Below the pieces are notes generated by a model that had not been told where the DNA came from, made no database searches, and saw only the letters and a program-made list of their open reading frames with translations. DNA of 64,000 nt from Bacteroidota bacterium (GTDB lineage Bacteria > Bacteroidota > Bacteroidia > Bacteroidales > Prolixibacteraceae): contig JAJRSD010000061.1 in NCBI GenBank assembly GCA_024278975.1, forward strand, positions 1-64,000, written 5' to 3'. This document shows positions 1-64,000 of the stretch, piece by piece. Positions within the stretch are counted from its first letter, which is position 1; each line of letters opens with the position of its first letter. A program made the position numbers and the translations under genes.

Positions 1-84
1 GTTAGAAGTAATACCGCACCACAAAGTAAACAGGCTAGACGAGCTGCTTCCCCAAAACCTGAAGATATAATCCACCCAATTTAA
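1..84 (+). CDS. possible 3' end of a gene cut by the left edge
   Basis: Frame 1 is open from the first base to a TAA at 82-84 and would encode 27 residues, rich in Arg, Lys, Ala and Pro and ending in DIIHPI. A basic, proline-containing tail like this occurs at the end of some small DNA-binding proteins, but the fragment is too short to identify. It could also be chance. The stretch from 85 to 172 shows nothing recognisable. Confidence 0.3.
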   Translation, partial: VRSNTAPQSKQARRAASPKPEDIIHPI

Positions 85-172
85 TGCAAAGAAAAACATT
101 ATACAACAACTTTCTATGACCTATTTGGTAGAGGGGATACCAAAATGCTACTAAAAGCTGCTGATCTTTTTT

Positions 173-246
173 CGTAATCCCAATATTTTATGTAATTCTG
201 GGATCGTAATCCCAATATTTTATGTAAATTTGGGATTATAATCTCA
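173..246 (+). promoter_or_regulatory. repeat/operator array of ATPase A
   Basis: Two 32-bp near-identical direct copies lie at 173-204 and 205-236. Their junctions form inverted repeats: TGGGAT-cgta-ATCCCA at 199-214 and TGGGAT-tata-ATCTCA at 231-246, centred 32 bp apart. A TAAATTTG matching the Bacteroidota -7 box lies at 225-232 and overlaps the second palindrome, 17 bp before the ATG of the ATPase. Seen: the repeats and the overlap. Inferred: they are operators for a DNA-binding product, probably the ATPase itself. Confidence 0.6.
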
Positions 247-262
247 CTTTTTATAATTTGTT

Positions 263-1384
263 ATGATAAAAAGATTACTTGAAAAGATAATAGTAGATAA
301 GATTGGCAGTAAAAAAGCCATAATTATTTTGGGTGCACGGCAAACCGGAAAAACAACTTTAATAAAAAAAGTACTTTCGGAATATAGCGGAGAAACCATT
401 TTCCTGAATGCTGATAAACCTATCGTTCAGGAGCAACTTGGAAGCGCTTCAATAAATGAATTTAAACAACTTTTTGGTTCGGCTAAATTAATTTTTATTG
501 ATGAGGCACAGCGCATAAAAAATATCGGAATTGTGTTGAAATTAATTGTTGATGAACTGCCCAAAATTCAATTAGTAGTTACAGGTTCTTCGGCTTTTGA
601 ATTATCGAACAGTATAAACGAGCCTCTAACCGGCAGAAAATATGAGTACCGGCTTTTCCCTGTTTCGTGGAGAGAGATGGTAAAGTACATTAATCATTTT
701 GAAGCACTATCGCAATTGCAACAGCGGATAATTTATGGAATGTACCCCGATGTAATCACGAATTCAGGCAACGAAAAAGAGATACTTTTAAACCTTACTG
801 AAAGTTATCTTTATAAAGATATTATTGCTTTTCAACAAATAAGAAAGCCTGAGTTTGTTCAGAAACTTTTGCAAGCACTCGCCTTTCAAACGGGAAATGA
901 GGTGTCGTATAACGAGCTGTCGAATATGCTGCAAATAGACCGAAAAACAATCATTCATTATATCGATTTGTTAGAAAAAGCTTTTGTGATTTTAAGATTA
1001 CCATCATTCAGTCGGAATTTACGGAAAGAGCTTGTATCGAAAATTAAAATATATTTTTACGATACAGGAGTGAGAAATGCTTTAATAGGAGATTTTAGAC
1101 CATTTAATATGCGAACTGACAAAGGTGCTTTATGGGAGAATTTTTTTATTTCGGAGCGAAAAAAAGCAAATCATTATAATTTGAAATATGTAAATTCTTA
1201 TTTCTGGAGAACACACCAAAAACAAGAGATCGATTATATTGAAGAGGCAGATGGTTTTATAAATGCTTACGAAATAAAATGGAGTGATTCTGCAAAATAT
1301 AAAATTCCCAAAATATTTGTAGATACATACCCAAATTCAAATATTGAGTTAATTACATCGAATAATTTTTACCAATATTTATAA
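263..1384 (+). CDS. AAA ATPase with DUF4143 C-terminal domain (ATPase A)
   Basis: This 373-residue protein belongs to COG1373 (AAA_14 plus DUF4143). A Walker A motif GARQTGKTT lies at residues 24-32 and a Walker B LIFIDEAQR near residues 76-84. A winged-helix-like middle (around 215-250) is followed by a C-terminal domain with the pattern EIDYIEE...AYEIKW, which fits the D...ExK signature of the PD-(D/E)XK clan to which DUF4143 is assigned. The cellular role of the family is not established; NTP-driven DNA binding or cleavage is inference. It is a close paralogue of ATPase C at 31650, roughly half identical by eye along the whole length, yet the upstream repeats of the two genes are unrelated. 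The MazG-like gene follows after one base, so the two probably form one transcript. Confidence 0.85.
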   Translation: MIKRLLEKIIVDKIGSKKAIIILGARQTGKTTLIKKVLSEYSGETIFLNADKPIVQEQLGSASINEFKQLFGSAKLIFIDEAQRIKNIGIVLKLIVDELPKIQLVVTGSSAFELSNSINEPLTGRKYEYRLFPVSWREMVKYINHFEALSQLQQRIIYGMYPDVITNSGNEKEILLNLTESYLYKDIIAFQQIRKPEFVQKLLQALAFQTGNEVSYNELSNMLQIDRKTIIHYIDLLEKAFVILRLPSFSRNLRKELVSKIKIYFYDTGVRNALIGDFRPFNMRTDKGALWENFFISERKKANHYNLKYVNSYFWRTHQKQEIDYIEEADGFINAYEIKWSDSAKYKIPKIFVDTYPNSNIELITSNNFYQYL

Positions 1385-1385
1385 G

Positions 1386-1730
1386 ATGAACAGCGAGAAG
1401 ATTACTATAAACGAAGCCCAAAAACAAGTTGACAACTGGATTAAAAAGTATGGAGTACGATATTTCAGCGAGCTGACAAACATGGCTATTTTAACTGAAG
1501 AGGTGGGTGAGCTGGCAAGAATTATCTCCCGTAAATTTGGAGACCAGTCGTTTAAAAAATCAGACGAAAAATATGATCTCGGCGACGAAATGGCTGATAT
1601 ATTTTGGGTTTTAATTTGCATGGCAAACCAAACCGGAATTGACTTGAATGAGGCGTTTATTAAAAATATGGATAAAAAAACTCTTCGTGATAAAGAGAGG
1701 CATATTCAAAATAAGAAGCTAAAAGATTAA
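1386..1730 (+). CDS. MazG-like nucleotide pyrophosphohydrolase
   Basis: A 114-residue all-alpha NTP pyrophosphatase of the MazG/MazG-like superfamily, which hydrolyses (d)NTPs to the monophosphate and pyrophosphate. The metal-binding motif is visible as EEVGELA (about residues 38-44), followed by DEMADIFW (about 67-74), matching the ExxE...ExxD pattern. One single-domain unit of this length is typical of house-cleaning MazG-like enzymes rather than the two-domain MazG. The ATG lies one base after the stop of the ATPase, so the genes are very likely cotranscribed and perhaps translationally coupled. The stop codon overlaps by four bases the stop of the convergent response regulator. Substrate is unknown. 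Confidence 0.85.
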   Translation: MNSEKITINEAQKQVDNWIKKYGVRYFSELTNMAILTEEVGELARIISRKFGDQSFKKSDEKYDLGDEMADIFWVLICMANQTGIDLNEAFIKNMDKKTLRDKERHIQNKKLKD

Positions 1731-2464
1731 ATTTTAGGATGCATATTTTTCTCTTCCAATAAAAATCCACTACCATGAATATTTTTGATTTCGATGTTAG
1801 AATCGGCGGCAAGATATTTACGGAGTTTTGTAATAAATACATCCATGCTACGGGCAGTAAAATAACCATCTTCTCCCCAAATTTTACGCAGTGCTATGTC
1901 GCGTTGTAACAATTCGTTTTTATTCTGACAAAGTAATTTTAGCAAATCAGACTCTTTTGGCGACAATTTTTGTTTAACTCTCTCACGCAAAATATACCTC
2001 AGTTTCGAGTCGAAAAAATAAGTGCCGATTGTAAAAATAACCTCATCGTTTGCAGGTTGTGCAGATTGCCGTTTAATAATCGCCTCAATTTTACAGAGCA
2101 AAACTTCGGTGTCGAATGGTTTGGTAATATAATCATCGGCGCCAACATTGTAGCCTTTTAAAATGTCCTCTTTTAGCGTTTTAGCGGTGAGGAAAACCAT
2201 GGGTATATTCTTGTCTATTTTTCGAATTTCGGTGCCAATTGTAAATCCATCAACATTTGGCAGCATCACATCGAGAATACAAATCTGATAATTTCCATTC
2301 ACAAATTTATCAACTGCAAGTTTACCATCGTCAACCCAGGTAACTTTGTACTCGTTAATTTCGAGGTACGATTTTAAAACCGCACCGAAACTCAGGTCGT
2401 CTTCCACTAAAAAAATATGATTTTCGTTTCCCACTTTTTGATCTCTTATTCTTTCTTTACTCAC
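1727..2464 (-). CDS. OmpR/PhoB-family response regulator
   Basis: A 245-residue response regulator: an N-terminal receiver domain with acidic pocket EDD (21-23), phospho-acceptor Asp65 in ILDVMLP, Thr93 and Lys115 in DYITKPF, then a C-terminal winged-helix DNA-binding domain (about 145-240; KLSPKESDLLKLL and the SMDVFITKLRKYL recognition region). It lies 59 bp downstream of the sensor kinase on the same strand, so the pair forms a two-component system. Order and size resemble the RprX/RprY pair of Bacteroides, but that equivalence is inference. Target genes are not evident; the exported protein divergent from the kinase is the nearest candidate. Confidence 0.93.
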   Translation of the reverse strand: MSKERIRDQKVGNENHIFLVEDDLSFGAVLKSYLEINEYKVTWVDDGKLAVDKFVNGNYQICILDVMLPNVDGFTIGTEIRKIDKNIPMVFLTAKTLKEDILKGYNVGADDYITKPFDTEVLLCKIEAIIKRQSAQPANDEVIFTIGTYFFDSKLRYILRERVKQKLSPKESDLLKLLCQNKNELLQRDIALRKIWGEDGYFTARSMDVFITKLRKYLAADSNIEIKNIHGSGFLLEEKNMHPKI

Positions 2465-2507
2465 TACTATTTACTACCTATTCCAATTTTCCCTATCTAT
2501 TTCTTTG

Positions 2508-2521
2508 CGCCTCAGCGGTTA
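2508..2521 (-). repeat. copy of a short dispersed intergenic repeat
   Basis: The minus strand reads TAACCGCTGAGGCG, identical over 14 bases to 20287-20300, and both copies sit between cotranscribed genes. The copies diverge outside this core. It looks like a member of a small dispersed repeat family; function unknown. Confidence 0.5.
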
Positions 2522-2523
2522 AT

Positions 2524-4266
2524 TTATTCCCTCACAAAAGGTAAAAACACTTCAAATTTACTTCCTTTCCCGGGTTCGCTTTCCACCGAAATATTACCAC
2601 GGTTTGCTTCCAAAACTGCTTTCACATAACTCAACCCCAAACCAAACCCTTTTACATTATGAATGTTTCCGCTGGTTTGTCGATAAAACCGCTCGAAAAT
2701 TTTTCCTTGCACAGCTTTTGTCATTCCAATTCCTTTATCAGTAACCGAAATTAAAACTCCATTGGTTTGATTGATTGTTGACACACTAATTTCGGGTGAC
2801 TCGTCGGAATATTTTATAGCATTATCTAACAAATTATAAACTACATTTGTAAAGTGAATTTTGTCGGTGGTAATTATAGAATTTACCGCGCTGAGATTTG
2901 TTTCAATCTTTCCACCTCGTTTTTCAACCTGCAAATTAATCCCCTGAATTGCATCGTTAATCAACTCATGTACATCAATTGTTTCCCAGTTAAATTCAAA
3001 ATCTTTTTTATCCAAACGTGCAATTGTGAGAATATCTTCAACCTGCCTGTTCATCCGTGCGTTTTCTTTTTTTATCATCCCCGCAAAATAGCGGATTCTT
3101 TCGGGGTCGCTTACTACTTTTTCGTTGATAATTGAGTCGGTAGCCACCGAAATTGTTGCTATTGGAGTTTTAAATTCGTGGGTCATATTATTGATAAAAT
3201 CCGACTTCATTTCCGAAATCTTTTTTTGCCTGAGAATATAAAAAATGCTCAACGAAAAGGTGATCAAAATAAACAGCGAAAACAGGAATGAAGCCACTAA
3301 TAACCAGTTTAACGAACGATAAACAAAACTATCCCGATTGGGAAAGAACAGTGCCAGTTTTATATCTTTCTGAAAAATATCGTTGGGGTAAAGATTTATT
3401 TGAAAAGCAGTGTTGGCAACTTCTGCCGAGTCGTTAACTTCAATGGGGAAATCGATAATACCATTGCGAATTATCCCAAATTCAAAATCGATGGGAATAT
3501 TTTTATCGGTTAACTCTTGGGTTAAAATTTTTTGCAGCAACTCTTCGTCAACATCTTTTGCATCCCATTCGTGAATTTCTGTTACAACCTGATTTGCCAG
3601 ATTTTTTAGTTTTATACCTTTCATTTTTGCACGCCTCGAAATATTGGATTGAGCAAAATACAGCGTATCTAAATTCATTAAAACAGAGTCAATTTTTATC
3701 CTGCTAATTGTGTACAACGAATCTGCATCGGAAATAATCGTGTCGTTATTAATAATTATAATTTCGCTGCGACCTCTATTTTTGTCAATAATTACAGGAT
3801 TTGCTTGAACTGATTTGGTGGTAATATTATATTGGTTTGAACTTTTTACAGATTGCGAATCGCTGCTCGATTCAACCCTGATTTCAATTGTTGCATTGTT
3901 ATCATTCGATTTTATTTTGCGTATTATATTAACTTGTTGTGGTTTTTCGCCACCCTTAATTTGTCCGATAGAACTATTATTACCACTAATAACATGAACT
4001 TTCATTTCAGTGTCAAAATCCTCATCTGTATCCATATTAAACACCCAACGCACCGAATCGCTAAAAGCCATCTGGTTTACCACGCCAAAATTATGTATGT
4101 CTTCCAGCTTTCGAACCGTATTTGTTAGTGCCTCGTTTACACCTCTGGTAAAAAGTTCGTTTTTCACCTTCAACGCATTATTCATCCAAACCAATTGCAC
4201 GGTAATAATTCCCACAATAGAAATCGCCATTAACACAATTAATCCGGTAATAATCTTTTTGTTCAT
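2524..4266 (-). CDS. membrane sensor histidine kinase
   Basis: A 580-residue histidine kinase. One membrane helix at about 5-27 and a second at about 321-345 bracket a ~290-residue periplasmic sensor region. There is no obvious HAMP or PAS domain. The HisKA domain follows directly with phospho-acceptor His363 in MTHEFKTPIA, then the HATPase_c domain with N box NLLDNAIKY, G1 box DKGIGM and G2 box GFGLGLSYVK. It would autophosphorylate and pass phosphate to the response regulator encoded just downstream. The periplasmic region is rich in Ser, Asn, Ile and Asp and matches no family I recognise. It is divergent from the exported acidic protein at 4406. Confidence 0.93.
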   Translation of the reverse strand: MNKKIITGLIVLMAISIVGIITVQLVWMNNALKVKNELFTRGVNEALTNTVRKLEDIHNFGVVNQMAFSDSVRWVFNMDTDEDFDTEMKVHVISGNNSSIGQIKGGEKPQQVNIIRKIKSNDNNATIEIRVESSSDSQSVKSSNQYNITTKSVQANPVIIDKNRGRSEIIIINNDTIISDADSLYTISRIKIDSVLMNLDTLYFAQSNISRRAKMKGIKLKNLANQVVTEIHEWDAKDVDEELLQKILTQELTDKNIPIDFEFGIIRNGIIDFPIEVNDSAEVANTAFQINLYPNDIFQKDIKLALFFPNRDSFVYRSLNWLLVASFLFSLFILITFSLSIFYILRQKKISEMKSDFINNMTHEFKTPIATISVATDSIINEKVVSDPERIRYFAGMIKKENARMNRQVEDILTIARLDKKDFEFNWETIDVHELINDAIQGINLQVEKRGGKIETNLSAVNSIITTDKIHFTNVVYNLLDNAIKYSDESPEISVSTINQTNGVLISVTDKGIGMTKAVQGKIFERFYRQTSGNIHNVKGFGLGLSYVKAVLEANRGNISVESEPGKGSKFEVFLPFVRE

Positions 4267-4270
4267 GGTT

Positions 4271-4278
4271 CAAATATA
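4271..4278 (-). promoter_or_regulatory. -7 box of the sensor kinase promoter
   Basis: The minus strand reads TATATTTG, an exact match to the Bacteroidota -7 consensus TAnnTTTG, only four bases before the annotated ATG. The transcript would be nearly leaderless, or translation starts slightly downstream. Confidence 0.45.
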
Positions 4279-4365
4279 GATATTTAAACAGGTAGTTTTT
4301 ACACTTTAACTTTTCCTTAACAGTATTTAACCAGCTTTTAACAGAGTGATATACAAAGAGTAAGT

Positions 4366-4373
4366 TATATTTG
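4366..4373 (+). promoter_or_regulatory. -7 box upstream of the exported acidic protein
   Basis: TATATTTG matches the TAnnTTTG consensus, 32 bases before the ATG at 4406. A T-rich stretch near 4336-4340 is a weak candidate for the -33 element. The intergenic region is shared with the divergent kinase. Confidence 0.5.
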
Positions 4374-4405
4374 CACCAGAAATAATTCATTTAAAAATTA
4401 GAAAT

Positions 4406-5224
4406 ATGAAACGTATTTTATTGATTACCGGATTTTTAGGATTGACAATTTTATTTACTTCAGCAATCTCAATCTTAGAAACTCCGCAAGACCCGCCTCA
4501 TGGAAAAAAAACCACGAAGCATATTAAAATGGTAAAAATTGATGACGATGGTAAAAAAACCGAACTCGATACTATTATAGAAAATAACGATGTTTTTATT
4601 TGGAATGGCGATACAATTGGTGGCGAACACGGTATGAAATGGATCTCGGAAGGTGATATTGAAATGGATTTTGATGTTGAAGTTTTGGAAGGTACTGATG
4701 GAAAAGTTATTATTATGAAGTCGGGTAGCGGAGGCGAAGCCAATGTAATGGTTATTAGTGGTGACGAAGATAGCGACGATATGATTTTTGAAACTCAACA
4801 TACTCCAAAGGTGATGATGATGAAAATGCCCAATCAAGGGAATGTGATTGATTTAAGCGACCCGGGAATTATTTCGTACGAGAAAAAAGATTTAAAAGAC
4901 GGAAAAGAAAAAATTACTATTGTACGAAAAAAGTCAACCGAAAAAGATATGGAGATGCACAAAATGATTATGCATGGTGGCAGTGCACATCCGATGATGA
5001 TTCATTCGGGACATCCCGGAGAGACCAAAACCATAAAAGTAATTTCGGGTGATGATGGAAATGTCGAAATTATTGAAAATGGAAAAGTCAGGCATGTGAG
5101 AATGGACGGGAAAAATGTCAAAATAATTGAAGAGGATGGAAAGACAATTCGTATAGAAGAGATTAACGATGACAATGAGAAAACTATCAAAGTTAAAGTT
5201 GTTAAGGAGGAAATAATTAAATAG
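4406..5224 (+). CDS. exported acidic, Met/His-containing protein of unknown function
   Basis: A 272-residue protein with an N-terminal signal peptide (hydrophobic LLITGFLGLTILFTSAI, about residues 4-21). I do not recognise the mature part. It is very rich in Asp, Glu, Lys and Ile/Val, with repeated short patterns of the type KxIKVISGDDG and KVIIMKSGSGG, and a central Met/His-rich stretch (about residues 190-208, MHKMIMHGG... and HPMMIHSGH). The repeating strand-turn pattern suggests an extended beta structure, and the Met/His groups could bind metal; both are inference. It is divergent from the sensor kinase, and so is a plausible target or ligand partner of that two-component system. A terminator follows at 5239. 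Confidence 0.7.
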   Translation: MKRILLITGFLGLTILFTSAISILETPQDPPHGKKTTKHIKMVKIDDDGKKTELDTIIENNDVFIWNGDTIGGEHGMKWISEGDIEMDFDVEVLEGTDGKVIIMKSGSGGEANVMVISGDEDSDDMIFETQHTPKVMMMKMPNQGNVIDLSDPGIISYEKKDLKDGKEKITIVRKKSTEKDMEMHKMIMHGGSAHPMMIHSGHPGETKTIKVISGDDGNVEIIENGKVRHVRMDGKNVKIIEEDGKTIRIEEINDDNEKTIKVKVVKEEIIK

Positions 5225-5238
5225 TTAAACAGAAATTT

Positions 5239-5265
5239 AAGCCGGTTATTTAAGCCGGCTTTTTT
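5239..5265 (+). terminator. intrinsic terminator
   Basis: AAGCCGG (5239-5245) pairs with CCGGCTT (5255-5261) and is followed by a T run. It lies 15 bp after the stop of the exported acidic protein. Confidence 0.85.
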
Positions 5266-5282
5266 CCCTTAGGGTTTGGTTT

Positions 5283-6764
5283 TCAAATTTGTTCCCAGCC
5301 ACGGCGATAACTGTGGCGAATCCACTCTTCTGCCATTTCTAAGGCGGGCATTGTTTCATATTTTTTATTGAATTTTGGGTCGCCATCTAAAATCTCAAAA
5401 TCGTTTTGCGAAAGCACCCTGATATAATCCGACGGACCAATATTCTTAAAGCGCATATTTACGCCATCCCACAATAATTTACGCTGTAAACTTTGTAAAC
5501 GAACAGCCAAATTCCCCATTACAACCATTTCGTTTAGCGGAGCAGAATAATTGAAATTCGAAGATGCTTCTACACGCGCATCTTTACTCTCTTTGCAAGC
5601 TCGAATCCAATCTTGTTCGTGCCCGCCATTCATAGCATTAGAAATTCGACGAATAGTTTTTTGTGGTTGTTCGAAATCTTCCATCTCATTTGTTGGAAGC
5701 AGTGTAGGATTTTTGCCATAAGTACTGCACATTATTTTTCCATTTGTTCCATGAAAAATACAGCCACCGCCACTGTCGCCCATTTGTTCGCCATCTTTAA
5801 GTTCGTCGGGTCGGGCTGGCATAAAACCACCATCGTACCAATTCACTGAAACTGGCGGCATTCCTACTTTTGGCAAATTGTCGCGACCTGGAAATTCGTA
5901 TCGTACAAATTCTGAGTTTGGTGGCGAATCGTTATTAAAAGGGGTAGAACTTGCTTCAATTGTAGTTGGATATTCCAATTTCAGAGCCTTAAAAACCGGG
6001 TCGATAATATGGTTTCCCATATCGCCCAAAGCTCCGGTTCCAAAGTCCCACCAGCCACGCCAATTCCACGGGTGATAAATTGGATTATATTCGCACCATT
6101 TTGCCGGTCCCACAAAAAGATCCCAGTTTAAAGTTTTTGGTACACGTTTACTTTTTTCGGGTTTTGTAAGTCCCTGCGGCCAAATCGGGCGGTTTGTCCA
6201 TGTGTCAACATGCGTTACTTCTCCAATTGTACCTGCCCAAATCCATTCGCATATTTGACGAATTCCTTCGGCAGAATTCCCCTGATTTCCCATTTGTGTT
6301 GCCACTCCATAACGGTTTGCAGTTTCTCGTAAAATCCGCGATTCATAAACCGAATGAGTTAATGGTTTTTGCACAAAAACATGCATCCCCTCGCGCATTG
6401 CTAAAATTGCCGGCATTGCATGCGAGTGATCTGGCGTGGCAATCATTACAGCATCAATGTCTTTTTGCTGCTCAAACATATCGCGATAATCTTCATATTT
6501 TTTTGCCAGATACCAACGTTTAAACGAGGTTTTTCCCGCATAATTCCAATCTACATCACAAAGTGCAACTATATTTTCGGTTTCCATATTCCGAAGATTG
6601 GTATAACCTTTTCCACCAACACCAATCCCGGCAATATTAAGTTTATCGCTGGGCGGTTTATGTCCAAGTCCGGCAATTACTGTCGATGGTAAAATAGTTG
6701 CTCCGGCAATGGTCGCAGTGGTTGATCCAATAAATTTTCTTCGAGAAATCTTCTTTTTGTTCAT
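5283..6764 (-). CDS. Tat-exported Gfo/Idh/MocA-family oxidoreductase
   Basis: A 493-residue NAD(P)-dependent oxidoreductase-fold protein with a twin-arginine signal (SRRKFIGS at about 7-14, hydrophobic region to about 32). The Rossmann nucleotide site is GIGVGGKG (about 46-53). The usual EKP catalytic motif reads QKPL (about residues 131-134), as in many exported bacterial members. The C-terminal domain (about 165 on) holds the WNWRGWWDFGTGALGDMGNHI motif typical of this subgroup. It presumably acts on sugars or glycosides outside the cytoplasm with a tightly bound, pre-loaded cofactor; substrate unknown. It is paralogous to the gene at 6876-8378, separated from it by a terminator, so the two are not a simple operon. 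Confidence 0.9.
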   Translation of the reverse strand: MNKKKISRRKFIGSTTATIAGATILPSTVIAGLGHKPPSDKLNIAGIGVGGKGYTNLRNMETENIVALCDVDWNYAGKTSFKRWYLAKKYEDYRDMFEQQKDIDAVMIATPDHSHAMPAILAMREGMHVFVQKPLTHSVYESRILRETANRYGVATQMGNQGNSAEGIRQICEWIWAGTIGEVTHVDTWTNRPIWPQGLTKPEKSKRVPKTLNWDLFVGPAKWCEYNPIYHPWNWRGWWDFGTGALGDMGNHIIDPVFKALKLEYPTTIEASSTPFNNDSPPNSEFVRYEFPGRDNLPKVGMPPVSVNWYDGGFMPARPDELKDGEQMGDSGGGCIFHGTNGKIMCSTYGKNPTLLPTNEMEDFEQPQKTIRRISNAMNGGHEQDWIRACKESKDARVEASSNFNYSAPLNEMVVMGNLAVRLQSLQRKLLWDGVNMRFKNIGPSDYIRVLSQNDFEILDGDPKFNKKYETMPALEMAEEWIRHSYRRGWEQI

Positions 6765-6825
6765 ACAAAAACATTTTTAAAGGAGAGCTGCAAAATAAAT
6801 AAAATATTAGCGCAAACCTAAAAAC

Positions 6826-6856
6826 GCAAAAAAAGGGTGCTCAAACGAACACCCTT
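6826..6856 (-). terminator. intrinsic terminator of the Gfo/Idh gene at 6876
   Basis: On the minus strand AAGGGTG (6856-6850) pairs with CACCCTT (6839-6833) and a run of Ts follows. It separates the two paralogous oxidoreductase genes. Confidence 0.85.
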
Positions 6857-6875
6857 CCTAATTATTTTATTCCAA

Positions 6876-8378
6876 TTAAGCTGGCATATCAGGCAAACTC
6901 CAGGGTTTACGATAAGTGTGCTTAATTAATTCTGATGCATACTCTTTTGCAGGAACAGGATCTGTCCATGTTTTATGGAATGTTGGGTGACCATCGTGAA
7001 TTGCAAAACCGTCTTTTATAACAGTTTTAATCTTTTCATCATCAGTTAAATTGGTGAATTCCATTTTTTCACCATCCCAATCTAACACTTTATTAAGCGT
7101 TTGTAAACGAACACCAAGAACTCCCATTACAACCATTTCGTTAAATGGTCCGGCTTCACTAAAATCGGAAGCAGTAGGAACACGGTTTTCTGGCGACTCT
7201 TTACAAGCACGTACCCAATCCATTTCGTGGCTGGTTTCTACCCTGCGACGGAATTTTGGTGCGTCTGGAGTTTTTCCAGATAACAACCAAGGATTTACGC
7301 CATAACATCCGCAAACCATTGTATCTTTTGTTCCGTGGAATAAAACACCACCACCACTGTCGTTTGGATTTTTTCCATCTGGCCAGTTTTCTGGCAGCAT
7401 TGGTTTAATACCTCCGTCGTACCAATAAACGTCAACTGGTTTAAGTTTATCTTTTTTCTTCATCCCTGCCCACTTACGTTTTGCTTCACGCTCAGGGAAT
7501 GTCATTTTAACCGATTGAGAAGTTGGTGCACAGTCTTGTAACAACAAACTTGAATTCCCTTGTGCATGGATTGGATAACCCAATTCGAGCCCAACAAATA
7601 CCGGATGAAGAATGTGGCAAGCCATGTCGCCCAAAGCACCAGTTCCGTAATCCCACCAGCCACGCCAGTTCCATGGATGATAAACATGGTTAAACGGACG
7701 CATTTTTGCAGGTCCGGTAAACAAGTCCCAATCCAAAGTTTCAGGAACCCAGTCGCCACGTTCAGGAGTATTTAAACCTTGTGGCCATATAGGGCGGTCG
7801 GTAAAAGCTTCTACTTTTGTTACTTCACCAATTTCGTTGTTTGCCAACCACTCGGTTGTAAGATTTACACCTTCGCCCGAGGAACCCTGATTACCCATTT
7901 GTGTCGCAACTTTGTATTTTGCGGCTAATTTTGTGAGTAAACGCGATTCGTAAACAGTATGCGTTAATGGCTTTTGCACGTAAACATGTTTTCCCATTGT
8001 AATTGCAGTAGCTGCAACAATGGCGTGTGTATGGTCGGCAGTTGCAACAACTACAGCATCGATGTTTTTGCCAACTTCATCATACATCTTGCGCCAATCT
8101 TTATACCGCTTTGCGTCAGGATATGTATCGAATGTCTTTTTAGCATATTTCCAATCTACATCGCACAGCCCAACAATGTTTTCAGATTTAAGGTTTCTAA
8201 GATTAGAAGCCCCCATGCCTCCAATTCCCACAGCAGCAATATTTAATTTATCGCTAGGTGCTTTGTGTCCTAAGCCTGCAACTGCATGGCTGGGAACAAT
8301 TGTGATACCGGCAGCAACTGCTGCCGTAGTTCCAAGAAAAGCTCTCCTGGAAACTGATTTTTTAGATTTTTCTGTCAT
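6876..8378 (-). CDS. Tat-exported Gfo/Idh/MocA-family oxidoreductase (paralogue)
   Basis: A 500-residue paralogue of the product at 5283-6764. The twin-arginine signal is SRRAFLGT (about 9-16) with a following hydrophobic stretch ending near AVAGLGH. The Rossmann motif GIGGMG lies near residue 52, the catalytic motif again reads QKPL (VYVQKPLTHTVYESR), and the WNWRGWWDYGTGALGDMACHI signature follows. Compared with its neighbour it has a short insertion rich in Lys around MKKKDKLKPV. As for the neighbour, a periplasmic sugar oxidoreductase or glycoside-modifying role is known for relatives, but the substrate here cannot be read from sequence. Its own terminator follows at 6826-6856. Confidence 0.9.
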   Translation of the reverse strand: MTEKSKKSVSRRAFLGTTAAVAAGITIVPSHAVAGLGHKAPSDKLNIAAVGIGGMGASNLRNLKSENIVGLCDVDWKYAKKTFDTYPDAKRYKDWRKMYDEVGKNIDAVVVATADHTHAIVAATAITMGKHVYVQKPLTHTVYESRLLTKLAAKYKVATQMGNQGSSGEGVNLTTEWLANNEIGEVTKVEAFTDRPIWPQGLNTPERGDWVPETLDWDLFTGPAKMRPFNHVYHPWNWRGWWDYGTGALGDMACHILHPVFVGLELGYPIHAQGNSSLLLQDCAPTSQSVKMTFPEREAKRKWAGMKKKDKLKPVDVYWYDGGIKPMLPENWPDGKNPNDSGGGVLFHGTKDTMVCGCYGVNPWLLSGKTPDAPKFRRRVETSHEMDWVRACKESPENRVPTASDFSEAGPFNEMVVMGVLGVRLQTLNKVLDWDGEKMEFTNLTDDEKIKTVIKDGFAIHDGHPTFHKTWTDPVPAKEYASELIKHTYRKPWSLPDMPA

Positions 8379-8619
8379 AATAATTCAAAGTTTTTATTGG
8401 ATAAGTATTTTTTGTAATCTATTTTTTCAAAAAAAACATCTAAATATAGTTATATTAAAGATAGGGTCAAAAAAAAACGTTTTTGTAAAAAAACAATATC
8501 AATTCAGAAATAAATAAATTAGCGATAAATTAAAATTTAATTCGAGTTAAAACTTATTCATTTTCAACATTTTACTTTAATAGAAATAGCTTTCTTCTAT
8601 ACCTGTTAAAAAAAATCAA

Positions 8620-8651
8620 TTTGATTTGTGCCTCTTCATTAATTACATTTG
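8620..8651 (+). promoter_or_regulatory. promoter of the peroxiredoxin-OsmC operon
   Basis: A -33 TTTG at 8620-8623 and a -7 TACATTTG at 8644-8651 are separated by 20 bp, the normal spacing for Bacteroidota promoters. The remainder of the 324-bp gap (8379-8702) is very AT-rich; I see nothing else definite in it apart from the leader of the minus-strand gene ending at 8378. Confidence 0.7.
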
Positions 8652-8702
8652 TCGCATAGTTTTAATTGAATATAAATAATATTAACAATAAAAAATATAA
8701 TT

Positions 8703-9236
8703 ATGAAAACAGTAGGAGACAAATTTCCAAAATTTGAGAAACAAGCAGTAGTTTCTTTAGAGCCGGGTAAAGAGTTTGAAACGTTAACTTTAGACAATGT
8801 TAAAAATGGTAAATGGACTGTATTTTTTTGGTGGCCACTCGATTTTACTTTTGTGTGCCCAACTGAAATCACTTCATTTAATGACAGTTACGAAGAGTTT
8901 GCAAAACGCAATACAAATCTGCTTGGTGCTTCAATAGACTCTGAGTTTGTTCATCTTGCCTGGAGAAATTCAGACCCTGGTTTGAAAAAGTTAAAATTTC
9001 CGATGATTGCTGATACTTCTAAATCATTGTCGAAAAAATTGGGTATTTTGGAAAAAGTGAACAAAATTGCTTACCGTACAACTTACATTATTGACCCAGA
9101 TGGAGTTATTCAACACGTTTCTGTAAACGGCTTGAATGTTGGTCGGAATGTTCAAGAAACTATTAGATTATTAGATGCATTTCAGACAGGAGAGTTAACA
9201 CCATGTGACTGGGTACCAGGAGAAGACACTCTTTAA
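8703..9236 (+). CDS. AhpC-type peroxiredoxin
   Basis: A 177-residue AhpC/Prx thiol peroxidase that reduces peroxides. The peroxidatic cysteine is Cys52 in FTFVCPTEIT; a second cysteine near the C-terminus (Cys168, TPCDW) is positioned to resolve the disulfide. The SIDSEFVHLAWR and KFPMIAD motifs resemble the mycobacterial-type AhpC subgroup rather than the enterobacterial one. It is cytoplasmic, with no signal peptide. The OsmC-like gene follows after 24 bp, giving a two-gene peroxide-defence operon with a promoter at 8620-8651 and a terminator at 9731. The reductant is not encoded nearby. Confidence 0.92.
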   Translation: MKTVGDKFPKFEKQAVVSLEPGKEFETLTLDNVKNGKWTVFFWWPLDFTFVCPTEITSFNDSYEEFAKRNTNLLGASIDSEFVHLAWRNSDPGLKKLKFPMIADTSKSLSKKLGILEKVNKIAYRTTYIIDPDGVIQHVSVNGLNVGRNVQETIRLLDAFQTGELTPCDWVPGEDTL

Positions 9237-9260
9237 TTGTAATTTTTTAAACTTAGTATT

Positions 9261-9686
9261 ATGCAAGTAAGAAATGTAAAATCGGTTTGGACAGGCAGTC
9301 TGAAAGAGGGTAAAGGAAATATGGATATTACTGGTTACAGTGGTCCGTTTACTTTTGCAACACGTTTTGAAAATGAAAAAGGTACTAACCCCGAAGAGTT
9401 GGTTGGTGCAGCACAATCTGGTTGTTATTCAATGTTTTTATCGGCACTTATTGATGGTGCCGGACTAACGGCAGAAAGTATTGAAACAACAGCAGCAGTA
9501 ACTTTAGGCGAAGTTGAAGGTGGCCCGGCAATTACAAATATAAAACTGGCAACAATTGTAAAGTGTGAAGGTTTATCGCAGGAAAAATTTGCTGAACTTT
9601 CGGTGGCTGCAAAAGAGAAATGCCCAATTTCGAGATTGTATGCCGGTGGTACTGCAACCATTGAATTAGATGCTAAATTGGTATAA
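9261..9686 (+). CDS. OsmC-family peroxiredoxin
   Basis: A 141-residue OsmC/Ohr-superfamily protein of the OsmC type (osmotically inducible thiol peroxidase, often acting on organic hydroperoxides). The two catalytic cysteines are visible: Cys55 in AAQSGCYSMFL and Cys121 in AKEKCPISRLY. The N-terminal TGSLKEGKG pattern is the common OsmC start. Length is that of the family. It is downstream of the AhpC-type gene in the same orientation and is followed by an intrinsic terminator. Confidence 0.92.
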   Translation: MQVRNVKSVWTGSLKEGKGNMDITGYSGPFTFATRFENEKGTNPEELVGAAQSGCYSMFLSALIDGAGLTAESIETTAAVTLGEVEGGPAITNIKLATIVKCEGLSQEKFAELSVAAKEKCPISRLYAGGTATIELDAKLV

Positions 9687-9730
9687 AATATTCAGTTAGA
9701 ACAGAAAAACTGATAATAGAGAAAAAGTAA

Positions 9731-9757
9731 AAAGGAGCTGCAAGGCTCCTTTTTTTG
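9731..9757 (+). terminator. intrinsic terminator of the ahpC-osmC operon
   Basis: AAAGGAGC (9731-9738) pairs with GCTCCTTT (9745-9752), loop TGCAAG, followed by seven Ts. It lies 45 bp after the OsmC stop. Confidence 0.9.
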
Positions 9758-9899
9758 TGAAATACTAAATGAATATCTGTAATACTGCCAAGTCCCAAAG
9801 TCCAGGGATATCAAATAAAAATTCCCTTTAACTGTAAACAACTTCATCCTATTAATTTCCTCTGTTCAATAAAAAAATAAACTTTTTGTGAACTTTTTT

Positions 9900-10066
9900 A
9901 AATACTCGTTGTTACACTTATATAAAAAGAGATTTAAAGTTTTTAACAAAATAGGTTTAGGTTAGGTTAGTTTAGGTTTAAGTTGATTGAGAAAAGGCTG
10001 GTTGCTGAACCGGTCTTTCTTTTCTTTAAAGAGGCTGTCTTGATAAAACAAGACAGCCTCTTTTTA
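9900..10066 (+). ncRNA. possible small RNA in the 406-bp gap
   Basis: The gap 9687-10092 has no credible gene. It holds a short GGTTTA/GGTTAG tandem stretch (about 9953-9978), a G-U-containing hairpin around 9994-10019 followed by T-rich sequence, and then a very strong terminator at 10028-10063. Two successive hairpins after an unclaimed stretch could mean a short noncoding transcript. No good promoter is visible, so confidence is low. Confidence 0.22.
10028..10066. terminator. strong hairpin terminator
   Basis: Perfect 15-bp arms AAAGAGGCTGTCTTG (10028-10042) and its complement (10049-10063) with a 6-nt loop ATAAAA, flanked by As on the left and Ts on the right, so it can work on both strands. 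It lies 27 bp from the stop of the minus-strand aldo/keto reductase and probably ends that transcript. Confidence 0.8.
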
Positions 10067-10092
10067 ATTTTGGTATTGAAAAAACCTTCCAA

Positions 10093-11076
10093 TTAATTTA
10101 TAATTCCTTCAATTAATTTCAGTTCTTCATCCGAAAATTCAACCTTTTTTAAACTTTCCACATTGTCATTAATCTGACCTACCGAGCTGGCACCTATTAA
10201 AACCGAAGTAATTCGTTTATCTTTTAAAACCCATGCAAGAGCCATTTGTGCAAGCGATTGTCCACGTTGCATTGCAATTTCATTCAGTTTTACAATTTTA
10301 TCGTGAGCCGAATCAACATCTGCTTTTTTCAGAAATACTTCGCGTGCAGCTCTCGAACCTTCAGATATTCCATGCAAATATTTATTGGTTAACAAACCCT
10401 GCGCAAGCGGCGAAAACGGAATGCAGCCAATTCCCTCCTCTTCCAAAACATCCAGCAACTCATCTTCCACCCAACGTACAAACATCGAATATTTTGGTTG
10501 ATGAATGAGGCAGGGAGTTCCCAGTTCTTTCAAAATTTGTGAAGCTTCTTTTGCCATCTCAGCCGGATAATTTGAAATTCCGACATATAATGCTTTTCCC
10601 GAACGGACAGCACGATCGAGTGCCATCATTGTCTCTTCCAGCGGAGTGTCAGGATCGGGACGGTGCGAATAGAAAATATCCACATATTCCAACCCCATTC
10701 GTTTTAAACTTTGGTCGAGGCTGGCAAGCAGATATTTGCGACTCCCCCACTCTCCGTACGGACCCGGCCACATATCGTAGCCAGCTTTCGACGAAATAAT
10801 TAACTCATCGCGATAAGCTCTAAAATCCTGCTTAAGTATTTTGCCAAAATTTTCTTCTGCCGAACCGGGAGGCGGACCGTAATTATTTGCCAAATCGAAA
10901 TGGGTAATTCCCAAATCGAAAGCACGATGAAGTATTTCTCTGCCATTTTCAAGAGTGTCGATACCCCCGAAGTTGTGCCACAACCCCAGCGAAACAGCCG
11001 GAAGTTTTAAGCCCCACTTCCCACAACGGTTGTATTTCATTGTATCGTAACGGGTTTCTTTTGCTATGTAATGCAT
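10093..11076 (-). CDS. yghZ: aldo/keto reductase, YghZ/GPR type
   Basis: A 327-residue NADPH-dependent aldo/keto reductase. The catalytic tetrad is visible: Asp61 and Tyr66 (FDLANNYGPPPG), Lys97 (ISSKAGYD) and His138 (FYSHRPD). The stretch from residue 57 to 140 follows the E. coli L-glyceraldehyde-3-phosphate reductase YghZ and the KCNAB-related group closely, and the N-terminal MHYIAKETRYDTMKYNRCGK aligns with its start, supporting the chosen ATG. Known roles of the group are detoxification of aldehydes such as methylglyoxal and reduction of L-glyceraldehyde 3-phosphate. The terminator at 10028-10063 lies downstream. Confidence 0.9.
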   Translation of the reverse strand: MHYIAKETRYDTMKYNRCGKWGLKLPAVSLGLWHNFGGIDTLENGREILHRAFDLGITHFDLANNYGPPPGSAEENFGKILKQDFRAYRDELIISSKAGYDMWPGPYGEWGSRKYLLASLDQSLKRMGLEYVDIFYSHRPDPDTPLEETMMALDRAVRSGKALYVGISNYPAEMAKEASQILKELGTPCLIHQPKYSMFVRWVEDELLDVLEEEGIGCIPFSPLAQGLLTNKYLHGISEGSRAAREVFLKKADVDSAHDKIVKLNEIAMQRGQSLAQMALAWVLKDKRITSVLIGASSVGQINDNVESLKKVEFSDEELKLIEGIIN

Positions 11077-11259
11077 ACTGTAAATTTTAAAATTGGCTTA
11101 CAATTTAAGAATTCAATTTGAATGAACATATAATCTGTTAAGTTTTTTAATGATTAAATATTGGGCTCACTTACTTTCAATCCTAGAAAGATTTAAAATA
11201 AACTCAGGAAATATCTCCAAATTTATTATCTGATACTGTACTTTTTACAAATAAGGTTT

Positions 11260-11267
11260 TATATTTG
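11260..11267 (+). promoter_or_regulatory. -7 box upstream of the MtaA/UroD-type gene
   Basis: TATATTTG matches TAnnTTTG, 62 bases before the ATG at 11330. A TTTTTA stretch near 11242-11247 is the only -33 candidate and is too close, so only the -7 element is supported. Confidence 0.5.
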
Positions 11268-11329
11268 ACGAAATGAATTTATTTTCGTCTAAATTAAGGC
11301 GTTAAAAACTAAGTGTATATTAAACTATA

Positions 11330-12340
11330 ATGACTAAAACCGACCTGTTTCATCAGTTACAAGAAAAAGGTACTTTAACCGATAAAGTACTGTTTCGCCC
11401 AATATTAATGCAGTTTGCTGCCGAATATATTGGTAGTAATTATGGTTTGTTTGCATCGGATTATAAAGTTTTGGTTGAAGCAAATTTACGTTGCATGGAC
11501 GATTTTGGGTTAGATATGTTGGGACTGATTTCTGATCCATATCGCGAAACAAGTGCTTTTGGGGCTAAAATAAAATATGTTTCTGACGGAGTTCCACGTT
11601 GTTTAGATTTGATAGTAAATAATATTGACGATGTAAAAGCTCTTAAAATCCCTGATGTTTATAAAGCAGAACGAACCCTCGACAGGATTAAAGCAAGTGA
11701 AGTTCTATCAAAAACGACTGGAGGAAACATTCCAATTATTGGCTGGATTGAAGGACCACTTGCCGAAGCGTGCGACTTAACGGGCATCGAAAATATGATG
11801 ATGCAGTTGATGATTGACCCTGATTTTGCAAATCGCCTGATGGACAAATGTATGCAAACCGCCAAAGATTTTGCTAAAGCACAAATTGAAACTGGTTGCG
11901 AAATTATTGGAATGGGTGATGCAATTTGTTCTCAAATTGATACCGAAACCTACAATACATATGTTCGCGACCGGCACAAAGAGATAATCAGTTATATTCA
12001 GGATTTGGGTGGAAATATTAAACTCCATATATGTGGCGACACCAATCATCTGCTCCCCTCGTATTCCGATTTTAATCTCGATATGATTGATTTAGACTGG
12101 CAGGTTGATATTGGTCATGCCCGCTCTGTTCTTGGCGAAAAGGTTATATTAACCGGAAATATTAATCCTGTAACAGTTCAGAATATATCGCACGACGCAG
12201 TTTATAAACTTAGTAGAAATCTGGTAGAAAAACATAAAGCTGAAAGGTTTATTCTGGCAGCCGGATGCGAAATAACACCACTTACTTCATCCAAAAATTT
12301 AAAAGCTATGAGTGATTCAACTCTCCTAAAATCAAATTAA
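11330..12340 (+). CDS. MtaA/UroD-family protein (corrinoid methyltransferase-like)
   Basis: A 336-residue TIM-barrel protein of the uroporphyrinogen decarboxylase family (PF01208). It carries the zinc-ligand pattern of the MtaA/CmuA methyltransferase branch, H233-x-C235 in KLHICGDT and Cys313 in AAGCEI, and lacks the arginine-rich N-terminus of true HemE. Methyl transfer from a corrinoid or thiol is therefore more likely than haem synthesis, but no corrinoid protein is encoded nearby. Such proteins often sit beside glycoside hydrolases in Bacteroidota gene clusters, where their job is unclear. The GH3 start codon lies two bases after this stop, so the two are cotranscribed. Confidence 0.85.
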   Translation: MTKTDLFHQLQEKGTLTDKVLFRPILMQFAAEYIGSNYGLFASDYKVLVEANLRCMDDFGLDMLGLISDPYRETSAFGAKIKYVSDGVPRCLDLIVNNIDDVKALKIPDVYKAERTLDRIKASEVLSKTTGGNIPIIGWIEGPLAEACDLTGIENMMMQLMIDPDFANRLMDKCMQTAKDFAKAQIETGCEIIGMGDAICSQIDTETYNTYVRDRHKEIISYIQDLGGNIKLHICGDTNHLLPSYSDFNLDMIDLDWQVDIGHARSVLGEKVILTGNINPVTVQNISHDAVYKLSRNLVEKHKAERFILAAGCEITPLTSSKNLKAMSDSTLLKSN

Positions 12341-12342
12341 AT

Positions 12343-14733
12343 ATGAATACTATTTTAAAAAAGACCACACTAATTCTCACAGTTATAACCTTAATTGCTA
12401 TGACAACCTCATTCAAAAAGAAAACACCCGATTACAAAAATCAAAAGTTATCTATCGATAAAAGAGTTGCAGATTTGCTTAGCCGGATGACTCTGGAAGA
12501 GAAAGCCGCCCAAATGATTGCTGCCGATAAAGATGTTAAAAGTCTGATTTCAGTTTCGAAAAACGGAGACTTTATTTTCGATAATATTATAGGTGCATTC
12601 CCAAACGGATTGGGAGAAGTTACCCGCTTAAGCGAAGTAAAAGGGGGCAAAAGTCAAACCTCGCAAGGTAGCGACGAACCTTTAACATCGTACGAAAATG
12701 CAGTTTTATCAAATCAGCTTCAAAAATATTTTATCGAAAATACCCGGCTCGGAATTCCGGTTATTTTCCACGAAGAGTGTTTGCATGGTTTAGTTGCAAG
12801 CCACGTTACAAGTTTTCCGCACCCAATTGCAATGGCTGGAACTTTTAACCGCGACTTGGTAAAAGAGGTTTATACAATGATTGCCAAAGAGACCCGTTTA
12901 CGAGGTGGTCATCAGGCACTTACTCCGGTTGTTGATATTGCCCGCGATGCCCGATGGGGACGTGTTGAAGAGACTTTTGGCGAAGACCCGTACCTCACTT
13001 CTCAAATTGGAATAGCTGCAATTCAAGGTTTTCAGGGAGAAAACAGGGAGATTGATAACGAACATATTGCAGGAACTTTAAAACATTTTGCCGCACACGG
13101 TCAGGCCGAAAATGGTACAAATGCAGGGCCTGCAAACTATTCTGAAAGAATACTTCGCGAGGTTCATTTCTTCCCTTTTAAAGAGATAATTCAAAAAGCA
13201 GGAGTGAAAAGTGTAATGACAACTTACCACGAAATTGATGGTGTGCCTATAAATGCAAATAAGTGGTTGGTTACAGATTTATTGCGCGGCGAATGGGGTT
13301 TCGAGGGTTTTGTGGTATCTGATTATTACTCGATTCGTGAAATGCACAAACGCGCAGGAATTGGCGCACACCGTGTTGCAGCCAACGGAAAACAAGCTGC
13401 CGAGTTGGCATTAAATGCGGGTGTAAATATCGAGTTGCCAAATCCCGATTGCTATCTGAATATTGTTGAACTTGTAAAAGAAGGAACAATTCCAGAGGAG
13501 ATAATTGACAAATTGGTTGGCGAAATATTAAGGGTGAAATTCGAACTGGGACTGTTTGATAATCCTTATACAAATCCGGAAATGGCAAAGCAATTTTGCG
13601 GAACTAAAGAGAACAGTGCGTTGGCAAAAAAAGCTGCTTTACAGTCAATTGTTTTGCTTCAGAATAAAAATAACTCTGTTCCTTTAAATATAAATGAGTA
13701 CGAAAATATTGCTGTGATTGGTCCGAATGCAGCTCGCAAAAATGTTGGTGGTTACACCGGAGAACCCAGCTTTTACACAACGGTTTTAGATGGATTAAAA
13801 CAAAAAGTTGGCGACAGAGCAAATATAACTTATGCCGAGGGTTGCCGAATTACAATTGGTGGAAGTTGGGTGGAAGATAAAATTACCCTGCCCGATGAGA
13901 ATGAGGAGAAACAGAAAATTTTAGAGGCGGTTGAAGTTGCCAAAAACTCGGATATTATTATTCTGGTTGTTGGCGGGAACGAACAAACATCGCGCGAGGC
14001 ATGGAGTTTTACCCATTTGGGCGACCGTGCGAGCTTGCAGTTAGTTGGAATGCAAGACGAATTAATTAACGCTCTGCACGAAACCGGAAAACCAATTATT
14101 GCATTTGTTTACAATGGCCGTCCACTGGCTTTTAATAATTTAATTGAAAAAGCCGATGCTATTTTTGAGTGCTGGTATCCGGGGCAGGAGTCGGGAAATG
14201 CAGTTGCCGATATCCTGTTTGGCGACAACAATCCGGGTGCAAAACTTCCCATTTCGTTTCCTCGTTCAGTTGGACACATTCCGGTTTACTATAATTGTAA
14301 ACCTTCGGCACGGCGTGGCTATTTTAATGCCGATATTACTCCGCTTTATCCGTTTGGTTACGGGTTAAGTTATACAACTTTTGCGATGAGTAATCTCCGT
14401 TTAGAAAAGAAAACCATTGCAAAAAACGAATCGGTTAAAGTTTTTGTTGATGTAATAAATACCGGAGACAGAACCGGAGACGAGGTGGTTCAACTCTATA
14501 TTCGCGATGAACTGAGTACTGTAACACGCCCCATAAAAGAGCTTAAAGATTTTAAACGAATTACTTTAGAACCAGGAGAGACAAAAACAGTGGAACTCGA
14601 AATTCTACCTGAGAAACTCAAGTTTTACGACATCAATATGGATTATGTTGTTGAACCGGGCGAGTTTACAATTATGGTCGGAAACTCTTCGGAAGACAAA
14701 GATTTGCAAAGTGTAAAGTTGATTGTTGAGTGA
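12343..14733 (+). CDS. GH3 family beta-glycosidase
   Basis: A 796-residue secreted glycoside hydrolase family 3 enzyme with signal peptide (about 1-23; no lipobox). The N-terminal (beta/alpha)8 domain holds the nucleophile Asp327 in GFVVSDYYS, plus KHFAAHG and VDIARDARWGRVEETFGEDP. The GH3 C-terminal domain follows (IVLLQNKNNSVPL onwards) and then a fibronectin-III-like domain near the end (TGDRTGDEVVQLYI). Length and layout are those of BglX-like beta-glucosidases and beta-xylosidases acting in the periplasm. Exact specificity cannot be read. It is the second gene of a pair with the MtaA/UroD-type gene, and faces a convergent GH97. Confidence 0.93.
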   Translation: MNTILKKTTLILTVITLIAMTTSFKKKTPDYKNQKLSIDKRVADLLSRMTLEEKAAQMIAADKDVKSLISVSKNGDFIFDNIIGAFPNGLGEVTRLSEVKGGKSQTSQGSDEPLTSYENAVLSNQLQKYFIENTRLGIPVIFHEECLHGLVASHVTSFPHPIAMAGTFNRDLVKEVYTMIAKETRLRGGHQALTPVVDIARDARWGRVEETFGEDPYLTSQIGIAAIQGFQGENREIDNEHIAGTLKHFAAHGQAENGTNAGPANYSERILREVHFFPFKEIIQKAGVKSVMTTYHEIDGVPINANKWLVTDLLRGEWGFEGFVVSDYYSIREMHKRAGIGAHRVAANGKQAAELALNAGVNIELPNPDCYLNIVELVKEGTIPEEIIDKLVGEILRVKFELGLFDNPYTNPEMAKQFCGTKENSALAKKAALQSIVLLQNKNNSVPLNINEYENIAVIGPNAARKNVGGYTGEPSFYTTVLDGLKQKVGDRANITYAEGCRITIGGSWVEDKITLPDENEEKQKILEAVEVAKNSDIIILVVGGNEQTSREAWSFTHLGDRASLQLVGMQDELINALHETGKPIIAFVYNGRPLAFNNLIEKADAIFECWYPGQESGNAVADILFGDNNPGAKLPISFPRSVGHIPVYYNCKPSARRGYFNADITPLYPFGYGLSYTTFAMSNLRLEKKTIAKNESVKVFVDVINTGDRTGDEVVQLYIRDELSTVTRPIKELKDFKRITLEPGETKTVELEILPEKLKFYDINMDYVVEPGEFTIMVGNSSEDKDLQSVKLIVE

Positions 14734-14770
14734 TTTAATAAAATTATATTATCCTCTTCAGTATTCCTAA

Positions 14771-14805
14771 TATTCACGGCGTGACTTTGAGTCACACCGT
14801 GAATA
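14771..14805. terminator. long hairpin between GH3 and GH97
   Basis: 16-nt arms (14771-14786 and 14790-14805) with one mismatch and a TTG loop, followed by GCTTTT. It probably ends GH3 transcription, though the near-perfect symmetry also fits a dispersed REP-like repeat. Confidence 0.6.
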
Positions 14806-14834
14806 GCTTTTAATCAGAAGCTACTCATTTCTAT

Positions 14835-14854
14835 CCGTTGGTTAAAACCAACGG
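14835..14854. repeat. perfect palindromic repeat
   Basis: CCGTTGGTT (14835-14843) and AACCAACGG (14846-14854) with a two-base loop. There is no T run on either side, so it looks more like a REP-type repeat than a terminator. Confidence 0.5.
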
Positions 14855-14938
14855 CAAATGATACAGTTAAAATGCCAATTATTAGCAGAACTATCTTTTG
14901 CCATAATTTTCAAAATATCTTTCAGTACATTTTAAAAA

Positions 14939-16888
14939 CTACTCTTTTGTAATAATTGCTGCCCAGCCACCACCGGGAGCCATTTTAACTGTTATTTTTG
15001 AAGATGAATTAACTTGTATTTCTTCCTGTGCAAAATCGGAAGCATGTTTATCGGCATTTATTCCGTCTTTCCAGATTTGCATTTTATAGTTGCCCGAATC
15101 TAAAAAATCAAAATTAAGTTCCAGTGTACGCGCATCCCAGTCAGTCATTGCACCCACATACCATGTGTCGCCCGAACGACGCGCAATTGCAACGAAATCA
15201 CTAACTTTTGCTGCCAGTATTTTTGTGTCGTCCCAAACCGATGGAACGGCCGACATAAATTCCATGCACTCCGGTTCGCGGTAGTAGTTTGATGGGTTGT
15301 CGGCAAGCATTTGTAGCGGGCTTTCAAAAACCACGTACATTCCCAGTTGGTGACAACGAGTTCCCGGGCTCATTGGTTTGTTGAATACTATTTTGAAATT
15401 CTCTTTTGTGGCATTTATCATCGCACCCGGTGTAAAATCCATTGGGCCGGCAACCATTCTGATAAACGGAATTGTAACATTATGTTCGGGGTCAGGCATA
15501 TCAGACCATTTTGCATTTTCCAGCCCTTTTACACCTTCGTACGAAATAACATTTGGGTAGGCACGGTTTAAACCCGAAGGTTTATAAGCCCCGTGAAAAT
15601 CAACAAGCAGCTCGCGTTTGGCACATTCGGCTGCAATTTTTTCGTAGAAATTCACCATCCACTGGTCGTCGCGCTGCATAAAATCCATTTTAATCCCTTT
15701 TACTCCCCATTTCTGAAACTGGTCGAGTGCTTCGGTTAATTTATCGTCGAGCGTTTCCCAAACTACCCAAAGAATAATATCCACATTTTTAGTTTTACCA
15801 TAGTCAACAAGTTCCTGAATGTCAATGTCTTTTTCCAACTTCATAATATCGCCCAAAACATACCAACCTTCATCGAGAATAATATATTCCAACCCATATT
15901 TAGAAGCGAAGTCGATGTAATATTTATAAGTATTGTTGTTTACGCCGGCTTCAAAATCGACACCGTAAATGTTGTTGGCATTCCACCAGTCCCAGGCAAC
16001 TTTTCCCGGTTTAATCCAGTCGGTATTTTCTATTTTTTGCTCGGGTCCGAGTTTATATATCAATTCCGATTTTAGCAAGTCAGCATCGTTCTCGGTAATA
16101 ATCATTGCTCTCCACGGGAAACTTCGCGGACCACTACATTCAGCAATATAATCGGCATATTTTGTTGGTTTTAAATCGCGGTCGCGTAACTGAATTTCCT
16201 CCAGAACCACCCCCGGAAATTTTCCAATTAATGCATTTGAGTTTTCGTTCGAACCCTTTAGATACATTCCCGGATAATCCATTAAATCCGATTCGGAAAT
16301 ATAAGTTTTAACATTATTGCCACAGTCGATTAACATTCCTGTAGAACCAAAACGGTCGGCATTAATATCCGATAATTTTTCGTTTAAATATTTACATTCC
16401 TGATGAGTAAACATACTTTTTTCTTCGGGGAACCAGATTTTATGGTCGGCCGGAAAATTAAATGTTACCAGCTCGCTTACTATTTTGTAGGTATCTTTTT
16501 TTTCTGAAACCCAGCGATAAGCAGCACCTTCGTCGTAAGCTCTGAATTGCAACTGATAACCTTTAAACGAAAGTGTTAGCTGGTTGTAATTGTTCTCAAT
16601 TTTGGCGTACTTACGTTGCACGACCGGAATAATATCTTCGGATACAGATATTGTTTTTGCCTTTTTAACTTTAGAATTTTTACCCCAAATTACTCCGTCA
16701 CTTATTTCCAATGAAATATTAGAAGGCGAAATTATTTCTGTTCCATTTAATAAAACAGTGTAATTTATACTCTCTCCAACAGCAACTTTCACGACAATTT
16801 TCCCCGATGGAGATTTAACGGAATACTCTTTTGCACTAAGATTAAGAATTACAAAAACAAAAAGGATAAGGATAGAAAGTTTTTTCAT
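14939..16888 (-). CDS. GH97 family alpha-glycosidase
   Basis: A 649-residue secreted glycoside hydrolase family 97 protein (signal peptide about 1-19). An N-terminal beta-sandwich (to about 280) precedes the (beta/alpha)8 catalytic domain (WDWWNANNIYG, IILDEGW, ILWVVWETL) and a C-terminal beta domain. Asp402 in GIKMDFMQRDDQ sits where retaining GH97 alpha-galactosidases (BtGH97b type) have their nucleophile. The inverting SusB-type alpha-glucosidases instead rely on glutamates at other positions. An alpha-galactosidase-like retaining enzyme is therefore the better guess, but this rests on one motif. It is periplasmic, alone on this strand and convergent with GH3. Confidence 0.9.
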   Translation of the reverse strand: MKKLSILILFVFVILNLSAKEYSVKSPSGKIVVKVAVGESINYTVLLNGTEIISPSNISLEISDGVIWGKNSKVKKAKTISVSEDIIPVVQRKYAKIENNYNQLTLSFKGYQLQFRAYDEGAAYRWVSEKKDTYKIVSELVTFNFPADHKIWFPEEKSMFTHQECKYLNEKLSDINADRFGSTGMLIDCGNNVKTYISESDLMDYPGMYLKGSNENSNALIGKFPGVVLEEIQLRDRDLKPTKYADYIAECSGPRSFPWRAMIITENDADLLKSELIYKLGPEQKIENTDWIKPGKVAWDWWNANNIYGVDFEAGVNNNTYKYYIDFASKYGLEYIILDEGWYVLGDIMKLEKDIDIQELVDYGKTKNVDIILWVVWETLDDKLTEALDQFQKWGVKGIKMDFMQRDDQWMVNFYEKIAAECAKRELLVDFHGAYKPSGLNRAYPNVISYEGVKGLENAKWSDMPDPEHNVTIPFIRMVAGPMDFTPGAMINATKENFKIVFNKPMSPGTRCHQLGMYVVFESPLQMLADNPSNYYREPECMEFMSAVPSVWDDTKILAAKVSDFVAIARRSGDTWYVGAMTDWDARTLELNFDFLDSGNYKMQIWKDGINADKHASDFAQEEIQVNSSSKITVKMAPGGGWAAIITKE

Positions 16889-17084
16889 TTTTTTAAAGGT
16901 TTTTATTTTTGTTGGAAAGTTAAAAAAAAAAAGAATTTGATATCTTTTATTTAGAGAATTAGGACTGAGTTTGTCTGAAGATAGGCTGGCACTGCCTTTT
17001 ATTCAAAGTAGTTTAGCTTCGGAATAAAAATATATACAAATTAATATCCCCCCTAACTTTAAACAACTTCTATTAACAAACCAA

Positions 17085-17114
17085 AAGCCACTTCTATAAA
17101 TATAGAAATGGCTT
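17085..17114 (-). terminator. hairpin after the collagen-like lipoprotein gene
   Basis: 14-nt arms (17085-17098 and 17101-17114) with one mismatch and an AA loop, followed on the minus strand by TTTGGTTTG. It is 40 bp past the stop at 17154. The rest of the gap to 16889 shows no gene. Confidence 0.6.
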
Positions 17115-17153
17115 CTTAAATATTGGGAAATATACGTTTGCTAACGTAATTTT

Positions 17154-17684
17154 TTATCGTATTGTAAAACTAACGTCTTTATTAATATCTAATTTTAATT
17201 CAGGCGATTTCAGAATCGAATTAAAATCATTTTCATCAAACGATTTATTCGCCATAAAATCTGCCGGTAGAACTGCAATTCTAAACACTTGATTGTCTGT
17301 TTCATCTTCGTGCAAATCATCTTCAGGTATTGTAAATTCTAAAAAAACCTGCACATCGTTAACAGTATAATCAAAATTATATTGAATAATACCTTCATTC
17401 AAAACAACCGTTTGTGGCATTAAACGCCAAACATCCATACCTTCAACAACCTCCCACAATATATAAACCAACACAATATCGGTATCGTAAATCACAAAAT
17501 CATTGGGGAAATCAAAATATAAACGATATTCATCTTGAGGAGTAAAATCTCCTTCAATTTCAAAAATAGTACCTATCAATGCATCTCCATCCTGTCCGGG
17601 TAATCCGGGAGGACCCATCGGTCCTTCGCATGAAGTTATTATAACTGCTGCGAGAATTAATAATATGGTTGTAATTTTTTTCAT
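17154..17684 (-). CDS. lipoprotein with a short collagen-like segment
   Basis: A 176-residue lipoprotein. The signal peptide ends in the lipobox ITSC, with Cys19 as the lipidated residue. A short collagen-like run of Gly-x-y triplets (GPMGPPGLPGQDGD, residues 21-34) follows at once. The remainder is an unrecognised acidic, aromatic-rich beta domain. Proteins of this layout, lipobox then a few GPxG triplets then a beta domain, recur in Bacteroidota without known function; the triplets may act as a surface spacer. A hairpin terminator follows at 17085. The neighbouring gene at 17957 is divergent. Confidence 0.8.
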   Translation of the reverse strand: MKKITTILLILAAVIITSCEGPMGPPGLPGQDGDALIGTIFEIEGDFTPQDEYRLYFDFPNDFVIYDTDIVLVYILWEVVEGMDVWRLMPQTVVLNEGIIQYNFDYTVNDVQVFLEFTIPEDDLHEDETDNQVFRIAVLPADFMANKSFDENDFNSILKSPELKLDINKDVSFTIR

Positions 17685-17956
17685 GATTTTATTTTTAACA
17701 GTTTTTATTAATATAACACTTGTTAAACAAGATTGATGCCAAATGTTATAATCATAATTCCTATCTCGTTTTATAATCTAATTAACAAGTTTTAGTCATT
17801 AAATTTTAGGGAAATAATGAAGTTACTTGTAATATATATAAAGATTAAATGTGCTGAGAATGAGATGTATCAAAATAAAATATTGCTCTATCGCAAGTTT
17901 TCAAAATTAAGTGTGTCATATCAGTATTACAAATAAAACAATTAAAAGTTTAAGAC

Positions 17957-18784
17957 ATGAAAAATTTAAAAAAATTATCCATTTTGATTTTAGTAGTAAC
18001 AAGTTTATCGTTGTTAAATTCGTGCAACAAAGACGAAATAGTAGCCGATAATGTAATTGTAAAAACTACGGTTACAGATTACATTACAATGATTAATTCC
18101 TTTTCGCTGACAACAGTTGAAGAGTTATCAACCGGTGATGAGGACGGGTTAAAATCGGCAACTATTTCAGATTGCCTAACTGTAACAGTGCACGAAAATG
18201 AAGATGGCGAATTCTGGCCACGCAACTGGACTTTCGATTACGGAACAGAGAATTGCGAAAGTGTTTTTGGAAATGAAAAAAGAGGAATGATTCACGTAAG
18301 TTTAAGCGACTGGTGGAAAAATGAAGGCTCATTTAGAGAAATCACTTTTGAGGATTTTTATATAAATGACAATAAAATGGAAGGAGTGAAAACTATTCTC
18401 AATATAGGGTTAAACGAAAATGGTAATCTATCATTCACAAAAAAAGTTACAGATGCAAAACTTACGTATGCCGACGGAACCTCGATGACATGGGCTTGCG
18501 AAAAGCTTAGTGAACAGGTTGAAGGTGCAGAAACAATTTTATTTGCTGATAACGTTTGGTCGGTTACCGGAACAGGATCCGGCGTAGATCTCGATGGAAA
18601 CAATTATACTATGCAAATTACTTCTGCATTAATTTATAAAAACGGATGTTTTTATCCTGTAAGTGGAATCGTTGAAATATCCACCGAGGGGCAAGAGTTG
18701 AAAGTAATTAATTATGGCGATGGCGAATGCGATAATATAATTACTGTTACTGTTGGTGATGTTACCGAAACAGTAGAACTATAA
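17957..18784 (+). CDS. hypothetical lipoprotein
   Basis: A 275-residue predicted lipoprotein: hydrophobic signal LSILILVVTSLSLLN, lipobox LNSC with Cys23, then an Asp/Glu-rich linker. The mature part has repeated beta-strand-like segments and several cysteines (DCLTV, ENCES, WACEK, NGCFYP, GECDN), which could form disulfides in the periplasm or on the surface. I do not recognise the family. It has its own terminator hairpin at 18818-18859, so it is probably not part of the PqqD/ATP-grasp cluster that follows. Confidence 0.75.
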   Translation: MKNLKKLSILILVVTSLSLLNSCNKDEIVADNVIVKTTVTDYITMINSFSLTTVEELSTGDEDGLKSATISDCLTVTVHENEDGEFWPRNWTFDYGTENCESVFGNEKRGMIHVSLSDWWKNEGSFREITFEDFYINDNKMEGVKTILNIGLNENGNLSFTKKVTDAKLTYADGTSMTWACEKLSEQVEGAETILFADNVWSVTGTGSGVDLDGNNYTMQITSALIYKNGCFYPVSGIVEISTEGQELKVINYGDGECDNIITVTVGDVTETVEL

Positions 18785-18817
18785 AGTAATCTTTGGTTAA
18801 AATATTTTCTAAAAAAT

Positions 18818-18864
18818 AAATTGGAATGCTAAATATGTAATATATTGGTATTCCAATTTCATTT
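18818..18864 (+). terminator. hairpin terminator of the lipoprotein gene
   Basis: AAATTGGAAT (18818-18827) and ATTCCAATTT (18850-18859) are perfect 10-bp arms; the T-rich end continues to 18864. This separates the lipoprotein from the cluster at 18961. Confidence 0.65.
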
Positions 18865-18960
18865 AAACAACTTCAACACTACTTACATTTAAACTATTAA
18901 TCTGTTTCTTTGTTTTAGTAAAGATTGATTAATAATACGGAATAATATAAATTAGGTAAA

Positions 18961-19224
18961 ATGAAAATTACAGAAGAGATTAAGATTAGTGATAACGGTT
19001 TTGTATTTAACTCGAAAACCGGCGATTCGTTTAACCTGAATCCGTTAGGATTAGAGTTGATTAAGCAAATTGCAAACGACAAAGATTTCGATATTATCAG
19101 AAGCGAAATGTTGGAGAAATATGATATTGACGACCTCACTTTCGAGAAAGATTTCTATGAGTTTTGTGCTTTGCTTAAACATCACCAAATTACGTTGCAA
19201 GACGATCCATTAAACTTTGTTTAA
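18961..19224 (+). CDS. PqqD-like protein (possible RiPP recognition element)
   Basis: An 87-residue protein with the PqqD pattern: N-terminal strands NGFVFNSKTGDSFNLNPLGLELIKQI followed by helices around YDIDDLTFEKDFYEFCALLKHHQI. PqqD-like domains bind leader peptides or substrate proteins and present them to a modifying enzyme. Here it is the first gene of a three-gene set with an ATP-grasp ligase (7 bp downstream) and a PLP decarboxylase. No radical SAM enzyme and no obvious precursor peptide gene is adjacent. Some Bacteroidota encode such PqqD-like proteins in peptide-modification or HPr-rel-A systems; which applies here is open. Confidence 0.75.
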   Translation: MKITEEIKISDNGFVFNSKTGDSFNLNPLGLELIKQIANDKDFDIIRSEMLEKYDIDDLTFEKDFYEFCALLKHHQITLQDDPLNFV

Positions 19225-19231
19225 TCAAAAA

Positions 19232-20278
19232 ATGGCAAAACAGAAAATAACACTTGCAGTTACGGGATTGAATAATACTGACAATCCGGGACCGGGAGTT
19301 CCTGTAATCCGAGGTGCAAAAGAGTCAGAAGATTTTGATGTACGTGTAATTGGACTGGTTTACGAAAATCTGGAACCCGGAATTTATATGGAAGATTTAT
19401 GCGACCGTATTTTTCAAATTCCCTATCCATCTTCCGGATCAGATGAATTAATTGAACGCATCGAACAAATTCATCAGCAAGAAAAAATTGATGTACTAAT
19501 TCCCAATTTCGATGCCGAACTTTTTTCGTTTATGAAAAACGAACAGCGTTTACTGGACAAGGAAATTCATACATTTTTGCCATCGTTAAAACAGTTTCAG
19601 GAACGCGATAAAGATAAACTTGCAGAGTATGGTAAAAAGTACGGTGTGAAAGTTCCAGGTAGTATTAACCTTGGAACGATTAATCAAATTTCTGATTTGG
19701 AAGATAAGTTTGATTATCCGGTAATGATAAAAGGACAGTTTTACGATGCATACGAAGCTGGGAACGAAGAGCAGGTAAAACAGGCTTTTTATAAGATTTC
19801 GGCAAAATGGGGTTTCCCGGTAATTGCACAGGAATTTGTAAAGGGAACCGAAGTAAATGTAATCGCCCTCGGCGATGGAAAAGGAAATACAATTGCAGCG
19901 GTACCAATGCGTAAACAATACATTACCGACAAAGGAAAAGCGTGGGGCGGAATTACCCTTGCCGATGAAAAAATGATGGAGCTCACCCGAATGCTAATTC
20001 AAAAAACAAAATGGAAAGGTGGAATGGAGCTCGAACTTATTAAAACAAATAGCGGAGAATATTATTTGATTGAAATAAATCCGCGAATTCCAGCGTGGGT
20101 TTATCTTGCTGTGGGTGCCGGACAGAATATTCCGGATGCATTAATTAAACTGGCTTTGGGATGGGATGTAAAACCAATGACCAAATATAAAATAGGTAAA
20201 ATGTTTGTACGTTACTCTTTCGACATGATTGTTGATTTGGAGAAATTCGCGGCAATCTCGATGAATAAAGAAATTTAA
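19232..20278 (+). CDS. ATP-grasp ligase
   Basis: A 348-residue ATP-grasp enzyme. I choose the ATG at 19232 over an in-frame TTG at 19217 because that would overlap the PqqD-like gene. The N-terminal pre-ATP-grasp domain (about 1-110) is followed by the ATP-grasp fold: YPVMIKG (nucleotide lysine), PVIAQEFVKGTEVNVIAL, MELELIKTNSGEYYLIEINPRIPAW (metal ligands Glu and Asn in EINPR). It resembles carbamoyl-phosphate-synthase-like ligases and would activate a carboxylate as acyl phosphate for attack by an amine or thiol. It is coupled to the PqqD-like gene (7-bp gap) and followed 97 bp on by the decarboxylase. The acceptor is unknown. Confidence 0.88.
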   Translation: MAKQKITLAVTGLNNTDNPGPGVPVIRGAKESEDFDVRVIGLVYENLEPGIYMEDLCDRIFQIPYPSSGSDELIERIEQIHQQEKIDVLIPNFDAELFSFMKNEQRLLDKEIHTFLPSLKQFQERDKDKLAEYGKKYGVKVPGSINLGTINQISDLEDKFDYPVMIKGQFYDAYEAGNEEQVKQAFYKISAKWGFPVIAQEFVKGTEVNVIALGDGKGNTIAAVPMRKQYITDKGKAWGGITLADEKMMELTRMLIQKTKWKGGMELELIKTNSGEYYLIEINPRIPAWVYLAVGAGQNIPDALIKLALGWDVKPMTKYKIGKMFVRYSFDMIVDLEKFAAISMNKEI

Positions 20279-20286
20279 TAAAAATG

Positions 20287-20300
20287 TAACCGCTGAGGCG
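20287..20300 (+). repeat. copy of a short dispersed intergenic repeat
   Basis: TAACCGCTGAGGCG, identical to the minus strand at 2508-2521. It lies in the 97-bp gap between the ligase and the decarboxylase. Confidence 0.5.
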
Positions 20301-20375
20301 GAGAGACGCAGAGAAAAATAATAATGAAAAACTCTACATCTTAGTGTCTCATCTGTAAAAAAATAAAAATGGAAA

Positions 20376-21716
20376 ATGGAAAAATTAAAATATGAAAAAC
20401 CAATTATTAGCAAGATAACTGCTGGCGTTCCCAACAAATTCGGGTTGCCTGCAAAACAGAAAATAATCTCCGAAATCGACGGAATTCCCGTTCCAAAACT
20501 AATGGAAGAATTCGGGTCGCCATTATTTGTACTTTCCGAAAAAACAATTAAAGATACTTATGCCGAGGCAAAACAGGCATTCGAAACCCGTTATCCGAAA
20601 GTACAGTTTGCCTGGTCGTATAAAACAAATTATCTCGATGCAATTTGCTCTGTTTTTCACGACGAAGGTTCGTGGGCAGAAGTTGTTTCGGGATTCGAAT
20701 TCGAGAAAGCACTCTCTAATGGAGTAAACGGTTCGAACATTATTTTTAACGGTCCCGACAAATCGGAGGAGGATTTAACGATGGCAATTAATCATAATGC
20801 ATGTATCCACATCGACCATTTTGATGAGTTGTATTTGCTGATTGAAACCACACGCAAACTGAACAAAAAAGCCCGCGTTGCAATTCGTGTAAACCTCGAT
20901 GCCGGAATTTATCCCATCTGGGACAGGTTCGGATTTAACTACGAAAATGGTGAAGCGTGGAATGCAATCAACCGGATTATGTTGGCAGAAAATCTCGAAA
21001 TGATTGGTTTGCACACACACATCGGAACATATATTATGGTTGCTTCGGCGTATGCAATTGCCGCCACAAAACTGTCGAATTTGTATATGGCAATTCATAA
21101 GAAATTCGATCACTGGTTGAAATACATCGATTTGGGTGGCGGTTTTGCATCGAAAAATACTTTAAAAGGTGCGTATATGCCGGGCTCGGAAACTTGTCCG
21201 ACCTTCGACGAATATGCCGAGGCAATTTCGAATGCAATAATATCTTCTGAAATTCCGCACGAAAACCTACCGGTACTATTTTTAGAAACCGGACGAGCTT
21301 TAATTGACGATGCAGGTTATCTGTTAACCACAGTTTTGGCAAATAAACGTTCAACTCAAGGGCGGCGCACAATGGTAATTGATGCCGGGGTAAATCTGCT
21401 TTTTACATCATTTTGGTATAATCTGGGTGTTTTTCCAAGCAAGGAGGTTTCGAGCCATGTTGAGGAGAGTACTATTTACGGACCACTTTGTATGAACATC
21501 GATGTTATTCGCGATGCCATAAATTTTCCACATGCAAAAGTTGGCGACCAGTTGGTAATAGAACGGGTTGGCGCTTATAATATGACTCAGTGGATGCAGT
21601 TTATCACTTTCCGCCCAAATGTAATTTTAATAGATTTGGAAGGAAAAACACATATTATCAGGAAAAAGGAGAATCTGGATTCGTTACAAAGTTTTGAACT
21701 GAATCCCAAAAGATAA
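20376..21716 (+). CDS. fold-type III PLP-dependent decarboxylase
   Basis: A 446-residue enzyme of the alanine-racemase-like fold III group that includes diaminopimelate, ornithine and arginine decarboxylases and the butirosin enzyme BtrK. The PLP lysine lies in FAWSYKTN (about residue 88). HTHIGTY, DLGGGF and ETGRALID match the phosphate and substrate loops. The C-terminal active-site segment reads GPLCMNIDV where the usual form is GPxCESxD; the cysteine and aspartate are kept but the residues between differ, suggesting a non-standard substrate. A ~45-residue N-terminal extension precedes the domain. It is the third gene of the PqqD-like/ATP-grasp cluster. Lysine biosynthesis is unlikely to be its role in this context. 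Confidence 0.85.
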   Translation: MEKLKYEKPIISKITAGVPNKFGLPAKQKIISEIDGIPVPKLMEEFGSPLFVLSEKTIKDTYAEAKQAFETRYPKVQFAWSYKTNYLDAICSVFHDEGSWAEVVSGFEFEKALSNGVNGSNIIFNGPDKSEEDLTMAINHNACIHIDHFDELYLLIETTRKLNKKARVAIRVNLDAGIYPIWDRFGFNYENGEAWNAINRIMLAENLEMIGLHTHIGTYIMVASAYAIAATKLSNLYMAIHKKFDHWLKYIDLGGGFASKNTLKGAYMPGSETCPTFDEYAEAISNAIISSEIPHENLPVLFLETGRALIDDAGYLLTTVLANKRSTQGRRTMVIDAGVNLLFTSFWYNLGVFPSKEVSSHVEESTIYGPLCMNIDVIRDAINFPHAKVGDQLVIERVGAYNMTQWMQFITFRPNVILIDLEGKTHIIRKKENLDSLQSFELNPKR

Positions 21717-21721
21717 ATACA

Positions 21722-21752
21722 AAAGTGATCTACTTTGCACTTTCTATTTTTT
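21722..21752 (+). terminator. short hairpin terminator overlapping the mfd 3' end
   Basis: AAAGTG (21722-21727) and CACTTT (21738-21743) followed by a T-rich run, just after the decarboxylase stop. The stem is weak. Confidence 0.45.
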
Positions 21753-24700
21753 CATAAATTCCGATACCTCTTTAAGTATATATTCAGCGGTTTCAACATT
21801 TGGAATATTGGGGAAAGTAAGAGTGAGTTTGTGATTCTTTTCTCGCATTTTACCACCGGTATTACTTTGCTGAACGTATTGAACAATCTTAATAAATTCG
21901 GGTGATTGATAAAACTGAGATTGTTGGTCGGCAACAAAATAGCAAATCATATTTTTATTTTTCAAGATAATTTTTTCCATGCTCAATTCAATTGCTTTCC
22001 ATCGTAACTGAACAACATCTAAAAGTTCACGGCTTTCTCGGGGCAATTTCCCAAATCGGTCAACCAATCCGGTTTTATATTGATGAAACTGATCTTCATT
22101 TTCAATATTGTCAAGCTCGCGGTAAAGCATCATTCTTTCCGAAGTTCCCGGAATATAATCATCGGGAAAAAGTAGTTCTAAATCAGTATCAATCTGACAA
22201 TCTTTTACAAATTTTATATTCAGAAAAGCCTCTGTTTGTTGTTGGTCGTCCTCTTCAAAAACACCCTTGAATTCGCCCTGTTTTAACTCCTGAATTGCTT
22301 CGTTTAAAATTCGGTGGTAGGTTTCGAAACCAATGTCGGCAATAAAACCACTCTGCTCGGCACCCAACATATTTCCGGCTCCACGAATATCCAAATCCTG
22401 CATGGCAATACTAAATCCGCTACCCAAATCGGTAAACTCTTCAATTGCCCGTAAACGGCGGCGTGCATCGGCATTTACAGTTGAAAGTGGCGGAGTAATC
22501 AGATAGCAAAATGCCTTTTTATTGGAACGACCAACCCGCCCACGCAACTGGTGTAAATCGCTCAATCCAAAATTTTGCGCCTGATTAATTATTATGGTAT
22601 TTGCATTTGTAATGTCGAGCCCCGATTCGATAATTGTGGTGGCAATCAACACATCGAAATCGCCATTAATAAATCCGAGCATCACTTTTTCCAGTTTCTG
22701 TCCATCCATCTGCCCGTGCCCGACAACCGTTTTTACTCCCGGCAAAATACGTTTTATTGTCGCCTCAACTTCATAAATATTCTGAACCCTGTTATGAATA
22801 AAAAATACCTGCCCGTTTCTCTCCGTTTCGTACAAAATAGCATCTTTAATAAGTTGCTCGTTAAAACCATGCACCTCGGTAACAATCGGATATCGGTTTG
22901 GCGGTGGAGTTTGAATAATCGACAAATCGCGAGCACCCATTAACGAAAACTGAAGTGTACGCGGAATGGGAGTTGCCGTTAAAGCGAGCGTATCAACATT
23001 CACCTTGAACTGTTTTAACTTTTCTTTTACCGAAACGCCAAATTTCTGTTCCTCATCGATGATCAACAGTCCCAAATCCTTAAACCTCACGTCTTTACTA
23101 ACCAACCGGTGCGTACCAATAATCACATCAATTTTACCTTCGGACAACTCTTTTAAAGTACTTTTTATTTCGGCAGTCGATTTTAAGCGGCTGACATATT
23201 CGATGCGGGCGGGAAATTTTTTAAGACGTTCGGAAAAAGTTTTATAATGTTGAAGTGCAAGAATTGTTGTGGGAACCAAGACTGCAACCTGTTTACTGTC
23301 GGCAACCGCTTTAAAAGCAGCACGAATAGCAACTTCCGTTTTCCCAAAACCCACATCTCCACAAACCAGTCTGTCCATCGGAATAGTTTTTTCCATGTCG
23401 GTTTTAACCGCGATAGTTGTCTTTTCCTGGTCGGGCGTGTCTTCGTAAATAAACGATGCTTCAAGTTCGGTTTGCATGTAAGTATCTTCGGCAAAAGCAA
23501 ACCCTTTTTCGGCGCGGCGTTTTGCGTACAATGCAATTAACTCTTTGGCAATATCTTTAACTTTTGCTTTTGTACGGCTCTTCATTTTTTGCCACGCACC
23601 GGTTCCCAGTTTATTAATTCGCGGCTCGCCGCCCTCTTTCCCCTTGTATTTCGAAATGCGGTGCAGTGCATGAATACTTACCAAAAGCGAATCGTTATCT
23701 TTATAAACCAAACGGATCGCTTCTTGTATTTTGCCGTTTGTTTCGGTTTTTACCAGTCCGGCAAATTTGCCAATTCCATGGTCGATGTGCACCACATAAT
23801 CGCCAGGATGAAGTTTGTTTAATTCTTTTAACGAAATTGCTTCGCGTTGTGCTTTCCTGTTTCGTGTTTTAAACCGATGATAACGCTCGAAAATCTGATG
23901 GTCGGTGTAGCAGCAAAATTTTAAATCGTGATTTACGAAACCTTCGTGCAAAATAAAATTGAGAGGCGTAAATTTTACTTTTATATCGGTATCACGAAAA
24001 ATAGCCTGCAACCTTTCAATCTGTTTTTTGTTATTCGAAAGGATAAAAATCTCGTATCCTTTTTTTCTGAAATCGATTAAATTCTCGCCCAGCAGCTCAA
24101 AGTTTTTATTGAATATTGGTTGTTTCGAATTTGAGAATTTAATCTTGGTAGTAAACTGAAAAGCCGAATTAAAACCCAACTCCACAACTGTTTTCTCTAT
24201 CAGTTGCTTTTTTATGTTTTCTCCCGAAACAATAATTTCATCTATATTTTTTTGTTCGGCTTTCTCTAAAATAGTATGCCGGTGAATATCGTTAACATGT
24301 TCGATAAAAAGTTTTAGGTTATTCCCAAAAAACAGGGTTTCGTTTTGAATAAAATCGATAAAAGAGATTCGTTCTCCTTCGATATTATCATTTTGAATAT
24401 TGGGAACAATTGTAATATTCCCGAATGAACTTTTCGATATTTGATTTTCGATATTAAAACTACGAATCGTCTCTATTTCATCACCAAAAAAATCAAGTCG
24501 ATACGGATCTTCGTGCGAGAAAGAGAAAATATCAACAATACTTCCACGAATGGAAAACTGCCCTGGTTCGTACACAAAATCACCTCTTTCGAAACCATAC
24601 TCATATAAAAATTCGTTAATAAAATCGGTTGAGATTTTATCGCCGGTTTTTACCTGCAAGGTATTTGTTTCGAGCCCGGCCTGCGAAATAACAGTCTCCA

Positions 24701-25088
24701 CAATTGCCTCGGGATACGAAATAATGATGTACTTTTTGTTGTTAAGCGAAACCTTATTTAGTACCTCCGTTCGTTGTACAATATTTTCCTGTTCAATATC
24801 GCCAAATTGAATAGAACGTTTATACGACGAAGGAAAAAATAGTGTGCTTTCAGCAAATCCGAGGTTGTTTAAATCGTCGTAAAAATAGGCGGCTTCTTCT
24901 TTGTCATTCAAAAAAACAGTTAAATTTTTATCTGTATTTTGGAAAATATTAGAGAGTAAAATGGTTTTGAATGAGCCAATAAGATTCTGCGTGTGAATTT
25001 TTTCACCCGGGGGGGCATCAATTTTTTCAAGAATCTCTGTAAACTCTTTTTGCCCCGCGAAATATTTTAGAAACTGCCCGGTTTCCAA
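21744..25088 (-). CDS. mfd: transcription-repair coupling factor
   Basis: A 1114-residue Mfd. The UvrB-like N-terminal modules (GSFKTILLSNIF to about 330) are followed by the RNA polymerase-interaction/CarD-like domain (LHPGDYVVHIDHGIGKFAGL, about 430-450). The SF2 translocase comes next: Walker A CGDVGFGKTEVAIRAAF, DEEQ box LIIDEEQKFGV, SAT-like motif TATPIPRTL and motif VI LHQLRGRVGRS. The C-terminal TRCF domain (about 940-1090) completes it. It displaces stalled RNA polymerase and recruits UvrA for strand-specific repair. Length and order are normal. It is convergent with the PLP decarboxylase and divergent from the urea-transporter fusion gene. Confidence 0.97.
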   Translation of the reverse strand: METGQFLKYFAGQKEFTEILEKIDAPPGEKIHTQNLIGSFKTILLSNIFQNTDKNLTVFLNDKEEAAYFYDDLNNLGFAESTLFFPSSYKRSIQFGDIEQENIVQRTEVLNKVSLNNKKYIIISYPEAIVETVISQAGLETNTLQVKTGDKISTDFINEFLYEYGFERGDFVYEPGQFSIRGSIVDIFSFSHEDPYRLDFFGDEIETIRSFNIENQISKSSFGNITIVPNIQNDNIEGERISFIDFIQNETLFFGNNLKLFIEHVNDIHRHTILEKAEQKNIDEIIVSGENIKKQLIEKTVVELGFNSAFQFTTKIKFSNSKQPIFNKNFELLGENLIDFRKKGYEIFILSNNKKQIERLQAIFRDTDIKVKFTPLNFILHEGFVNHDLKFCCYTDHQIFERYHRFKTRNRKAQREAISLKELNKLHPGDYVVHIDHGIGKFAGLVKTETNGKIQEAIRLVYKDNDSLLVSIHALHRISKYKGKEGGEPRINKLGTGAWQKMKSRTKAKVKDIAKELIALYAKRRAEKGFAFAEDTYMQTELEASFIYEDTPDQEKTTIAVKTDMEKTIPMDRLVCGDVGFGKTEVAIRAAFKAVADSKQVAVLVPTTILALQHYKTFSERLKKFPARIEYVSRLKSTAEIKSTLKELSEGKIDVIIGTHRLVSKDVRFKDLGLLIIDEEQKFGVSVKEKLKQFKVNVDTLALTATPIPRTLQFSLMGARDLSIIQTPPPNRYPIVTEVHGFNEQLIKDAILYETERNGQVFFIHNRVQNIYEVEATIKRILPGVKTVVGHGQMDGQKLEKVMLGFINGDFDVLIATTIIESGLDITNANTIIINQAQNFGLSDLHQLRGRVGRSNKKAFCYLITPPLSTVNADARRRLRAIEEFTDLGSGFSIAMQDLDIRGAGNMLGAEQSGFIADIGFETYHRILNEAIQELKQGEFKGVFEEDDQQQTEAFLNIKFVKDCQIDTDLELLFPDDYIPGTSERMMLYRELDNIENEDQFHQYKTGLVDRFGKLPRESRELLDVVQLRWKAIELSMEKIILKNKNMICYFVADQQSQFYQSPEFIKIVQYVQQSNTGGKMREKNHKLTLTFPNIPNVETAEYILKEVSEFMKK

Positions 25089-25257
25089 CTTTTAAATTTT
25101 GTGCAAATATAGCTTTATTTACAACTTAAAAGTAACCCTAAATAAAAAATGAGATCTACTAAAATTTACTTACTAATTAACAATAGTATTTTGTGAAATT
25201 TAGAGTTAAAATTAATTCTTATAATTTGGCGTATTTATTGTATTTAATGCGCTTTAC

Positions 25258-25290
25258 AGTCCATTTAATTGGACTATTTTTTTATATTTG
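25258..25290 (+). promoter_or_regulatory. palindromic operator and -7 box of the UT-M23 operon
   Basis: A -7 box TATATTTG lies at 25283-25290, 45 bp before the GTG start. A perfect inverted repeat, AGTCCA-tttaat-TGGACT, at 25258-25275 covers where the -33 element would be. It looks like a repressor or activator site; the regulator is unknown. Confidence 0.5.
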
Positions 25291-25334
25291 ATACATAATT
25301 AAAAAGGAGATAAAACAGGCCATATTAATAGTAA

Positions 25335-27557
25335 GTGAGAAACAATACCCTATCATATAAAGAAATTTCACATTCGATATTAAACAGCTATTCGCAGGTG
25401 TTTTTTTCGACATCGAAACTGCTGGCTGCTTTTCTCGTTGTCATCAGTTTTTTCGATTACGGTGCCGGATTGGGTGGAATAATTGCTGTGGTAATTGCCA
25501 ACTTTCTTGCGTGGTCTTTGGGTTACAACAAATATTTGCTAAGCTCCGGATTGTACGGATTTAACGCGCTGCTCGTGGGTTTGGGAGTTGGACTGTTGTA
25601 CGAACCGTCGATGCAGCTTTTTTTACTTGTTGCCATTTCTGCCGTTCTCAGTTTTTTTCTGACCATTGTTTTTCAGGGAGTGCTGGGTAAATACGGATTA
25701 CCATTTTTGAGTGTGCCTTTTTTGATTACAATTTGGATTGTAGCCTTGTCGGGAGGTAGTTTAACAGCACTAAATATTAGCGAACGCGGCATTTTTGTTT
25801 ATAATGAATTGTACTCGCTCGGCGGACAGCATTTTGTAGATTTTTACGACTTCCTCGAAAACAATATTAAATCTTCGTTTATCAGAATCTATTTTCACTC
25901 GCTGGGAGCAATATTTTTTCAGGCACATTTACTTGCCGGAATTGTAATTGCATTGGGTTTGCTTATCTATTCGCGAATAACTTTTGTACTATCGTTTTTA
26001 GGATTTACAATTGCATTTTTATTTTATAAAGTTGTGGGAATTGAGTTTAGCTCGCTCGGATATACATTTATTGGGTTCAACTATATTTTAACTGCAATTG
26101 CGCTTGGAGGCTACTATTTAGTTCCCGGACGGGTGAGTTTCGGATGGATAATTTTACTCCTGCCGGCGGTTGTTCTGATTACAATCAGCACTCAGCAAAT
26201 ATTTTTACTGTTTAAAATTTCGCCATATTCTTTACCGTTTAATATGATTGTTTTAATGTTTCTTTATTCATTAAAACTGCGCGAGCAACGCCCGAAACAT
26301 CTGGTAGAAACACCGGTTCAGTTGGGGAAACCCGAAAGAAATCTCTATCTGCATTCCGGAAATACAAAACGTTTTCCTGCCGCATTTCCTGTTTCTGCAT
26401 CGCTCCCTTTTTATGGCGAGTGGCAAGTTAGTCAGGGGCACAGCGGCGAACACACTCATAAAGGTGCGTGGCGAAATGCCTGGGATTTTATTATTACCGA
26501 CCGCAATGGAAAACAATTTAAAGGAAGCGGCGATTTTCATGAAGATTATTTTTGCTTTGGAAAAGCAGTACTTGCCTCGTTTGAAGGAACGGTTGTTGAA
26601 GCAATTAACGATATTCCCGATAATATTATTGGCGATATAAATACCAAAAATAACTGGGGAAACAGTGTTGTAATAAAACATGCCGAGTATATATATTCAA
26701 AGGTCAGCCACCTGAAATATCATTCGGTTGAAGTTAAAGTTGGCGATATTATTAAGCAGGGTCAGATTGTCGGGCGCTGTGGAAATTCGGGACGGTCGCC
26801 GTATCCGCATCTGCATTTTCAGTTTCAGGCAACACCTTATATTGGCTCAACAACAATCGATTATCCGTTTGGCCATTTTTTGCTGAAAGAGGAGAACAAA
26901 TATTCGCTTAAAACTTTCGAAATTCCACAAAAAGACCAGATTGTTGCCAACCCATCGAAAAATGAGATGCTGAAAAATGCACTGCATTTTATTCCCGGTC
27001 AACGTTTAAAAGTTACTGTTGAAGTTGAGTCTGACAAGGATAAATGGCAAAAGCAAGCGGGTACTTTTACATGGTTGGTCGAAACCGATGTTTTTAACAC
27101 TACCTACATTCGTTGCGAAAAAGATGGTGCTTTGGCTTACCTTCATAATAATGGCGATCTGCACTATTTTACCAACTTTATAGGTGCGAAGAATTCGGCG
27201 TTATACTGGTTTTTTATTACACTTTTTAAAGTTCCAATCGGATTTTTGCCAAACAGTAAAATTTCTGACTCTATTCAGTTGAATATGATGTTTGGTGGAG
27301 TGTTGAAATTTTTACAGGATTTTATTTCACCAATTTACCTGTTTTTAAAAGTTGATTATAATTTGAACATTAAAGACGCGGGAGGTATTTTATCGTCGGG
27401 AGATATTGAAATGAGTGCACTTATTACTAAAAAAATTATAGGTCGGAAAGTAAAAGAATTCAATTGCGAACTTAAAATAAATCAGCAGGCAGAATTCGAT
27501 ATTACAATTAATTTCGATCAAACCAACATAAAAATATTATGCCAAAACGAACTCTAA
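25335..27557 (+). CDS. urea transporter fused to an M23 peptidase-like domain
   Basis: A 740-residue fusion starting with GTG; no in-frame ATG lies upstream within the leader. Residues about 20-315 form a urea-transporter (UT, PF03253) membrane domain with the GLYGFNALLVGLG signature in two related halves and around ten helices. After a short linker, residues about 355-520 form an M23/LytM-like domain with candidate zinc ligands His375 and Asp383 (HKGAWRNAWDF) and the HLHF motif His492-Leu-His494. The last ~200 residues are an unrecognised beta-rich region. It could link small-solute transport with cell-wall hydrolysis, or the M23-like domain may only bind. The operon continues with a barrel and a TPR protein, each overlapping the gene before it. 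Confidence 0.87.
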   Translation: MRNNTLSYKEISHSILNSYSQVFFSTSKLLAAFLVVISFFDYGAGLGGIIAVVIANFLAWSLGYNKYLLSSGLYGFNALLVGLGVGLLYEPSMQLFLLVAISAVLSFFLTIVFQGVLGKYGLPFLSVPFLITIWIVALSGGSLTALNISERGIFVYNELYSLGGQHFVDFYDFLENNIKSSFIRIYFHSLGAIFFQAHLLAGIVIALGLLIYSRITFVLSFLGFTIAFLFYKVVGIEFSSLGYTFIGFNYILTAIALGGYYLVPGRVSFGWIILLLPAVVLITISTQQIFLLFKISPYSLPFNMIVLMFLYSLKLREQRPKHLVETPVQLGKPERNLYLHSGNTKRFPAAFPVSASLPFYGEWQVSQGHSGEHTHKGAWRNAWDFIITDRNGKQFKGSGDFHEDYFCFGKAVLASFEGTVVEAINDIPDNIIGDINTKNNWGNSVVIKHAEYIYSKVSHLKYHSVEVKVGDIIKQGQIVGRCGNSGRSPYPHLHFQFQATPYIGSTTIDYPFGHFLLKEENKYSLKTFEIPQKDQIVANPSKNEMLKNALHFIPGQRLKVTVEVESDKDKWQKQAGTFTWLVETDVFNTTYIRCEKDGALAYLHNNGDLHYFTNFIGAKNSALYWFFITLFKVPIGFLPNSKISDSIQLNMMFGGVLKFLQDFISPIYLFLKVDYNLNIKDAGGILSSGDIEMSALITKKIIGRKVKEFNCELKINQQAEFDITINFDQTNIKILCQNEL

Positions 27558-28870
27558 TAACCATAATTTTGCTTCTGTTCTTGCTTGCTGCTTCGGCACA
27601 AAAAAGATTGAACTATTTTGAAGCTGACAAAAAATCGTACGAGCTTTTTAATCAACAAAAATGGGATGAATTGATAGAATTTTCAGGCGAAGTACGAAGA
27701 CAGGGTATCGATTTTTTTTATTTGCAGGCACGTACCGGTATTGCATATTACAACCTGAAAAAATATCGGAAAGCTACCGACTGGTTTTTAGAAGCATGGA
27801 AAAACGACCAGTCGTTTGAGTGGTTGCAAGAGTATTTATACTACAGTTTAGTTTATAGCGGGCGCAGTTTGGAAGCCACTAAATATGCAGCTAAATTTAC
27901 AAATCAATTAAAAAGTAAAATCGGTTTTTCTAATAGTAAACTAATACGGTTGGCTGCTGAAGGCGGATTCTCTTTTAACCCCGATTTTGAACAGCTTATA
28001 AATGGTTCTCTTGGCGATGAGGCAAATGTTGGTGATGATTATGGTGAGGCTTTTTATCTGAAAAATTATAATTTCGAATCGTTCGACCTAACCCATCAGA
28101 TTTTACCGGGATTTAACATATTTCATAATCTTACAATATTGTCGAGTAACCGCGAACAACAGGTTGACTGGGGCGAACGATTTACATTTCCAATAAAAAC
28201 CCGGCAGTATCAATATTTTCTAAATCCAGGTTTTGTGTTGGGACAAAAAATATATGTTTCGCCATCGTTAAGTGTTATTTGGGGGAATTTTGATCTGTTT
28301 ATGGGCGCACTAAATTCGAATTCAATTAAATACTTCTATTCCAGTCCGCAGAACTTTTCTGATATAATTTTTTCAACTTCAGTATGGTCGCATTTTGGGA
28401 ACTTTTCGCCGGGAGCAGAAATTAATCTGGCAAATATCTACAATAAAAGTTTTACCCAGCTCTCGGCGTGGGTTACAGTTTATCCATTTTCGAATACTAA
28501 CTTTTATTTTACTCCAAGAGTATATTTTAAATCGGATTCGGAAACAGGTTTAAATTATAATACATTCGGAATTGCAGGTGGTGCACAACTCGGACCGGTA
28601 CATTTTAACGCGCAATATTTGGTTGGCGACATGAAAAATTTTATTGAAGCTGCCGGATATGTAATTTCAAATTTCCCGGGAACATCGGATAGTAAATTTA
28701 CCGGTAGTTTATATTTTCCACAAGGGAAAAAATATCAGTTTGTGGTCAGATATATTAATCAAAAAGTTACTGAAACATACCGGGTTTATTCTTCGGGTGT
28801 TGAGATTAATTCAGTAAATTATAATTTTATAAAACATACAATAACAGGCGGAATATCATGGAAATTTTAA
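27539..28870 (+). CDS. outer-membrane beta-barrel protein with N-terminal TPR-like helices
   Basis: A 443-residue exported protein: signal peptide about 1-20 (LLLFLLAASAQ), then a helical TPR-like region (about 25-130, with AYYNLKKYRKATDWFLEAW and YSLVYSGRSLEATKYAAKF), then a series of amphipathic beta-strands ending in the aromatic C-terminus GGISWKF typical of outer-membrane barrels. It resembles YaiO-type proteins in layout. The start overlaps the end of the UT-M23 gene by 19 bases and its end overlaps the TPR gene by 13, so all three are translated from one message. Function unknown; a partner for the M23-like domain is inference. Confidence 0.75.
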   Translation: MPKRTLITIILLLFLLAASAQKRLNYFEADKKSYELFNQQKWDELIEFSGEVRRQGIDFFYLQARTGIAYYNLKKYRKATDWFLEAWKNDQSFEWLQEYLYYSLVYSGRSLEATKYAAKFTNQLKSKIGFSNSKLIRLAAEGGFSFNPDFEQLINGSLGDEANVGDDYGEAFYLKNYNFESFDLTHQILPGFNIFHNLTILSSNREQQVDWGERFTFPIKTRQYQYFLNPGFVLGQKIYVSPSLSVIWGNFDLFMGALNSNSIKYFYSSPQNFSDIIFSTSVWSHFGNFSPGAEINLANIYNKSFTQLSAWVTVYPFSNTNFYFTPRVYFKSDSETGLNYNTFGIAGGAQLGPVHFNAQYLVGDMKNFIEAAGYVISNFPGTSDSKFTGSLYFPQGKKYQFVVRYINQKVTETYRVYSSGVEINSVNYNFIKHTITGGISWKF

Positions 28871-29478
28871 AAGCAAAATTTATAATAATACTAACTATTT
28901 TGGCATTGCCAGCAGTTGCACAAGTAAATCAGGATGCTTTACAAGAAGCATTTTCGAAAAGTTACGTTCACGAAAAAGACGGAGATTTTTCGGCTGCTAT
29001 GGACGAACTAAAAAAGGTTTTCGACGAATCGTCGTACGAAATGAATCTACGGTTGGGCTGGTTAAATTATAATGCCGGATTATTCGACGAGTCAGTTATT
29101 TTTTATTCAACTGCACTAAAACTAAAACCATATTCCGAAGAGGCACGTTTTGGGTTAATTCTCCCAAAAGCTGCTCTGGGAAAATGGGACGATGTTGTTG
29201 CAATTTATGATAAAATTCTGGAGATAAATCCACAAAATACAGTTGCATTGTACCGGCTCGGGCTGGTTTATTATGGTCGTAAAAACTACGCTAAAGCAGA
29301 GCCACTGTTTAAAAAAGTGGTCGATTTATATCCGTTTGGTTACGATGGGTTGCTGATGCTGGGCTGGACTTCCTATTTTCTGGGAAACAACAATCAGGCA
29401 AAAGTTCTTTTTAATAAAGTAAAATTATTTAATCCCGATGATGCATCGGCAAACGAAGGATTGGAGTTGATAAAATAA
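28858..29478 (+). CDS. periplasmic TPR protein
   Basis: A 206-residue exported protein (signal peptide to about residue 20, ALPAVAQ) made almost wholly of tetratricopeptide repeats: SYVHEKDGDFSAAMDELKKVF, LGWLNYNAGLFDESVIFYSTALKLKP, WDDVVAIYDKILEINPQNTVALYRLGLVYYGRKNYAKAEPLFKKV and the following one, about five repeats. TPR proteins serve as scaffolds. It is the third gene of the UT-M23 operon, overlapping the barrel gene by 13 bases. No catalytic domain is present. Confidence 0.8.
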   Translation: MEILKAKFIIILTILALPAVAQVNQDALQEAFSKSYVHEKDGDFSAAMDELKKVFDESSYEMNLRLGWLNYNAGLFDESVIFYSTALKLKPYSEEARFGLILPKAALGKWDDVVAIYDKILEINPQNTVALYRLGLVYYGRKNYAKAEPLFKKVVDLYPFGYDGLLMLGWTSYFLGNNNQAKVLFNKVKLFNPDDASANEGLELIK

Positions 29479-29491
29479 ATCATAAAAATTA

Positions 29492-29536
29492 TTATTGCCG
29501 TATATTGTAAATAATATTTTAAATTTGCGGCAATAA
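29492..29536 (+). promoter_or_regulatory. inverted-repeat operator and promoter of ATPase B
   Basis: TTATTGCCG (29492-29500) and CGGCAATAA (29528-29536) are perfect 9-bp inverted arms. The first contains a weak -33 element (ATTG, 29494-29497); the second begins immediately after a -7 box TAAATTTG (29520-29527). The ATG is at 29547. A protein bound at both arms would enclose the promoter. Confidence 0.6.
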
Positions 29537-29546
29537 ATTTCGAAAT

Positions 29547-30713
29547 ATGTATATCAAAAGAGTTATTGAAGACAAATTACTTTTGCTTTTAGAGCATTTC
29601 CCGGCTGTTGCTATACTTGGTCCCAGACAGGTTGGAAAGACAACTTTAGTTAAAGAAATAAGGAAACAACTGACAAAAGAGAGTATTTATCTCGATCTTG
29701 AGAACCCGGCTGATTTGGCAGTATTAAATCATCCGGTAGAATTTTTTAATTCAGTATCCGATAAAACTACCATCATAGATGAGATACAAAGAAAGCCTGA
29801 TCTTTTACCTGTTTTACGATCCATAATAGATAATAAAAGAGTAAACAGCAGACTAATATTACTCGGGTCTGCAAGTCATCAGTTGCTATTTTTAAGTAAC
29901 GAAACACTTGCCGGACGAATAGTTTATATGGAACTTACTCCTTTTGGACATACCGAGATTGAGCATCTTTCAGACTTTAGGGGACATTGGCTGAAAGGAG
30001 GTTTTCCCGATCCGTTCAACATGGCAAAGAATAACATACGCAAAGAGTGGACTAAATCTTTTTTATCTGCATATATTGAACGTGATTTGAGACTACTTGG
30101 GTTAAATACTTCACCTTCAACGCTCCACCGGCTTTTTCAAATGATTTCATCTTTGCATGGCGGAATATTAAATATTAGTAGTCTAGCCAAATCTTTGGGC
30201 GTTTCCTCTCCAACAGTAAATAATGCTATCTCCTATATCGAACGTTCGTTTATTATCAGGCTTTTACAACCCTGGTATTCAAACATTGGGAAAAGATTAA
30301 TAAAATCGTCTAAAATATATATTCGGGATTCTGGCATAGTAAATTATTTACTGGGAATATCTACTTACGAAGATTTACTCAGGCATCCTATGTTGGGGCA
30401 TCTTTGGGAAGGTTATGTGGTTGAGGATATAATTAATACTTTAACCGATGAATATCAATACTATTTTTACCGCACTGCAGATGGCACCGAATGCGACCTG
30501 CTGATTTTTAAAAAAAATGACTGTATTGCAGCCATTGATGCCAAATTCAGCCCAAATCCTAAAAGAACAAAATCAATGGCCATAACTTTACAGGATTTAA
30601 AGCCTAAAAAAGCTTTTTATGCAGTTCCTGATTGTAAAACACCGTATGCAATTGCAGATAACCAATTTGTCGCCACACCATGGCAAATTACTGATATTAT
30701 TCGTTCTATGTGA
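29547..30713 (+). CDS. AAA ATPase with DUF4143 domain (ATPase B)
   Basis: A 388-residue COG1373 protein. Walker A GPRQVGKTT lies at residues 25-33 and Walker B TTIIDEIQRKPD near 74-85. The arginine-rich segment SAYIERDLRLLG precedes a winged-helix-like part (ISSLAKSLGVSSPTVNNAISYIERS). The C-terminal DUF4143 domain ends with TECDLLIFKKN...AIDAKFS, fitting a D...(D/E)xK pattern of the PD-(D/E)XK clan. It belongs to a different branch from ATPases A and C. Its upstream arms flank the promoter, suggesting self-regulation. It lies between the UT-M23 operon and a T9SS cargo gene with no apparent functional tie to either. Biological role unknown. Confidence 0.85.
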   Translation: MYIKRVIEDKLLLLLEHFPAVAILGPRQVGKTTLVKEIRKQLTKESIYLDLENPADLAVLNHPVEFFNSVSDKTTIIDEIQRKPDLLPVLRSIIDNKRVNSRLILLGSASHQLLFLSNETLAGRIVYMELTPFGHTEIEHLSDFRGHWLKGGFPDPFNMAKNNIRKEWTKSFLSAYIERDLRLLGLNTSPSTLHRLFQMISSLHGGILNISSLAKSLGVSSPTVNNAISYIERSFIIRLLQPWYSNIGKRLIKSSKIYIRDSGIVNYLLGISTYEDLLRHPMLGHLWEGYVVEDIINTLTDEYQYYFYRTADGTECDLLIFKKNDCIAAIDAKFSPNPKRTKSMAITLQDLKPKKAFYAVPDCKTPYAIADNQFVATPWQITDIIRSM

Positions 30714-30774
30714 AATAATTATTTGCAAAAACCAATTAAAAAATAACATCAATCCAAAATAAAATTCAAAAATC

Positions 30775-31566
30775 ATGAAAAAACTATTCTTTACCGGCAT
30801 TTTTTTTACACTCTTTCTCGCAATAAATGCACAGGTTACTCTCGAAAAAAAGTACAACTATTCAGCATCTGTAGTAAAACTCGAAACTCTGGGTTATAAA
30901 TATTATTTAATGGATGTTCCAAATGAGCAGTGCCGTATTTATAACCTCGACCATTCGCTTTTTAAAACCATTAAATGCGATGTGCCTAACAACTTTTATC
31001 TTGCCGATATTAAATACATTTCGGAAGATTTATTTGATAATGATGCAGGATTAGAATTGGTTTATATTTACTATAAGTACAATACTGCACAGGCATATTA
31101 CGAATACAATAGCAAAATAATTAACGAAGATGGCTCGGTGTTGAATACCATCGACGGCGCTCAGTATATTTCGATAAATAAAACAGAAGATAATGTTTAT
31201 AAGCTTTTTGCTTATTGTTTCGACTATTCAATATTTCCTGAAAAAGTGTGGACTAATATTTATAGCCTGCCAGGCACACCCGTGTTTAGTTCATATTTTA
31301 AAAGTAATAAACCCGAAGTTTTGCTAAATGCTTTTCCTAATCCGGCAATCGAAACCGTAAAAGTTGCATACTCGCTTCCCGAAAATGTTGATACCGGCGA
31401 ATTGCATCTGTTCGATAACAACGGAAAATCAGTCAGCCGGTTTATTGTTGATAATCATACCGATTTTTTATCGTTAGATGTTTCGCAATATAACAGCGGG
31501 GTTTATTACTATTTTATTGAATATGAAAACAGAAGAACACCTTCTAAAAAGTTGGTAATTCGGTAA
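30775..31566 (+). CDS. T9SS-exported protein of unknown function
   Basis: A 263-residue protein with an N-terminal signal peptide (FFTGIFFTLFLAINAQ) and a C-terminal type A sorting domain of the type IX secretion system (NAFPNPAIETVKVAYSL... to KKLVIR, about residues 185-263). The N-terminal part is an unrecognised beta-rich region with YYKYN and tyrosine-rich strands. The cargo would cross the outer membrane by T9SS and be anchored or released. Its final 27 codons are copied at 32761-32843 on the other side of ATPase C, so this gene or a lost tandem paralogue was the site into which the ATPase module came. Confidence 0.8.
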   Translation: MKKLFFTGIFFTLFLAINAQVTLEKKYNYSASVVKLETLGYKYYLMDVPNEQCRIYNLDHSLFKTIKCDVPNNFYLADIKYISEDLFDNDAGLELVYIYYKYNTAQAYYEYNSKIINEDGSVLNTIDGAQYISINKTEDNVYKLFAYCFDYSIFPEKVWTNIYSLPGTPVFSSYFKSNKPEVLLNAFPNPAIETVKVAYSLPENVDTGELHLFDNNGKSVSRFIVDNHTDFLSLDVSQYNSGVYYYFIEYENRRTPSKKLVIR

Positions 31567-31568
31567 GT
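31486..31568 (+). repeat. left copy of the 83-bp direct repeat flanking ATPase C
   Basis: This is the 3' end of the T9SS gene plus three bases. It matches 32761-32843 without gaps with five substitutions, three of them silent and two conservative (Ile/Phe, Arg/Lys) in the T9SS reading frame. Confidence 0.9.
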
Positions 31569-31584
31569 AAAAAAGCGACTACCA

Positions 31585-31637
31585 TAATGACCTATGGTTA
31601 TGACTATTAGTCATTACGATAATTTAATTTATCTTTG
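31585..31637 (+). promoter_or_regulatory. operator and promoter of ATPase C
   Basis: A perfect inverted repeat ATGACTA-t-TAGTCAT lies at 31600-31614, with further half-sites TAATGAC (31585-31591) and GTCATTA (31610-31616). A -7 box TATCTTTG lies at 31630-31637; the palindrome covers the -33 position (TTAG at 31607-31610, 19-bp spacer). Repression by a protein bound here would be direct. Confidence 0.6.
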
Positions 31638-31649
31638 TAGAAAAAATAT

Positions 31650-32768
31650 ATGTATCAAAGAATAGTTGAAAATATTATAGAAGATAAGATTGGAAGTGGA
31701 AAAGCAATTATAATTGTTGGAGCAAGACAGGTTGGTAAAACTACATTAATAAAAAAAATACTTGAAGGAAAAGAATATCTGTTTCTTGATGCTGACGACC
31801 CTTCAATAAGACAATTACTTTTAAATCCTAATACGGAAGAAATACGAACTATTTTAGGTGAAAATACAATTGTTTTTGTTGATGAAGCACAGCGAATTGA
31901 TGGAATAGGTTTGACACTCAAAATTATTACCGACCAATTTAAAAAAGTTCAATTATTTGTTTCCGGTTCGTCATCTTTTGATTTGGGGAATAAATTAAAT
32001 GAACCTTTAACAGGTAGAAAATGGGAATATGAATTATTTCCAATATCGTGGGAGGAATTTGAAAAAAAAGAAGGTTTTGTAAAATCTGAACAGCAAATAG
32101 AGAATAGATTATTATTTGGATTTTACCCGGAAGTTTTAAATAATAAAGGAAAAGAGAGAACAACATTAAAAAACCTGGTAAGTAGTTATTTGTATCGCGA
32201 TATTCTTTCGTTCTCAGAAATCAGGAAACCCGAAATATTAGACAATCTTTTGTTAGCACTTGCATTACAAGTAGGTAGTGAAGTCAATTATAATGAACTT
32301 GCAGGGTCAATAGGAGTAAACAAAATCACTATTCAGAAATATATTAACATTCTTGAAAAAGGCTATATTATTTTTAGGTTGAACAGTTTTAGCAGAAATC
32401 TAAGAAACGAGATAAAAAGAAACCGAAAAATTTATTTCTATGACAATGGAATTAGAAATATGATTATAGGAAATTTTAATCCACTTAAATTAAGGACAGA
32501 TGTTGGAGCACTTTGGGAAAACTTCTTGATTTCGGAAAGAAGAAAGCAAAATATTTATAAAGAAACATTTGCAAGAATGTATTTTTGGAGAACCAAACAA
32601 CAACAAGAAATTGATTTTGTGGAAGAAAAGAATGGAAAAATTTATGGATTTGAGTTTAAATGGAAAACAAAATCAAAAATAAAATTACCTGAAACTTTTA
32701 TAAAAACATATAATGCAGAAACAAAGGTAATTGACCGAAATAACTTTAGAGAATTTGTAACAATATAA
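31650..32768 (+). CDS. AAA ATPase with DUF4143 domain (ATPase C)
   Basis: A 372-residue paralogue of ATPase A, alike from end to end. Walker A GARQVGKTT lies near 24-32, Walker B TIVFVDEAQR near 71-80. The shared middle (SFSEIRKPEI, SFSRNLRNEI, RTDVGALWENFLISERR) is followed by the PD-(D/E)XK-like pattern QEIDFVEEKNG...GFEFKW. Its last codons and stop lie inside the right-hand copy of the T9SS repeat (from 32761), so its C-terminal tail was formed from the target sequence. Lower in G+C and more Lys/Ile-rich than its neighbours, in line with transfer. Role unknown. Confidence 0.85.
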   Translation: MYQRIVENIIEDKIGSGKAIIIVGARQVGKTTLIKKILEGKEYLFLDADDPSIRQLLLNPNTEEIRTILGENTIVFVDEAQRIDGIGLTLKIITDQFKKVQLFVSGSSSFDLGNKLNEPLTGRKWEYELFPISWEEFEKKEGFVKSEQQIENRLLFGFYPEVLNNKGKERTTLKNLVSSYLYRDILSFSEIRKPEILDNLLLALALQVGSEVNYNELAGSIGVNKITIQKYINILEKGYIIFRLNSFSRNLRNEIKRNRKIYFYDNGIRNMIIGNFNPLKLRTDVGALWENFLISERRKQNIYKETFARMYFWRTKQQQEIDFVEEKNGKIYGFEFKWKTKSKIKLPETFIKTYNAETKVIDRNNFREFVTI

Positions 32769-32843
32769 CAGTGGGGTTTATTACTATTTTTTTGAGTATG
32801 AAAACAAAAGAACACCTTCTAAAAAGTTGGTAATACGGTAAGT
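32761..32843 (+). pseudogene. remnant 3' end of a T9SS cargo gene (right repeat copy)
   Basis: Codons 32768 onward still read NSGVYYYFFEYENKRTPSKK and LVIR then a stop, the end of a T9SS sorting domain nearly identical to that of the gene at 30775. No upstream part of such a gene is present. It is either a duplication made when ATPase C arrived or what is left of a tandem paralogue. Confidence 0.85.
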
Positions 32844-32886
32844 TTTAAGTATTATTAGGTAGTTTAAACGAATTAAAATTACAACC

Positions 32887-34485
32887 ATGAAACAACTATT
32901 ATTCATTGTACTTATATCTTTTTTTGGAGAAGTTTCTGCACAGGAAACGCCTTTTCAAATATATATCGAACCAATAGATATTCCGGAAGTTACGGGGATT
33001 CAGGTTTATGCTTTCGGACAGGCCGATGGAAAGTGGCTGATTATCGGCGGGCGGATAGATGGTTTACACCCGCGACAACCCAATTCTGCTTTTGATGTTG
33101 CCGGGAAGAATATCCAAATTATTGTTATCGACCCGGTGAATAAACAGAGATGGACAGCAACATTAACTTCGCTGTCGGTAAATTTACAAGAGCAGTTAAG
33201 TTCCACAAATATGCAGTTTCACCAGTACGAAAACATGCTCTATTTTCTTGGGGGTTACGGTTACAGCAATACTGCAGGCGACCACATCACCTTCAATAAA
33301 TTAACGGCAATTAAGGTTGCCGAAACCATTGACGCTGTAATAAACAACAAACCGTTTTCCGGATTTTTCAGACAAATATCCGACTCGCAATTTGCTGTTA
33401 CCGGCGGGCACCTGAAAAAAGTTTACGACACCTGGTATCTCGTGGGAGGAAACAAATTCGATGGCCGGTACAATCCGGCAAATAACCCAACTTTTACACA
33501 GATTTATACCGACCAAATCAGAAAGTTCAAAATTAACGACGATGGAACAGCACTTACGGTTACACATTTACCATCAATTACAGATACTGATAATCTCCAC
33601 CGAAGAGATTATAATGTTGTTCCGCAAATTATGCCAAACGGAGAACAGGGACTAACAGCTTTCTCAGGTGTATTTCAGAAAGATGCTAATTTGCCATTTT
33701 TAAATTGTGTTAATATTGATAGCTCGGGATATGATGCAACTAACCCATTTTCTCAATATTATAATCATTATCACTGCGCTGTTTTACCGTTGTATAGCGA
33801 ATTAAATAACGAAATGCACACGGTATTTTTTGGTGGAATTTCGCAATATTATGATGACGGAGGAGAATTAACCATGGATAACGATGTGCCGTTTGTTAAT
33901 ACGATTGCCCGGGTTACACGAGATGTAAATGGGAACATGACTGAATTTAAATTACCTGTTGAAATGCCCGGACTGTTGGGAGCAGGCTCCGAATTTATCC
34001 CAAACGAAGAGTCTGAATTTTATGAAAATGAAGTTCTAAAACTTGATGAGCTGGATAAAGACACAACACTTGTTGGTTATATTTATGGTGGTATTAACAG
34101 CACTGCACCCAACATATTTTTTATTAACGATGGAACACAGAGTAGCGCGAGCAACCAAGTTTTTAAAGTATTTTTAATTAAGGGCAGCACCGTTGGAACA
34201 GACGAGATTAATCTGCAAAGTATAGGTGATTTTAGGATGCAGGTTTATCCTAACCCAAACGAAGGGGAATTTATTGTTCGATTCAATATGGCAAAACGAA
34301 ATGATGTTCAGATATCAATTTACAATTTATCGGGGCAAATGATAAATAGCGAGAAATTATCGGATTTAGTTGTGGGAACAAACGAATATAAAATCAAATT
34401 AACAGACCTAAAAGTGGGTGGTACTTTTATGGTTACCATTCAGTCTGAGGGGAAAAAAGCTACTCAAAAAGTAATTATAAATTAA
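32887..34485 (+). CDS. T9SS-exported kelch-like protein
   Basis: A 532-residue exported protein with a signal peptide (FIVLISFFGEVSAQ) and a C-terminal T9SS type A sorting domain (MQVYPNPNEGEFIVRF to ATQKVIIN, about 455-532). The body reads as a kelch-type beta-propeller: LIIGGRIDGLHP, LYFLGGYGYS, WYLVGGNKF and VFFGGISQYYDDGG are repeated 'GG' blades. Such propellers bind ligands or other proteins on the surface; no catalytic motif is visible. It stands alone between ATPase C and a MITE-like element, and may belong with the T9SS gene at 30775. Confidence 0.8.
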   Translation: MKQLLFIVLISFFGEVSAQETPFQIYIEPIDIPEVTGIQVYAFGQADGKWLIIGGRIDGLHPRQPNSAFDVAGKNIQIIVIDPVNKQRWTATLTSLSVNLQEQLSSTNMQFHQYENMLYFLGGYGYSNTAGDHITFNKLTAIKVAETIDAVINNKPFSGFFRQISDSQFAVTGGHLKKVYDTWYLVGGNKFDGRYNPANNPTFTQIYTDQIRKFKINDDGTALTVTHLPSITDTDNLHRRDYNVVPQIMPNGEQGLTAFSGVFQKDANLPFLNCVNIDSSGYDATNPFSQYYNHYHCAVLPLYSELNNEMHTVFFGGISQYYDDGGELTMDNDVPFVNTIARVTRDVNGNMTEFKLPVEMPGLLGAGSEFIPNEESEFYENEVLKLDELDKDTTLVGYIYGGINSTAPNIFFINDGTQSSASNQVFKVFLIKGSTVGTDEINLQSIGDFRMQVYPNPNEGEFIVRFNMAKRNDVQISIYNLSGQMINSEKLSDLVVGTNEYKIKLTDLKVGGTFMVTIQSEGKKATQKVIIN

Positions 34486-34516
34486 AACCTGGATTCATAT
34501 AAATTATCTGGCTAAC

Positions 34517-34680
34517 TTAGGGATTATGAAGGAATAATATGACTGGAATTGACGAAGTTATTTTGTGCGATAACAAGGCAAAAAACACAGGCATAGCATA
34601 GATACGGTGAGGCTTTTTGACGAAGTTAGCGTGCAAAAGAACAAGTCAAAACGGTTAGGTTATTTCTTCATAATCCCTTA
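34517..34680. mobile_element. MITE-like element of 164 bp
   Basis: 21-bp terminal inverted repeats at 34517-34537 and 34660-34680 match at 19 positions. The inside has a repeated GACGAAGTTA (twice) and no coding capacity. Flanking TTA on both sides may be a target duplication. The right end supplies the last codons and stop of the acyltransferase gene. No matching transposase is in the window. Confidence 0.65.
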
Positions 34681-35684
34681 ATATTGGTTTTTTCAATCAG
34701 CCAGGTAAGAAGTATAGTAACTGTAAAAATTCCTCCAAACCAATAAAAATATTTGTCGATACTTTGAGTTTGATAAATCTCGGTTGCAATATTTCCAATA
34801 ATGAGCCATTGAATTACGTAGAAAAGTGTGATGTTTTTTCCTAACCACTTCAGAAAATTGCTGAGGTATGTATTGGGTAAATAGTAGTGAAATAAGCGCA
34901 ATACAGCAACCCAGATAATTACCACTCCTAATGCCCAAAGTGCAAACAAAAATGTGTGATGATAATACATAGGCAGGTCGATTGTAATTTCGATTCCCTG
35001 TTTTGCAAATAAAATTACAAGTGCAGTTATTCCGGCTAAAATAAGTACCGATACTGTTTTTTGTTTTTTAATAAACCCAACAATTTGCTCCTCCCAATAA
35101 TAGAAAACAAAACCGGCAAGCGGGTAGGTAAGCCACGGAAACAGGGGAAAGTAAGCCCACGAATAATTTCCTCCAATAAATGGGATGGCATAATTTCGTT
35201 CAGTAACCATCAGTGCGTCATTCATATATCCGGTTAATCCGCTAACAACAAAAATGAGTAAAAGTGCAATCCACACTGCTCTCTTTCTAAAGGTTTTTAG
35301 TAACGAAAGAATTAATATGCTGAGGCCGGCGAGATATAAAATATCGACTCCAAAAATGTATTCGAAAGGATTGATCTGCCACTCCTGAAATTTTATTTTC
35401 ATGAGCAAATTGAAGTTTAATCCAATGTTCAGCAAAAGACCAACTGCAAAAACTTTGATTGCACGCAGGCTTTTTTTTGCCAGCGATCTTCTGCTCATTG
35501 CAATAAAATAACCCATTATTATCATGAATACCGGCACTGCCAGTGGCCCTCCAAGAAAAAGAATAGTTTTTCCAAACAGACTCTCCCTGCCCGGATAATC
35601 GATAAACAGCTCTAATATGTGAACCGGAATGATTAAGAATACGGCAAATCCTTTCAGCAGATCAGGGAAAGCAAATCGTTTCAT
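34668..35684 (-). CDS. membrane acyltransferase (heparan N-acetyltransferase-like, DUF1624)
   Basis: A 338-residue multi-pass membrane protein, about nine to ten helices, with the N-terminal FPDLLKGFAVFLIIPVHILELF motif (conserved His) and GGPLAVPVFMIIMGYFIA of the DUF1624/HGSNAT acyltransferase superfamily. Members transfer acetyl groups from cytoplasmic acetyl-CoA to extracytoplasmic sugars or other acceptors. The final codons (NIKGL and the stop) are read from the terminal repeat of the MITE-like element, so the native C-terminus has probably been replaced. It starts 16 bp after the DUF2202 gene, and so may be in its transcript. Confidence 0.8.
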   Translation of the reverse strand: MKRFAFPDLLKGFAVFLIIPVHILELFIDYPGRESLFGKTILFLGGPLAVPVFMIIMGYFIAMSRRSLAKKSLRAIKVFAVGLLLNIGLNFNLLMKIKFQEWQINPFEYIFGVDILYLAGLSILILSLLKTFRKRAVWIALLLIFVVSGLTGYMNDALMVTERNYAIPFIGGNYSWAYFPLFPWLTYPLAGFVFYYWEEQIVGFIKKQKTVSVLILAGITALVILFAKQGIEITIDLPMYYHHTFLFALWALGVVIIWVAVLRLFHYYLPNTYLSNFLKWLGKNITLFYVIQWLIIGNIATEIYQTQSIDKYFYWFGGIFTVTILLTWLIEKTNIKGL

Positions 35685-35700
35685 ACTTTAACGTCTTTAG

Positions 35701-36414
35701 TTAATTCCATCCCTTTTGTCCGCATCCTTTTCCTTTACCTCTTCCATTACCTTTTCCTCTGCCCTTGTTTTTCTCAGACATGTTGTTGTTATTGGGACAG
35801 TTCTTATTTGGAACGATACAACTGTTTGGGTCGCCTTTTTGATGCGATCCCTCAATAATTTTAGTGTACGCGGTTTCGCTTAAAACCATGGGTGTGTATT
35901 TTGCATTTTGGTTTTCGAGCTGCCCGGTAAATGCCCGGAGATGATTTTCGGATCCACGCAGAAGATTTTCGTAAACCCCTGTAATCGTCGAATCCTGACC
36001 GGCTGCAAGTAGTTTTTGCAGGTCGGCAATGTCAACCTCTTCGATAAGTGCGCCCACTTCGAATGCTGCAATCAACGATTTGTTTCCTTTTTCGGTTAAC
36101 GAGTTATACAGCTCCTGCAACTCTTTGTTATTGAAAATTCCGGCTTCCTTTTTCGCATTATCTTTTAATTCGTAATTATCGATTAAATAACCGATGGCTT
36201 CAAAATGTCGTGTTTCGGCGTTCGAAATATTACTGAAAATACGCATGTTCCATTTATCGTACAGAAATATATAAACATCGTGCGCAAGTTTCTCCTCTTC
36301 GCGCATCAACTGTATTCCTTCTTTTTCGGCATCAGTTAAGCCGGTAGCAAAACCTTTTATTGAAAAAGATGTGGCTGCTACAATAATTAAAGTGATTGTA
36401 ATTAGTGTTTTCAT
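35701..36414 (-). CDS. exported DUF2202 (ferritin-like) protein
   Basis: A 237-residue exported protein (signal peptide to about 23) with one DUF2202 domain: LMREEEKLAHDVYIFLYDKW, ISNAETRHFEAIGYLIDNY, ALIEEVDIADLQKLL and NLLRGSENHLRAF. The spaced Glu and ExxH residues are those of a ferritin-like four-helix bundle that could bind two metals. The C-terminal ~40 residues are rich in Gly, Lys, Arg and Asn with two or three Cys. Function is unknown. It lies 62 bp downstream of a second DUF2202 gene with two domains, so the three domains arose by duplication. Confidence 0.82.
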   Translation of the reverse strand: MKTLITITLIIVAATSFSIKGFATGLTDAEKEGIQLMREEEKLAHDVYIFLYDKWNMRIFSNISNAETRHFEAIGYLIDNYELKDNAKKEAGIFNNKELQELYNSLTEKGNKSLIAAFEVGALIEEVDIADLQKLLAAGQDSTITGVYENLLRGSENHLRAFTGQLENQNAKYTPMVLSETAYTKIIEGSHQKGDPNSCIVPNKNCPNNNNMSEKNKGRGKGNGRGKGKGCGQKGWN

Positions 36415-36476
36415 TATTAGTTTTTAGCCACGAATGCACTAATAATATTAATGCATTCGTAGTATTTGTTTTAATT

Positions 36477-37700
36477 TTATTTGCTAACTATATTCTGGTA
36501 AACTTCGTCGCTTAAAATAGTTGGTACATAAACTACCTTCTGAAATTTAAGCAAATTAGTAAACGCTTTTAAGTGAAATTCCGATCCTCTCAATAAATTT
36601 CCATATACTCTGGCAATGTTGTCGCTTTCTGTTTCTTCTGTAAGATTTTGCAGGTCGTTAATATCATACTCTTCAATAAATGCCCCAACTTTTAAAGCTT
36701 CAACCAAATTTTCAGAACCTTTTTGGGTTAACTGTTCGTATAGTTCTGTAAATGCAGGATTTGTAAAATTCCCCAGACCTTCCTGTAAAGGATCTTCCAG
36801 TCCGTAACCGTTTATAAGCCAGAGAACAGCTTTTGTATGGGCTGCTTCGGCTTTTGCAATATTCTTAAAAACAGGAGTTTTATACAAATTGTAAAAATAG
36901 AGATAAACGTCTTGCGCCAGTTTTTCCTCTTCGCGCATTTCCAGTAAACCATCTTTTTCGGCTTCGGTTAAAACATCGGTAAAGGTATAGTTAACACAAG
37001 GGAAACTCCTTATTCCGGCTGTTGTCGAAAAAGTGGTTCTTTTGTCTAGAATATCCTGAAACAACTCTGGTGAGATAATAGTAGGCGAGTAAGTTTCTTT
37101 CAAACGGGTAAGCGAATTTGTAAATGCTCTCATATGAATTTCCGATCCTCTCAGTAAATTACCATACACTCTTTCCACATCGGCATTTTCGTTCTCTTCC
37201 AGCAGTCGTAATAAATCTGCAATATCGTACTCTTCGATAAATGCCGCTACTTTTAGCGCTTCAACCAAACTGCCTTTTCCCTGCTCAACTAATTTTGTGT
37301 ACAAATCGGTAAATGCCGGATTGGTAAATTCCCCTTCGCCAGACAATGCAGGGTCTTCCAGTCCGTAACCATTTATTAAATACAATACGGCATTCGAATG
37401 TGCAGTTTCGCTTTTTGCAATGGTGTTGAAAACTATGTAACCATGAATTTCATAAAACTTCAGATATACATCGCGAGCCAGTTTTTCCTCTTCGCGCATC
37501 TCCATTAATCCCTCAATCTCAGCTTCGGTTAAAGTGCCCGAAAATGTACAACTATCGCCGGGTGCTGCTACTGATTCTGCACTCTTCTCAATGTTTGCAA
37601 TTGCATCGTCTTCGGTAGTTTTCAACGATTTTGAGCAAGAAGCAAATAAGAGAACTATTCCGGCTACCGCTAAAACTGTTACTAATCTTTTTGTTTTCAT
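36477..37700 (-). CDS. lipoprotein with two DUF2202 domains
   Basis: A 407-residue lipoprotein from the chosen ATG at 37700, which gives MKTKRLVTVLAVAG and a lipobox FASC; an upstream ATG at 37796 would bury the signal in a 32-residue extension. Two tandem DUF2202 units follow, each with MREEEKLARDVYLKFYE / MREEEKLAQDVYLYFYN, IAKSETAHSNAVLYLINGYGLEDP and NLLRGSE. These are ferritin-like helices with conserved Glu and His. It is thus an envelope-anchored double version of the product at 35701. Metal storage or oxidation is inference from the fold only. Confidence 0.85.
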   Translation of the reverse strand: MKTKRLVTVLAVAGIVLLFASCSKSLKTTEDDAIANIEKSAESVAAPGDSCTFSGTLTEAEIEGLMEMREEEKLARDVYLKFYEIHGYIVFNTIAKSETAHSNAVLYLINGYGLEDPALSGEGEFTNPAFTDLYTKLVEQGKGSLVEALKVAAFIEEYDIADLLRLLEENENADVERVYGNLLRGSEIHMRAFTNSLTRLKETYSPTIISPELFQDILDKRTTFSTTAGIRSFPCVNYTFTDVLTEAEKDGLLEMREEEKLAQDVYLYFYNLYKTPVFKNIAKAEAAHTKAVLWLINGYGLEDPLQEGLGNFTNPAFTELYEQLTQKGSENLVEALKVGAFIEEYDINDLQNLTEETESDNIARVYGNLLRGSEFHLKAFTNLLKFQKVVYVPTILSDEVYQNIVSK

Positions 37701-37794
37701 GTTTTTAATTTTAAATGTTTTTAATTTAAATATTTCTGTTTGAGAGTTTGACACAGTGTATCTGATTAACTTGCGGGCTTTCACTTTTTTTAAC

Positions 37795-37822
37795 AAAAAA
37801 ATCCCGAAGCTAAACTCCGGGA
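37795..37822 (-). terminator. terminator of the ECF operon
   Basis: On the minus strand TCCCGGAG (37822-37815) pairs with CTTCGGGA (37809-37802), one G-U pair, followed by seven Ts. It separates the Spy-like gene from the DUF2202 genes, which are therefore a separate transcript. Confidence 0.8.
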
Positions 37823-37883
37823 CTTCTAAACAGCAAAATTATATAGTGATAAATAACCTTGTTTAATTTTAAATTGTAAGAAA

Positions 37884-38510
37884 TTAATTTTCTGTTGGTT
37901 CTTCAGTTTTTTCTGTAGGCGTATTTTGTAATCCTTGTCCATAACCTCGTCCGAATCCTGCATTTCTACCATATCCCCGATGATGTGCACCGCCTCTGTT
38001 AAATCTTCCGTTATTTGCTGTGGCAAGATTACCCTGTCCGCCGCCACGATTATATCCTCTTCCGGCACCTCGGAAGCTCTGTCTGTTTCCGGTACCTCCT
38101 CTATAATATTGTCTTCCTTGTGCATAATTTGGATTGGCCGAAGTATGTAAAAGTTCGTACTGTTTTTGCTGATCTTCGGTTAGCAAAGATTTTACTTCAC
38201 TCTGATGAGCTAATACTTTTTTATCCATCTCGGCTCTGACTTTATCTTTCTCAGTTACATCAATTGTCGAACGTCGTTGAGTTCGTAATTTGTCCATTTC
38301 GGTTTGGTGTTTATTTTCCAGATCCTGAATTTGCGTTACCTGTTTATCAGTTAAATCGGTAATCTGGTTGATACAGGTAGGCTGTGTAAATGTTGCCTGA
38401 TTATTTGCAAAACGGCTGGCATTGTTACAACGCTGACCAAAAGTTGTTGTTGATACTGCTGCTGCGATAACTATTACCAAAGTCAGCTTTTTGAAAATTG
38501 TTGTTCTCAT
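37884..38510 (-). CDS. Spy/CpxP-like periplasmic protein with Gly/Arg-rich tail
   Basis: A 208-residue exported protein from the ATG at 38510 (MRTTIFKK, signal peptide to TTTFGQ); a longer reading from 38576 would overlap the upstream gene. A coiled helical middle (ITDLTDKQVTQIQDLENKHQTEMDKLRTQRRSTID, then SLLTEDQQKQYELLHTSA) has the LTxxQ-type motifs of Spy/CpxP chaperones. The last ~70 residues are Gly, Arg, Asn and Tyr-rich with repeated GRGY and GGG. It is the final gene of the ECF operon and is likely an envelope-stress or metal-response effector. Confidence 0.8.
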   Translation of the reverse strand: MRTTIFKKLTLVIVIAAAVSTTTFGQRCNNASRFANNQATFTQPTCINQITDLTDKQVTQIQDLENKHQTEMDKLRTQRRSTIDVTEKDKVRAEMDKKVLAHQSEVKSLLTEDQQKQYELLHTSANPNYAQGRQYYRGGTGNRQSFRGAGRGYNRGGGQGNLATANNGRFNRGGAHHRGYGRNAGFGRGYGQGLQNTPTEKTEEPTEN

Positions 38511-38529
38511 TGTATTTAATTTTAAAAAT

Positions 38530-39057
38530 TTATTTCCAGTTTCTGTTTCGCCTGCCGTATTTTGGAAGCGAAACATCTTCGTTTTTCTTTAACATCGACA
38601 AGAATATTTCATTCAATTTTATCTGTTGTTCGTTGTTACAAACTTCTTTCATCCCCAAATAATAATCAATGGTTTTATTTTTGAGTTTTGTATGCAGCTC
38701 TCCAATCTCTTCCGAAATAGATTCAAGGGTTTTACTGCTCGAATTTTCTTTTCCTAATTCCTGAACCATTTCTCTTCTGAGTAATTCGAGTTGATGAGTA
38801 ATTTGCCATGCAGTTTTATTATAACTTCTATTTAATTCCCTGAATTCATCCAGTTGATTATGGTCAAGATTTAATTGTTCTCTAAAAAAACGGGTTCTTT
38901 TTTCTGATGGAACATCGATGGCTGCCTCTTCTAACTGCTCCATAAATTTTTTGTCTTGTTGTTTATGGTAAATAAAAGAGATACCCATTGATAAGTTGGT
39001 TGCCAATAAAATGACGATTATCCAGATTAATATTCGATATGTATTTTTAGTTGCCAT
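38530..39057 (-). CDS. periplasmic heavy-metal-sensor-like protein
   Basis: A 175-residue protein anchored by an N-terminal membrane helix (about 8-28, ILIWIIVILLATNLSMGISF) with a periplasmic helical domain (RFFREQLNLDHNQLDEFRELNRSY and following) of the CnrX/ZraP/Spy class. Known relatives bind Ni, Co or Zn, or sense envelope stress. It starts two bases after the anti-sigma stop and is followed 19 bp on by the Spy-like gene. Its position between anti-sigma and effector suggests it senses the signal for the ECF pair. Confidence 0.8.
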   Translation of the reverse strand: MATKNTYRILIWIIVILLATNLSMGISFIYHKQQDKKFMEQLEEAAIDVPSEKRTRFFREQLNLDHNQLDEFRELNRSYNKTAWQITHQLELLRREMVQELGKENSSSKTLESISEEIGELHTKLKNKTIDYYLGMKEVCNNEQQIKLNEIFLSMLKKNEDVSLPKYGRRNRNWK

Positions 39058-39059
39058 GT

Positions 39060-39497
39060 TTATTCCATTAAAAATGTTTCTATTGATTCGGCTTCCATTT
39101 CGTTAAAATAAGGAACTGCTTCCTCTTCAAACAAATTAGTGCCGGTAACTTGTACAGGCGAAGTTTGCCCGATTTTAATACCGGAATAGATACCGACAAT
39201 CAATAAAATTGAAAATGCTACGGGTTGTAATATTCTTGCAAAAACGGGTCTTTGCAAAACCTGTAATTCTGCCGATTCCTGATTCTCTAATTTTGCTTTT
39301 ACACGGGTATAAAAAAATGGATTTACATCGGGCGACTTTTCAATTTCCAAAATGCCCAGTGTTTTTTTCATATCATCTGCAAAAGCAGCGCAATCGTTGC
39401 ACTCTCTCAAATGGACTTCCATTTGCTCAATCTCTTTTGCAGGTAAATCTCCATCGAGAAAGAAAATCAGATTTTTATGTAATTTTTTGCAGTTCAT
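39060..39497 (-). CDS. anti-sigma factor with zinc-finger domain
   Basis: A 145-residue membrane anti-sigma factor from the ATG at 39497 (MNCKKLHKNLIFF). The N-terminal ZAS-type zinc motif is HLRECNDC (His-x3-Cys-x2-Cys). One membrane helix lies near residues 92-112 (ILQPVAFSILLIVGIYSGIKIG), and a short periplasmic acidic tail follows. It would hold the sigma factor encoded 47 bp upstream until an envelope signal arrives. Downstream are the metal-sensor-like and Spy-like genes. Confidence 0.87.
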   Translation of the reverse strand: MNCKKLHKNLIFFLDGDLPAKEIEQMEVHLRECNDCAAFADDMKKTLGILEIEKSPDVNPFFYTRVKAKLENQESAELQVLQRPVFARILQPVAFSILLIVGIYSGIKIGQTSPVQVTGTNLFEEEAVPYFNEMEAESIETFLME

Positions 39498-39544
39498 TTT
39501 ATTGTTATTATTTATATGACACATTCATTATTAAAAACTTGCGT

Positions 39545-40126
39545 TTAAAAACACTTTTTTTTGTAACACTTATATAATTTTTTCTGAAGGTTCTTTTTTG
39601 CCCGGTGCAACAACGATTCAACTGAAGAAATTGATAAATCCATTACTTCCGAAATCTCCTGGTACGACAACTCCTCGTATTTACTCAAGGTAAAAGCCAC
39701 CCTCTGATTTTGTGCTAAACTATCGATTGCCTCGTGCAGAATAGTTGCCCGTTGTTGGTTTTCGAGTTGAAATTCGGGTTGATTGGAATTTGATGTTGTT
39801 ATGTTTTGCAACTCACTGTTTTTTGTCTGAACAGAATCTTCGAAAGATTGAAACCACTTTCTTTTTTTATTGTCGCGAATAAAATTTAGCGAACGGTTTA
39901 CTGAAATACGATAGAGCCAGGTCGATAATTTTGCATCGGCTCTGAATTTATGAATAGAGCGAAAAACCTCGATAAAAACTTCCTGTGCAATATCTTCGGC
40001 ATCGTGAGTGTTGTGAACCATACTAAAACAAGTATTAACAACCAATTTCTGGTAATTATTTACCAGTTGTTTAAATGCTTGTTCGTCTCCTTTTTGAAGT
40101 TTATGTATGATTTCGACTTCACTCAT
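39545..40126 (-). CDS. ECF RNA polymerase sigma factor
   Basis: A 193-residue extracytoplasmic-function sigma factor. Region 2 contains AEDIAQEVFIEVFRSIHKF and KLSTWLYRISVNRSLNFIR; region 4 contains LSKYEELSYQEISEVMDLSISSVESLLHRAKKNLQKKL. No region 3 or C-terminal extension. It is followed by its anti-sigma factor, a periplasmic sensor-like protein and a Spy-like protein on the same strand, a typical envelope-stress operon, with a terminator at 37795. The DUF4405 gene ends 41 bp upstream, so readthrough from that gene is possible. Confidence 0.93.
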   Translation of the reverse strand: MSEVEIIHKLQKGDEQAFKQLVNNYQKLVVNTCFSMVHNTHDAEDIAQEVFIEVFRSIHKFRADAKLSTWLYRISVNRSLNFIRDNKKRKWFQSFEDSVQTKNSELQNITTSNSNQPEFQLENQQRATILHEAIDSLAQNQRVAFTLSKYEELSYQEISEVMDLSISSVESLLHRAKKNLQKKLYKCYKKKCF

Positions 40127-40167
40127 TTTTTTAAATGTACTCCATTTTTATTTAACGAAGCTAATTT

Positions 40168-40992
40168 TTATTTCTCAAACAGTTTGTAAATATCTTGTGG
40201 AGAAATATCGTTACTATCGCCTATATCTCGCAGTGTTTGCCCTTCTTTTACTTTAATTCCGTTTTCTTCTAATATCCTCATCACTTTGCTTTCTGTTTCT
40301 TCAACTTCAACGGCAAGGTCCACAATGGTTTTTTTTCCTATTCCGCGACCTGCTCCCGTACCTCCCTGCATTGACGATTTGCGTGTAAATATTTCATAAA
40401 TTTCAATGGGTGTTGTATTGTTGGCATGGGCAATTTCCTGAAGTGTCTGCTCGTTTGTATTGCTGAATTTAATATTGTGCAATTTTAATTTACGGGTAAT
40501 TTCATCTGTTGTCGAAAATCCAAGTTGTTCGGCTAACTCAATAAGGGTAAATAACTCGGCGTGCGGAACCGGCGGTTCTTGCTCAACTTCCTCCCACGAA
40601 TCGGTTAAGTATTCGCCAAAATCGATAACATATTTTAGTGGAGGAACAGAATAAACTATTCCAAAGAAAAATAGAAAAACTAAAATTGTTGAGAAATAGA
40701 ATTCGCGTTTTTTATTAAATCCAGTACGTTTTTTCGACTTAAGATACGACAAAAAGGGTTTCCAGTTTATTACAAACAGATGAAAAATTGTAAGCACAAT
40801 AAACGAAAAAGAGAAAATAATATGAAGTGCTCCCCAGCCATCTTTTGTAAAACCCATAATCTTCCAATCTACCCAGTGTGCATAGCGTCCGGGAGGTGCC
40901 AGATAAAGCATAATTCCCGAAACTAAAAGAATAATAAATAGATATGTTAATCCAAAACTGATAAATACCTTCCAGCTAAATTTCTTTTTCAT
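40168..40992 (-). CDS. DUF4405 membrane protein with two C-terminal helical repeat modules
   Basis: A 274-residue protein. The N-terminal DUF4405 part (about 1-125) has three to four membrane helices, with histidines in HWVDW, ALHIIFSF and TIFHLF positioned to bind haem as in cytochrome-b-like proteins. The soluble part holds two copies of a module ending TLQEIAHANNTTPIEIYEIF (about 185-205) and TLRDIGDSNDISPQDIYKLF (about 253-273), each preceded by a stretch like 'V..VMRILEENGIKV'. The modules resemble small helical domains that bind a partner. Electron transfer across the membrane is inferred from the family. It lies upstream of the ECF operon. Confidence 0.78.
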   Translation of the reverse strand: MKKKFSWKVFISFGLTYLFIILLVSGIMLYLAPPGRYAHWVDWKIMGFTKDGWGALHIIFSFSFIVLTIFHLFVINWKPFLSYLKSKKRTGFNKKREFYFSTILVFLFFFGIVYSVPPLKYVIDFGEYLTDSWEEVEQEPPVPHAELFTLIELAEQLGFSTTDEITRKLKLHNIKFSNTNEQTLQEIAHANNTTPIEIYEIFTRKSSMQGGTGAGRGIGKKTIVDLAVEVEETESKVMRILEENGIKVKEGQTLRDIGDSNDISPQDIYKLFEK

Positions 40993-41081
40993 CTCCTCCT
41001 AATCTTTTACATTTTGCTCATAAGACACAGATGGTTTATAAAACTTGCGTTATGATTAAAAAGATTTTTTAAGAATTATTT

Positions 41082-41957
41082 TTAATCCTCTTTTTGATTG
41101 TGATAGGGCGAGTCCAGTTTTCGTCCGCGGTACGAAAATCGCTTCGACATGATATTGAGGATTTCATTTGCAGTACTTTCAATGGGTTTATTTGCAACAT
41201 TAACAATTGTAAAACCACCTTTATCGAAAATAAACATTGCATTTCTTATCTCATCGCGCACCAAACTTTGGTCAATGTAATTTTCGTTTTTATGATTATT
41301 CCAGCTTTGCATTCGTTTTGTGCGGTGTGTAATTAATTGGCCGGCTCCTATGTGTAATCCAAAAACACGCTGCGGATCAACTTCAAACAACTCTTTCGGC
41401 GGTGGTACTTCGCTTACCAGAGGAACGTTTGCAACTTTCCAACCGTACATTGCAAGGTAAACGCTGAGAGGTGTTTTTCCCGCACGCGACACTCCGGTTA
41501 AAACAATTTCAGCTTCTCTAAGTCGCTGTGGACTCATTCCATCGTCGTGCGAAAGTGTAAATTCTATAGAATCAATCCGGTCGAAATATTTATGGTTTAA
41601 CTCGCGGTAAAGTCCCGGATGTTTTAAAGGTTCAACATCCAAATTCTCATCGAGATATTCTGCCAGGCTTCCCATTAAATCAATTGTCTGAACTCCAAAT
41701 TCGGCACATATCTCATTTATTTTTATTCGCAATTCGGGATTTACCATTGTATGGGCAATTAATCCGCCATCGGTTTTTGCCCTAATTATCACATCAAAAA
41801 TCTGATCTTCGTCGGCAACATGCGGAATAATAATTACAGGAATATCGTTATCGGGATACTGGATTAAAAGCGATTGTACCAAATTGTTACCAGCAATACC
41901 ACGACCTCCGGAAAGAATATAAATAGGTGCTTGAAATATAGATTTTTGAATGTTCAT
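41082..41957 (-). CDS. pyruvate phosphate dikinase/PEP synthase regulatory protein (kinase-pyrophosphorylase)
   Basis: A 291-residue PpsR/DUF299 protein, a bifunctional regulator that phosphorylates (ADP-dependent) and dephosphorylates (Pi-dependent) the catalytic-site region of PEP synthase or pyruvate phosphate dikinase. The P-loop is GVSRAGKTPLSVYLA (about 152-166), preceded by AEIVLT. The N-terminal part YILSGGRGIAGNNLVQSLL is characteristic. Length is that of the family. The regulated enzyme is not in the window. The gene stands alone, with DUF2147 divergent from it. Confidence 0.9.
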   Translation of the reverse strand: MNIQKSIFQAPIYILSGGRGIAGNNLVQSLLIQYPDNDIPVIIIPHVADEDQIFDVIIRAKTDGGLIAHTMVNPELRIKINEICAEFGVQTIDLMGSLAEYLDENLDVEPLKHPGLYRELNHKYFDRIDSIEFTLSHDDGMSPQRLREAEIVLTGVSRAGKTPLSVYLAMYGWKVANVPLVSEVPPPKELFEVDPQRVFGLHIGAGQLITHRTKRMQSWNNHKNENYIDQSLVRDEIRNAMFIFDKGGFTIVNVANKPIESTANEILNIMSKRFSYRGRKLDSPYHNQKED

Positions 41958-42117
41958 TCGATTGCTTTTAAACAGAACAAAAAAAAAGCATTCAGGTTTT
42001 ATAAAGCTGTTTATATTTTTCTACAATTAGTTCAAAACAAAAAAAAAGTTAATATTTACCGATTGAATTTCAATTATGTATATATTTAGTGCGCAATTTA
42101 AAATCAAAACTATAATT

Positions 42118-42564
42118 ATGAAAAAATTTATTATTCTTTTATTTCTAGGAGTTTATGCATTTGCTGGTATTGCACAAGAAGCCAACAAAATTGTTGGTAT
42201 TTGGTGGAACGAAGAGAAAACTTCGAAAATTGAAGTTAAAAAGAAAGACGGGAAATACATTGGTACAATTGTGTATATGATTCCTGAAAAATATGAAAAT
42301 GGAGAACCACCAAAAGACGATGAGAATCCGGATAAATCATTACAAAACCGTTCTATTGTAGGATTACAAATTTTAAGTGGATTGGAGTACGATGCCGACG
42401 ATAAAGAGTGGGACAAAGGTACAATTTACGACCCGAAATCGGGGAAAACTTACGACTGCTACGTTTGGTTAGAGAGCGATGAGTTGATGAAACTGAAAGG
42501 TTACGTTGCAGGAATTAAATGGATGGGGAAAAGTTCGGAGTGGTACAAAACCACGCTGGATTAA
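42118..42564 (+). CDS. exported DUF2147 protein
   Basis: A 148-residue exported protein (signal peptide ILLFLGVYAFAGIAQ). I take the ATG at 42118 because the 42076 start adds 14 residues ahead of the signal. The DUF2147 hallmarks are present: GIWWNEEKTSKIEVKKKDGKYIGTIV, DDENPDKSLQNRSIVGLQIL, WDKGTIYDPKSGKTYDCYVW and LKLKGYVAGIKWMGKSSEWYKT. The family is a small periplasmic beta-barrel-like protein of unknown role. A terminator at 42587 follows and serves both this gene and the convergent ATPase D. Confidence 0.87.
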   Translation: MKKFIILLFLGVYAFAGIAQEANKIVGIWWNEEKTSKIEVKKKDGKYIGTIVYMIPEKYENGEPPKDDENPDKSLQNRSIVGLQILSGLEYDADDKEWDKGTIYDPKSGKTYDCYVWLESDELMKLKGYVAGIKWMGKSSEWYKTTLD

Positions 42565-42586
42565 TTTAATTTTTAAATATTTTGAG

Positions 42587-42621
42587 AATGCCATTTGGAG
42601 AAAAACCAGATGGCATTTTTT
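42587..42621. terminator. terminator between DUF2147 and ATPase D
   Basis: 12-nt arms AATGCCATTTGG (42587-42598) and CCAGATGGCATT (42606-42617) with one G-U pair, followed by Ts on the plus strand and As before the first arm. It ends at the stop codon of ATPase D. Confidence 0.85.
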
Positions 42622-43726
42622 ATGGCTGCTGTTTTAGCCAAAGAGAAAAAAACCAGTCGGTAACATGAATACCTCGCAGATTTATTAATAAGCCTTTTTC
42701 AATTAATGCATTTATTGCGGTTCGTGCCGAACTTGTAGAATCTAATTTATATTTCGATAAAAATTGTATCGAGTAAGGTTTTTCGACATGGAACTCTTTT
42801 GCAACAGCCTTTAATATCTGATATTGCAGACGTGTTAGCAGCTCGCGATAATTAAAATATACTACTTCATTTTCCTTCAAAATTTCGTTTAATATTTTCT
42901 TCGCCAGATCCGACGTTATCTTTTTTTCTTGTTCAGAAAAAAGTTTATGACAAAGATATTGTATGTTGTAAGTAATTCCATTGCCAATTTCATAAATATA
43001 TTTTGCAGTTTCATCATCGATAAAAAAGTTGTGAGATTTAAAATTTTGTATGATAAATTTCGTGTATTCTGATTGCTCAATTCGTTCGAGATACATGGTT
43101 TGCGAACTATTGTAAAATGGTCTTGAATACTCGTTAAACATAGAAATTAACAGATGTGTCTGACTCCCGCTGAATATAAAACTGGCATTGTTATCTTTCT
43201 GAATTTCAGACCGAAGTAGTGCTTCCACATTTTTTTCAGGGTATTTTAAAATTTGTTGAAATTCATCGAATGCAATCACTATTTTTTTATCTGAATTTCT
43301 TATGTATTCAAATAACAAATTAACAGATTTTTCTGCCTCAGAATTATTACTGATCGTGAATTCCAACCCGGGAACACCAGTTTCAGGATTAAAAGAAAAC
43401 TTTGGTTGCAGAGCTGCAAAAAAACTTGTTATTTTTCTGATAACCTTATCTGAAAAAGGCTCAAGTTTTTCGATAATATTGTTTGACAGAACCTGAATAA
43501 AATCCTTTAACCGAAGTGTTGGATACAAATCGACATAAACAAATATTATACTACTGGTTAATTGAAATTCGACATGTTTTAACAATGATGTTTTCCCAAT
43601 TCGCCGCTCCGAAATAAGTGTAAGGTTTCTTGAGTTTTCAATAACATTCACTATTTTTTCTGCTTCAGTTTTTCTGTCGCAAAAATATTTTGGGCTTTCA
43701 TATCCCGAAACTAAAAATGGGTTCAT
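42620..43726 (-). CDS. archaeal-type AAA ATPase (ATPase D)
   Basis: A 368-residue ATPase of the COG1672/PF01637 type. A P-loop ERRIGKTSLL lies at residues 40-49 and a Walker B KKIVIAFDEFQQI near 148-160, with the Sensor motif SFIFSGSQ near 184. A C-terminal winged helix (about 290-360, VEKPYSIQFLSKYKLDSTSSARTAINALIEKGLLI) follows; I see no nuclease motif. It is related to the DUF4143/DUF234 ATPases but is a different branch. Direct and inverted GCGCAA/GCGTAA repeats occupy the region before it. Role unknown; NTP-driven remodelling or DNA binding is inference. Confidence 0.83.
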   Translation of the reverse strand: MNPFLVSGYESPKYFCDRKTEAEKIVNVIENSRNLTLISERRIGKTSLLKHVEFQLTSSIIFVYVDLYPTLRLKDFIQVLSNNIIEKLEPFSDKVIRKITSFFAALQPKFSFNPETGVPGLEFTISNNSEAEKSVNLLFEYIRNSDKKIVIAFDEFQQILKYPEKNVEALLRSEIQKDNNASFIFSGSQTHLLISMFNEYSRPFYNSSQTMYLERIEQSEYTKFIIQNFKSHNFFIDDETAKYIYEIGNGITYNIQYLCHKLFSEQEKKITSDLAKKILNEILKENEVVYFNYRELLTRLQYQILKAVAKEFHVEKPYSIQFLSKYKLDSTSSARTAINALIEKGLLINLRGIHVTDWFFSLWLKQQP

Positions 43727-43729
43727 TTT

Positions 43730-43857
43730 ATTGCGCTTTTTACGTAACGCAATTTACGCAATTATTATTACAACTCAAAACAAACATAAAGCGATATATC
43801 TAAAAGTATATCTGGCATTTACAAATGTTGTTTTTTGCGCAACGTTTTTTGCGCAAA
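43730..43857 (-). promoter_or_regulatory. repeat array and promoter of ATPase D
   Basis: Read on the minus strand, two direct ATTGCGTAA/ATTGCGTTA half-sites (plus coordinates 43747-43763) and an inverted GCGCAAT (43730-43736) lie in the leader, downstream of a -7 box TATGTTTG (43781-43788). On the other side, two perfect 13-base GTTTTTTGCGCAA copies sit at 43830-43842 and 43844-43856. The GCGCAA core is shared by both groups. Binding by the ATPase's winged helix is inference. Confidence 0.5.
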
Positions 43858-43861
43858 AAAC

Positions 43862-44641
43862 TTATCCTGAAACCTGAATGTCAAATCCTGCATTTTTAAC
43901 ACGGTCGGCAATAGAATTTAGTTTTTCGAGTGAAACTTTTTTAAGTGTATTTGTTGGAGTGTCTCTCGCAATTGTGTAAACCATAACTTGCGAAGGTTTT
44001 ATTTTTCGTAGCAATTCAATCCATGCCGAAATCTCTTTCTCTGAAGTATTATCAATTATGTTTCCCTTATAAATTCCACTAATAAACATGGTTTGAATAA
44101 TCACTTTCCCTTTGAAATCAGTTAATTGTTTTACAACTTTATTTAAGCTGAAATTTTTGTTTGGCACGTCTAATAACCTCACCGTTTCTTCAAATGCAGA
44201 ATCGAGTTTTTGAATGTTGTCTTTAATTTTTAGGAGTGCGTTAAAAACCGATTTTTTGTGAAGCATTGTTGCATTCGACAAAACTGCAATTCGTGCGTTT
44301 GGCGTAAGTTTGTCGCGCAATTCAATTGTGTCGTCAATAATTCCGGCAAACTCGGGGTGCAGTGTTGGTTCGCCATTTCCGGCAAAAGTTATTACATCGG
44401 GCAACTGGTTATCGGCAACCATATTTTTTAGGGTATCTTCCAGCTTTTCCCGAACTTCTTTTCTTTCGGGCAGCGTAACTTTCTCGTCATATATTTTGGG
44501 AGTTCGGCCACATTCGCAATAAATACAATCGAACGAACAAACTTTAACGTTGGTTGGCAGTAAATTAATACCCAACGAAACTCCAAGCCGACGACTTTTT
44601 ACGGGACCAAAAATAATTTTATCGAACAAAAATGTAGCCAT
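43862..44641 (-). CDS. radical SAM protein (COG0731-like)
   Basis: A 259-residue radical SAM protein. The iron-sulphur motif is Cys35-x3-Cys39-x2-Cys42 in KVCSFDCIYCECG; GNGEPTLHPEF and VLSNATMLHKK are the glycine-rich and SAM-binding strands. It has a single domain without extra cluster motifs. It resembles the COG0731 group that includes TYW1-related and other Fe-S oxidoreductases; the substrate is unknown. No partner peptide or SPASM domain is evident. The stop sits five bases past the ATPase D upstream repeats. The flanking amidohydrolase and DUF4296 genes lie upstream on the same strand. Confidence 0.85.
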   Translation of the reverse strand: MATFLFDKIIFGPVKSRRLGVSLGINLLPTNVKVCSFDCIYCECGRTPKIYDEKVTLPERKEVREKLEDTLKNMVADNQLPDVITFAGNGEPTLHPEFAGIIDDTIELRDKLTPNARIAVLSNATMLHKKSVFNALLKIKDNIQKLDSAFEETVRLLDVPNKNFSLNKVVKQLTDFKGKVIIQTMFISGIYKGNIIDNTSEKEISAWIELLRKIKPSQVMVYTIARDTPTNTLKKVSLEKLNSIADRVKNAGFDIQVSG

Positions 44642-44709
44642 AATAAAAATTTAGCGACAAAGATAATAGGATTTCTAAAGTATTTTTGATGAGAAAACTA
44701 AGAAGCTGT

Positions 44710-45903
44710 TTAAGCCAACCTTTTTACCTTACAATTTTCTGTAAGTTTCATATTCATAAAATCAACACCAGAAATAAGGTTAACTCCAGGATTTTTCCCG
44801 ACCTCAAAACTTCCAAACTGATGTTCTGCTTTTAAGGCTTTCGCCCCATTTAAAGTTGCCCAAATTAATAACTCTTCCAATTTAATTTCAGGAAAATTTT
44901 GCTGAAGAGTAATCATCTCTCCTAAAATTGAAAGTTGGTGATTAGAAGCCAAACTATCAGTTCCGAGACAAATATTTAAACCCTCTTTCTGAAAAAGAGG
45001 AACTGGTGGAAGTTGATTTTCGATGTAAATATTTGAATTTGGACAAAGTGCAAAAAAAGTATTCTTAAGCGAGCGGTTATTTTTTAATTCGTCTAAATCA
45101 GCTTTTCCGGTAAAAGTATTGTGTACCAAAATCAAATGATTTTTACTTGGTAGAAACTTTAATATTGAGGCAAGCGAACTTTTACCTGTTGGCTGCCAGT
45201 GCGAAATATCGATACCAAGATTATTTTGAATATGGTTTGCAATTGCTCCTTTACCAGTTTTAAAAAACTGTGTTTCGGCTCTGCTTTCCTGGTTATGAAT
45301 TGTTAAAACACTATCTTCTGCAAGTGCCTTTTCTTTAATTTTTTTAAAAAGTGACCCGGAGACAGAATATGGCGAATGTGGCGAAATTGAAACCACCAAA
45401 CTATTTTCCTCGAATTCAGAAAAAACATATTTGGCATAATTAAAAGCTTTTTCGGCTCGCGACGGATGAAACCCAAACGACTCAATAAATGTGTGGTAAA
45501 ATACTTTACTTTTCTGTTTTGTTTCGATTGTAAGAGTTGAATTTGAAATATCGCCAACTGCAGCGATTCCGGCTGCCCACATTTTACGGTCAGCAATTTC
45601 AATCGCTTTCCCTACACTTGCTAAATCTTCGTTCCGAAGTTTGTTTATCTCCTTAACAAATCCGCCAATTCCGGTTTTTTCCTCAATTTTTGCCTTCAGA
45701 TGAGAAAGCTCGAGATGGCAATGTGTATTAACAAAACCGGGTACTAATATTCCGCTGTAAAACTCAAGCCCCGGCTCCTCTTCTAATTTGCCATTATTAT
45801 CAATAACTTCGATTATCGTTCCGTCGGGTTTACAAATAAGTATTCCATTTCTTATGGGCGGCTGCTTACCAGAGAAAATATATGTTGCAGCAATTTTCCT
45901 CAC
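44710..45903 (-). CDS. amidohydrolase (SsnA/TrzN/MtaD-like)
   Basis: A 397-residue metal-dependent hydrolase. The zinc site is visible as His61-x-His63 (VNTHCHLELSH), HNQES (about 200), a later HNTF and GTDSLASN with the conserved Asp. These are the ligands of the cytosine-deaminase/atrazine-chlorohydrolase-like branch that deaminates nucleobase or nucleoside analogues. In some bacteria such an enzyme is the aminodeoxyfutalosine deaminase of menaquinone synthesis, but no other futalosine genes are in the window. It is six bases downstream of DUF4296, forming an operon with it. Confidence 0.83.
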   Translation of the reverse strand: MRKIAATYIFSGKQPPIRNGILICKPDGTIIEVIDNNGKLEEEPGLEFYSGILVPGFVNTHCHLELSHLKAKIEEKTGIGGFVKEINKLRNEDLASVGKAIEIADRKMWAAGIAAVGDISNSTLTIETKQKSKVFYHTFIESFGFHPSRAEKAFNYAKYVFSEFEENSLVVSISPHSPYSVSGSLFKKIKEKALAEDSVLTIHNQESRAETQFFKTGKGAIANHIQNNLGIDISHWQPTGKSSLASILKFLPSKNHLILVHNTFTGKADLDELKNNRSLKNTFFALCPNSNIYIENQLPPVPLFQKEGLNICLGTDSLASNHQLSILGEMITLQQNFPEIKLEELLIWATLNGAKALKAEHQFGSFEVGKNPGVNLISGVDFMNMKLTENCKVKRLA

Positions 45904-45909
45904 AATACA

Positions 45910-46293
45910 CTATTTATTGATATCAAACTCAAGCAACTCATCTTTTCTGCCCGAATAGTCTTGCTCAATTTCGCTTAATTTATTCATCACCTTCCGGTAC
46001 ATTTTTTCGAAATTTTTTGGAGAGCTGGTATAAAAAACAAATGATTTCTCGAAAACAGAATCCGGCACTTCGTATTTTTCCAAAATAGAATAATAAAAAT
46101 TAGCAGACGAGCTGTTTTTTACTATCGAGTCGTATCTCATGTGGTTAAAAGTTGCCTCCGCAATGTGAATGTCAACCAACATATCAATCATTTTTTTCTC
46201 TTTAATCAGATTCTCGGGCTTTTCAACGGGCAATTTGTCGCACGCAACAAATGCAAAAAAGATAAGTGATAATATTAAAAGTATATTTTTCAT
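45910..46293 (-). CDS. DUF4296 lipoprotein
   Basis: A 127-residue lipoprotein: signal peptide IFFAFVACDK with lipobox Cys, then the DUF4296 pattern PENLIKEKKMIDMLVDIHIAEATFNH and YSILEKYEVPDSVFEKSFVFYTSSPKNFEKMYRKVMNKL. All-helical, of unknown function and found almost only in Bacteroidota. It is 6 bp upstream of the amidohydrolase gene and 135 bp downstream of radA. Confidence 0.87.
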   Translation of the reverse strand: MKNILLILSLIFFAFVACDKLPVEKPENLIKEKKMIDMLVDIHIAEATFNHMRYDSIVKNSSSANFYYSILEKYEVPDSVFEKSFVFYTSSPKNFEKMYRKVMNKLSEIEQDYSGRKDELLEFDINK

Positions 46294-46392
46294 AGATTTT
46301 TCAGCCTGCCAAATTATAAATAGTTAGGTTGCCAATCAAAAAAATGTAGTTAAAAAGATTAAAAGTAAAATATTCATTGTCTAATTATTTCT

Positions 46393-46412
46393 CCTTTCCC
46401 AGTAGGGAAAGG
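46393..46412. repeat. palindromic hairpin, probably a dispersed repeat
   Basis: CCTTTCCC (46393-46400) and GGGAAAGG (46405-46412) with an AGTA loop, in the gap between DUF4296 and radA. There is no T run after it on the minus strand, so a terminator is not supported. Confidence 0.4.
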
Positions 46413-46428
46413 TTGGGATAGGGCTTTT

Positions 46429-47787
46429 TCACCTGAATATTTTTCTAAATACTTCGTCAACTCTGCTGGCTTTTACAACCTCAATTTTTAATCTCGCAGT
46501 ATCGAAACCTTTATTCAATTTAGGGATAAATATTTTACTGAACCCCAGTTTTTCGGCTTCTGCAATTCGTTGTTCTATACGACTTACAGCGCGTATTTCG
46601 CCTGTTAAACCCACCTCACCGGCAAAGCAGTTTTTATGGTTTATGGCAATGTCGAGATTCGATGAAAGTATTGAACAAATTACCGCGAGATCGGTTGCCG
46701 GATCGGTTATTTTTATACCGCCTGCAATATTCAGAAAAACATCTTTTTGGATGAGCTTAAACCCCGCCCGTTTTTCCAAAACTGCGAGAAGCATATTTAA
46801 GCGGCGCAAGTCGAAACCGGTTGACGAACGCTGCGGAGTGCCGTAAGCTGCCGAACTTACAAGTGCCTGAATTTCAATTAAAAATGGGCGAGCCCCTTCA
46901 ATTGTTGCGGCAATTGCTGTTCCGCTAACATCGTCGTTTACTTTCGAAATTAACTGTTCCGACGGATTTGTTATTTCCCTCAATCCATTGCTGCGCATTT
47001 CGAAAATACCCAACTCGTGAGTGGAGCCAAAACGATTTTTGTTTGAGCGTAAAATACGATACATATAATTTGTATCGCCTTCGAATTGTAACACTGTGTC
47101 AACCATGTGTTCCAACACTTTTGGACCGGCAAGACTACCCTCTTTTGTAATATGCCCAATTAATATTACCGCAATATCGTTTCTCTTGGCAAACTTCAGA
47201 ATGGCCGAAGTACACTCGCGAACCTGCGAAACCGACCCCGGCGACGATTCTATTGTTTCGGTTGAAACGGTTTGAATAGAGTCGATAATTAACAGGTCGG
47301 GTTGCATTTGTTCGGTGTGTGCAATTAAATGCTCCAACGATGTTTCGCACAAAAACAGGCAGTTATCGTTTATAATATCTAATCTTTCGGCACGTAATTT
47401 AATCTGTTGCAAACTCTCCTCTCCCGAAGTATATAAAATTTTCCTCTCCGGTAATCCAAGTGCAAGTTGAAGTGCCAGAGTTGATTTCCCAATTCCCGGA
47501 TCGCCGCCCAAAAGAATTAGCGAGCCGGGTACAATTCCACCACCGAGAACACGGTTAAATTCGTTTATCCCAGCCGAGATGCGTTGGTTTTTTATTGTTT
47601 TTATATTTTCGAGAGTAAGTGGTTGGTTGCCCGAAATTTGAACCGACAGTTTGCTTGTTGATTGTTTTTTATTTACAACCTCTTCAACAAAAGTATTCCA
47701 CTCGCCGCAGGTTGTACATTTACCTAACCATTTTGGCGATTGTACACCACATTTTTGGCAGACGAAAATAGATTTGGTCTTTACCAT
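46429..47787 (-). CDS. radA: DNA repair protein RadA/Sms
   Basis: A 452-residue RadA. The N-terminal four-cysteine zinc finger (CQKCGVQSPKWLGKCTTCG), the ATPase core with Walker A GGDPGIGKST and Walker B LLIIDSIQT, the RadA-specific KNRFG motif (SNKNRFGSTHELGIFEM) and the C-terminal Lon-like domain (GLTGEIRAVSRIEQRIAEAEKLG) are all present. It acts as a helicase in branch migration during recombinational repair. Its start overlaps the stop of the nucleotidyltransferase gene (TAATG), so the pair is translationally coupled. Confidence 0.97.
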   Translation of the reverse strand: MVKTKSIFVCQKCGVQSPKWLGKCTTCGEWNTFVEEVVNKKQSTSKLSVQISGNQPLTLENIKTIKNQRISAGINEFNRVLGGGIVPGSLILLGGDPGIGKSTLALQLALGLPERKILYTSGEESLQQIKLRAERLDIINDNCLFLCETSLEHLIAHTEQMQPDLLIIDSIQTVSTETIESSPGSVSQVRECTSAILKFAKRNDIAVILIGHITKEGSLAGPKVLEHMVDTVLQFEGDTNYMYRILRSNKNRFGSTHELGIFEMRSNGLREITNPSEQLISKVNDDVSGTAIAATIEGARPFLIEIQALVSSAAYGTPQRSSTGFDLRRLNMLLAVLEKRAGFKLIQKDVFLNIAGGIKITDPATDLAVICSILSSNLDIAINHKNCFAGEVGLTGEIRAVSRIEQRIAEAEKLGFSKIFIPKLNKGFDTARLKIEVVKASRVDEVFRKIFR

Positions 47788-48278
47788 TAATCTAAAGTTT
47801 TAATTTTATCGATAAGGTCGCTGGTAGAAATTCCGGCAACTAATTCAAGAGTTATAACTTTTCCTCCGTTGTTCAGAACAGTTTTGTGACCGGCAATTTC
47901 ATGTATTTTGTACTGTTTCCCTTTTACCAAAACATCGGGAATAATTTGTGCGATAAGTTCTGCCGGAGTATCGTCATAAAAAACAATAACTGCATCAACA
48001 AATTCGAAAGCTGCCAGAATAATCGAGCGAGCTTCAACATCAAAAACCGGACGATTTTTTCCTTTTAAAATATTAACAGATTCATCAGAATTTAATCCTA
48101 CTATGAGTTTTGTTCCTAGTTCTGCCGACTTTTGTAAAGAATCGACATGACCATGATGAATAATATCGAAACACCCATTTGTAAAAACTATTGTTTCATT
48201 ATTAGCTTTCCACTTTTTCAAAGTTTCCCCGAAAGCTAAAAAGTTGGAATAAATCTTTGATTTTGTATTGATCTGCAT
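47787..48278 (-). CDS. rfaE2: RfaE2-type nucleotidyltransferase
   Basis: A 163-residue cytidylyltransferase-fold enzyme like the HldE/RfaE C-terminal domain, which makes ADP-heptose from heptose 1-phosphate. I use the ATG at 48278 (MQINTKSKIYSNFLAFG). A longer reading to 48401 would overlap the sulfatase. The HxGH motif is in FTNGCFDIIHHGHVDSL, with the second signature around VKGKQYKIHEIAGHKTVL. It may equally be a related transferase. It is coupled to radA by the overlapping TAATG. Confidence 0.85.
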   Translation of the reverse strand: MQINTKSKIYSNFLAFGETLKKWKANNETIVFTNGCFDIIHHGHVDSLQKSAELGTKLIVGLNSDESVNILKGKNRPVFDVEARSIILAAFEFVDAVIVFYDDTPAELIAQIIPDVLVKGKQYKIHEIAGHKTVLNNGGKVITLELVAGISTSDLIDKIKTLD

Positions 48279-48357
48279 TAAGTATATTGCAATTTTAAAT
48301 TGAGGGATAAAGATATAAAAATCAAGTAATACAGAAACAAATAAACAGTTTAACTTT

Positions 48358-49740
48358 TTAGTGTGATCCCTTGATTTCTTTTGCAAGAACCGGACTATCA
48401 AGCAGTAATTGCTGTTTCATCACCTTTTTCAATTCTATCACTTTCGCCTCATTCCCCTCAGCAATATTTTCGGTTTCGTACGGATCTATCAAAATATTAA
48501 ACAACTCGTCTGTACCACTGTCAAGTGTTTTTCCATGATGAATTAATTTCCAATCGCCTTTTTTTATTACCATTCCAGTATTCAACCTCCAATACATTAC
48601 CCTTGTTTTTGGCAACTTATTTCCGGAAAGAACTGTCCAGAAATTTATACCCTCAATATTCAACTCTTTAGGAACCTTTACTCCTGCAACAGATGCAAAT
48701 GTTGGGAACAGATCTGCCACATTTAATGCCTCAGTAACTTTTCCTTTATCGAGTTTCCCTTTCCAGCTAATTATTGCCGGCACGCGAAGTGCACCATCAT
48801 ATAAAGATGTTTTCCAGTCGCGAAGTGGTTTGTTATTTCCCAGAACATCGTTTCCCTTAAATTTTCCATTGTATTGAGTTTTCGAGTGCCAACTCTCCTG
48901 CCCTCCATTATCGCTTACAAATAACACCACCGTATTTTCTAACATCTTATTTTTGTTGAGTGTTGTAATAATGCGCCCAATAGAATAATCCATATGTGTT
49001 ACTGAAGCTGCAAAAAGCCGGCGCGATTCATTTGGTATAGATTGCTTATACATATCAATCCATTTCTCAGGTTCAGCCAGCGGATAATGCGGAACACTGT
49101 ATGCAACATAAATAAACAGAGGTTTATCTTTTTTATGCGAATCGTTAATTACCCGAATCGCCTCGTCTGTAATTAAATCTGTTGCGTGTCCCTCTTCATC
49201 AATAAGAATATCGTTTTTATGCCATGTTTTATTTCCATTTTTATAAAGATGAGTGTACGGGTCGATCTGCCCCCGTAAATATCCGTACGAAGAGTTAAAC
49301 CCAAACTTCATTGGACGAGCTTCCGGAACAGTACCAAGATGCCATTTCCCCGAGATTGCAGTTTCGTATCCGTTACGTTTTAATAATTCTGCAATTGTAA
49401 CCGTTCCTGCCGGAAAAATTGGCTCGTCGCCCAGCGGACTGAGAACTCCGTATCTGCTTGGAGCTCTGCCAGTAAGTAACGAAGCCCGCGTTGGAGAGCA
49501 AACCGAGTGAACATAAAATCGATCAAGTTGAATTCCTTCCTTTGCCAAATTGTCAATTACCGGAGTTTTAATTTCCGAACCATGATATCCAACATCGCGC
49601 CATCCAAGATCGTCAGCAATAATAACAACAATATTGGGTTGATTCTGAACTTCTACTTTTTTATCTTTTTGAGCACAGGAAAAAACTAAGAAGAGTATTA
49701 CAATTAGAATTAGTCTCGATATCAGATTTTGCTTTTTCAT
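48358..49740 (-). CDS. sulfatase (S1 family), lipoprotein
   Basis: A 460-residue arylsulfatase-fold lipoprotein. A lipobox FSC puts the lipidated Cys at residue 22. The sulfatase signature CSPTRASLLTG begins at Cys81, the residue turned into formylglycine; IADDLGWRDVGYHG gives the metal ligands. It would remove sulfate from a glycan or small ester outside the cytoplasm. An anaerobic sulfatase-maturating enzyme is not in the window. It fits the polysaccharide-degrading profile of the organism. The 79-bp gap to rfaE2 shows no terminator. Confidence 0.92.
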   Translation of the reverse strand: MKKQNLISRLILIVILFLVFSCAQKDKKVEVQNQPNIVVIIADDLGWRDVGYHGSEIKTPVIDNLAKEGIQLDRFYVHSVCSPTRASLLTGRAPSRYGVLSPLGDEPIFPAGTVTIAELLKRNGYETAISGKWHLGTVPEARPMKFGFNSSYGYLRGQIDPYTHLYKNGNKTWHKNDILIDEEGHATDLITDEAIRVINDSHKKDKPLFIYVAYSVPHYPLAEPEKWIDMYKQSIPNESRRLFAASVTHMDYSIGRIITTLNKNKMLENTVVLFVSDNGGQESWHSKTQYNGKFKGNDVLGNNKPLRDWKTSLYDGALRVPAIISWKGKLDKGKVTEALNVADLFPTFASVAGVKVPKELNIEGINFWTVLSGNKLPKTRVMYWRLNTGMVIKKGDWKLIHHGKTLDSGTDELFNILIDPYETENIAEGNEAKVIELKKVMKQQLLLDSPVLAKEIKGSH

Positions 49741-49867
49741 AGTTTAGTTTGTTATGCATCTTTAATCTCAATAATTTGGTTGAAGATAAGTATTATATCA
49801 AAATAACTCGTTTAATATGAAAGCAATGCAGTATTTGAAATTTTCTTGCAGTGGATAATTTTATTAT

Positions 49868-50572
49868 TTACAACTTCTGCACTCTGCCTGAGCCGGCAAC
49901 AGAAAAATCGATACTTGGATTTCCTTTGTAATTAACGTCGCCCGAACCTGAAACTCTTCCTTTTATAACTCCATTCGAAGTAATAGAACAGTTGCCCGAA
50001 CCCGAAATACGCACCGAAACATCAGATGCTTCAAAACCAATGGCATCAACATCGCCCGAGCCAGAAATAGAAACAGTAAACTCGTCGGCAACACCGCCAT
50101 CTTTAATAGTTATGCCGCCCGAGCCCGAAAGAGCAGCGGTAACTCTTTTTGTTTTTAACTTATCAATTACAATGTCGCCACTTCCACTAACTGCCAAATC
50201 GATAATTCGCGATTTAATCTCTTTAGCCAAAATATCGCCCGAGCCCGAGAGAGTTAACCCATCAATTACGGGAACTGTAATATGTATTTCAATTTTACCG
50301 GGATTAAAATTACCCTTGAAAAACATCTTATTCGGAAACCTGATATTCAGAGTTCGTCCTTTTACCTCGGTAATTAGCTCTTCTAAAGTAGATGATTTAG
50401 CAGTAATTTTGACACTTTGAACATCACCCTGAGTAATATACAGTTTTGCAGATATTCTTAAAGCAACTTCCGAAAATGTTGGAACATTGCGATCTTCGTT
50501 TTCAGCAAAAAGAGAATTGCTAAAGAATATGCCTAAAATAAAAAGGCTAAAAATTATAATCTTTGTTTTCAT
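49868..50572 (-). CDS. exported DUF2807 (GIN) beta-helix protein
   Basis: A 234-residue exported protein (signal peptide to SNSLFAEN) with the GIN-domain pattern of repeated GSGD/GSGG turns: LSGSGDILAKEI, VSGSGDIVIDKL, LSGSGGITIKDG, ISGSGDVDAIGF, ISGSGNCSITS, VSGSGDVNYKG and VAGSGRVQKL. They form a right-handed beta-helix. It is widespread in Bacteroidota and its role, perhaps surface or adhesive, is not settled. It sits alone between the sulfatase and rimM. Confidence 0.85.
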   Translation of the reverse strand: MKTKIIIFSLFILGIFFSNSLFAENEDRNVPTFSEVALRISAKLYITQGDVQSVKITAKSSTLEELITEVKGRTLNIRFPNKMFFKGNFNPGKIEIHITVPVIDGLTLSGSGDILAKEIKSRIIDLAVSGSGDIVIDKLKTKRVTAALSGSGGITIKDGGVADEFTVSISGSGDVDAIGFEASDVSVRISGSGNCSITSNGVIKGRVSGSGDVNYKGNPSIDFSVAGSGRVQKL

Positions 50573-50647
50573 ATTTATGTTATTATTTAAATTTTATACT
50601 CTACAATGACGTTCAAACTGGAAGAAAGTTGCACAAGAGTTTATGTT

Positions 50648-51178
50648 TTATACTTCAATCAATCCTTTCGGCAAATCAAGTTTAATCGTTTTTTGCCTTT
50701 CGTTTACTTCAATCAGCAAATTATCGTTATACGGAATCAATAACTCTTCACCTTTATAGTTTACGGTAATTACAATATTCCCGGCGTAATCATCCACTCC
50801 GTTAATCATCCCTATTTTGCCAATTGTTTTATCAATCAACAAATAATTTTCAAACTGCGACTCCAGCGATTCTTCCGCTTCGTCAACAATTTCCGATTGA
50901 TATAGATACACCGAACTTCCAATTAAACGTCGGGCATATTTCTCAGTCTCAACCCAATCCAGCGAAATAATTGCACTATTTGCCGACCTAAAACGAAAGC
51001 CACCTTTTTTTACAAAAAACGGAACTAACAATCCCTCTAACTCAACAAAGAAATGGTCTGCTTCCTCCACCGAAAATTCGAAATGTGGCTCAAACTCAAG
51101 AATCAAATCCCCGTTAATTCCATGCATTTTTCTAAAAAACCCAATATTCTCGCAATCTGTTTTTGGTATCGTTTCCAT
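50648..51178 (-). CDS. rimM: 16S rRNA processing protein RimM
   Basis: A 176-residue RimM: N-terminal RimM domain (NIGFFRKMHGINGDLILEFEPH) and C-terminal PRC-barrel (LIDKTIGKIGMINGVDDYAGNIVITVNYKGEELLIPYNDNLL). It assists 30S head assembly by binding S19. It is encoded just after rpsP, but a strong terminator at 51213-51246 lies between the two, so readthrough or a separate promoter is needed. Confidence 0.9.
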   Translation of the reverse strand: METIPKTDCENIGFFRKMHGINGDLILEFEPHFEFSVEEADHFFVELEGLLVPFFVKKGGFRFRSANSAIISLDWVETEKYARRLIGSSVYLYQSEIVDEAEESLESQFENYLLIDKTIGKIGMINGVDDYAGNIVITVNYKGEELLIPYNDNLLIEVNERQKTIKLDLPKGLIEV

Positions 51179-51212
51179 AAGTTACAAAGATAGTTATTTT
51201 CGATTGCTGCAT

Positions 51213-51246
51213 AAAAAAAACCATCCGTCTGTTGACGGATGGTTTT
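51213..51246 (-). terminator. strong terminator between rpsP and rimM
   Basis: 13-bp perfect arms AAAACCATCCGTC (51217-51229) and GACGGATGGTTTT (51234-51246) with a TGTT loop, and on the minus strand eight Ts after it. Its place inside an otherwise conserved rpsP-rimM unit implies a partial attenuator. Confidence 0.85.
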
Positions 51247-51270
51247 CTATTTCGAGATGTGTTCTTCTAA

Positions 51271-51996
51271 TTACGATTTCGCACCCTCTTCTTTCGGAGC
51301 ATCTTTTTCCTTTGCAGGAGCATCTTTTTTTGCCTCCTCTTTAACCTCGGCGGCAGCTTCGGCTTTTGGTTCAGCAGCTTTCTCTTCTGCTTTAACTTCC
51401 GGCTCAGCTTCTGCAACTGGTTCTTCTTTAACTTCAGCCGCAGCTTTTGCTTCTCTTTCAGCAGTAATTTTCGCTTCTTCTTCCGCAGCTCTTTCAGCGG
51501 CAGCAGCTTTAATTTTTGCTTCCGCTTCGGCAGCTAATGCAGAATCTCTTGCAGCAAATGTTGCAGTTCGCTCTTCATTGATTTTTATTTCAGCTTCCAT
51601 CTGTTTTTGGGTTTCTGCCACAGCATCTCCCGCTAACCGATCAATTTTTGCCTGAATCTTGGCATCTTTTTCAGCCATCCAGTTATCCAGACGTTTCTCA
51701 GCTTCAGCTTCATCAAAAGCTCCTTTTTTCACTCCACCCATCAGGTGTTTTTTGTACAAAACTCCTTTGTACGACAAAATTCCCCTGACCGTGTCAGTTG
51801 GTTGTGCGCCTTTTGTAAGCCAATCAAAGGCTTTATCAAAATCGAGATCTATCGTTGCAGGATTCGTGTTAGGATTATATGTTCCAATCCTTTCAATGTA
51901 CCTGCCATCTCGTGGCGCCCTGCCGTCCGCTACCACAATGTGATAGTAGGCATAACGTTTGCGACCATGTCGCGCTAATCTCATTTTTACTGGCAT
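51271..51996 (-). CDS. rpsP: 30S ribosomal protein S16 with long Ala/Glu/Lys tail
   Basis: A 241-residue S16. The first ~85 residues are the normal domain (MPVKMRLARHGRKRYAYYHIVVADGRAPRDGRYIERIGTYNP split by motif as in the family). The rest is a charged, Ala/Glu/Lys-rich helix-prone extension (AAEVKEEPVAEAEPEVKAEEK style), nearly twice the length of the domain. Such tails occur in Bacteroidota S16 proteins. It probably extends from the ribosome surface. rimM follows beyond a terminator. Confidence 0.93.
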   Translation of the reverse strand: MPVKMRLARHGRKRYAYYHIVVADGRAPRDGRYIERIGTYNPNTNPATIDLDFDKAFDWLTKGAQPTDTVRGILSYKGVLYKKHLMGGVKKGAFDEAEAEKRLDNWMAEKDAKIQAKIDRLAGDAVAETQKQMEAEIKINEERTATFAARDSALAAEAEAKIKAAAAERAAEEEAKITAEREAKAAAEVKEEPVAEAEPEVKAEEKAAEPKAEAAAEVKEEAKKDAPAKEKDAPKEEGAKS

Positions 51997-52089
51997 AATT
52001 CTTTTATTTAATTTTGAAAAATGTGGCGCAAAGATAGCATAAAAAACTGTTATATAAATTTTTACAGCGTTATTTCTCTAATGTTAATT

Positions 52090-52230
52090 TGGCTGGCAGC
52101 CAGGCTTTCCGCAAGTAGTTGTCTCGCCTCGCTCCGGTGTTTGTAGGCAATCCGTGTGCTTCCTTTGGTCGCAGCCGTTTGCCAACAAACACTCGGGCGT
52201 GTCTTCGGCAAGCTACTTTCTCCAATCCTT
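52090..52230. repeat. GC-rich structured element of unknown type
   Basis: In the 310-bp gap 51997-52306 this stretch is distinctly richer in G+C than its surroundings. TGGCTG-g-CAGCCA is at 52090-52102 and arms GTGTTTGTAGGCAA (52137-52150) and TTGCCAACAAACAC (52179-52192) pair at 13 of 14 positions. It could be a dispersed repeat or a structured RNA. A 61-codon open frame here (52062-52247, minus) follows no family. Confidence 0.4.
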
Positions 52231-52306
52231 GCCAGAGCGCCGTGCAAAAAAATAGTATTTATTTTAAATCATTTATGAGGAGGAGTAGTAATCTCCGACT
52301 ACCGGG

Positions 52307-53734
52307 TTAAACCAATTTTTTAAACAGCCAATCAATTGTAATACTGTTATCAACCAGCCCGGTACTGTGTTTATTTTGCTTTACTCCAAATGTCGAAACA
52401 AGAGTAACAAATAACTGCTTTCGGGTTTTCGAATATTCTCTAAAACCTGCAATTTTATGCCGCAGTTTTTTTGCATACTCAGCATCAATCTCAAATTCCG
52501 ATTCATAAAATTTCATCTCACAAATATTAATCGAGTTATCGTTTCTGTCAATTAATAAATCAATCTGAAAACCCTCGTTTTGCTGAGTTCCCCTTTTTAT
52601 AAAACTCGATTCGGTTGTTAGTACTCCGCTAATGCCAAGTGCATGTTTTATCTGTTTTACATGCTTCATACACACCGACTCGAACGCAAACCCGCTCCAG
52701 CTTTTCCATTGCTGATGGTTGTAAATTTGTGCAAACAACCTGTTTTTTCCCCGCTCGATAAACCGAATATAAAACAACGAATATTCATCGGTCAGTCTGT
52801 AAAGTGTCTCTTTCTTCTGCTTTCCAAAAGGTTGATATTTTGATATAAATCCCGATGTTATTAACTCATTTAAATACCGTGTCAAGCTTCCTCCATCCGA
52901 AATCTTCAATAGTTTCACAAGTTCGTTTCGCGTCAGTCCAATTCCTTTATTTGCCAGTACCCTAATAATTTTTTCATGGTTTTGTGCATTTTCAAACAGG
53001 ACTGCATATAAATTCTGAAACTCATTTTTTAACAACCCATTTTTCTGAAAACAGATTTTATCGATATTTTGTGCAGCACTCAATCCCGGTTTTACCTCCT
53101 TTAAATAGTGCGGTATTCCGCCCATAGTCAGGTATATTTGCACAATCTGATAGTGGTTAAGTTTTACACTCTTTGTTTTAAAAAACATTTCGGTCTCCTG
53201 TAAATTAAAAGGTTCTAACTGTATTAATCGTGTAATCCGGTTATGCAACCCACCTTTATTATTTACCACTTTGTCAATCATCCACGAGGCTGCCGACCCA
53301 CAAATAACAACAACAATATTTTGTCTGCTTGCCCGGTTATTCCAAAAATGTGCAAGTGCTTCCAAAAAGCCCGAACGACGTGTTGACAGCCACGGTAATT
53401 CGTCGAAAAAAATAACTTTTTTCTTTTTCGATTTTAACGAATCCAGATATCGTGCTAATTGATTAAATGCTTTTATCCAATTATTCGGAACTGCCAACTC
53501 TATTTCCGATTTTGAAAACTCAGCCAGTTGAATTGAAAAATTATACAACTGCTCCTCTTTCGATGCATCTTTTATTCCGGTTATCTCGAAACAGATTGCA
53601 TCTTTATAAACTTCTCTTATTAAAAATGTTTTACCAACTCTTCGTCTTCCAATTACTGCTAACATCTCCGATTCATCCGACGAAAGCATCTCTTTCATTA
53701 TCTCTATTTCCTCTAATCTACCTACTAAATCCAT
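52307..53734 (-). CDS. archaeal-type AAA ATPase with DUF234 domain (ATPase E)
   Basis: A 475-residue ATPase (PF01637 plus DUF234). I take the ATG at 53734 (MDLVGRLEEIEIMKEML), since the ATG at 53770 would put the N-terminus inside the operator. P-loop GRRRVGKTF is at residues 29-37; Walker B KVIFFDELPWL is near 107-117. A winged helix (NELVKLLKISDGGSLTRYLNELI) follows, then a C-terminal PD-(D/E)XK-like domain with GFQIDLLIDRND...ICEMKF. Its promoter is flanked by a five-copy palindromic motif array. Restriction-like, regulatory or other roles are all open. Confidence 0.85.
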   Translation of the reverse strand: MDLVGRLEEIEIMKEMLSSDESEMLAVIGRRRVGKTFLIREVYKDAICFEITGIKDASKEEQLYNFSIQLAEFSKSEIELAVPNNWIKAFNQLARYLDSLKSKKKKVIFFDELPWLSTRRSGFLEALAHFWNNRASRQNIVVVICGSAASWMIDKVVNNKGGLHNRITRLIQLEPFNLQETEMFFKTKSVKLNHYQIVQIYLTMGGIPHYLKEVKPGLSAAQNIDKICFQKNGLLKNEFQNLYAVLFENAQNHEKIIRVLANKGIGLTRNELVKLLKISDGGSLTRYLNELITSGFISKYQPFGKQKKETLYRLTDEYSLFYIRFIERGKNRLFAQIYNHQQWKSWSGFAFESVCMKHVKQIKHALGISGVLTTESSFIKRGTQQNEGFQIDLLIDRNDNSINICEMKFYESEFEIDAEYAKKLRHKIAGFREYSKTRKQLFVTLVSTFGVKQNKHSTGLVDNSITIDWLFKKLV

Positions 53735-53754
53735 AATACATTTATATTTATTCG

Positions 53755-53871
53755 TGGCGGAATGCATCAAATATAATAAGATTCCGCCATTTATACAAAT
53801 TTATTACTAGCGGAATCTTGCTTTTGTGATAAGATTCCGCCAGCAATAATAAAATATTGCTGGCGGAATCT
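53755..53871 (-). promoter_or_regulatory. five-site operator array within the ATPase E promoter
   Basis: The motif TGGCGGAATCTT or its complement occurs at 53755-53763 (truncated), 53778-53789, 53809-53819 (one change) and as a perfect 17-bp-armed hairpin at 53832-53848/53855-53871. The promoter is -33 TTTG (plus 53796-53799) and -7 TATATTTG (53768-53775), spaced 20 bp. One site sits inside the spacer and one between the -7 box and the ATG, so occupancy should block transcription. Confidence 0.75.
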
Positions 53872-53887
53872 ATTTGAAAAAACAACT

Positions 53888-54000
53888 ATGAGTCCACTCT
53901 GAAAAGTCATCAGATGAATGATTTAGCAAAAACACAGGAAATTTAAATTTAAATTTAACAATTAGTTAGTTACAAATTCATCAGATGATTAAATTTAAAT
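53888..54000 (+). repeat. ~110-bp repeat, copy 1
   Basis: Contains the palindrome TCATCAGATGA twice (53907-53917 and 53978-53988). The same sequence occurs inverted at 58700-58812, about three quarters alike by eye, also just upstream of an ATPase (F). Both copies directly follow the end of the next gene. It is described separately from the operator because it lies beyond it. Confidence 0.7.
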
Positions 54001-54043
54001 TAGTAAAGTAAAATGTAAGAGCAGGAAACTTCTGTTCCCTGAA

Positions 54044-55096
54044 TTATCTCTCTTTATACTGTTCGTTGTAGTATTTCTGGTAATCTCCCGAAGTTACATT
54101 ATCTAACCACTCTTCGTTTTCGAGATACCAGTCAATGGTTTTTTCAATTCCCTCTTCAAACTGGAGAGATGGTTCCCAGCCAAGTTCATTTTTAATTTTT
54201 GTGGCATCAATTGCATAACGTAAATCATGACCGGCGCGGTCTTTTACGTAAGTAATTAGTTTTTCCGATTTGCCTTTTTCGCGCCCCAGTTTTTCGTCCA
54301 TCTTTTGGCACATCACCTTTATTAGTGCAATGTTTGTCCACTCGTTAAAACCGCCAATATTGTAGGTTTCGCCAATTTTACCATCGTGGTAAATTGTATC
54401 TATCGCACGGGCATGGTCAGCCACCCACAACCAATCTCTAATATTTTCACCTTTGCCGTAAACAGGCAGTGGTTTATTATTTTTAATATTATGGATAAAA
54501 AGAGGTATCAACTTTTCGGGAAACTGAAACGACCCATAATTATTCGAGCAGTTAGAAATTACAGTTGGTAAACCAAAAGTATCTAAATATGCGCGTACAA
54601 AATGGTCGGAGCTGGCTTTCGATGCCGAGTATGGACTGTGTGGATCGTAACCGGTCTCCTCGGTAAACATCCCTTCGTCGCCCAGCGAACCGTAAACTTC
54701 GTCGGTAGAAATATGGTAGAACTTTTTACCATCGAAATTATCTTTCCAAACATGTTTCGCAGAATTCAGTAAATTAACCGTACCAATTACATTGGTGAAA
54801 ACAAATTCAGTGGGGTTCGAAATTGACCTGTCAACATGCGACTCGGCAGCGAGATGAATTACTCCATCAAATTGTCGCTCTTCAAACAGTTCCTGAATAA
54901 ATTTCTCGTCAACAATATCACCTTTTACAAATTCGTAATTTGGCATATTCTCAATATCTTTCAAATTATTCAGGTTACCTGCATAAGTTAACTTGTCGAG
55001 GTTTACAATTTTATAATCGGGATATTTATTTACAAATAACCGAATAACATGCGACCCTATAAATCCTGCACCACCTGTAATAAGTATTGTTTTCAT
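54044..55096 (-). CDS. rfbB: dTDP-glucose 4,6-dehydratase
   Basis: A 350-residue short-chain dehydrogenase of the RmlB/RfbB type, the second step of dTDP-rhamnose and other deoxysugar synthesis. I take the ATG at 55096 (MKTILITGGAGFIGSHV). NAD motif GGAGFIGSH, catalytic Thr/Asp-Glu region STDEVYGSLG and YSASK (Tyr-x3-Lys) are visible, with the SNNYGSFQFPEKLIPLFI substrate segment. The other rml genes are not in the window. It is separated from ATPase E by the repeat at 53888. Confidence 0.95.
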   Translation of the reverse strand: MKTILITGGAGFIGSHVIRLFVNKYPDYKIVNLDKLTYAGNLNNLKDIENMPNYEFVKGDIVDEKFIQELFEERQFDGVIHLAAESHVDRSISNPTEFVFTNVIGTVNLLNSAKHVWKDNFDGKKFYHISTDEVYGSLGDEGMFTEETGYDPHSPYSASKASSDHFVRAYLDTFGLPTVISNCSNNYGSFQFPEKLIPLFIHNIKNNKPLPVYGKGENIRDWLWVADHARAIDTIYHDGKIGETYNIGGFNEWTNIALIKVMCQKMDEKLGREKGKSEKLITYVKDRAGHDLRYAIDATKIKNELGWEPSLQFEEGIEKTIDWYLENEEWLDNVTSGDYQKYYNEQYKER

Positions 55097-55382
55097 AATA
55101 TTTATAATTTTATTCAAAACAAAAATACAAAGTTACTTTTTATCTTCAATATTCTTTTTCATTTCTGCTCTTTTCGCAACGCTTTTTCTTATAGGCAGAT
55201 ACACTCTGAACAATACTCATAGAAACCAATTGAATGATTTTTTTCAATCAAACAAATCAAATATTTACAATTTGCGAAACTGTAAATTGTAGGCAATGGC
55301 CTAAAGAGGCTTGGCTTAGTCCTCAACTTTATGAAATGAGCCGGCACTACTCAATGCCAGTAAGGTTTTCAAAAAATCGGGC
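55097..55382. other. intergenic stretch without a gene
   Basis: Between rfbB and tRNA-Asn. The part from 55302 to 55370 resembles, in a loose way, 16966-17015, both containing GGC[T/C]GGCACT and a preceding pyrimidine/purine pattern; this may be a degenerate dispersed repeat. Otherwise AT-rich and featureless. Confidence 0.3.
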
Positions 55383-55411
55383 ATAAAAAAAGAGGTCGAA
55401 AATGACCTCTT
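55383..55411 (-). terminator. terminator of tRNA-Asn
   Basis: On the minus strand AAGAGGTC (55411-55404) pairs with GACCTCTT (55397-55390), followed by seven Ts. It starts 9 bases after the tRNA CCA end. Confidence 0.88.
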
Positions 55412-55419
55412 GTCCTGTC

Positions 55420-55496
55420 TGGCTCCCCAGGTAGGACTTGAACCTACGACCTACGGATTAACAGTCCGCCGCTCTAACCAACTGAGCTACTAGGGA
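55420..55496 (-). tRNA. tRNA-Asn (anticodon GTT)
   Basis: The full cloverleaf is visible on the minus strand: acceptor TCCCTAG pairing with CTGGGGA, D arm AGCTCAGTTGG, anticodon loop CTGTTAA giving GTT, T arm with GTTCAAGTC, discriminator G and encoded CCA. A terminator follows. Confidence 0.97.
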
Positions 55497-55697
55497 ATTT
55501 ATAACCGTTTAAGAACGATTGCTTTTTCAAAAGCGATGCAAAAATAGTTTCTTTTCTCAAAAGAAAAAATATTTTTCAATAAAATGTTCTACAAAAATTT
55601 AAGATACAAGTGCGACATTATTATAAAAGCTATTTATAGTATAGTTTTCACAAATAATAATGTTAGTTACTTTCCATATATTTTATTGATACTGTGA

Positions 55698-56717
55698 TTA
55701 AGTTGCCGACTCAAACTGCTTAAGAAACCGTACATCGTTTTCGAAGAAATGGCGTATATCTTTAATTCCATAACGCAACATTGTAATTCGCTCAATCCCC
55801 ATTCCAAAAGCAAATCCAGTGTATTTTCTACTATCAATATTACAACCTTCCAACACATTTGGATCAACCATTCCGCAACCTAAAATTTCTAACCAACCTG
55901 TGTATTTACAAACATTACAACCTTTCCCACCACATATGGTACAACTCACATCCATTTCGGCACTTGGCTCAGTGAATGGGAAATACGATGGTCGTAATCT
56001 AATTTTGGTGCCTTCTCCAAAAAGCTCTTTTGCAAATTGCAATAGAGTTTGTTTGAGGTCGGCAAACGATACATTTTCGTCAACATACAACCCTTCTATC
56101 TGGTGAAAAATGCAATGCGAACGTGCAGAAATTGCTTCGTTACGAAAAACGCGTCCCGGAAAAATAGAACGAATAGGAGGTTCGGAATGTTCCATTACCC
56201 GAATTTGTACACTCGAAGTGTGTGTACGCAACAAAACATCGGGGTTTTTTTCAATAAAAAAAGTATCCTGCATATCGCGGGCAGGATGTTCAGGCGGAAA
56301 ATTTAAAGCCGAAAAAACATGCCAGTCGTCCTCAATTTCAGGTCCTTCGGAAACTGTAAATCCCAAACGAGCAAAAATTGCAATAATCTCATTTTTCACC
56401 AGCGAAAGCGGATGACGAGTACCAAGTTTTATTGGTTCGCCGGGCATAGTTAAATCATTGCCAGAATCACCGCTGTCTGCAACATCAAACGACTCTTTTA
56501 ACAAGTTAATCTTATTGAGTGCAAGGTTCTTTAGGATATTTATAGCTTGACCTACTTCCTTTTTCTGTTCAGCCGGAACGTATTTAAAATCGGCAAATAA
56601 TTGGTTAATACTTCCCTTTTTACTGATATATTTTATACGGAGTTCGTCAACCTCTTCTACGCTCGATGCAACTACCTTCTCTATTTCTGCTTGTAATGTT
56701 TTGATTTTATCTAACAT
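55698..56717 (-). CDS. pheS: phenylalanyl-tRNA synthetase alpha subunit
   Basis: A 339-residue PheS. The coiled-coil N-terminus (1-85) is followed by the class II catalytic core with motif 1 region (GTRHPLSLVKNEIIAIFARLGF), motif 2 (FRNEAISARSHCIFHQIEGLYV) and motif 3 (GFAFGMGIERITMLRYGIKDIRHFF). A short Cys-rich hairpin (SCTICGGKGCNVCKYTGWLEILGCGM) is normal in bacterial PheS. It makes Phe-tRNA with PheT, which is not beside it. It lies opposite the tRNA-Arg promoter. Confidence 0.96.
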   Translation of the reverse strand: MLDKIKTLQAEIEKVVASSVEEVDELRIKYISKKGSINQLFADFKYVPAEQKKEVGQAINILKNLALNKINLLKESFDVADSGDSGNDLTMPGEPIKLGTRHPLSLVKNEIIAIFARLGFTVSEGPEIEDDWHVFSALNFPPEHPARDMQDTFFIEKNPDVLLRTHTSSVQIRVMEHSEPPIRSIFPGRVFRNEAISARSHCIFHQIEGLYVDENVSFADLKQTLLQFAKELFGEGTKIRLRPSYFPFTEPSAEMDVSCTICGGKGCNVCKYTGWLEILGCGMVDPNVLEGCNIDSRKYTGFAFGMGIERITMLRYGIKDIRHFFENDVRFLKQFESAT

Positions 56718-56873
56718 CGTACCCTTTTTTTATTCGGTCGCAAAGATAATCATTCAAATGAAAACTTAATGAAATAATTTTTACGGTGAATTATGGCTCT
56801 GTTATAATTTTTAATCTGTTAATCTGTGGCAAATTCTTTTAACAACAATATTTAAATGATATTTTTAGAATGA

Positions 56874-56905
56874 TTTGTCAAGACAATGGTTTTTACATAT
56901 TTTTG
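56874..56905 (+). promoter_or_regulatory. promoter of the tRNA-Arg transcript
   Basis: -33 TTTG at 56874-56877, 20-bp spacer, -7 TATTTTTG at 56898-56905. It would drive the 5' tRNA copy, the GIY-YIG gene and the intact tRNA-Arg as one RNA. Confidence 0.65.
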
Positions 56906-56913
56906 CACATTCT

Positions 56914-56980
56914 TAAAAAGAATGGTCCCATAGTTCAACGGATACCTGCCTGCCGGCAGGCAGGTAATAGTAGTCTCCGT
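56914..56980 (+). pseudogene. disrupted 5' copy of tRNA-Arg
   Basis: 56914-56944 is identical for 31 bases to 57218-57248, the start of the intact tRNA-Arg, covering the acceptor strand and part of the D arm. A palindrome (56943-56966) breaks it in the D arm. AATAGTAGT then resumes at 56966-56974, matching the intact tRNA, before it diverges. It cannot form a tRNA. Confidence 0.8.
56943..56966. repeat. 24-bp perfect palindrome
   Basis: Left half TACCTGCCTGCC and right half GGCAGGCAGGTA with no loop, highly G+C-rich in an AT-rich surrounding. It occurs only here in the window and lies in the broken tRNA copy, 28 bp before the GIY-YIG start. Confidence 0.85.
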
Positions 56981-56994
56981 TGTGAGTTTTATTT

Positions 56995-57237
56995 ATGAGT
57001 TATTTTGTTTATGTCATAAAAAGTGAAGTAGATGGGAGGATTTATGTTGGTTTTTCTGAAAACGTTCAGAAAAGATTAAGGGAACATAATTCAGGAAAAA
57101 CTAAATCGACAAAAGGTTACCGCCTCTGGAAGTTGATTTTTACAAAAGAGTGTGAAACACGAATTCAGGCAAGAGAGCTTGAGAAATACTATAAAAGTGG
57201 TATTGGAAAAGAAATACTAAAAAGAATGGTCCCATAG
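56995..57237 (+). CDS. small GIY-YIG nuclease
   Basis: An 80-residue single-domain GIY-YIG endonuclease. YFVYVIKSE and RIYVGFSEN form the GIY-YIG strands (YVY and YVG), followed by the Arg of QKRLREHNSG and the catalytic Glu of ETRIQARELEKYY. It has no DNA-binding domain. Its reading frame runs into the intact tRNA-Arg: the last residues MVP and the TAG stop are the first bases of the tRNA. Either the stop was taken from the tRNA on insertion, or the gene evolved beside it. Small GIY-YIG genes are often mobile or homing-like; that is inference here. Confidence 0.85.
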   Translation: MSYFVYVIKSEVDGRIYVGFSENVQKRLREHNSGKTKSTKGYRLWKLIFTKECETRIQARELEKYYKSGIGKEILKRMVP

Positions 57238-57302
57238 TTCAACGGATAGAATAGTAGTTTCCTAAACTATAGATCCAAGTTCGATTCTTGGTGGGATCAC
57301 CA
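57228..57302 (+). tRNA. tRNA-Arg (anticodon CCT)
   Basis: Acceptor GGTCCCA pairs with TGGGATC (one G-U), D arm GTTC...GAAT, anticodon loop TTCCTAA giving CCT for AGG codons, T arm CCAAG-TTCGATT-CTTGG, discriminator A and encoded CCA at 57300-57302. Its first ten bases also encode the end of the GIY-YIG protein. A terminator follows. Confidence 0.93.
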
Positions 57303-57312
57303 AGAAAGCTAA

Positions 57313-57347
57313 AAAGCTGGTGCATGGTAATTTGTACCGGCTTTTTT
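57313..57347 (+). terminator. terminator after tRNA-Arg
   Basis: AAAGCTGGT (57313-57321) pairs with ACCGGCTTT (57336-57344), one G-U, followed by Ts. It ends the tRNA-Arg transcript 13 bp before the stop of ATPase F on the other strand. Confidence 0.82.
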
Positions 57348-57360
57348 ATTGTAGTAATCA

Positions 57361-58563
57361 TTAAACGAATGAATAAAAAGGAATCACATTAACAACTCTC
57401 CCATTCCTCACAAATCTGTCAGTTTGATTTATTGTCACTATTGTGCCCTCATCTAACTCAAAAAAATCCATTGCTTCAAAAACACCATTTAATTCATCTT
57501 CAAGATTGTCTTGTTTTAACTCATCGCAAACCTGAATAACTTTTTCAACCCTGTTTTTATTCATAACAACAAAATCGCAATTAAACTTTTCTGAATGATA
57601 GTACAATTCTGAAATCTGTTTCCGGAGGTGCAGAAAAGCCATGTTTTCCAAAAGTTGTTCGGTTGAATCTTCAAATAAAGCTGAATTTGCTGTTACTAAT
57701 CCGGTATCAACAGCATAAACTTTCCTCGGGTTTATCATCTGTTTGCTAACTGAATAACTAAATTTAGGAACATAAAAAAACAGATAAGCCGACTCTAAAA
57801 ACGATAAATAATCTATTACTGTACTTGTAGTTTTTATACCCAGAATATTTTTAATTTGATTTCCGGTAATTAGTTTTCCAACGTTAGAAAGAAGATGAAG
57901 TGCTAAACGTTTAAACGAACGTAAATCACGAATACCAGTACGTACGGCAATTCCCCGAACTAAAATATCATCGAAAAATTGATTTAGATATTCGTCGGAA
58001 TTTGAGGATAAATACGCAGGAAAACCACCTTTTTTTAAATATGTAATTGTTGACTCTTCACTCTTTTCAATTTCATTAAATGCACAAAATTCATTGTATG
58101 AAAATGGAAATAACTCTTTTATATTGTTTAGTCCGGCAAATTCATGATCAACTTCATTATTCAATATTGAGGAATCGGAACCGGTTATAACTATTTGAAA
58201 CCCTTCTGAAAGTTTTTGACTTACGTAACTATTCCAATCAGTCAATTTCTGAATTTCATCAAAAAAAAGTATTCTAACTCCTTTCTCTTCAATTATTTCG
58301 TCGAGTTTAAAGAGATCGTTTTTATCCAAATTATAAAACCTCGGATGTTCAAAATTAATATACAAAGCATTCTGAAATTTCTCTTTATATAACTGAAACA
58401 GCAATGTACTTTTTCCGCTACTTTGTATCCCTGCAATTATCAATAACCGTAAATTATCAACTAATATTTGCGATCGAAGTTTGCGAGTTAATCCATATTT
58501 TCTATTATTAAACGTATTTTGTTGAATATTAATAATATTTAATATATCTGATTTTAAAATCAT
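57361..58563 (-). CDS. AAA ATPase with DUF4143 domain (ATPase F)
   Basis: A 400-residue COG1373 protein of a third branch. The P-loop is AGIQSSGKST (44-53) and Walker B RILFFDEIQKL near 93-103. DLRSFKRLALHLLSNVGKLITGNQIKNILGI is winged-helix-like. The C-terminal DUF4143 ends FNCDFVVMNKNRVEKVIQVCDEL, where the Asp is kept but the second acidic/lysine pair reads QVC, so a nuclease role is doubtful in this branch. Upstream lie AT-rich repeats and the inverted ~110-bp repeat shared with ATPase E. Function unknown. Confidence 0.83.
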   Translation of the reverse strand: MILKSDILNIINIQQNTFNNRKYGLTRKLRSQILVDNLRLLIIAGIQSSGKSTLLFQLYKEKFQNALYINFEHPRFYNLDKNDLFKLDEIIEEKGVRILFFDEIQKLTDWNSYVSQKLSEGFQIVITGSDSSILNNEVDHEFAGLNNIKELFPFSYNEFCAFNEIEKSEESTITYLKKGGFPAYLSSNSDEYLNQFFDDILVRGIAVRTGIRDLRSFKRLALHLLSNVGKLITGNQIKNILGIKTTSTVIDYLSFLESAYLFFYVPKFSYSVSKQMINPRKVYAVDTGLVTANSALFEDSTEQLLENMAFLHLRKQISELYYHSEKFNCDFVVMNKNRVEKVIQVCDELKQDNLEDELNGVFEAMDFFELDEGTIVTINQTDRFVRNGRVVNVIPFYSFV

Positions 58564-58579
58564 TACCTTTCATTTCTTA

Positions 58580-58618
58580 CAAAGATACATTTTTGTTTAT
58601 TATTAATGTATATTATTA
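58580..58618 (-). promoter_or_regulatory. -7 box and AT-rich repeats of ATPase F
   Basis: The minus strand has TATCTTTG at 58587-58580, a good -7 box 16 bp before the ATG. Upstream, TTATTATTA (58597-58605) and TATTATTA (58611-58618) are direct repeats. They are weak in information content, so this is the least certain of the six arrays. Confidence 0.4.
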
Positions 58619-58699
58619 TTTATTTATAATAGTTATAATAACAGAAGTACTTTAAAAGAAAAAGATTGTTACATAAAACTAAGTCATCTACGAAAAGTA

Positions 58700-58812
58700 A
58701 ATAAATATAAATTTAGTCATCTGATGAATTTATAACCAACTGATTGCCAGATTTTAATTTCCGGTTCTTCTTGCTAAATGATTCATCTGATGACTTTTCT
58801 ATAGCAGACTCA
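58700..58812 (-). repeat. ~110-bp repeat, copy 2
   Basis: Inverted copy of 53888-54000 with the palindrome at 58717-58727 and 58783-58793. It sits between ATPase F and the stop of the amidohydrolase, as copy 1 sits between ATPase E and rfbB. Confidence 0.7.
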
Positions 58813-58815
58813 ATG

Positions 58816-60459
58816 CTACAATTCAAAAACAGATTCTCCGGCACTCCAGGTGCTTAATATTTTAGTATTTAAAACCTGCTTTGGCGAGGCAGTCATTAAA
58901 TCGGTATCGAGAATAATAAAATCTGCCCATTTACCGGATTCTATACTTCCTTTTTCGTTCTCATCAAACGATGCTTTTGCAGCCCAAATTGTCATTGAGC
59001 GAAGAGTTTGCTCACGAGTTAAACCTTCGTCAATCCTCCAACCTCCAGCAGGCCAACCTTTATGGTCTGTTCGAAATACCGCAGCATAAAAAGTAAAAAG
59101 TGGCTCAATATTTTCAACCGGAAAATCTGTTCCATTGGGTAGCCAACCCAGTTGACCTAACAATGTTTGGTACGAATAAGCTCCTTTAATCCGCTCCTCT
59201 CCCACTCTATCTTTAGCCCAATACATATCTGACGTACAATGAGTTGTCTGAATTGATGGCACAATTGAATATTGCGCAAACTTGCTAAAATCATCGGGAT
59301 GAATAATTTGAGAATGTTCGATTCGCCATCGACGATCGTTTTTACCTTTCAAAAATTTACCATAAGTATTTAGCATTAAACGGTTGGCACTGTCGCCAAT
59401 GCAGTGGGTTGCCACAGCATAATTATTATCGTACGCCAATTGACAGATTAAATCGTAATAATCCTGCTCAGCTATTTGTAAACCGCTGTTTCCAGGGTCA
59501 TCAGAATATTCTTCAATCATCAATGCACCGCGCGAGCCGAGTGCTCCATCGGCAAAAAGTTTAATGGTGTTTACCGTTAACCGTTCAGTTTTATACTTCC
59601 CTTTTTTTACAAAGTGCTCGATATTGCTTTTAGAAGGACTCAACATAGCATTAATCCGCATTTTTAACTTACCCTCTTTTTGCATTTTGTCCATCAACAA
59701 AGCGGTGCTTTTACTCACTCCGCAATCGCTAACAGAAGTTAATCCCGCAGCAAAACAATTTTTCTGCGCCGCCAATAATCCTTTTTTCTGCTGCTCTAAC
59801 GAAATGTCAGGAATATGCCGCCAAACCAAACTCATTGCATTATCGATTAAAACGCCGGTTGGTTTTCCATTTTCAACCAAAATATTTCCGCCCTCAATTT
59901 TTGTATTACCTTTTATTCCCGCAATTTCCAGAGCTTTTGAATTGCACCAGCCAGCATGTCCATCAACTCGAATTAGATAAACCGGAACATCGGGAAACAG
60001 TTCATCTAAACCATTTTTATTGGGAAACTCCTTTATTGCCCAATCGTTTTGATCCCAACTGCGTCCCAAAATCCATTCACCACCAAATTTTTCGTAATGC
60101 TTTTTTAGAATATCATAAATCTCTTTTGTACTTTTTGTTCCTCGTAAATCGGCATATTCCATCAAATTAATTCCGTACCCGTTAAAATGGCTGTGTGCAT
60201 CGATAAAACCCGGGTAAATAAATTTTCCGGTGGCATCAATAACAGTTTCACTTTTATATTTTTTAAGAATATCGTCATTTGTACCTGTCTCCAAAATTTT
60301 ACCATCTGCCACAGCAAAACTTTCAACCTTCGAAAAATCGTCATCGATAGTATAAATTGTACCATTCGACACAATTAAATCTACTGCTGTTTTTTGATTA
60401 CAAGAACTCATTATTAATGAAATTAACAGTACAACCGGAACAACAAAGATACTTTTCAT
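58816..60459 (-). CDS. YtcJ-type amidohydrolase, lipoprotein
   Basis: A 547-residue exported metal-dependent amidohydrolase (amidohydrolase_3/YtcJ group). Signal peptide with lipobox MSSC, lipidated Cys20. Metal ligands are DAHSHFNGYG (His-Ser-His), VDGHAGWCNS, ATHCIGDSAN, IEHSQI and GTDFPVENIEP. Relatives hydrolyse N-formyl, carbamoyl or other amides, but substrates are rarely known. It lies 20 bp downstream of the GH2 gene and may share its transcript. Confidence 0.88.
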   Translation of the reverse strand: MKSIFVVPVVLLISLIMSSCNQKTAVDLIVSNGTIYTIDDDFSKVESFAVADGKILETGTNDDILKKYKSETVIDATGKFIYPGFIDAHSHFNGYGINLMEYADLRGTKSTKEIYDILKKHYEKFGGEWILGRSWDQNDWAIKEFPNKNGLDELFPDVPVYLIRVDGHAGWCNSKALEIAGIKGNTKIEGGNILVENGKPTGVLIDNAMSLVWRHIPDISLEQQKKGLLAAQKNCFAAGLTSVSDCGVSKSTALLMDKMQKEGKLKMRINAMLSPSKSNIEHFVKKGKYKTERLTVNTIKLFADGALGSRGALMIEEYSDDPGNSGLQIAEQDYYDLICQLAYDNNYAVATHCIGDSANRLMLNTYGKFLKGKNDRRWRIEHSQIIHPDDFSKFAQYSIVPSIQTTHCTSDMYWAKDRVGEERIKGAYSYQTLLGQLGWLPNGTDFPVENIEPLFTFYAAVFRTDHKGWPAGGWRIDEGLTREQTLRSMTIWAAKASFDENEKGSIESGKWADFIILDTDLMTASPKQVLNTKILSTWSAGESVFEL

Positions 60460-60479
60460 ATTGAATATATTTTTATAAA

Positions 60480-62921
60480 TTAATTTGCTGACACTTTATA
60501 ATTTACTGATTTTAAACCATTCGAAAATGCAGTAACTTCTATTTCACTACAGTCTTTAGTTTTACGTACAATCAACTGACAACGACCACGATACGAATTA
60601 ACTTTTGGTTGCTGAAAGCTTTTCATATCAGTTGGATTTCCATTTCCAACAGCTTGCAATTTACATTTTCCCCGGATATTAAAATTGATAGGTATTTCAG
60701 CATCGGGAATAAGCAAACCATTTTCGTCTAAAACTTCAATATTGAAATATACCAAATCGTTCTCATCTGATAATATATTCTCAGTTTCAGATACAATTTT
60801 CAATTGTGCAGGTTTTCCTGTGGTTTTCAGCGATTGACGTACAACCTCTTTCCCTTCCATAAAACCAATGGCAACCAGTTCTCCCGGTTGGTACGGAACT
60901 TCGAAACGTGCAGTTAGTTTTGTCTCTTCCGAAACAGGTTTTTCACCCACAACTTTTCCATTCAATTCTAATATAATTTTATCGCAACGCGAATAAACCG
61001 AAACTTGTAACGGTGTTCCTTCGTTGCCTTGCCAGTTCCAGCTTTTTAATTCGTTTGGCCAGCCCCAAAAACTCACATCTTCCTCTTCTCCCGCAGGAAT
61101 TGGAGCATGAACTAAAATCTCCAAATTGCTATTTCCCCATACCACATCGCGAAAATACATTTGCGGCTTTTTATTTCCAATAATATCAATATCGCCACAA
61201 AAACCGTTAAACCACGGCCAGGGCGGAAGAGTAATTACTCCATCCGATTTTAGTTTGTTATGACCGATTCCCGACTCACCAAAATAGTCCATTCCTGTCC
61301 AGACAAAATCGCCAATTACATACGGGTGTTTTTCAACCATCTGCCAATTTTCTAAAGCCTCTTTTGCCACCGATTCGGTTCCGATAATCACACGTTCGGG
61401 AAAGTTTTTATGATCTTCCTCGTAATTCTGCCACCGATAATTGTATCCCTGAATATCCATTTGAGCAAATAACGGCTCGCTATTTTTCCATGTTTTTTTG
61501 GGATATTCCCAAAACTTACAAACCGCCTGTGTAACAGGTCGGGTGGTATCGAACTCCTTAACTTTTGCTTTTAGAAATGCAGCTATTTTCAGACCCGATT
61601 CATTGCCGCGTTCTTTAATTTCGTTACCCACACTCCAAATAATTATCGACGGGTGATTCCGGTCGCGCAAAAGCATCGCTTCCATATCATGTTCCCACCA
61701 GTCGTCGAAATATAGATGATAGTCATCTTTCTTTTTCGGAAGTTGCCACTGGTCGAACGATTCGTCCATCACTAAAATACCCAACTCGTCGCAAGCATCT
61801 AAAAACAGCTCAGATGGCGGATTGTGCGAAACGCGAATAGCATTAAAACCATTCTCTTTCATAATTCTAACCCTTCGGTACTCGGCACTTTTAAAAGCTG
61901 CTGCACCAAGAATTCCATTGTCGTGATGCAAACAACCTCCTTTTATTAACACACTTTTGCCATTCAATAAAAACCCTTTTTCAGGCGAAAACTCAATGCT
62001 TCGTATTCCAAATTTAGTTTGGGCTTGGTCAACTGTTTTACTACCATTTTTAAGCTGAATAACGGCTGTGTATAAATTTGGTGTTTCCGTGTCCCACAAT
62101 TTTGGACTTAGAACTTCTATATTTTGTTGAACAGAAATACTTTTTGAAGATTCAATTTCTACCATCTTTTCTGAAGTTGCAACTGTTTCTCCATTGGCAG
62201 TTTGAATTTTAATGATAACGTTTAACTCCTCGTTTTCTGAAGTTGAGTTTACAATTTTGGTTTCAATATTTACAGTAGCTTTTTCGGTGGAAACTTTGGG
62301 CGTGGTAATATAATTTCCCCACAAATCGACATAAATTGGAGTCGTTTTAATGAGTTCTACATTTCGATAAATACCTGAACCACTGTACCAGCGTGAGTTT
62401 TCGCCTTCGTTTTTTACCTGAACTGCCAATACATTTTCCTCGCCAACAGGATTTAAGAACTTTGTTAAATTGTAAGAAAAAGCTGAATATCCGTAGGGTT
62501 GATTTCCGAGGTGGTGTCCATTTATCCAAACATCGGAATTCATATAAACACCATCGAACAAAATTTTTATAATTTTATCAGCATCGGTTTTATTCAGTGT
62601 AAAATGTTTACGATACCAGGCTGTTCCTCCCACAACATGCCCGGTTGATGCGCCTCCTGCACTCTCTTCAGAAAAAGGTCCAATCTGTTTTACTCCCTCC
62701 TTTTCGGGTAAATCTTCTATACTATAATCGTGTGGTAAATTTAAAACCCTCCAATCGGAATCGTCAAAATCCAATTTTTCAGCACCGGAAATATCTGCAC
62801 GTACAAACTTCCAGTTATCGTTAAACTGAACTTCTCTTTCAAAAGAGCTATTTTGAATTGAACACGAGTTTTGTAGAAAAAGACCTGCAAGAGATAAAAG
62901 AAAAAATAAATAAGTTTTCAT
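60480..62921 (-). CDS. GH2 family beta-galactosidase-like lipoprotein
   Basis: An 813-residue glycoside hydrolase family 2 protein anchored as a lipoprotein (lipobox QNSC, Cys20). Domains in order: sugar-binding jelly roll (about 27-190), immunoglobulin-like (about 200-305), TIM barrel (about 310-600) and two C-terminal domains, DUF4982 and a further Ig-like domain, common in Bacteroidota GH2. Acid/base Glu434 is in WSVGNEIKE and nucleophile Glu516 in IIGTESVAKE. Exact sugar unknown; beta-galactosidase, beta-mannosidase and glucuronidase are all in this family. Confidence 0.92.
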   Translation of the reverse strand: MKTYLFFLLSLAGLFLQNSCSIQNSSFEREVQFNDNWKFVRADISGAEKLDFDDSDWRVLNLPHDYSIEDLPEKEGVKQIGPFSEESAGGASTGHVVGGTAWYRKHFTLNKTDADKIIKILFDGVYMNSDVWINGHHLGNQPYGYSAFSYNLTKFLNPVGEENVLAVQVKNEGENSRWYSGSGIYRNVELIKTTPIYVDLWGNYITTPKVSTEKATVNIETKIVNSTSENEELNVIIKIQTANGETVATSEKMVEIESSKSISVQQNIEVLSPKLWDTETPNLYTAVIQLKNGSKTVDQAQTKFGIRSIEFSPEKGFLLNGKSVLIKGGCLHHDNGILGAAAFKSAEYRRVRIMKENGFNAIRVSHNPPSELFLDACDELGILVMDESFDQWQLPKKKDDYHLYFDDWWEHDMEAMLLRDRNHPSIIIWSVGNEIKERGNESGLKIAAFLKAKVKEFDTTRPVTQAVCKFWEYPKKTWKNSEPLFAQMDIQGYNYRWQNYEEDHKNFPERVIIGTESVAKEALENWQMVEKHPYVIGDFVWTGMDYFGESGIGHNKLKSDGVITLPPWPWFNGFCGDIDIIGNKKPQMYFRDVVWGNSNLEILVHAPIPAGEEEDVSFWGWPNELKSWNWQGNEGTPLQVSVYSRCDKIILELNGKVVGEKPVSEETKLTARFEVPYQPGELVAIGFMEGKEVVRQSLKTTGKPAQLKIVSETENILSDENDLVYFNIEVLDENGLLIPDAEIPINFNIRGKCKLQAVGNGNPTDMKSFQQPKVNSYRGRCQLIVRKTKDCSEIEVTAFSNGLKSVNYKVSAN

Positions 62922-62963
62922 CAGTTAGTTTTAATTAAAAAAATCAAATTGTAAAACTAACAA

Positions 62964-64000
62964 TTACTTTACAACTATCGTTTTAATATTCATAAATTCT
63001 TTTATGCCCTGCGCCGATAGTTCGCGTCCGTAGCCACTCTCTTTAATTCCGCCAAAAGGCAACCGGGGATCGGACTTTACAAAATCGTTAATAAAACAGC
63101 AACCTGCATCAATACTTATTTCAGCAATATTTTCGCCCATTTTTATATTGCTTGTAAATATTGCAGCACCCAATCCAAACTCTGTATCGTTGGCAACCCG
63201 AATTGCCTCTTTTTCATCCTTAACTTTAATAACAGATGCAACCGGACCAAACAACTCTTCGTCGTAAGCGGGCATTCCGGGTTTAACATTTTCCAAAATT
63301 GTAGGTGGATAAAAAGCACCTTTCCGCAGTGGAATCTCGCCACCAATAATTACTTCGGCACCTTTTTCAACCGAATCTAAAACTTGCTGATGTATTTCAT
63401 CTCGCAAATCGGTTCTCGCCATCGGTCCCATTGTTGACTCCTCGTCGCAAGGATCGCCAAAATATGCAGCATTCATTTCGTGTGTAAAATGTTCGAGGAA
63501 TTCGGGATAAGCATCTTCCACAACAATAAAACGCTTGGCTGCGATACAACTTTGTCCGGCATTTAAAAGTCGTCCGGCAGCACATTTTTTAGCTGCATCT
63601 TTTAAATCGGCATCTTTTAAAATAATATACGGATCGCTGCCGCCAAGCTCCAGAACACATTTTTTAAGTTGACTTCCGGCAATGGAAGCCACACTTTTTC
63701 CGGCAGGTGTACTTCCTGTTAAACTCACCGCTTTTATTGCAGGGTGTTTAATAACGTTTTTAACCAGTCCGCTTCCAATCAACAAAGTACGAAAAACATT
63801 TTCAGGAAAACCTGCTTCGCGAATGAGTTCTTCGATTGCCACAGCACACCCGGGAACATTGCTGGCATGTTTTAAAACCGCCGTATTTCCGGCCATTAAA
63901 GTTGGTGCTAAAAATCTAAAAACCTGCCAGAACGGAAAATTCCATGGCATTACCGCCAGAATTGTTCCAAGTGGCTGATAAGAAACAAAAGAGCGGGTAG
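62964..64000 (-). CDS. aldehyde dehydrogenase, truncated by the right edge
   Basis: The frame continues past the internal Met at 63950 to the window end, reading TRSFVSYQPLGTILAV before MPWNFPFWQVFR. It is thus the C-terminal ~345 residues of an NAD(P)-dependent aldehyde dehydrogenase, close to the succinate-semialdehyde dehydrogenase Sad/YneI type by its MPWNFPFWQVFR motif. General base Glu is in VLELGGSDP and nucleophile Cys in NAGQSCIAAKRF. The start lies beyond 64000. It is 42 bp upstream of the GH2 gene. Confidence 0.9.
   Translation of the reverse strand, partial: TRSFVSYQPLGTILAVMPWNFPFWQVFRFLAPTLMAGNTAVLKHASNVPGCAVAIEELIREAGFPENVFRTLLIGSGLVKNVIKHPAIKAVSLTGSTPAGKSVASIAGSQLKKCVLELGGSDPYIILKDADLKDAAKKCAAGRLLNAGQSCIAAKRFIVVEDAYPEFLEHFTHEMNAAYFGDPCDEESTMGPMARTDLRDEIHQQVLDSVEKGAEVIIGGEIPLRKGAFYPPTILENVKPGMPAYDEELFGPVASVIKVKDEKEAIRVANDTEFGLGAAIFTSNIKMGENIAEISIDAGCCFINDFVKSDPRLPFGGIKESGYGRELSAQGIKEFMNIKTIVVK

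What the first reader, a model, noticed from the sequence alone, without database searches (positions are those of the whole stretch)
173..58618. Six P-loop ATPases, most with a private palindrome/repeat set at its promoter
Loci A (263), B (29547), C (31650), D (42620), E (52307) and F (57361) encode ATPases of the COG1373/COG1672 type. A, B, C and E end in a PD-(D/E)XK-like pattern, F in a degenerate one, and D has none I can see. Upstream motifs are locus-specific: TGGGAT/ATCCCA (A), TTATTGCCG/CGGCAATAA (B), ATGACTA/TAGTCAT (C), TTTGCGCAA-like (D), TGGCGGAATCTT (E), TTATTATTA (F, weak). In A, B, C and E they overlap or flank the -33/-7 boxes. This is what a family of self-regulated, sequence-specific DNA-binding elements would look like. 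I know of no described function for this arrangement.
Basis: partly seen in the sequence, partly recalled or inferred. Interest (0 to 1): 0.82.

Follow-up and report, generated by a model that had tools for sequence, protein, structure and literature searches.

The report
Self-reading ATPase genes with private operators
Many genes of a very common, uncharacterised ATPase-nuclease family carry in front of them a private set of evenly spaced DNA repeats, and the protein's DNA-reading residues change in step with those repeats, which suggests that each copy recognises its own address.

Summary
The window's genome has about 45 such ATPases; 26 of 45 promoters carry a direct or inverted repeat scoring >=12, against 9 of 150 control promoters. 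The repeats are private in sequence (20 of 22 units hit no other family promoter), but their spacing follows protein clade: mostly 32/33 or 22/23 bp in DUF4143 clades, 14/28 bp in D's relatives, 51-55 bp in E's. In locus A's clade, residue 228 of the winged-helix recognition helix covaries with half-site base -6 (strongest of 5134 residue-base tests) and residue 318, in a hairpin of the nuclease domain, with spacer base -13. In 38 registrable members of a 102-member held-out set the rules gave 23/24 and 15/17; independent pairs on a tree agree. So the protein most likely reads its own array. Autoregulation, probably repression, is the best-supported function; a defence role is plausible but untested. 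A, B, C and F match the PADLOC candidate PDC-S01, E PDC-S27. My paper searches found no description of these arrays. Repeats at B and F do not exceed chance; C's is supported by relatives.

The parts
172..238 (+). A: array, two 32-bp units (172-203, 204-235) and an outer half-site TTGGGATTA at 230-238; the -7 box TAAATTTG at 225-232 lies inside
   Evidence: the only exact matches of the pattern in the 4.65-Mb genome are at 175 and 207; with up to 3 mismatches there are 32 matches against 23 for the reversed-pattern control
263..1384 (+). A: ATPase (AAA_14) + winged helix (recognition helix residues 227-239) + PD-(D/E)XK-like domain; PADLOC PDC-S01
29492..29536 (+). B: imperfect palindrome TTATTGCCG...CGGCAATAA; not above chance
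29547..30713 (+). B: AAA_14 + DUF4143 ATPase (PDC-S01)
31597..31617 (+). C: GTTATGACTA T TAGTCATTAC; not above chance alone, GTCATTA kept in relatives with the same recognition helix
31650..32768 (+). C: AAA_14 + DUF4143 ATPase (PDC-S01)
42620..43726 (-). D: ATPase_2 followed by an HTH-like C-terminus, no nuclease seen
43830..43856 (-). D: TTGCGCAAAAAAC repeated at 14 bp; D's relatives also show 14/28-bp spacing
52307..53770 (-). E: ATPase_2 + HTH-like + PD-(D/E)XK-like protein (PDC-S27); relatives align from about residue 13, so the true start is probably the ATG at 53734
53776..53871 (-). E: palindrome AGATTCCGCCAGCAATA/TATTGCTGGCGGAATCT (53832-53871) with a degenerate copy 53 bp on
57361..58563 (-). 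F: AAA_14 + weak DUF4143 ATPase (PDC-S01)
58597..58628 (-). F: AT-rich TAATAATA repeats; not above control promoters

Best explanation
Each locus is one gene plus its own operator array. The ATPase binds the array through its winged helix: in A's clade residue 228 of the recognition helix reads half-site base -6, residue 226 base -5, and residue 318, in a hairpin next to the nuclease motif D324, reads base -13 of the spacer between sites. In A's clade each unit is a palindrome, so a dimer per unit is likely; units recur every 32 bp (about three helical turns), so neighbouring dimers would sit on one face of the DNA and could join through the ATPase. The array covers or adjoins the promoter, so the protein controls its own transcription, probably by repression. 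Because nearly every copy has its own key, many copies can coexist with little cross-regulation. Shown by computation: arrays, clade-specific spacing, privacy, covariation, conservation of ATPase and nuclease residues. Inferred: binding itself, dimer and same-face assembly, repression, any defence role.
For: Arrays far above controls. Spacing tracks protein phylogeny: 12 label changes on 59 leaves labelled 22, 23, 32 or 33, against mean 28.3 and minimum 21 in 1000 shuffles. K228-G(-6) z 16.9, top of 5134 tests; K to G 34/35, N to T 8/9, E/Q/D to C 12/14. Held-out, register masked at the tested bases: 23/24, 15/17 and 31/31 for residues 228, 318 and 226 at score >=8 (38 of 102 members); K228-G p 2e-7, K/R318-C p 9e-9. 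Independent pairs on a tree of 112 training and held-out members: K228~G 7.8 of 9, K/R318~C 10.7 of 14, D226~G 7.2 of 10 in the same direction (means of 200 pairings), 0.0 opposed. Close orthologues keep motif plus gene while flanks differ. No further array unit within 4 kb in 41 of 45 loci. Nearest folds: archaeal AAA+ ATPases 2fna/2qen, then Cdc6/Orc1 bound to origin DNA, clamp loaders, RuvB.
Against: No binding or expression data. The E/Q/D228-to-C rule was not confirmed in the held-out set (1 of 4 at score >=6, none available at >=8). With a looser register the residue-228 rule falls to 37/49 (score >=4, 72 members). Only 38 of 102 held-out members could be registered at >=8. On the tree, N228~T, E/Q/D228~C and H318~A do not reach 0.05, and the first two have a few opposed pairs (means 0.1 and 0.2). 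21 of 49 arrays with a -7 box do not overlap the -33/-7 region (19 upstream, 2 downstream), which also fits activation. 28 to 45% of promoters in the five family sets have no repeat above threshold. Other high-scoring residue-base pairs have no ready explanation (263 with -16, z 10.0; 148 with -2, z 8.6). Two same-genome pairs share a motif, L084/L085 and L104/L114, and a test for avoidance of equal recognition helices within a genome was inconclusive (2 observed, one of them a double count, 2.76 expected).
Confidence: 0.8

Rival explanations
1. The array is the nuclease's own cutting or copying site: the cassette is a selfish or homing-like element that acts on its array.
For: Nuclease residues kept in >=98% of 229; the covarying residue 318 sits six residues from D324; shared DNA between some related copies is limited to array plus gene; relatives on plasmids, 494 of 72,556 records, and in 18 of 50,697 phage records.
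Against: 41 of 45 loci have no further array unit within 4 kb; of the 4 that do, L009 (low-complexity) and L194 have one just behind the gene, with about 1.5 chance hits expected in all. Defined ends or target duplications were not looked for beyond that. D's family has arrays but no nuclease that I can see.
Confidence: 0.12
2. Another host regulator, not the encoded protein, binds the arrays.
For: No direct binding data exist.
Against: Base identity follows residues of the encoded protein, in held-out data too; spacing follows protein clade; 7 of 16 A-clade members from records named as other phyla reach the same motif score >=9, though MAG binning errors cannot be excluded.
Confidence: 0.04
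3. The genes are relics of iteron-type replication initiators: AAA+ plus winged helix binding 22-33-bp repeats as an origin.
For: Iteron-like geometry (recalled); fold similarity to Orc1/Cdc6.
Against: About 45 copies in one genome; the ten neighbours of the window's copies that I checked are not replication genes by their Pfam matches; conserved nuclease.
Confidence: 0.04
4. Defence switch, compatible with the best explanation: the ATPase-nuclease is parked on its private array and is released or over-made on phage attack, when its nuclease acts on other DNA.
For: PADLOC models PDC-S01 and PDC-S27, discussed as unvalidated defence candidates in PMC12988326 (passages); conserved nuclease; own-promoter repression through repeats is known for a defence island (RptR, PMC12255303, abstract and passages).
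Against: No functional test; none of the ten neighbours checked is a known defence gene by its Pfam match.
Confidence: 0.35

Closest known systems
PDC-S01 and PDC-S27 (PADLOC candidate defence genes)
   Same: A, B, C, F match PDC-S01 models and E a PDC-S27 model; PMC12988326 (passages) describes both as ATPase fused to PD-(D/E)XK
   Different: No operator array, spacing rule or recognition code is mentioned in the passages seen; D matches no PADLOC model
RptR, repressor of a defence island (PMC12255303; abstract and passages)
   Same: Represses its own promoter through three direct repeats
   Different: A homodimeric repressor with a 6-bp palindromic site described as highly conserved; here the site diversifies and the protein is an ATPase, mostly with a nuclease
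Archaeal AAA+ ATPases 2fna (SSO1545) and 2qen
   Same: Best Foldseek matches to A, E 7e-9 and 8e-8
   Different: TM-score about 0.5; nothing about promoter arrays was tested there
arCOG03166, ATPase fused to HTH and RecB nuclease (PMC4158269, passages)
   Same: Same kinds of domains; noted there as 'likely involved in defense (or some plasmid gene)'
   Different: Arrays not mentioned in the passages seen; membership not tested by sequence
Iteron plasmid initiators and phage repressor/operator immunity (recalled)
   Same: Self-bound repeats with many mutually blind specificities
   Different: No replicon or prophage was identified here

Membership tests
PDC-S01 (AAA_14 + DUF4143) | Match to the PADLOC models | tested here: met
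   A 1.5e-159, B 9.6e-83, C 1.4e-162, F 2.3e-87
PDC-S01 (AAA_14 + DUF4143) | Anti-phage activity | not testable with these tools
PDC-S27 | Match to the PADLOC model | tested here: met
   E 7.5e-199; D none
Auto-regulator with its own operator | Specific repeated sites at its own promoter | tested here: met
   for A, D, E and many relatives; C through relatives; not for B and F
Auto-regulator with its own operator | Site specificity covaries with DNA-reading residues | tested here: met
   A clade only; the E/Q/D-to-C rule was not confirmed in held-out members
Auto-regulator with its own operator | Binding changes transcription | not testable with these tools
   Overlap with the -33/-7 region in 28 of 49 arrays
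PD-(D/E)XK nuclease | Conserved acidic and lysine motif | tested here: met
   for A's clade and E's family; D's alignment shows none; B and F not tested separately
Transposon with end repeats | Copies of the repeat at both ends | tested here: not met
   4 of 45 loci have any extra unit within 4 kb (two of these just behind the gene), about 1.5 chance hits expected

The most novel reading that the evidence does not exclude
A diversifying self-address system: AAA+ ATPases, most with a nuclease, read a private promoter array by a two-point code (winged helix plus nuclease-domain hairpin), the array acting as a template that fixes a same-face oligomer at a clade-specific pitch of 14, 22/23, 32/33 or about 53 bp, so that dozens of copies stay separate in one cell and the nuclease is held at its own promoter until released.
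Probability: 0.3. Interest if true: 0.92.

Novelty: new variant of a known kind. Interest (0 to 1): 0.82.

Why it matters
PMC12988326 counts PDC-S01 as the fourth most common defence across prokaryotes and says PDCs remain unvalidated (passages). The arrays give this family a testable molecular handle: a predicted binding site for many of its genes, readable from sequence, and a partial residue-to-base code. A nuclease-domain residue that acts as a second sequence reader would be unusual. The private keys raise the question why one genome keeps dozens of copies with separate addresses.

Tried and rejected
Chance from AT-rich promoters: rejected by dinucleotide shuffles and by 150 and 224 control promoters. 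Transposon ends: not supported. A regulon beyond the own promoter for A: exact matches only at its own promoter, near-matches close to the control count; not tested for other loci genome-wide. Avoidance of equal specificity within a genome: inconclusive. A simple palindrome scan sometimes registered on the spacer instead of the site, so an EM profile replaced it. Rows dropped before counts: three of 48 hits as not family or incomplete; four further weak or split AAA_14 hits were not taken up; 144 deduplicated members cut to 134 and 126; 116 cut to 111; 53 of 127 A-clade members below the register score; 11 of 113 members removed from the held-out set as too close to training, too distant, duplicate or too short upstream. 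The 134 rows include a few that are not AAA_14-DUF4143, such as E, an E-like protein and a RarA-like one. The 35 viral-contig loci were fetched but not analysed. Paper searches gave nothing on these arrays in what I saw; one search was swamped by unrelated papers and one search found none. Only held open-licence papers were searched, and of the four papers opened (PMC4158269, PMC12988326, PMC13356809, PMC12255303) I saw passages, no whole text.
Full report
What is there. The six loci encode P-loop ATPases. A, B, C and F match AAA_14 and DUF4143; D and E match ATPase_2. PADLOC models name A, B, C and F PDC-S01 and E PDC-S27; D matches none. The window's genome (4.65 Mb, 115 contigs) has 52 AAA_14 matches, of which I kept 45 as family members for promoter tests. 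A search for DUF4143 in 20 relatives plus the own genome found 1-47 matches per genome, 47 in the own genome and 29 in one of 2.6 Mb.

Are the repeats real? In the last 130 bp before the start codon, 26 of 45 family promoters have a direct or inverted repeat scoring >=12 (+1 match, -2 mismatch), against 9 of 150 control promoters from the same loci and 5 of 450 shuffles; at >=14 it is 19 of 45, 2 of 150 and 0 of 450. In wider sets the >=12 counts are 69/126, 66/111, 70/102, 19/28 and 23/32, against 17/224 and 9/150 controls. Of the window's six, A, D and E stand out alone; B, C and F do not. C gains support from relatives: of 229 A-clade members, the 7 with GTCATTA or its complement in the last 90 bp all carry N-K-x-T-x-Q-K-Y in the recognition helix (members with that helix but without the motif were not counted, and at least one, L327, exists).

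A clade-specific pitch. The sequences differ but the spacing is shared. Of 134 rows from the own genome and 20 relatives, 67 reach score 12; the best period was 32 or 33 in 39, 22 or 23 in 13, and 64, 66 or 69 in five; ten fell elsewhere. In 111 further A-like members, 48 of the 50 arrays were at 32, 33 or 64. In 102 held-out A-like members the 56 arrays with direct score >=12 were all at 32, 33, 64 or 99. In 29 relatives of a long 33-bp-type protein, 19 of the 20 arrays were at 32, 33, 65 or 66 and one at 97. D's relatives recur at 14 or 28 bp: the 13 of 19 that reach score 10 all have that period. E's family has palindromes, and in the 7 of 32 with direct score >=12 the period is 51-55 bp. 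On a protein tree the labels 22, 23, 32, 33 need 12 changes over 59 leaves; 1000 shuffles gave a mean of 28.3 and a minimum of 21. Pitch therefore follows the protein clade.

Private keys. Of 22 own-genome units with direct score >=12, 20 hit no other family promoter at up to 20% mismatch; the 11 cross hits come from two short AT-rich units, with 6.6 expected by shuffling. A's unit occurs exactly only at 175 and 207 in the genome; with up to three mismatches there are 32 places against 23 for the reversed pattern. Privacy is not absolute: two pairs of close copies in one genome (L084/L085, L104/L114) share a motif, and a test of avoidance within genomes was inconclusive.

Close orthologues keep array plus gene. 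A and L083/L074 share TAATCCCAA/TTGGGATTA; C and L072 share GTCATTA; L015 and L058 share GGTGAAT. In six pairs blastn similarity starts 66-162 bp upstream of the start and ends within about 55 bp of the stop codon, with no further hit in the upstream flank (L084/L085, L010/L121, L104/L114, L011/L114, L034/L108, L016/L069; L069 is cut short at its 3' end, and L084/L085 share some pieces further downstream). Other pairs share longer stretches: L126/L127, L130/L067, L012/L092, L033/L079 and, in part, L060/L075; L099/L105 share only a short piece.

The code. An EM profile registered 74 of 127 A-clade promoters at score >=9. Of 5134 residue-base tests the strongest is residue 228 with half-site base -6 (z 16.9, 40 permutations, not corrected for phylogeny); the next are residue 318 with base -13 (z 10.3), residue 263 with base -16 (z 10.0) and residue 148 with base -2 (z 8.6), the last two not pursued. 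Residue 228 is in the recognition helix (227-239) of the predicted winged helix; residue 318 lies in a hairpin between strands 311-317 and 322-329 beside D324. K228 goes with G in 34 of 35, N with T in 8 of 9, E/Q/D with C in 12 of 14; K318 goes with C in 19 of 20, H with A in 9 of 9; D226 with G at -5 in 62 of 62.

Held-out test. Rules were written down and tested on 102 new members, each <90% identical to any training protein (median best identity 60%), with the profile masked at the tested bases. At score >=8 (38 members): 23/24, 15/17 and 31/31 for residues 228, 318 and 226; at >=10 (25 members): 18/18, 13/15, 21/21; at >=6 (54 members): 30/35, 17/19, 38/40; at >=4 (72 members): 37/49, 21/23, 46/53. 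At >=8, K228-G: 17/17 against 4/21 others, p 2e-7; N228-T: 5/6 against 3/32, p 6e-4; K/R318-C: 15/17 against 0/21, p 9e-9. The E/Q/D-to-C rule was not confirmed (1 of 4 at >=6). On a tree of 112 training and held-out members, independent pairs gave median p 0.008 (K228~G), 0.001 (K/R318~C) and 0.016 (D226~G) with none opposed; N228~T (0.06), E/Q/D228~C (0.06) and H318~A (1) did not reach 0.05.

How it may work. Walker and nuclease residues are kept in nearly all of 229 A-clade proteins, so both activities are probably needed. Nearest solved folds are archaeal AAA+ ATPases 2fna and 2qen, then DNA-bound Orc1/Cdc6 and clamp loaders. In A the -7 box lies within the array; overall the best array pair overlaps the -33/-7 region in 28 of 49 cases with a recognisable box, lies upstream in 19 and downstream in 2. 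I therefore favour autoregulation, more likely repression, by a DNA-bound oligomer; the sign is open. D's family has arrays without a visible nuclease, so the array belongs to the ATPase-winged-helix part rather than to cutting. Ten neighbouring genes checked include a MazG-type enzyme, a response regulator, a TPR protein, two secreted proteins, a kinase/pyrophosphorylase, a radical SAM protein, ribosomal protein S16, a sugar dehydratase and an amidohydrolase.

What is known. PMC12988326 (passages) calls PDC-S01 the fourth most common defence across prokaryotes, says both S01 and S27 join ATPase and PD-(D/E)XK domains, and that PDCs remain unvalidated. PMC4158269 (passages) lists a similar archaeal protein as likely defence or plasmid gene. 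RptR represses its own promoter through three direct repeats (PMC12255303, abstract and passages). Searches for the family names found no report of the arrays in what I saw, within the held library.

Noticed in passing
window 1386-1730: A MazG-type pyrophosphohydrolase gene starts at 1386, one base behind A's stop codon (ends 1384); DNA similarity to the A-like locus L083 runs through it, so A may have a partner gene.
   Followed up: partly
G000:C36:130015-130425 and C21:34974-35324: Family matches with in-frame stops sit in the same genome, suggesting decay and turnover of copies.
   Followed up: no
L034, minus strand, promoter of a 621-nt ORF: A control promoter with an inverted repeat scoring 25; the gene was not identified.
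   Followed up: no
L009 (G000:C67:85950): AACCTGAAACTTT-type low-complexity repeats upstream at period 28 also occur downstream of the gene; probably an unrelated intergenic repeat, not an operator array.
   Followed up: partly
L071 and L055 (relatives of B): Long palindromes with the motif CCTTGAAATACTAATAT, spaced 54 bp in L071, so B's clade may use a different site geometry.
   Followed up: no
L482, Bacteroides uniformis plasmid: An A-like gene on a plasmid typed as mobilizable has its own repeat upstream, 32 bp apart by eye.
   Followed up: partly
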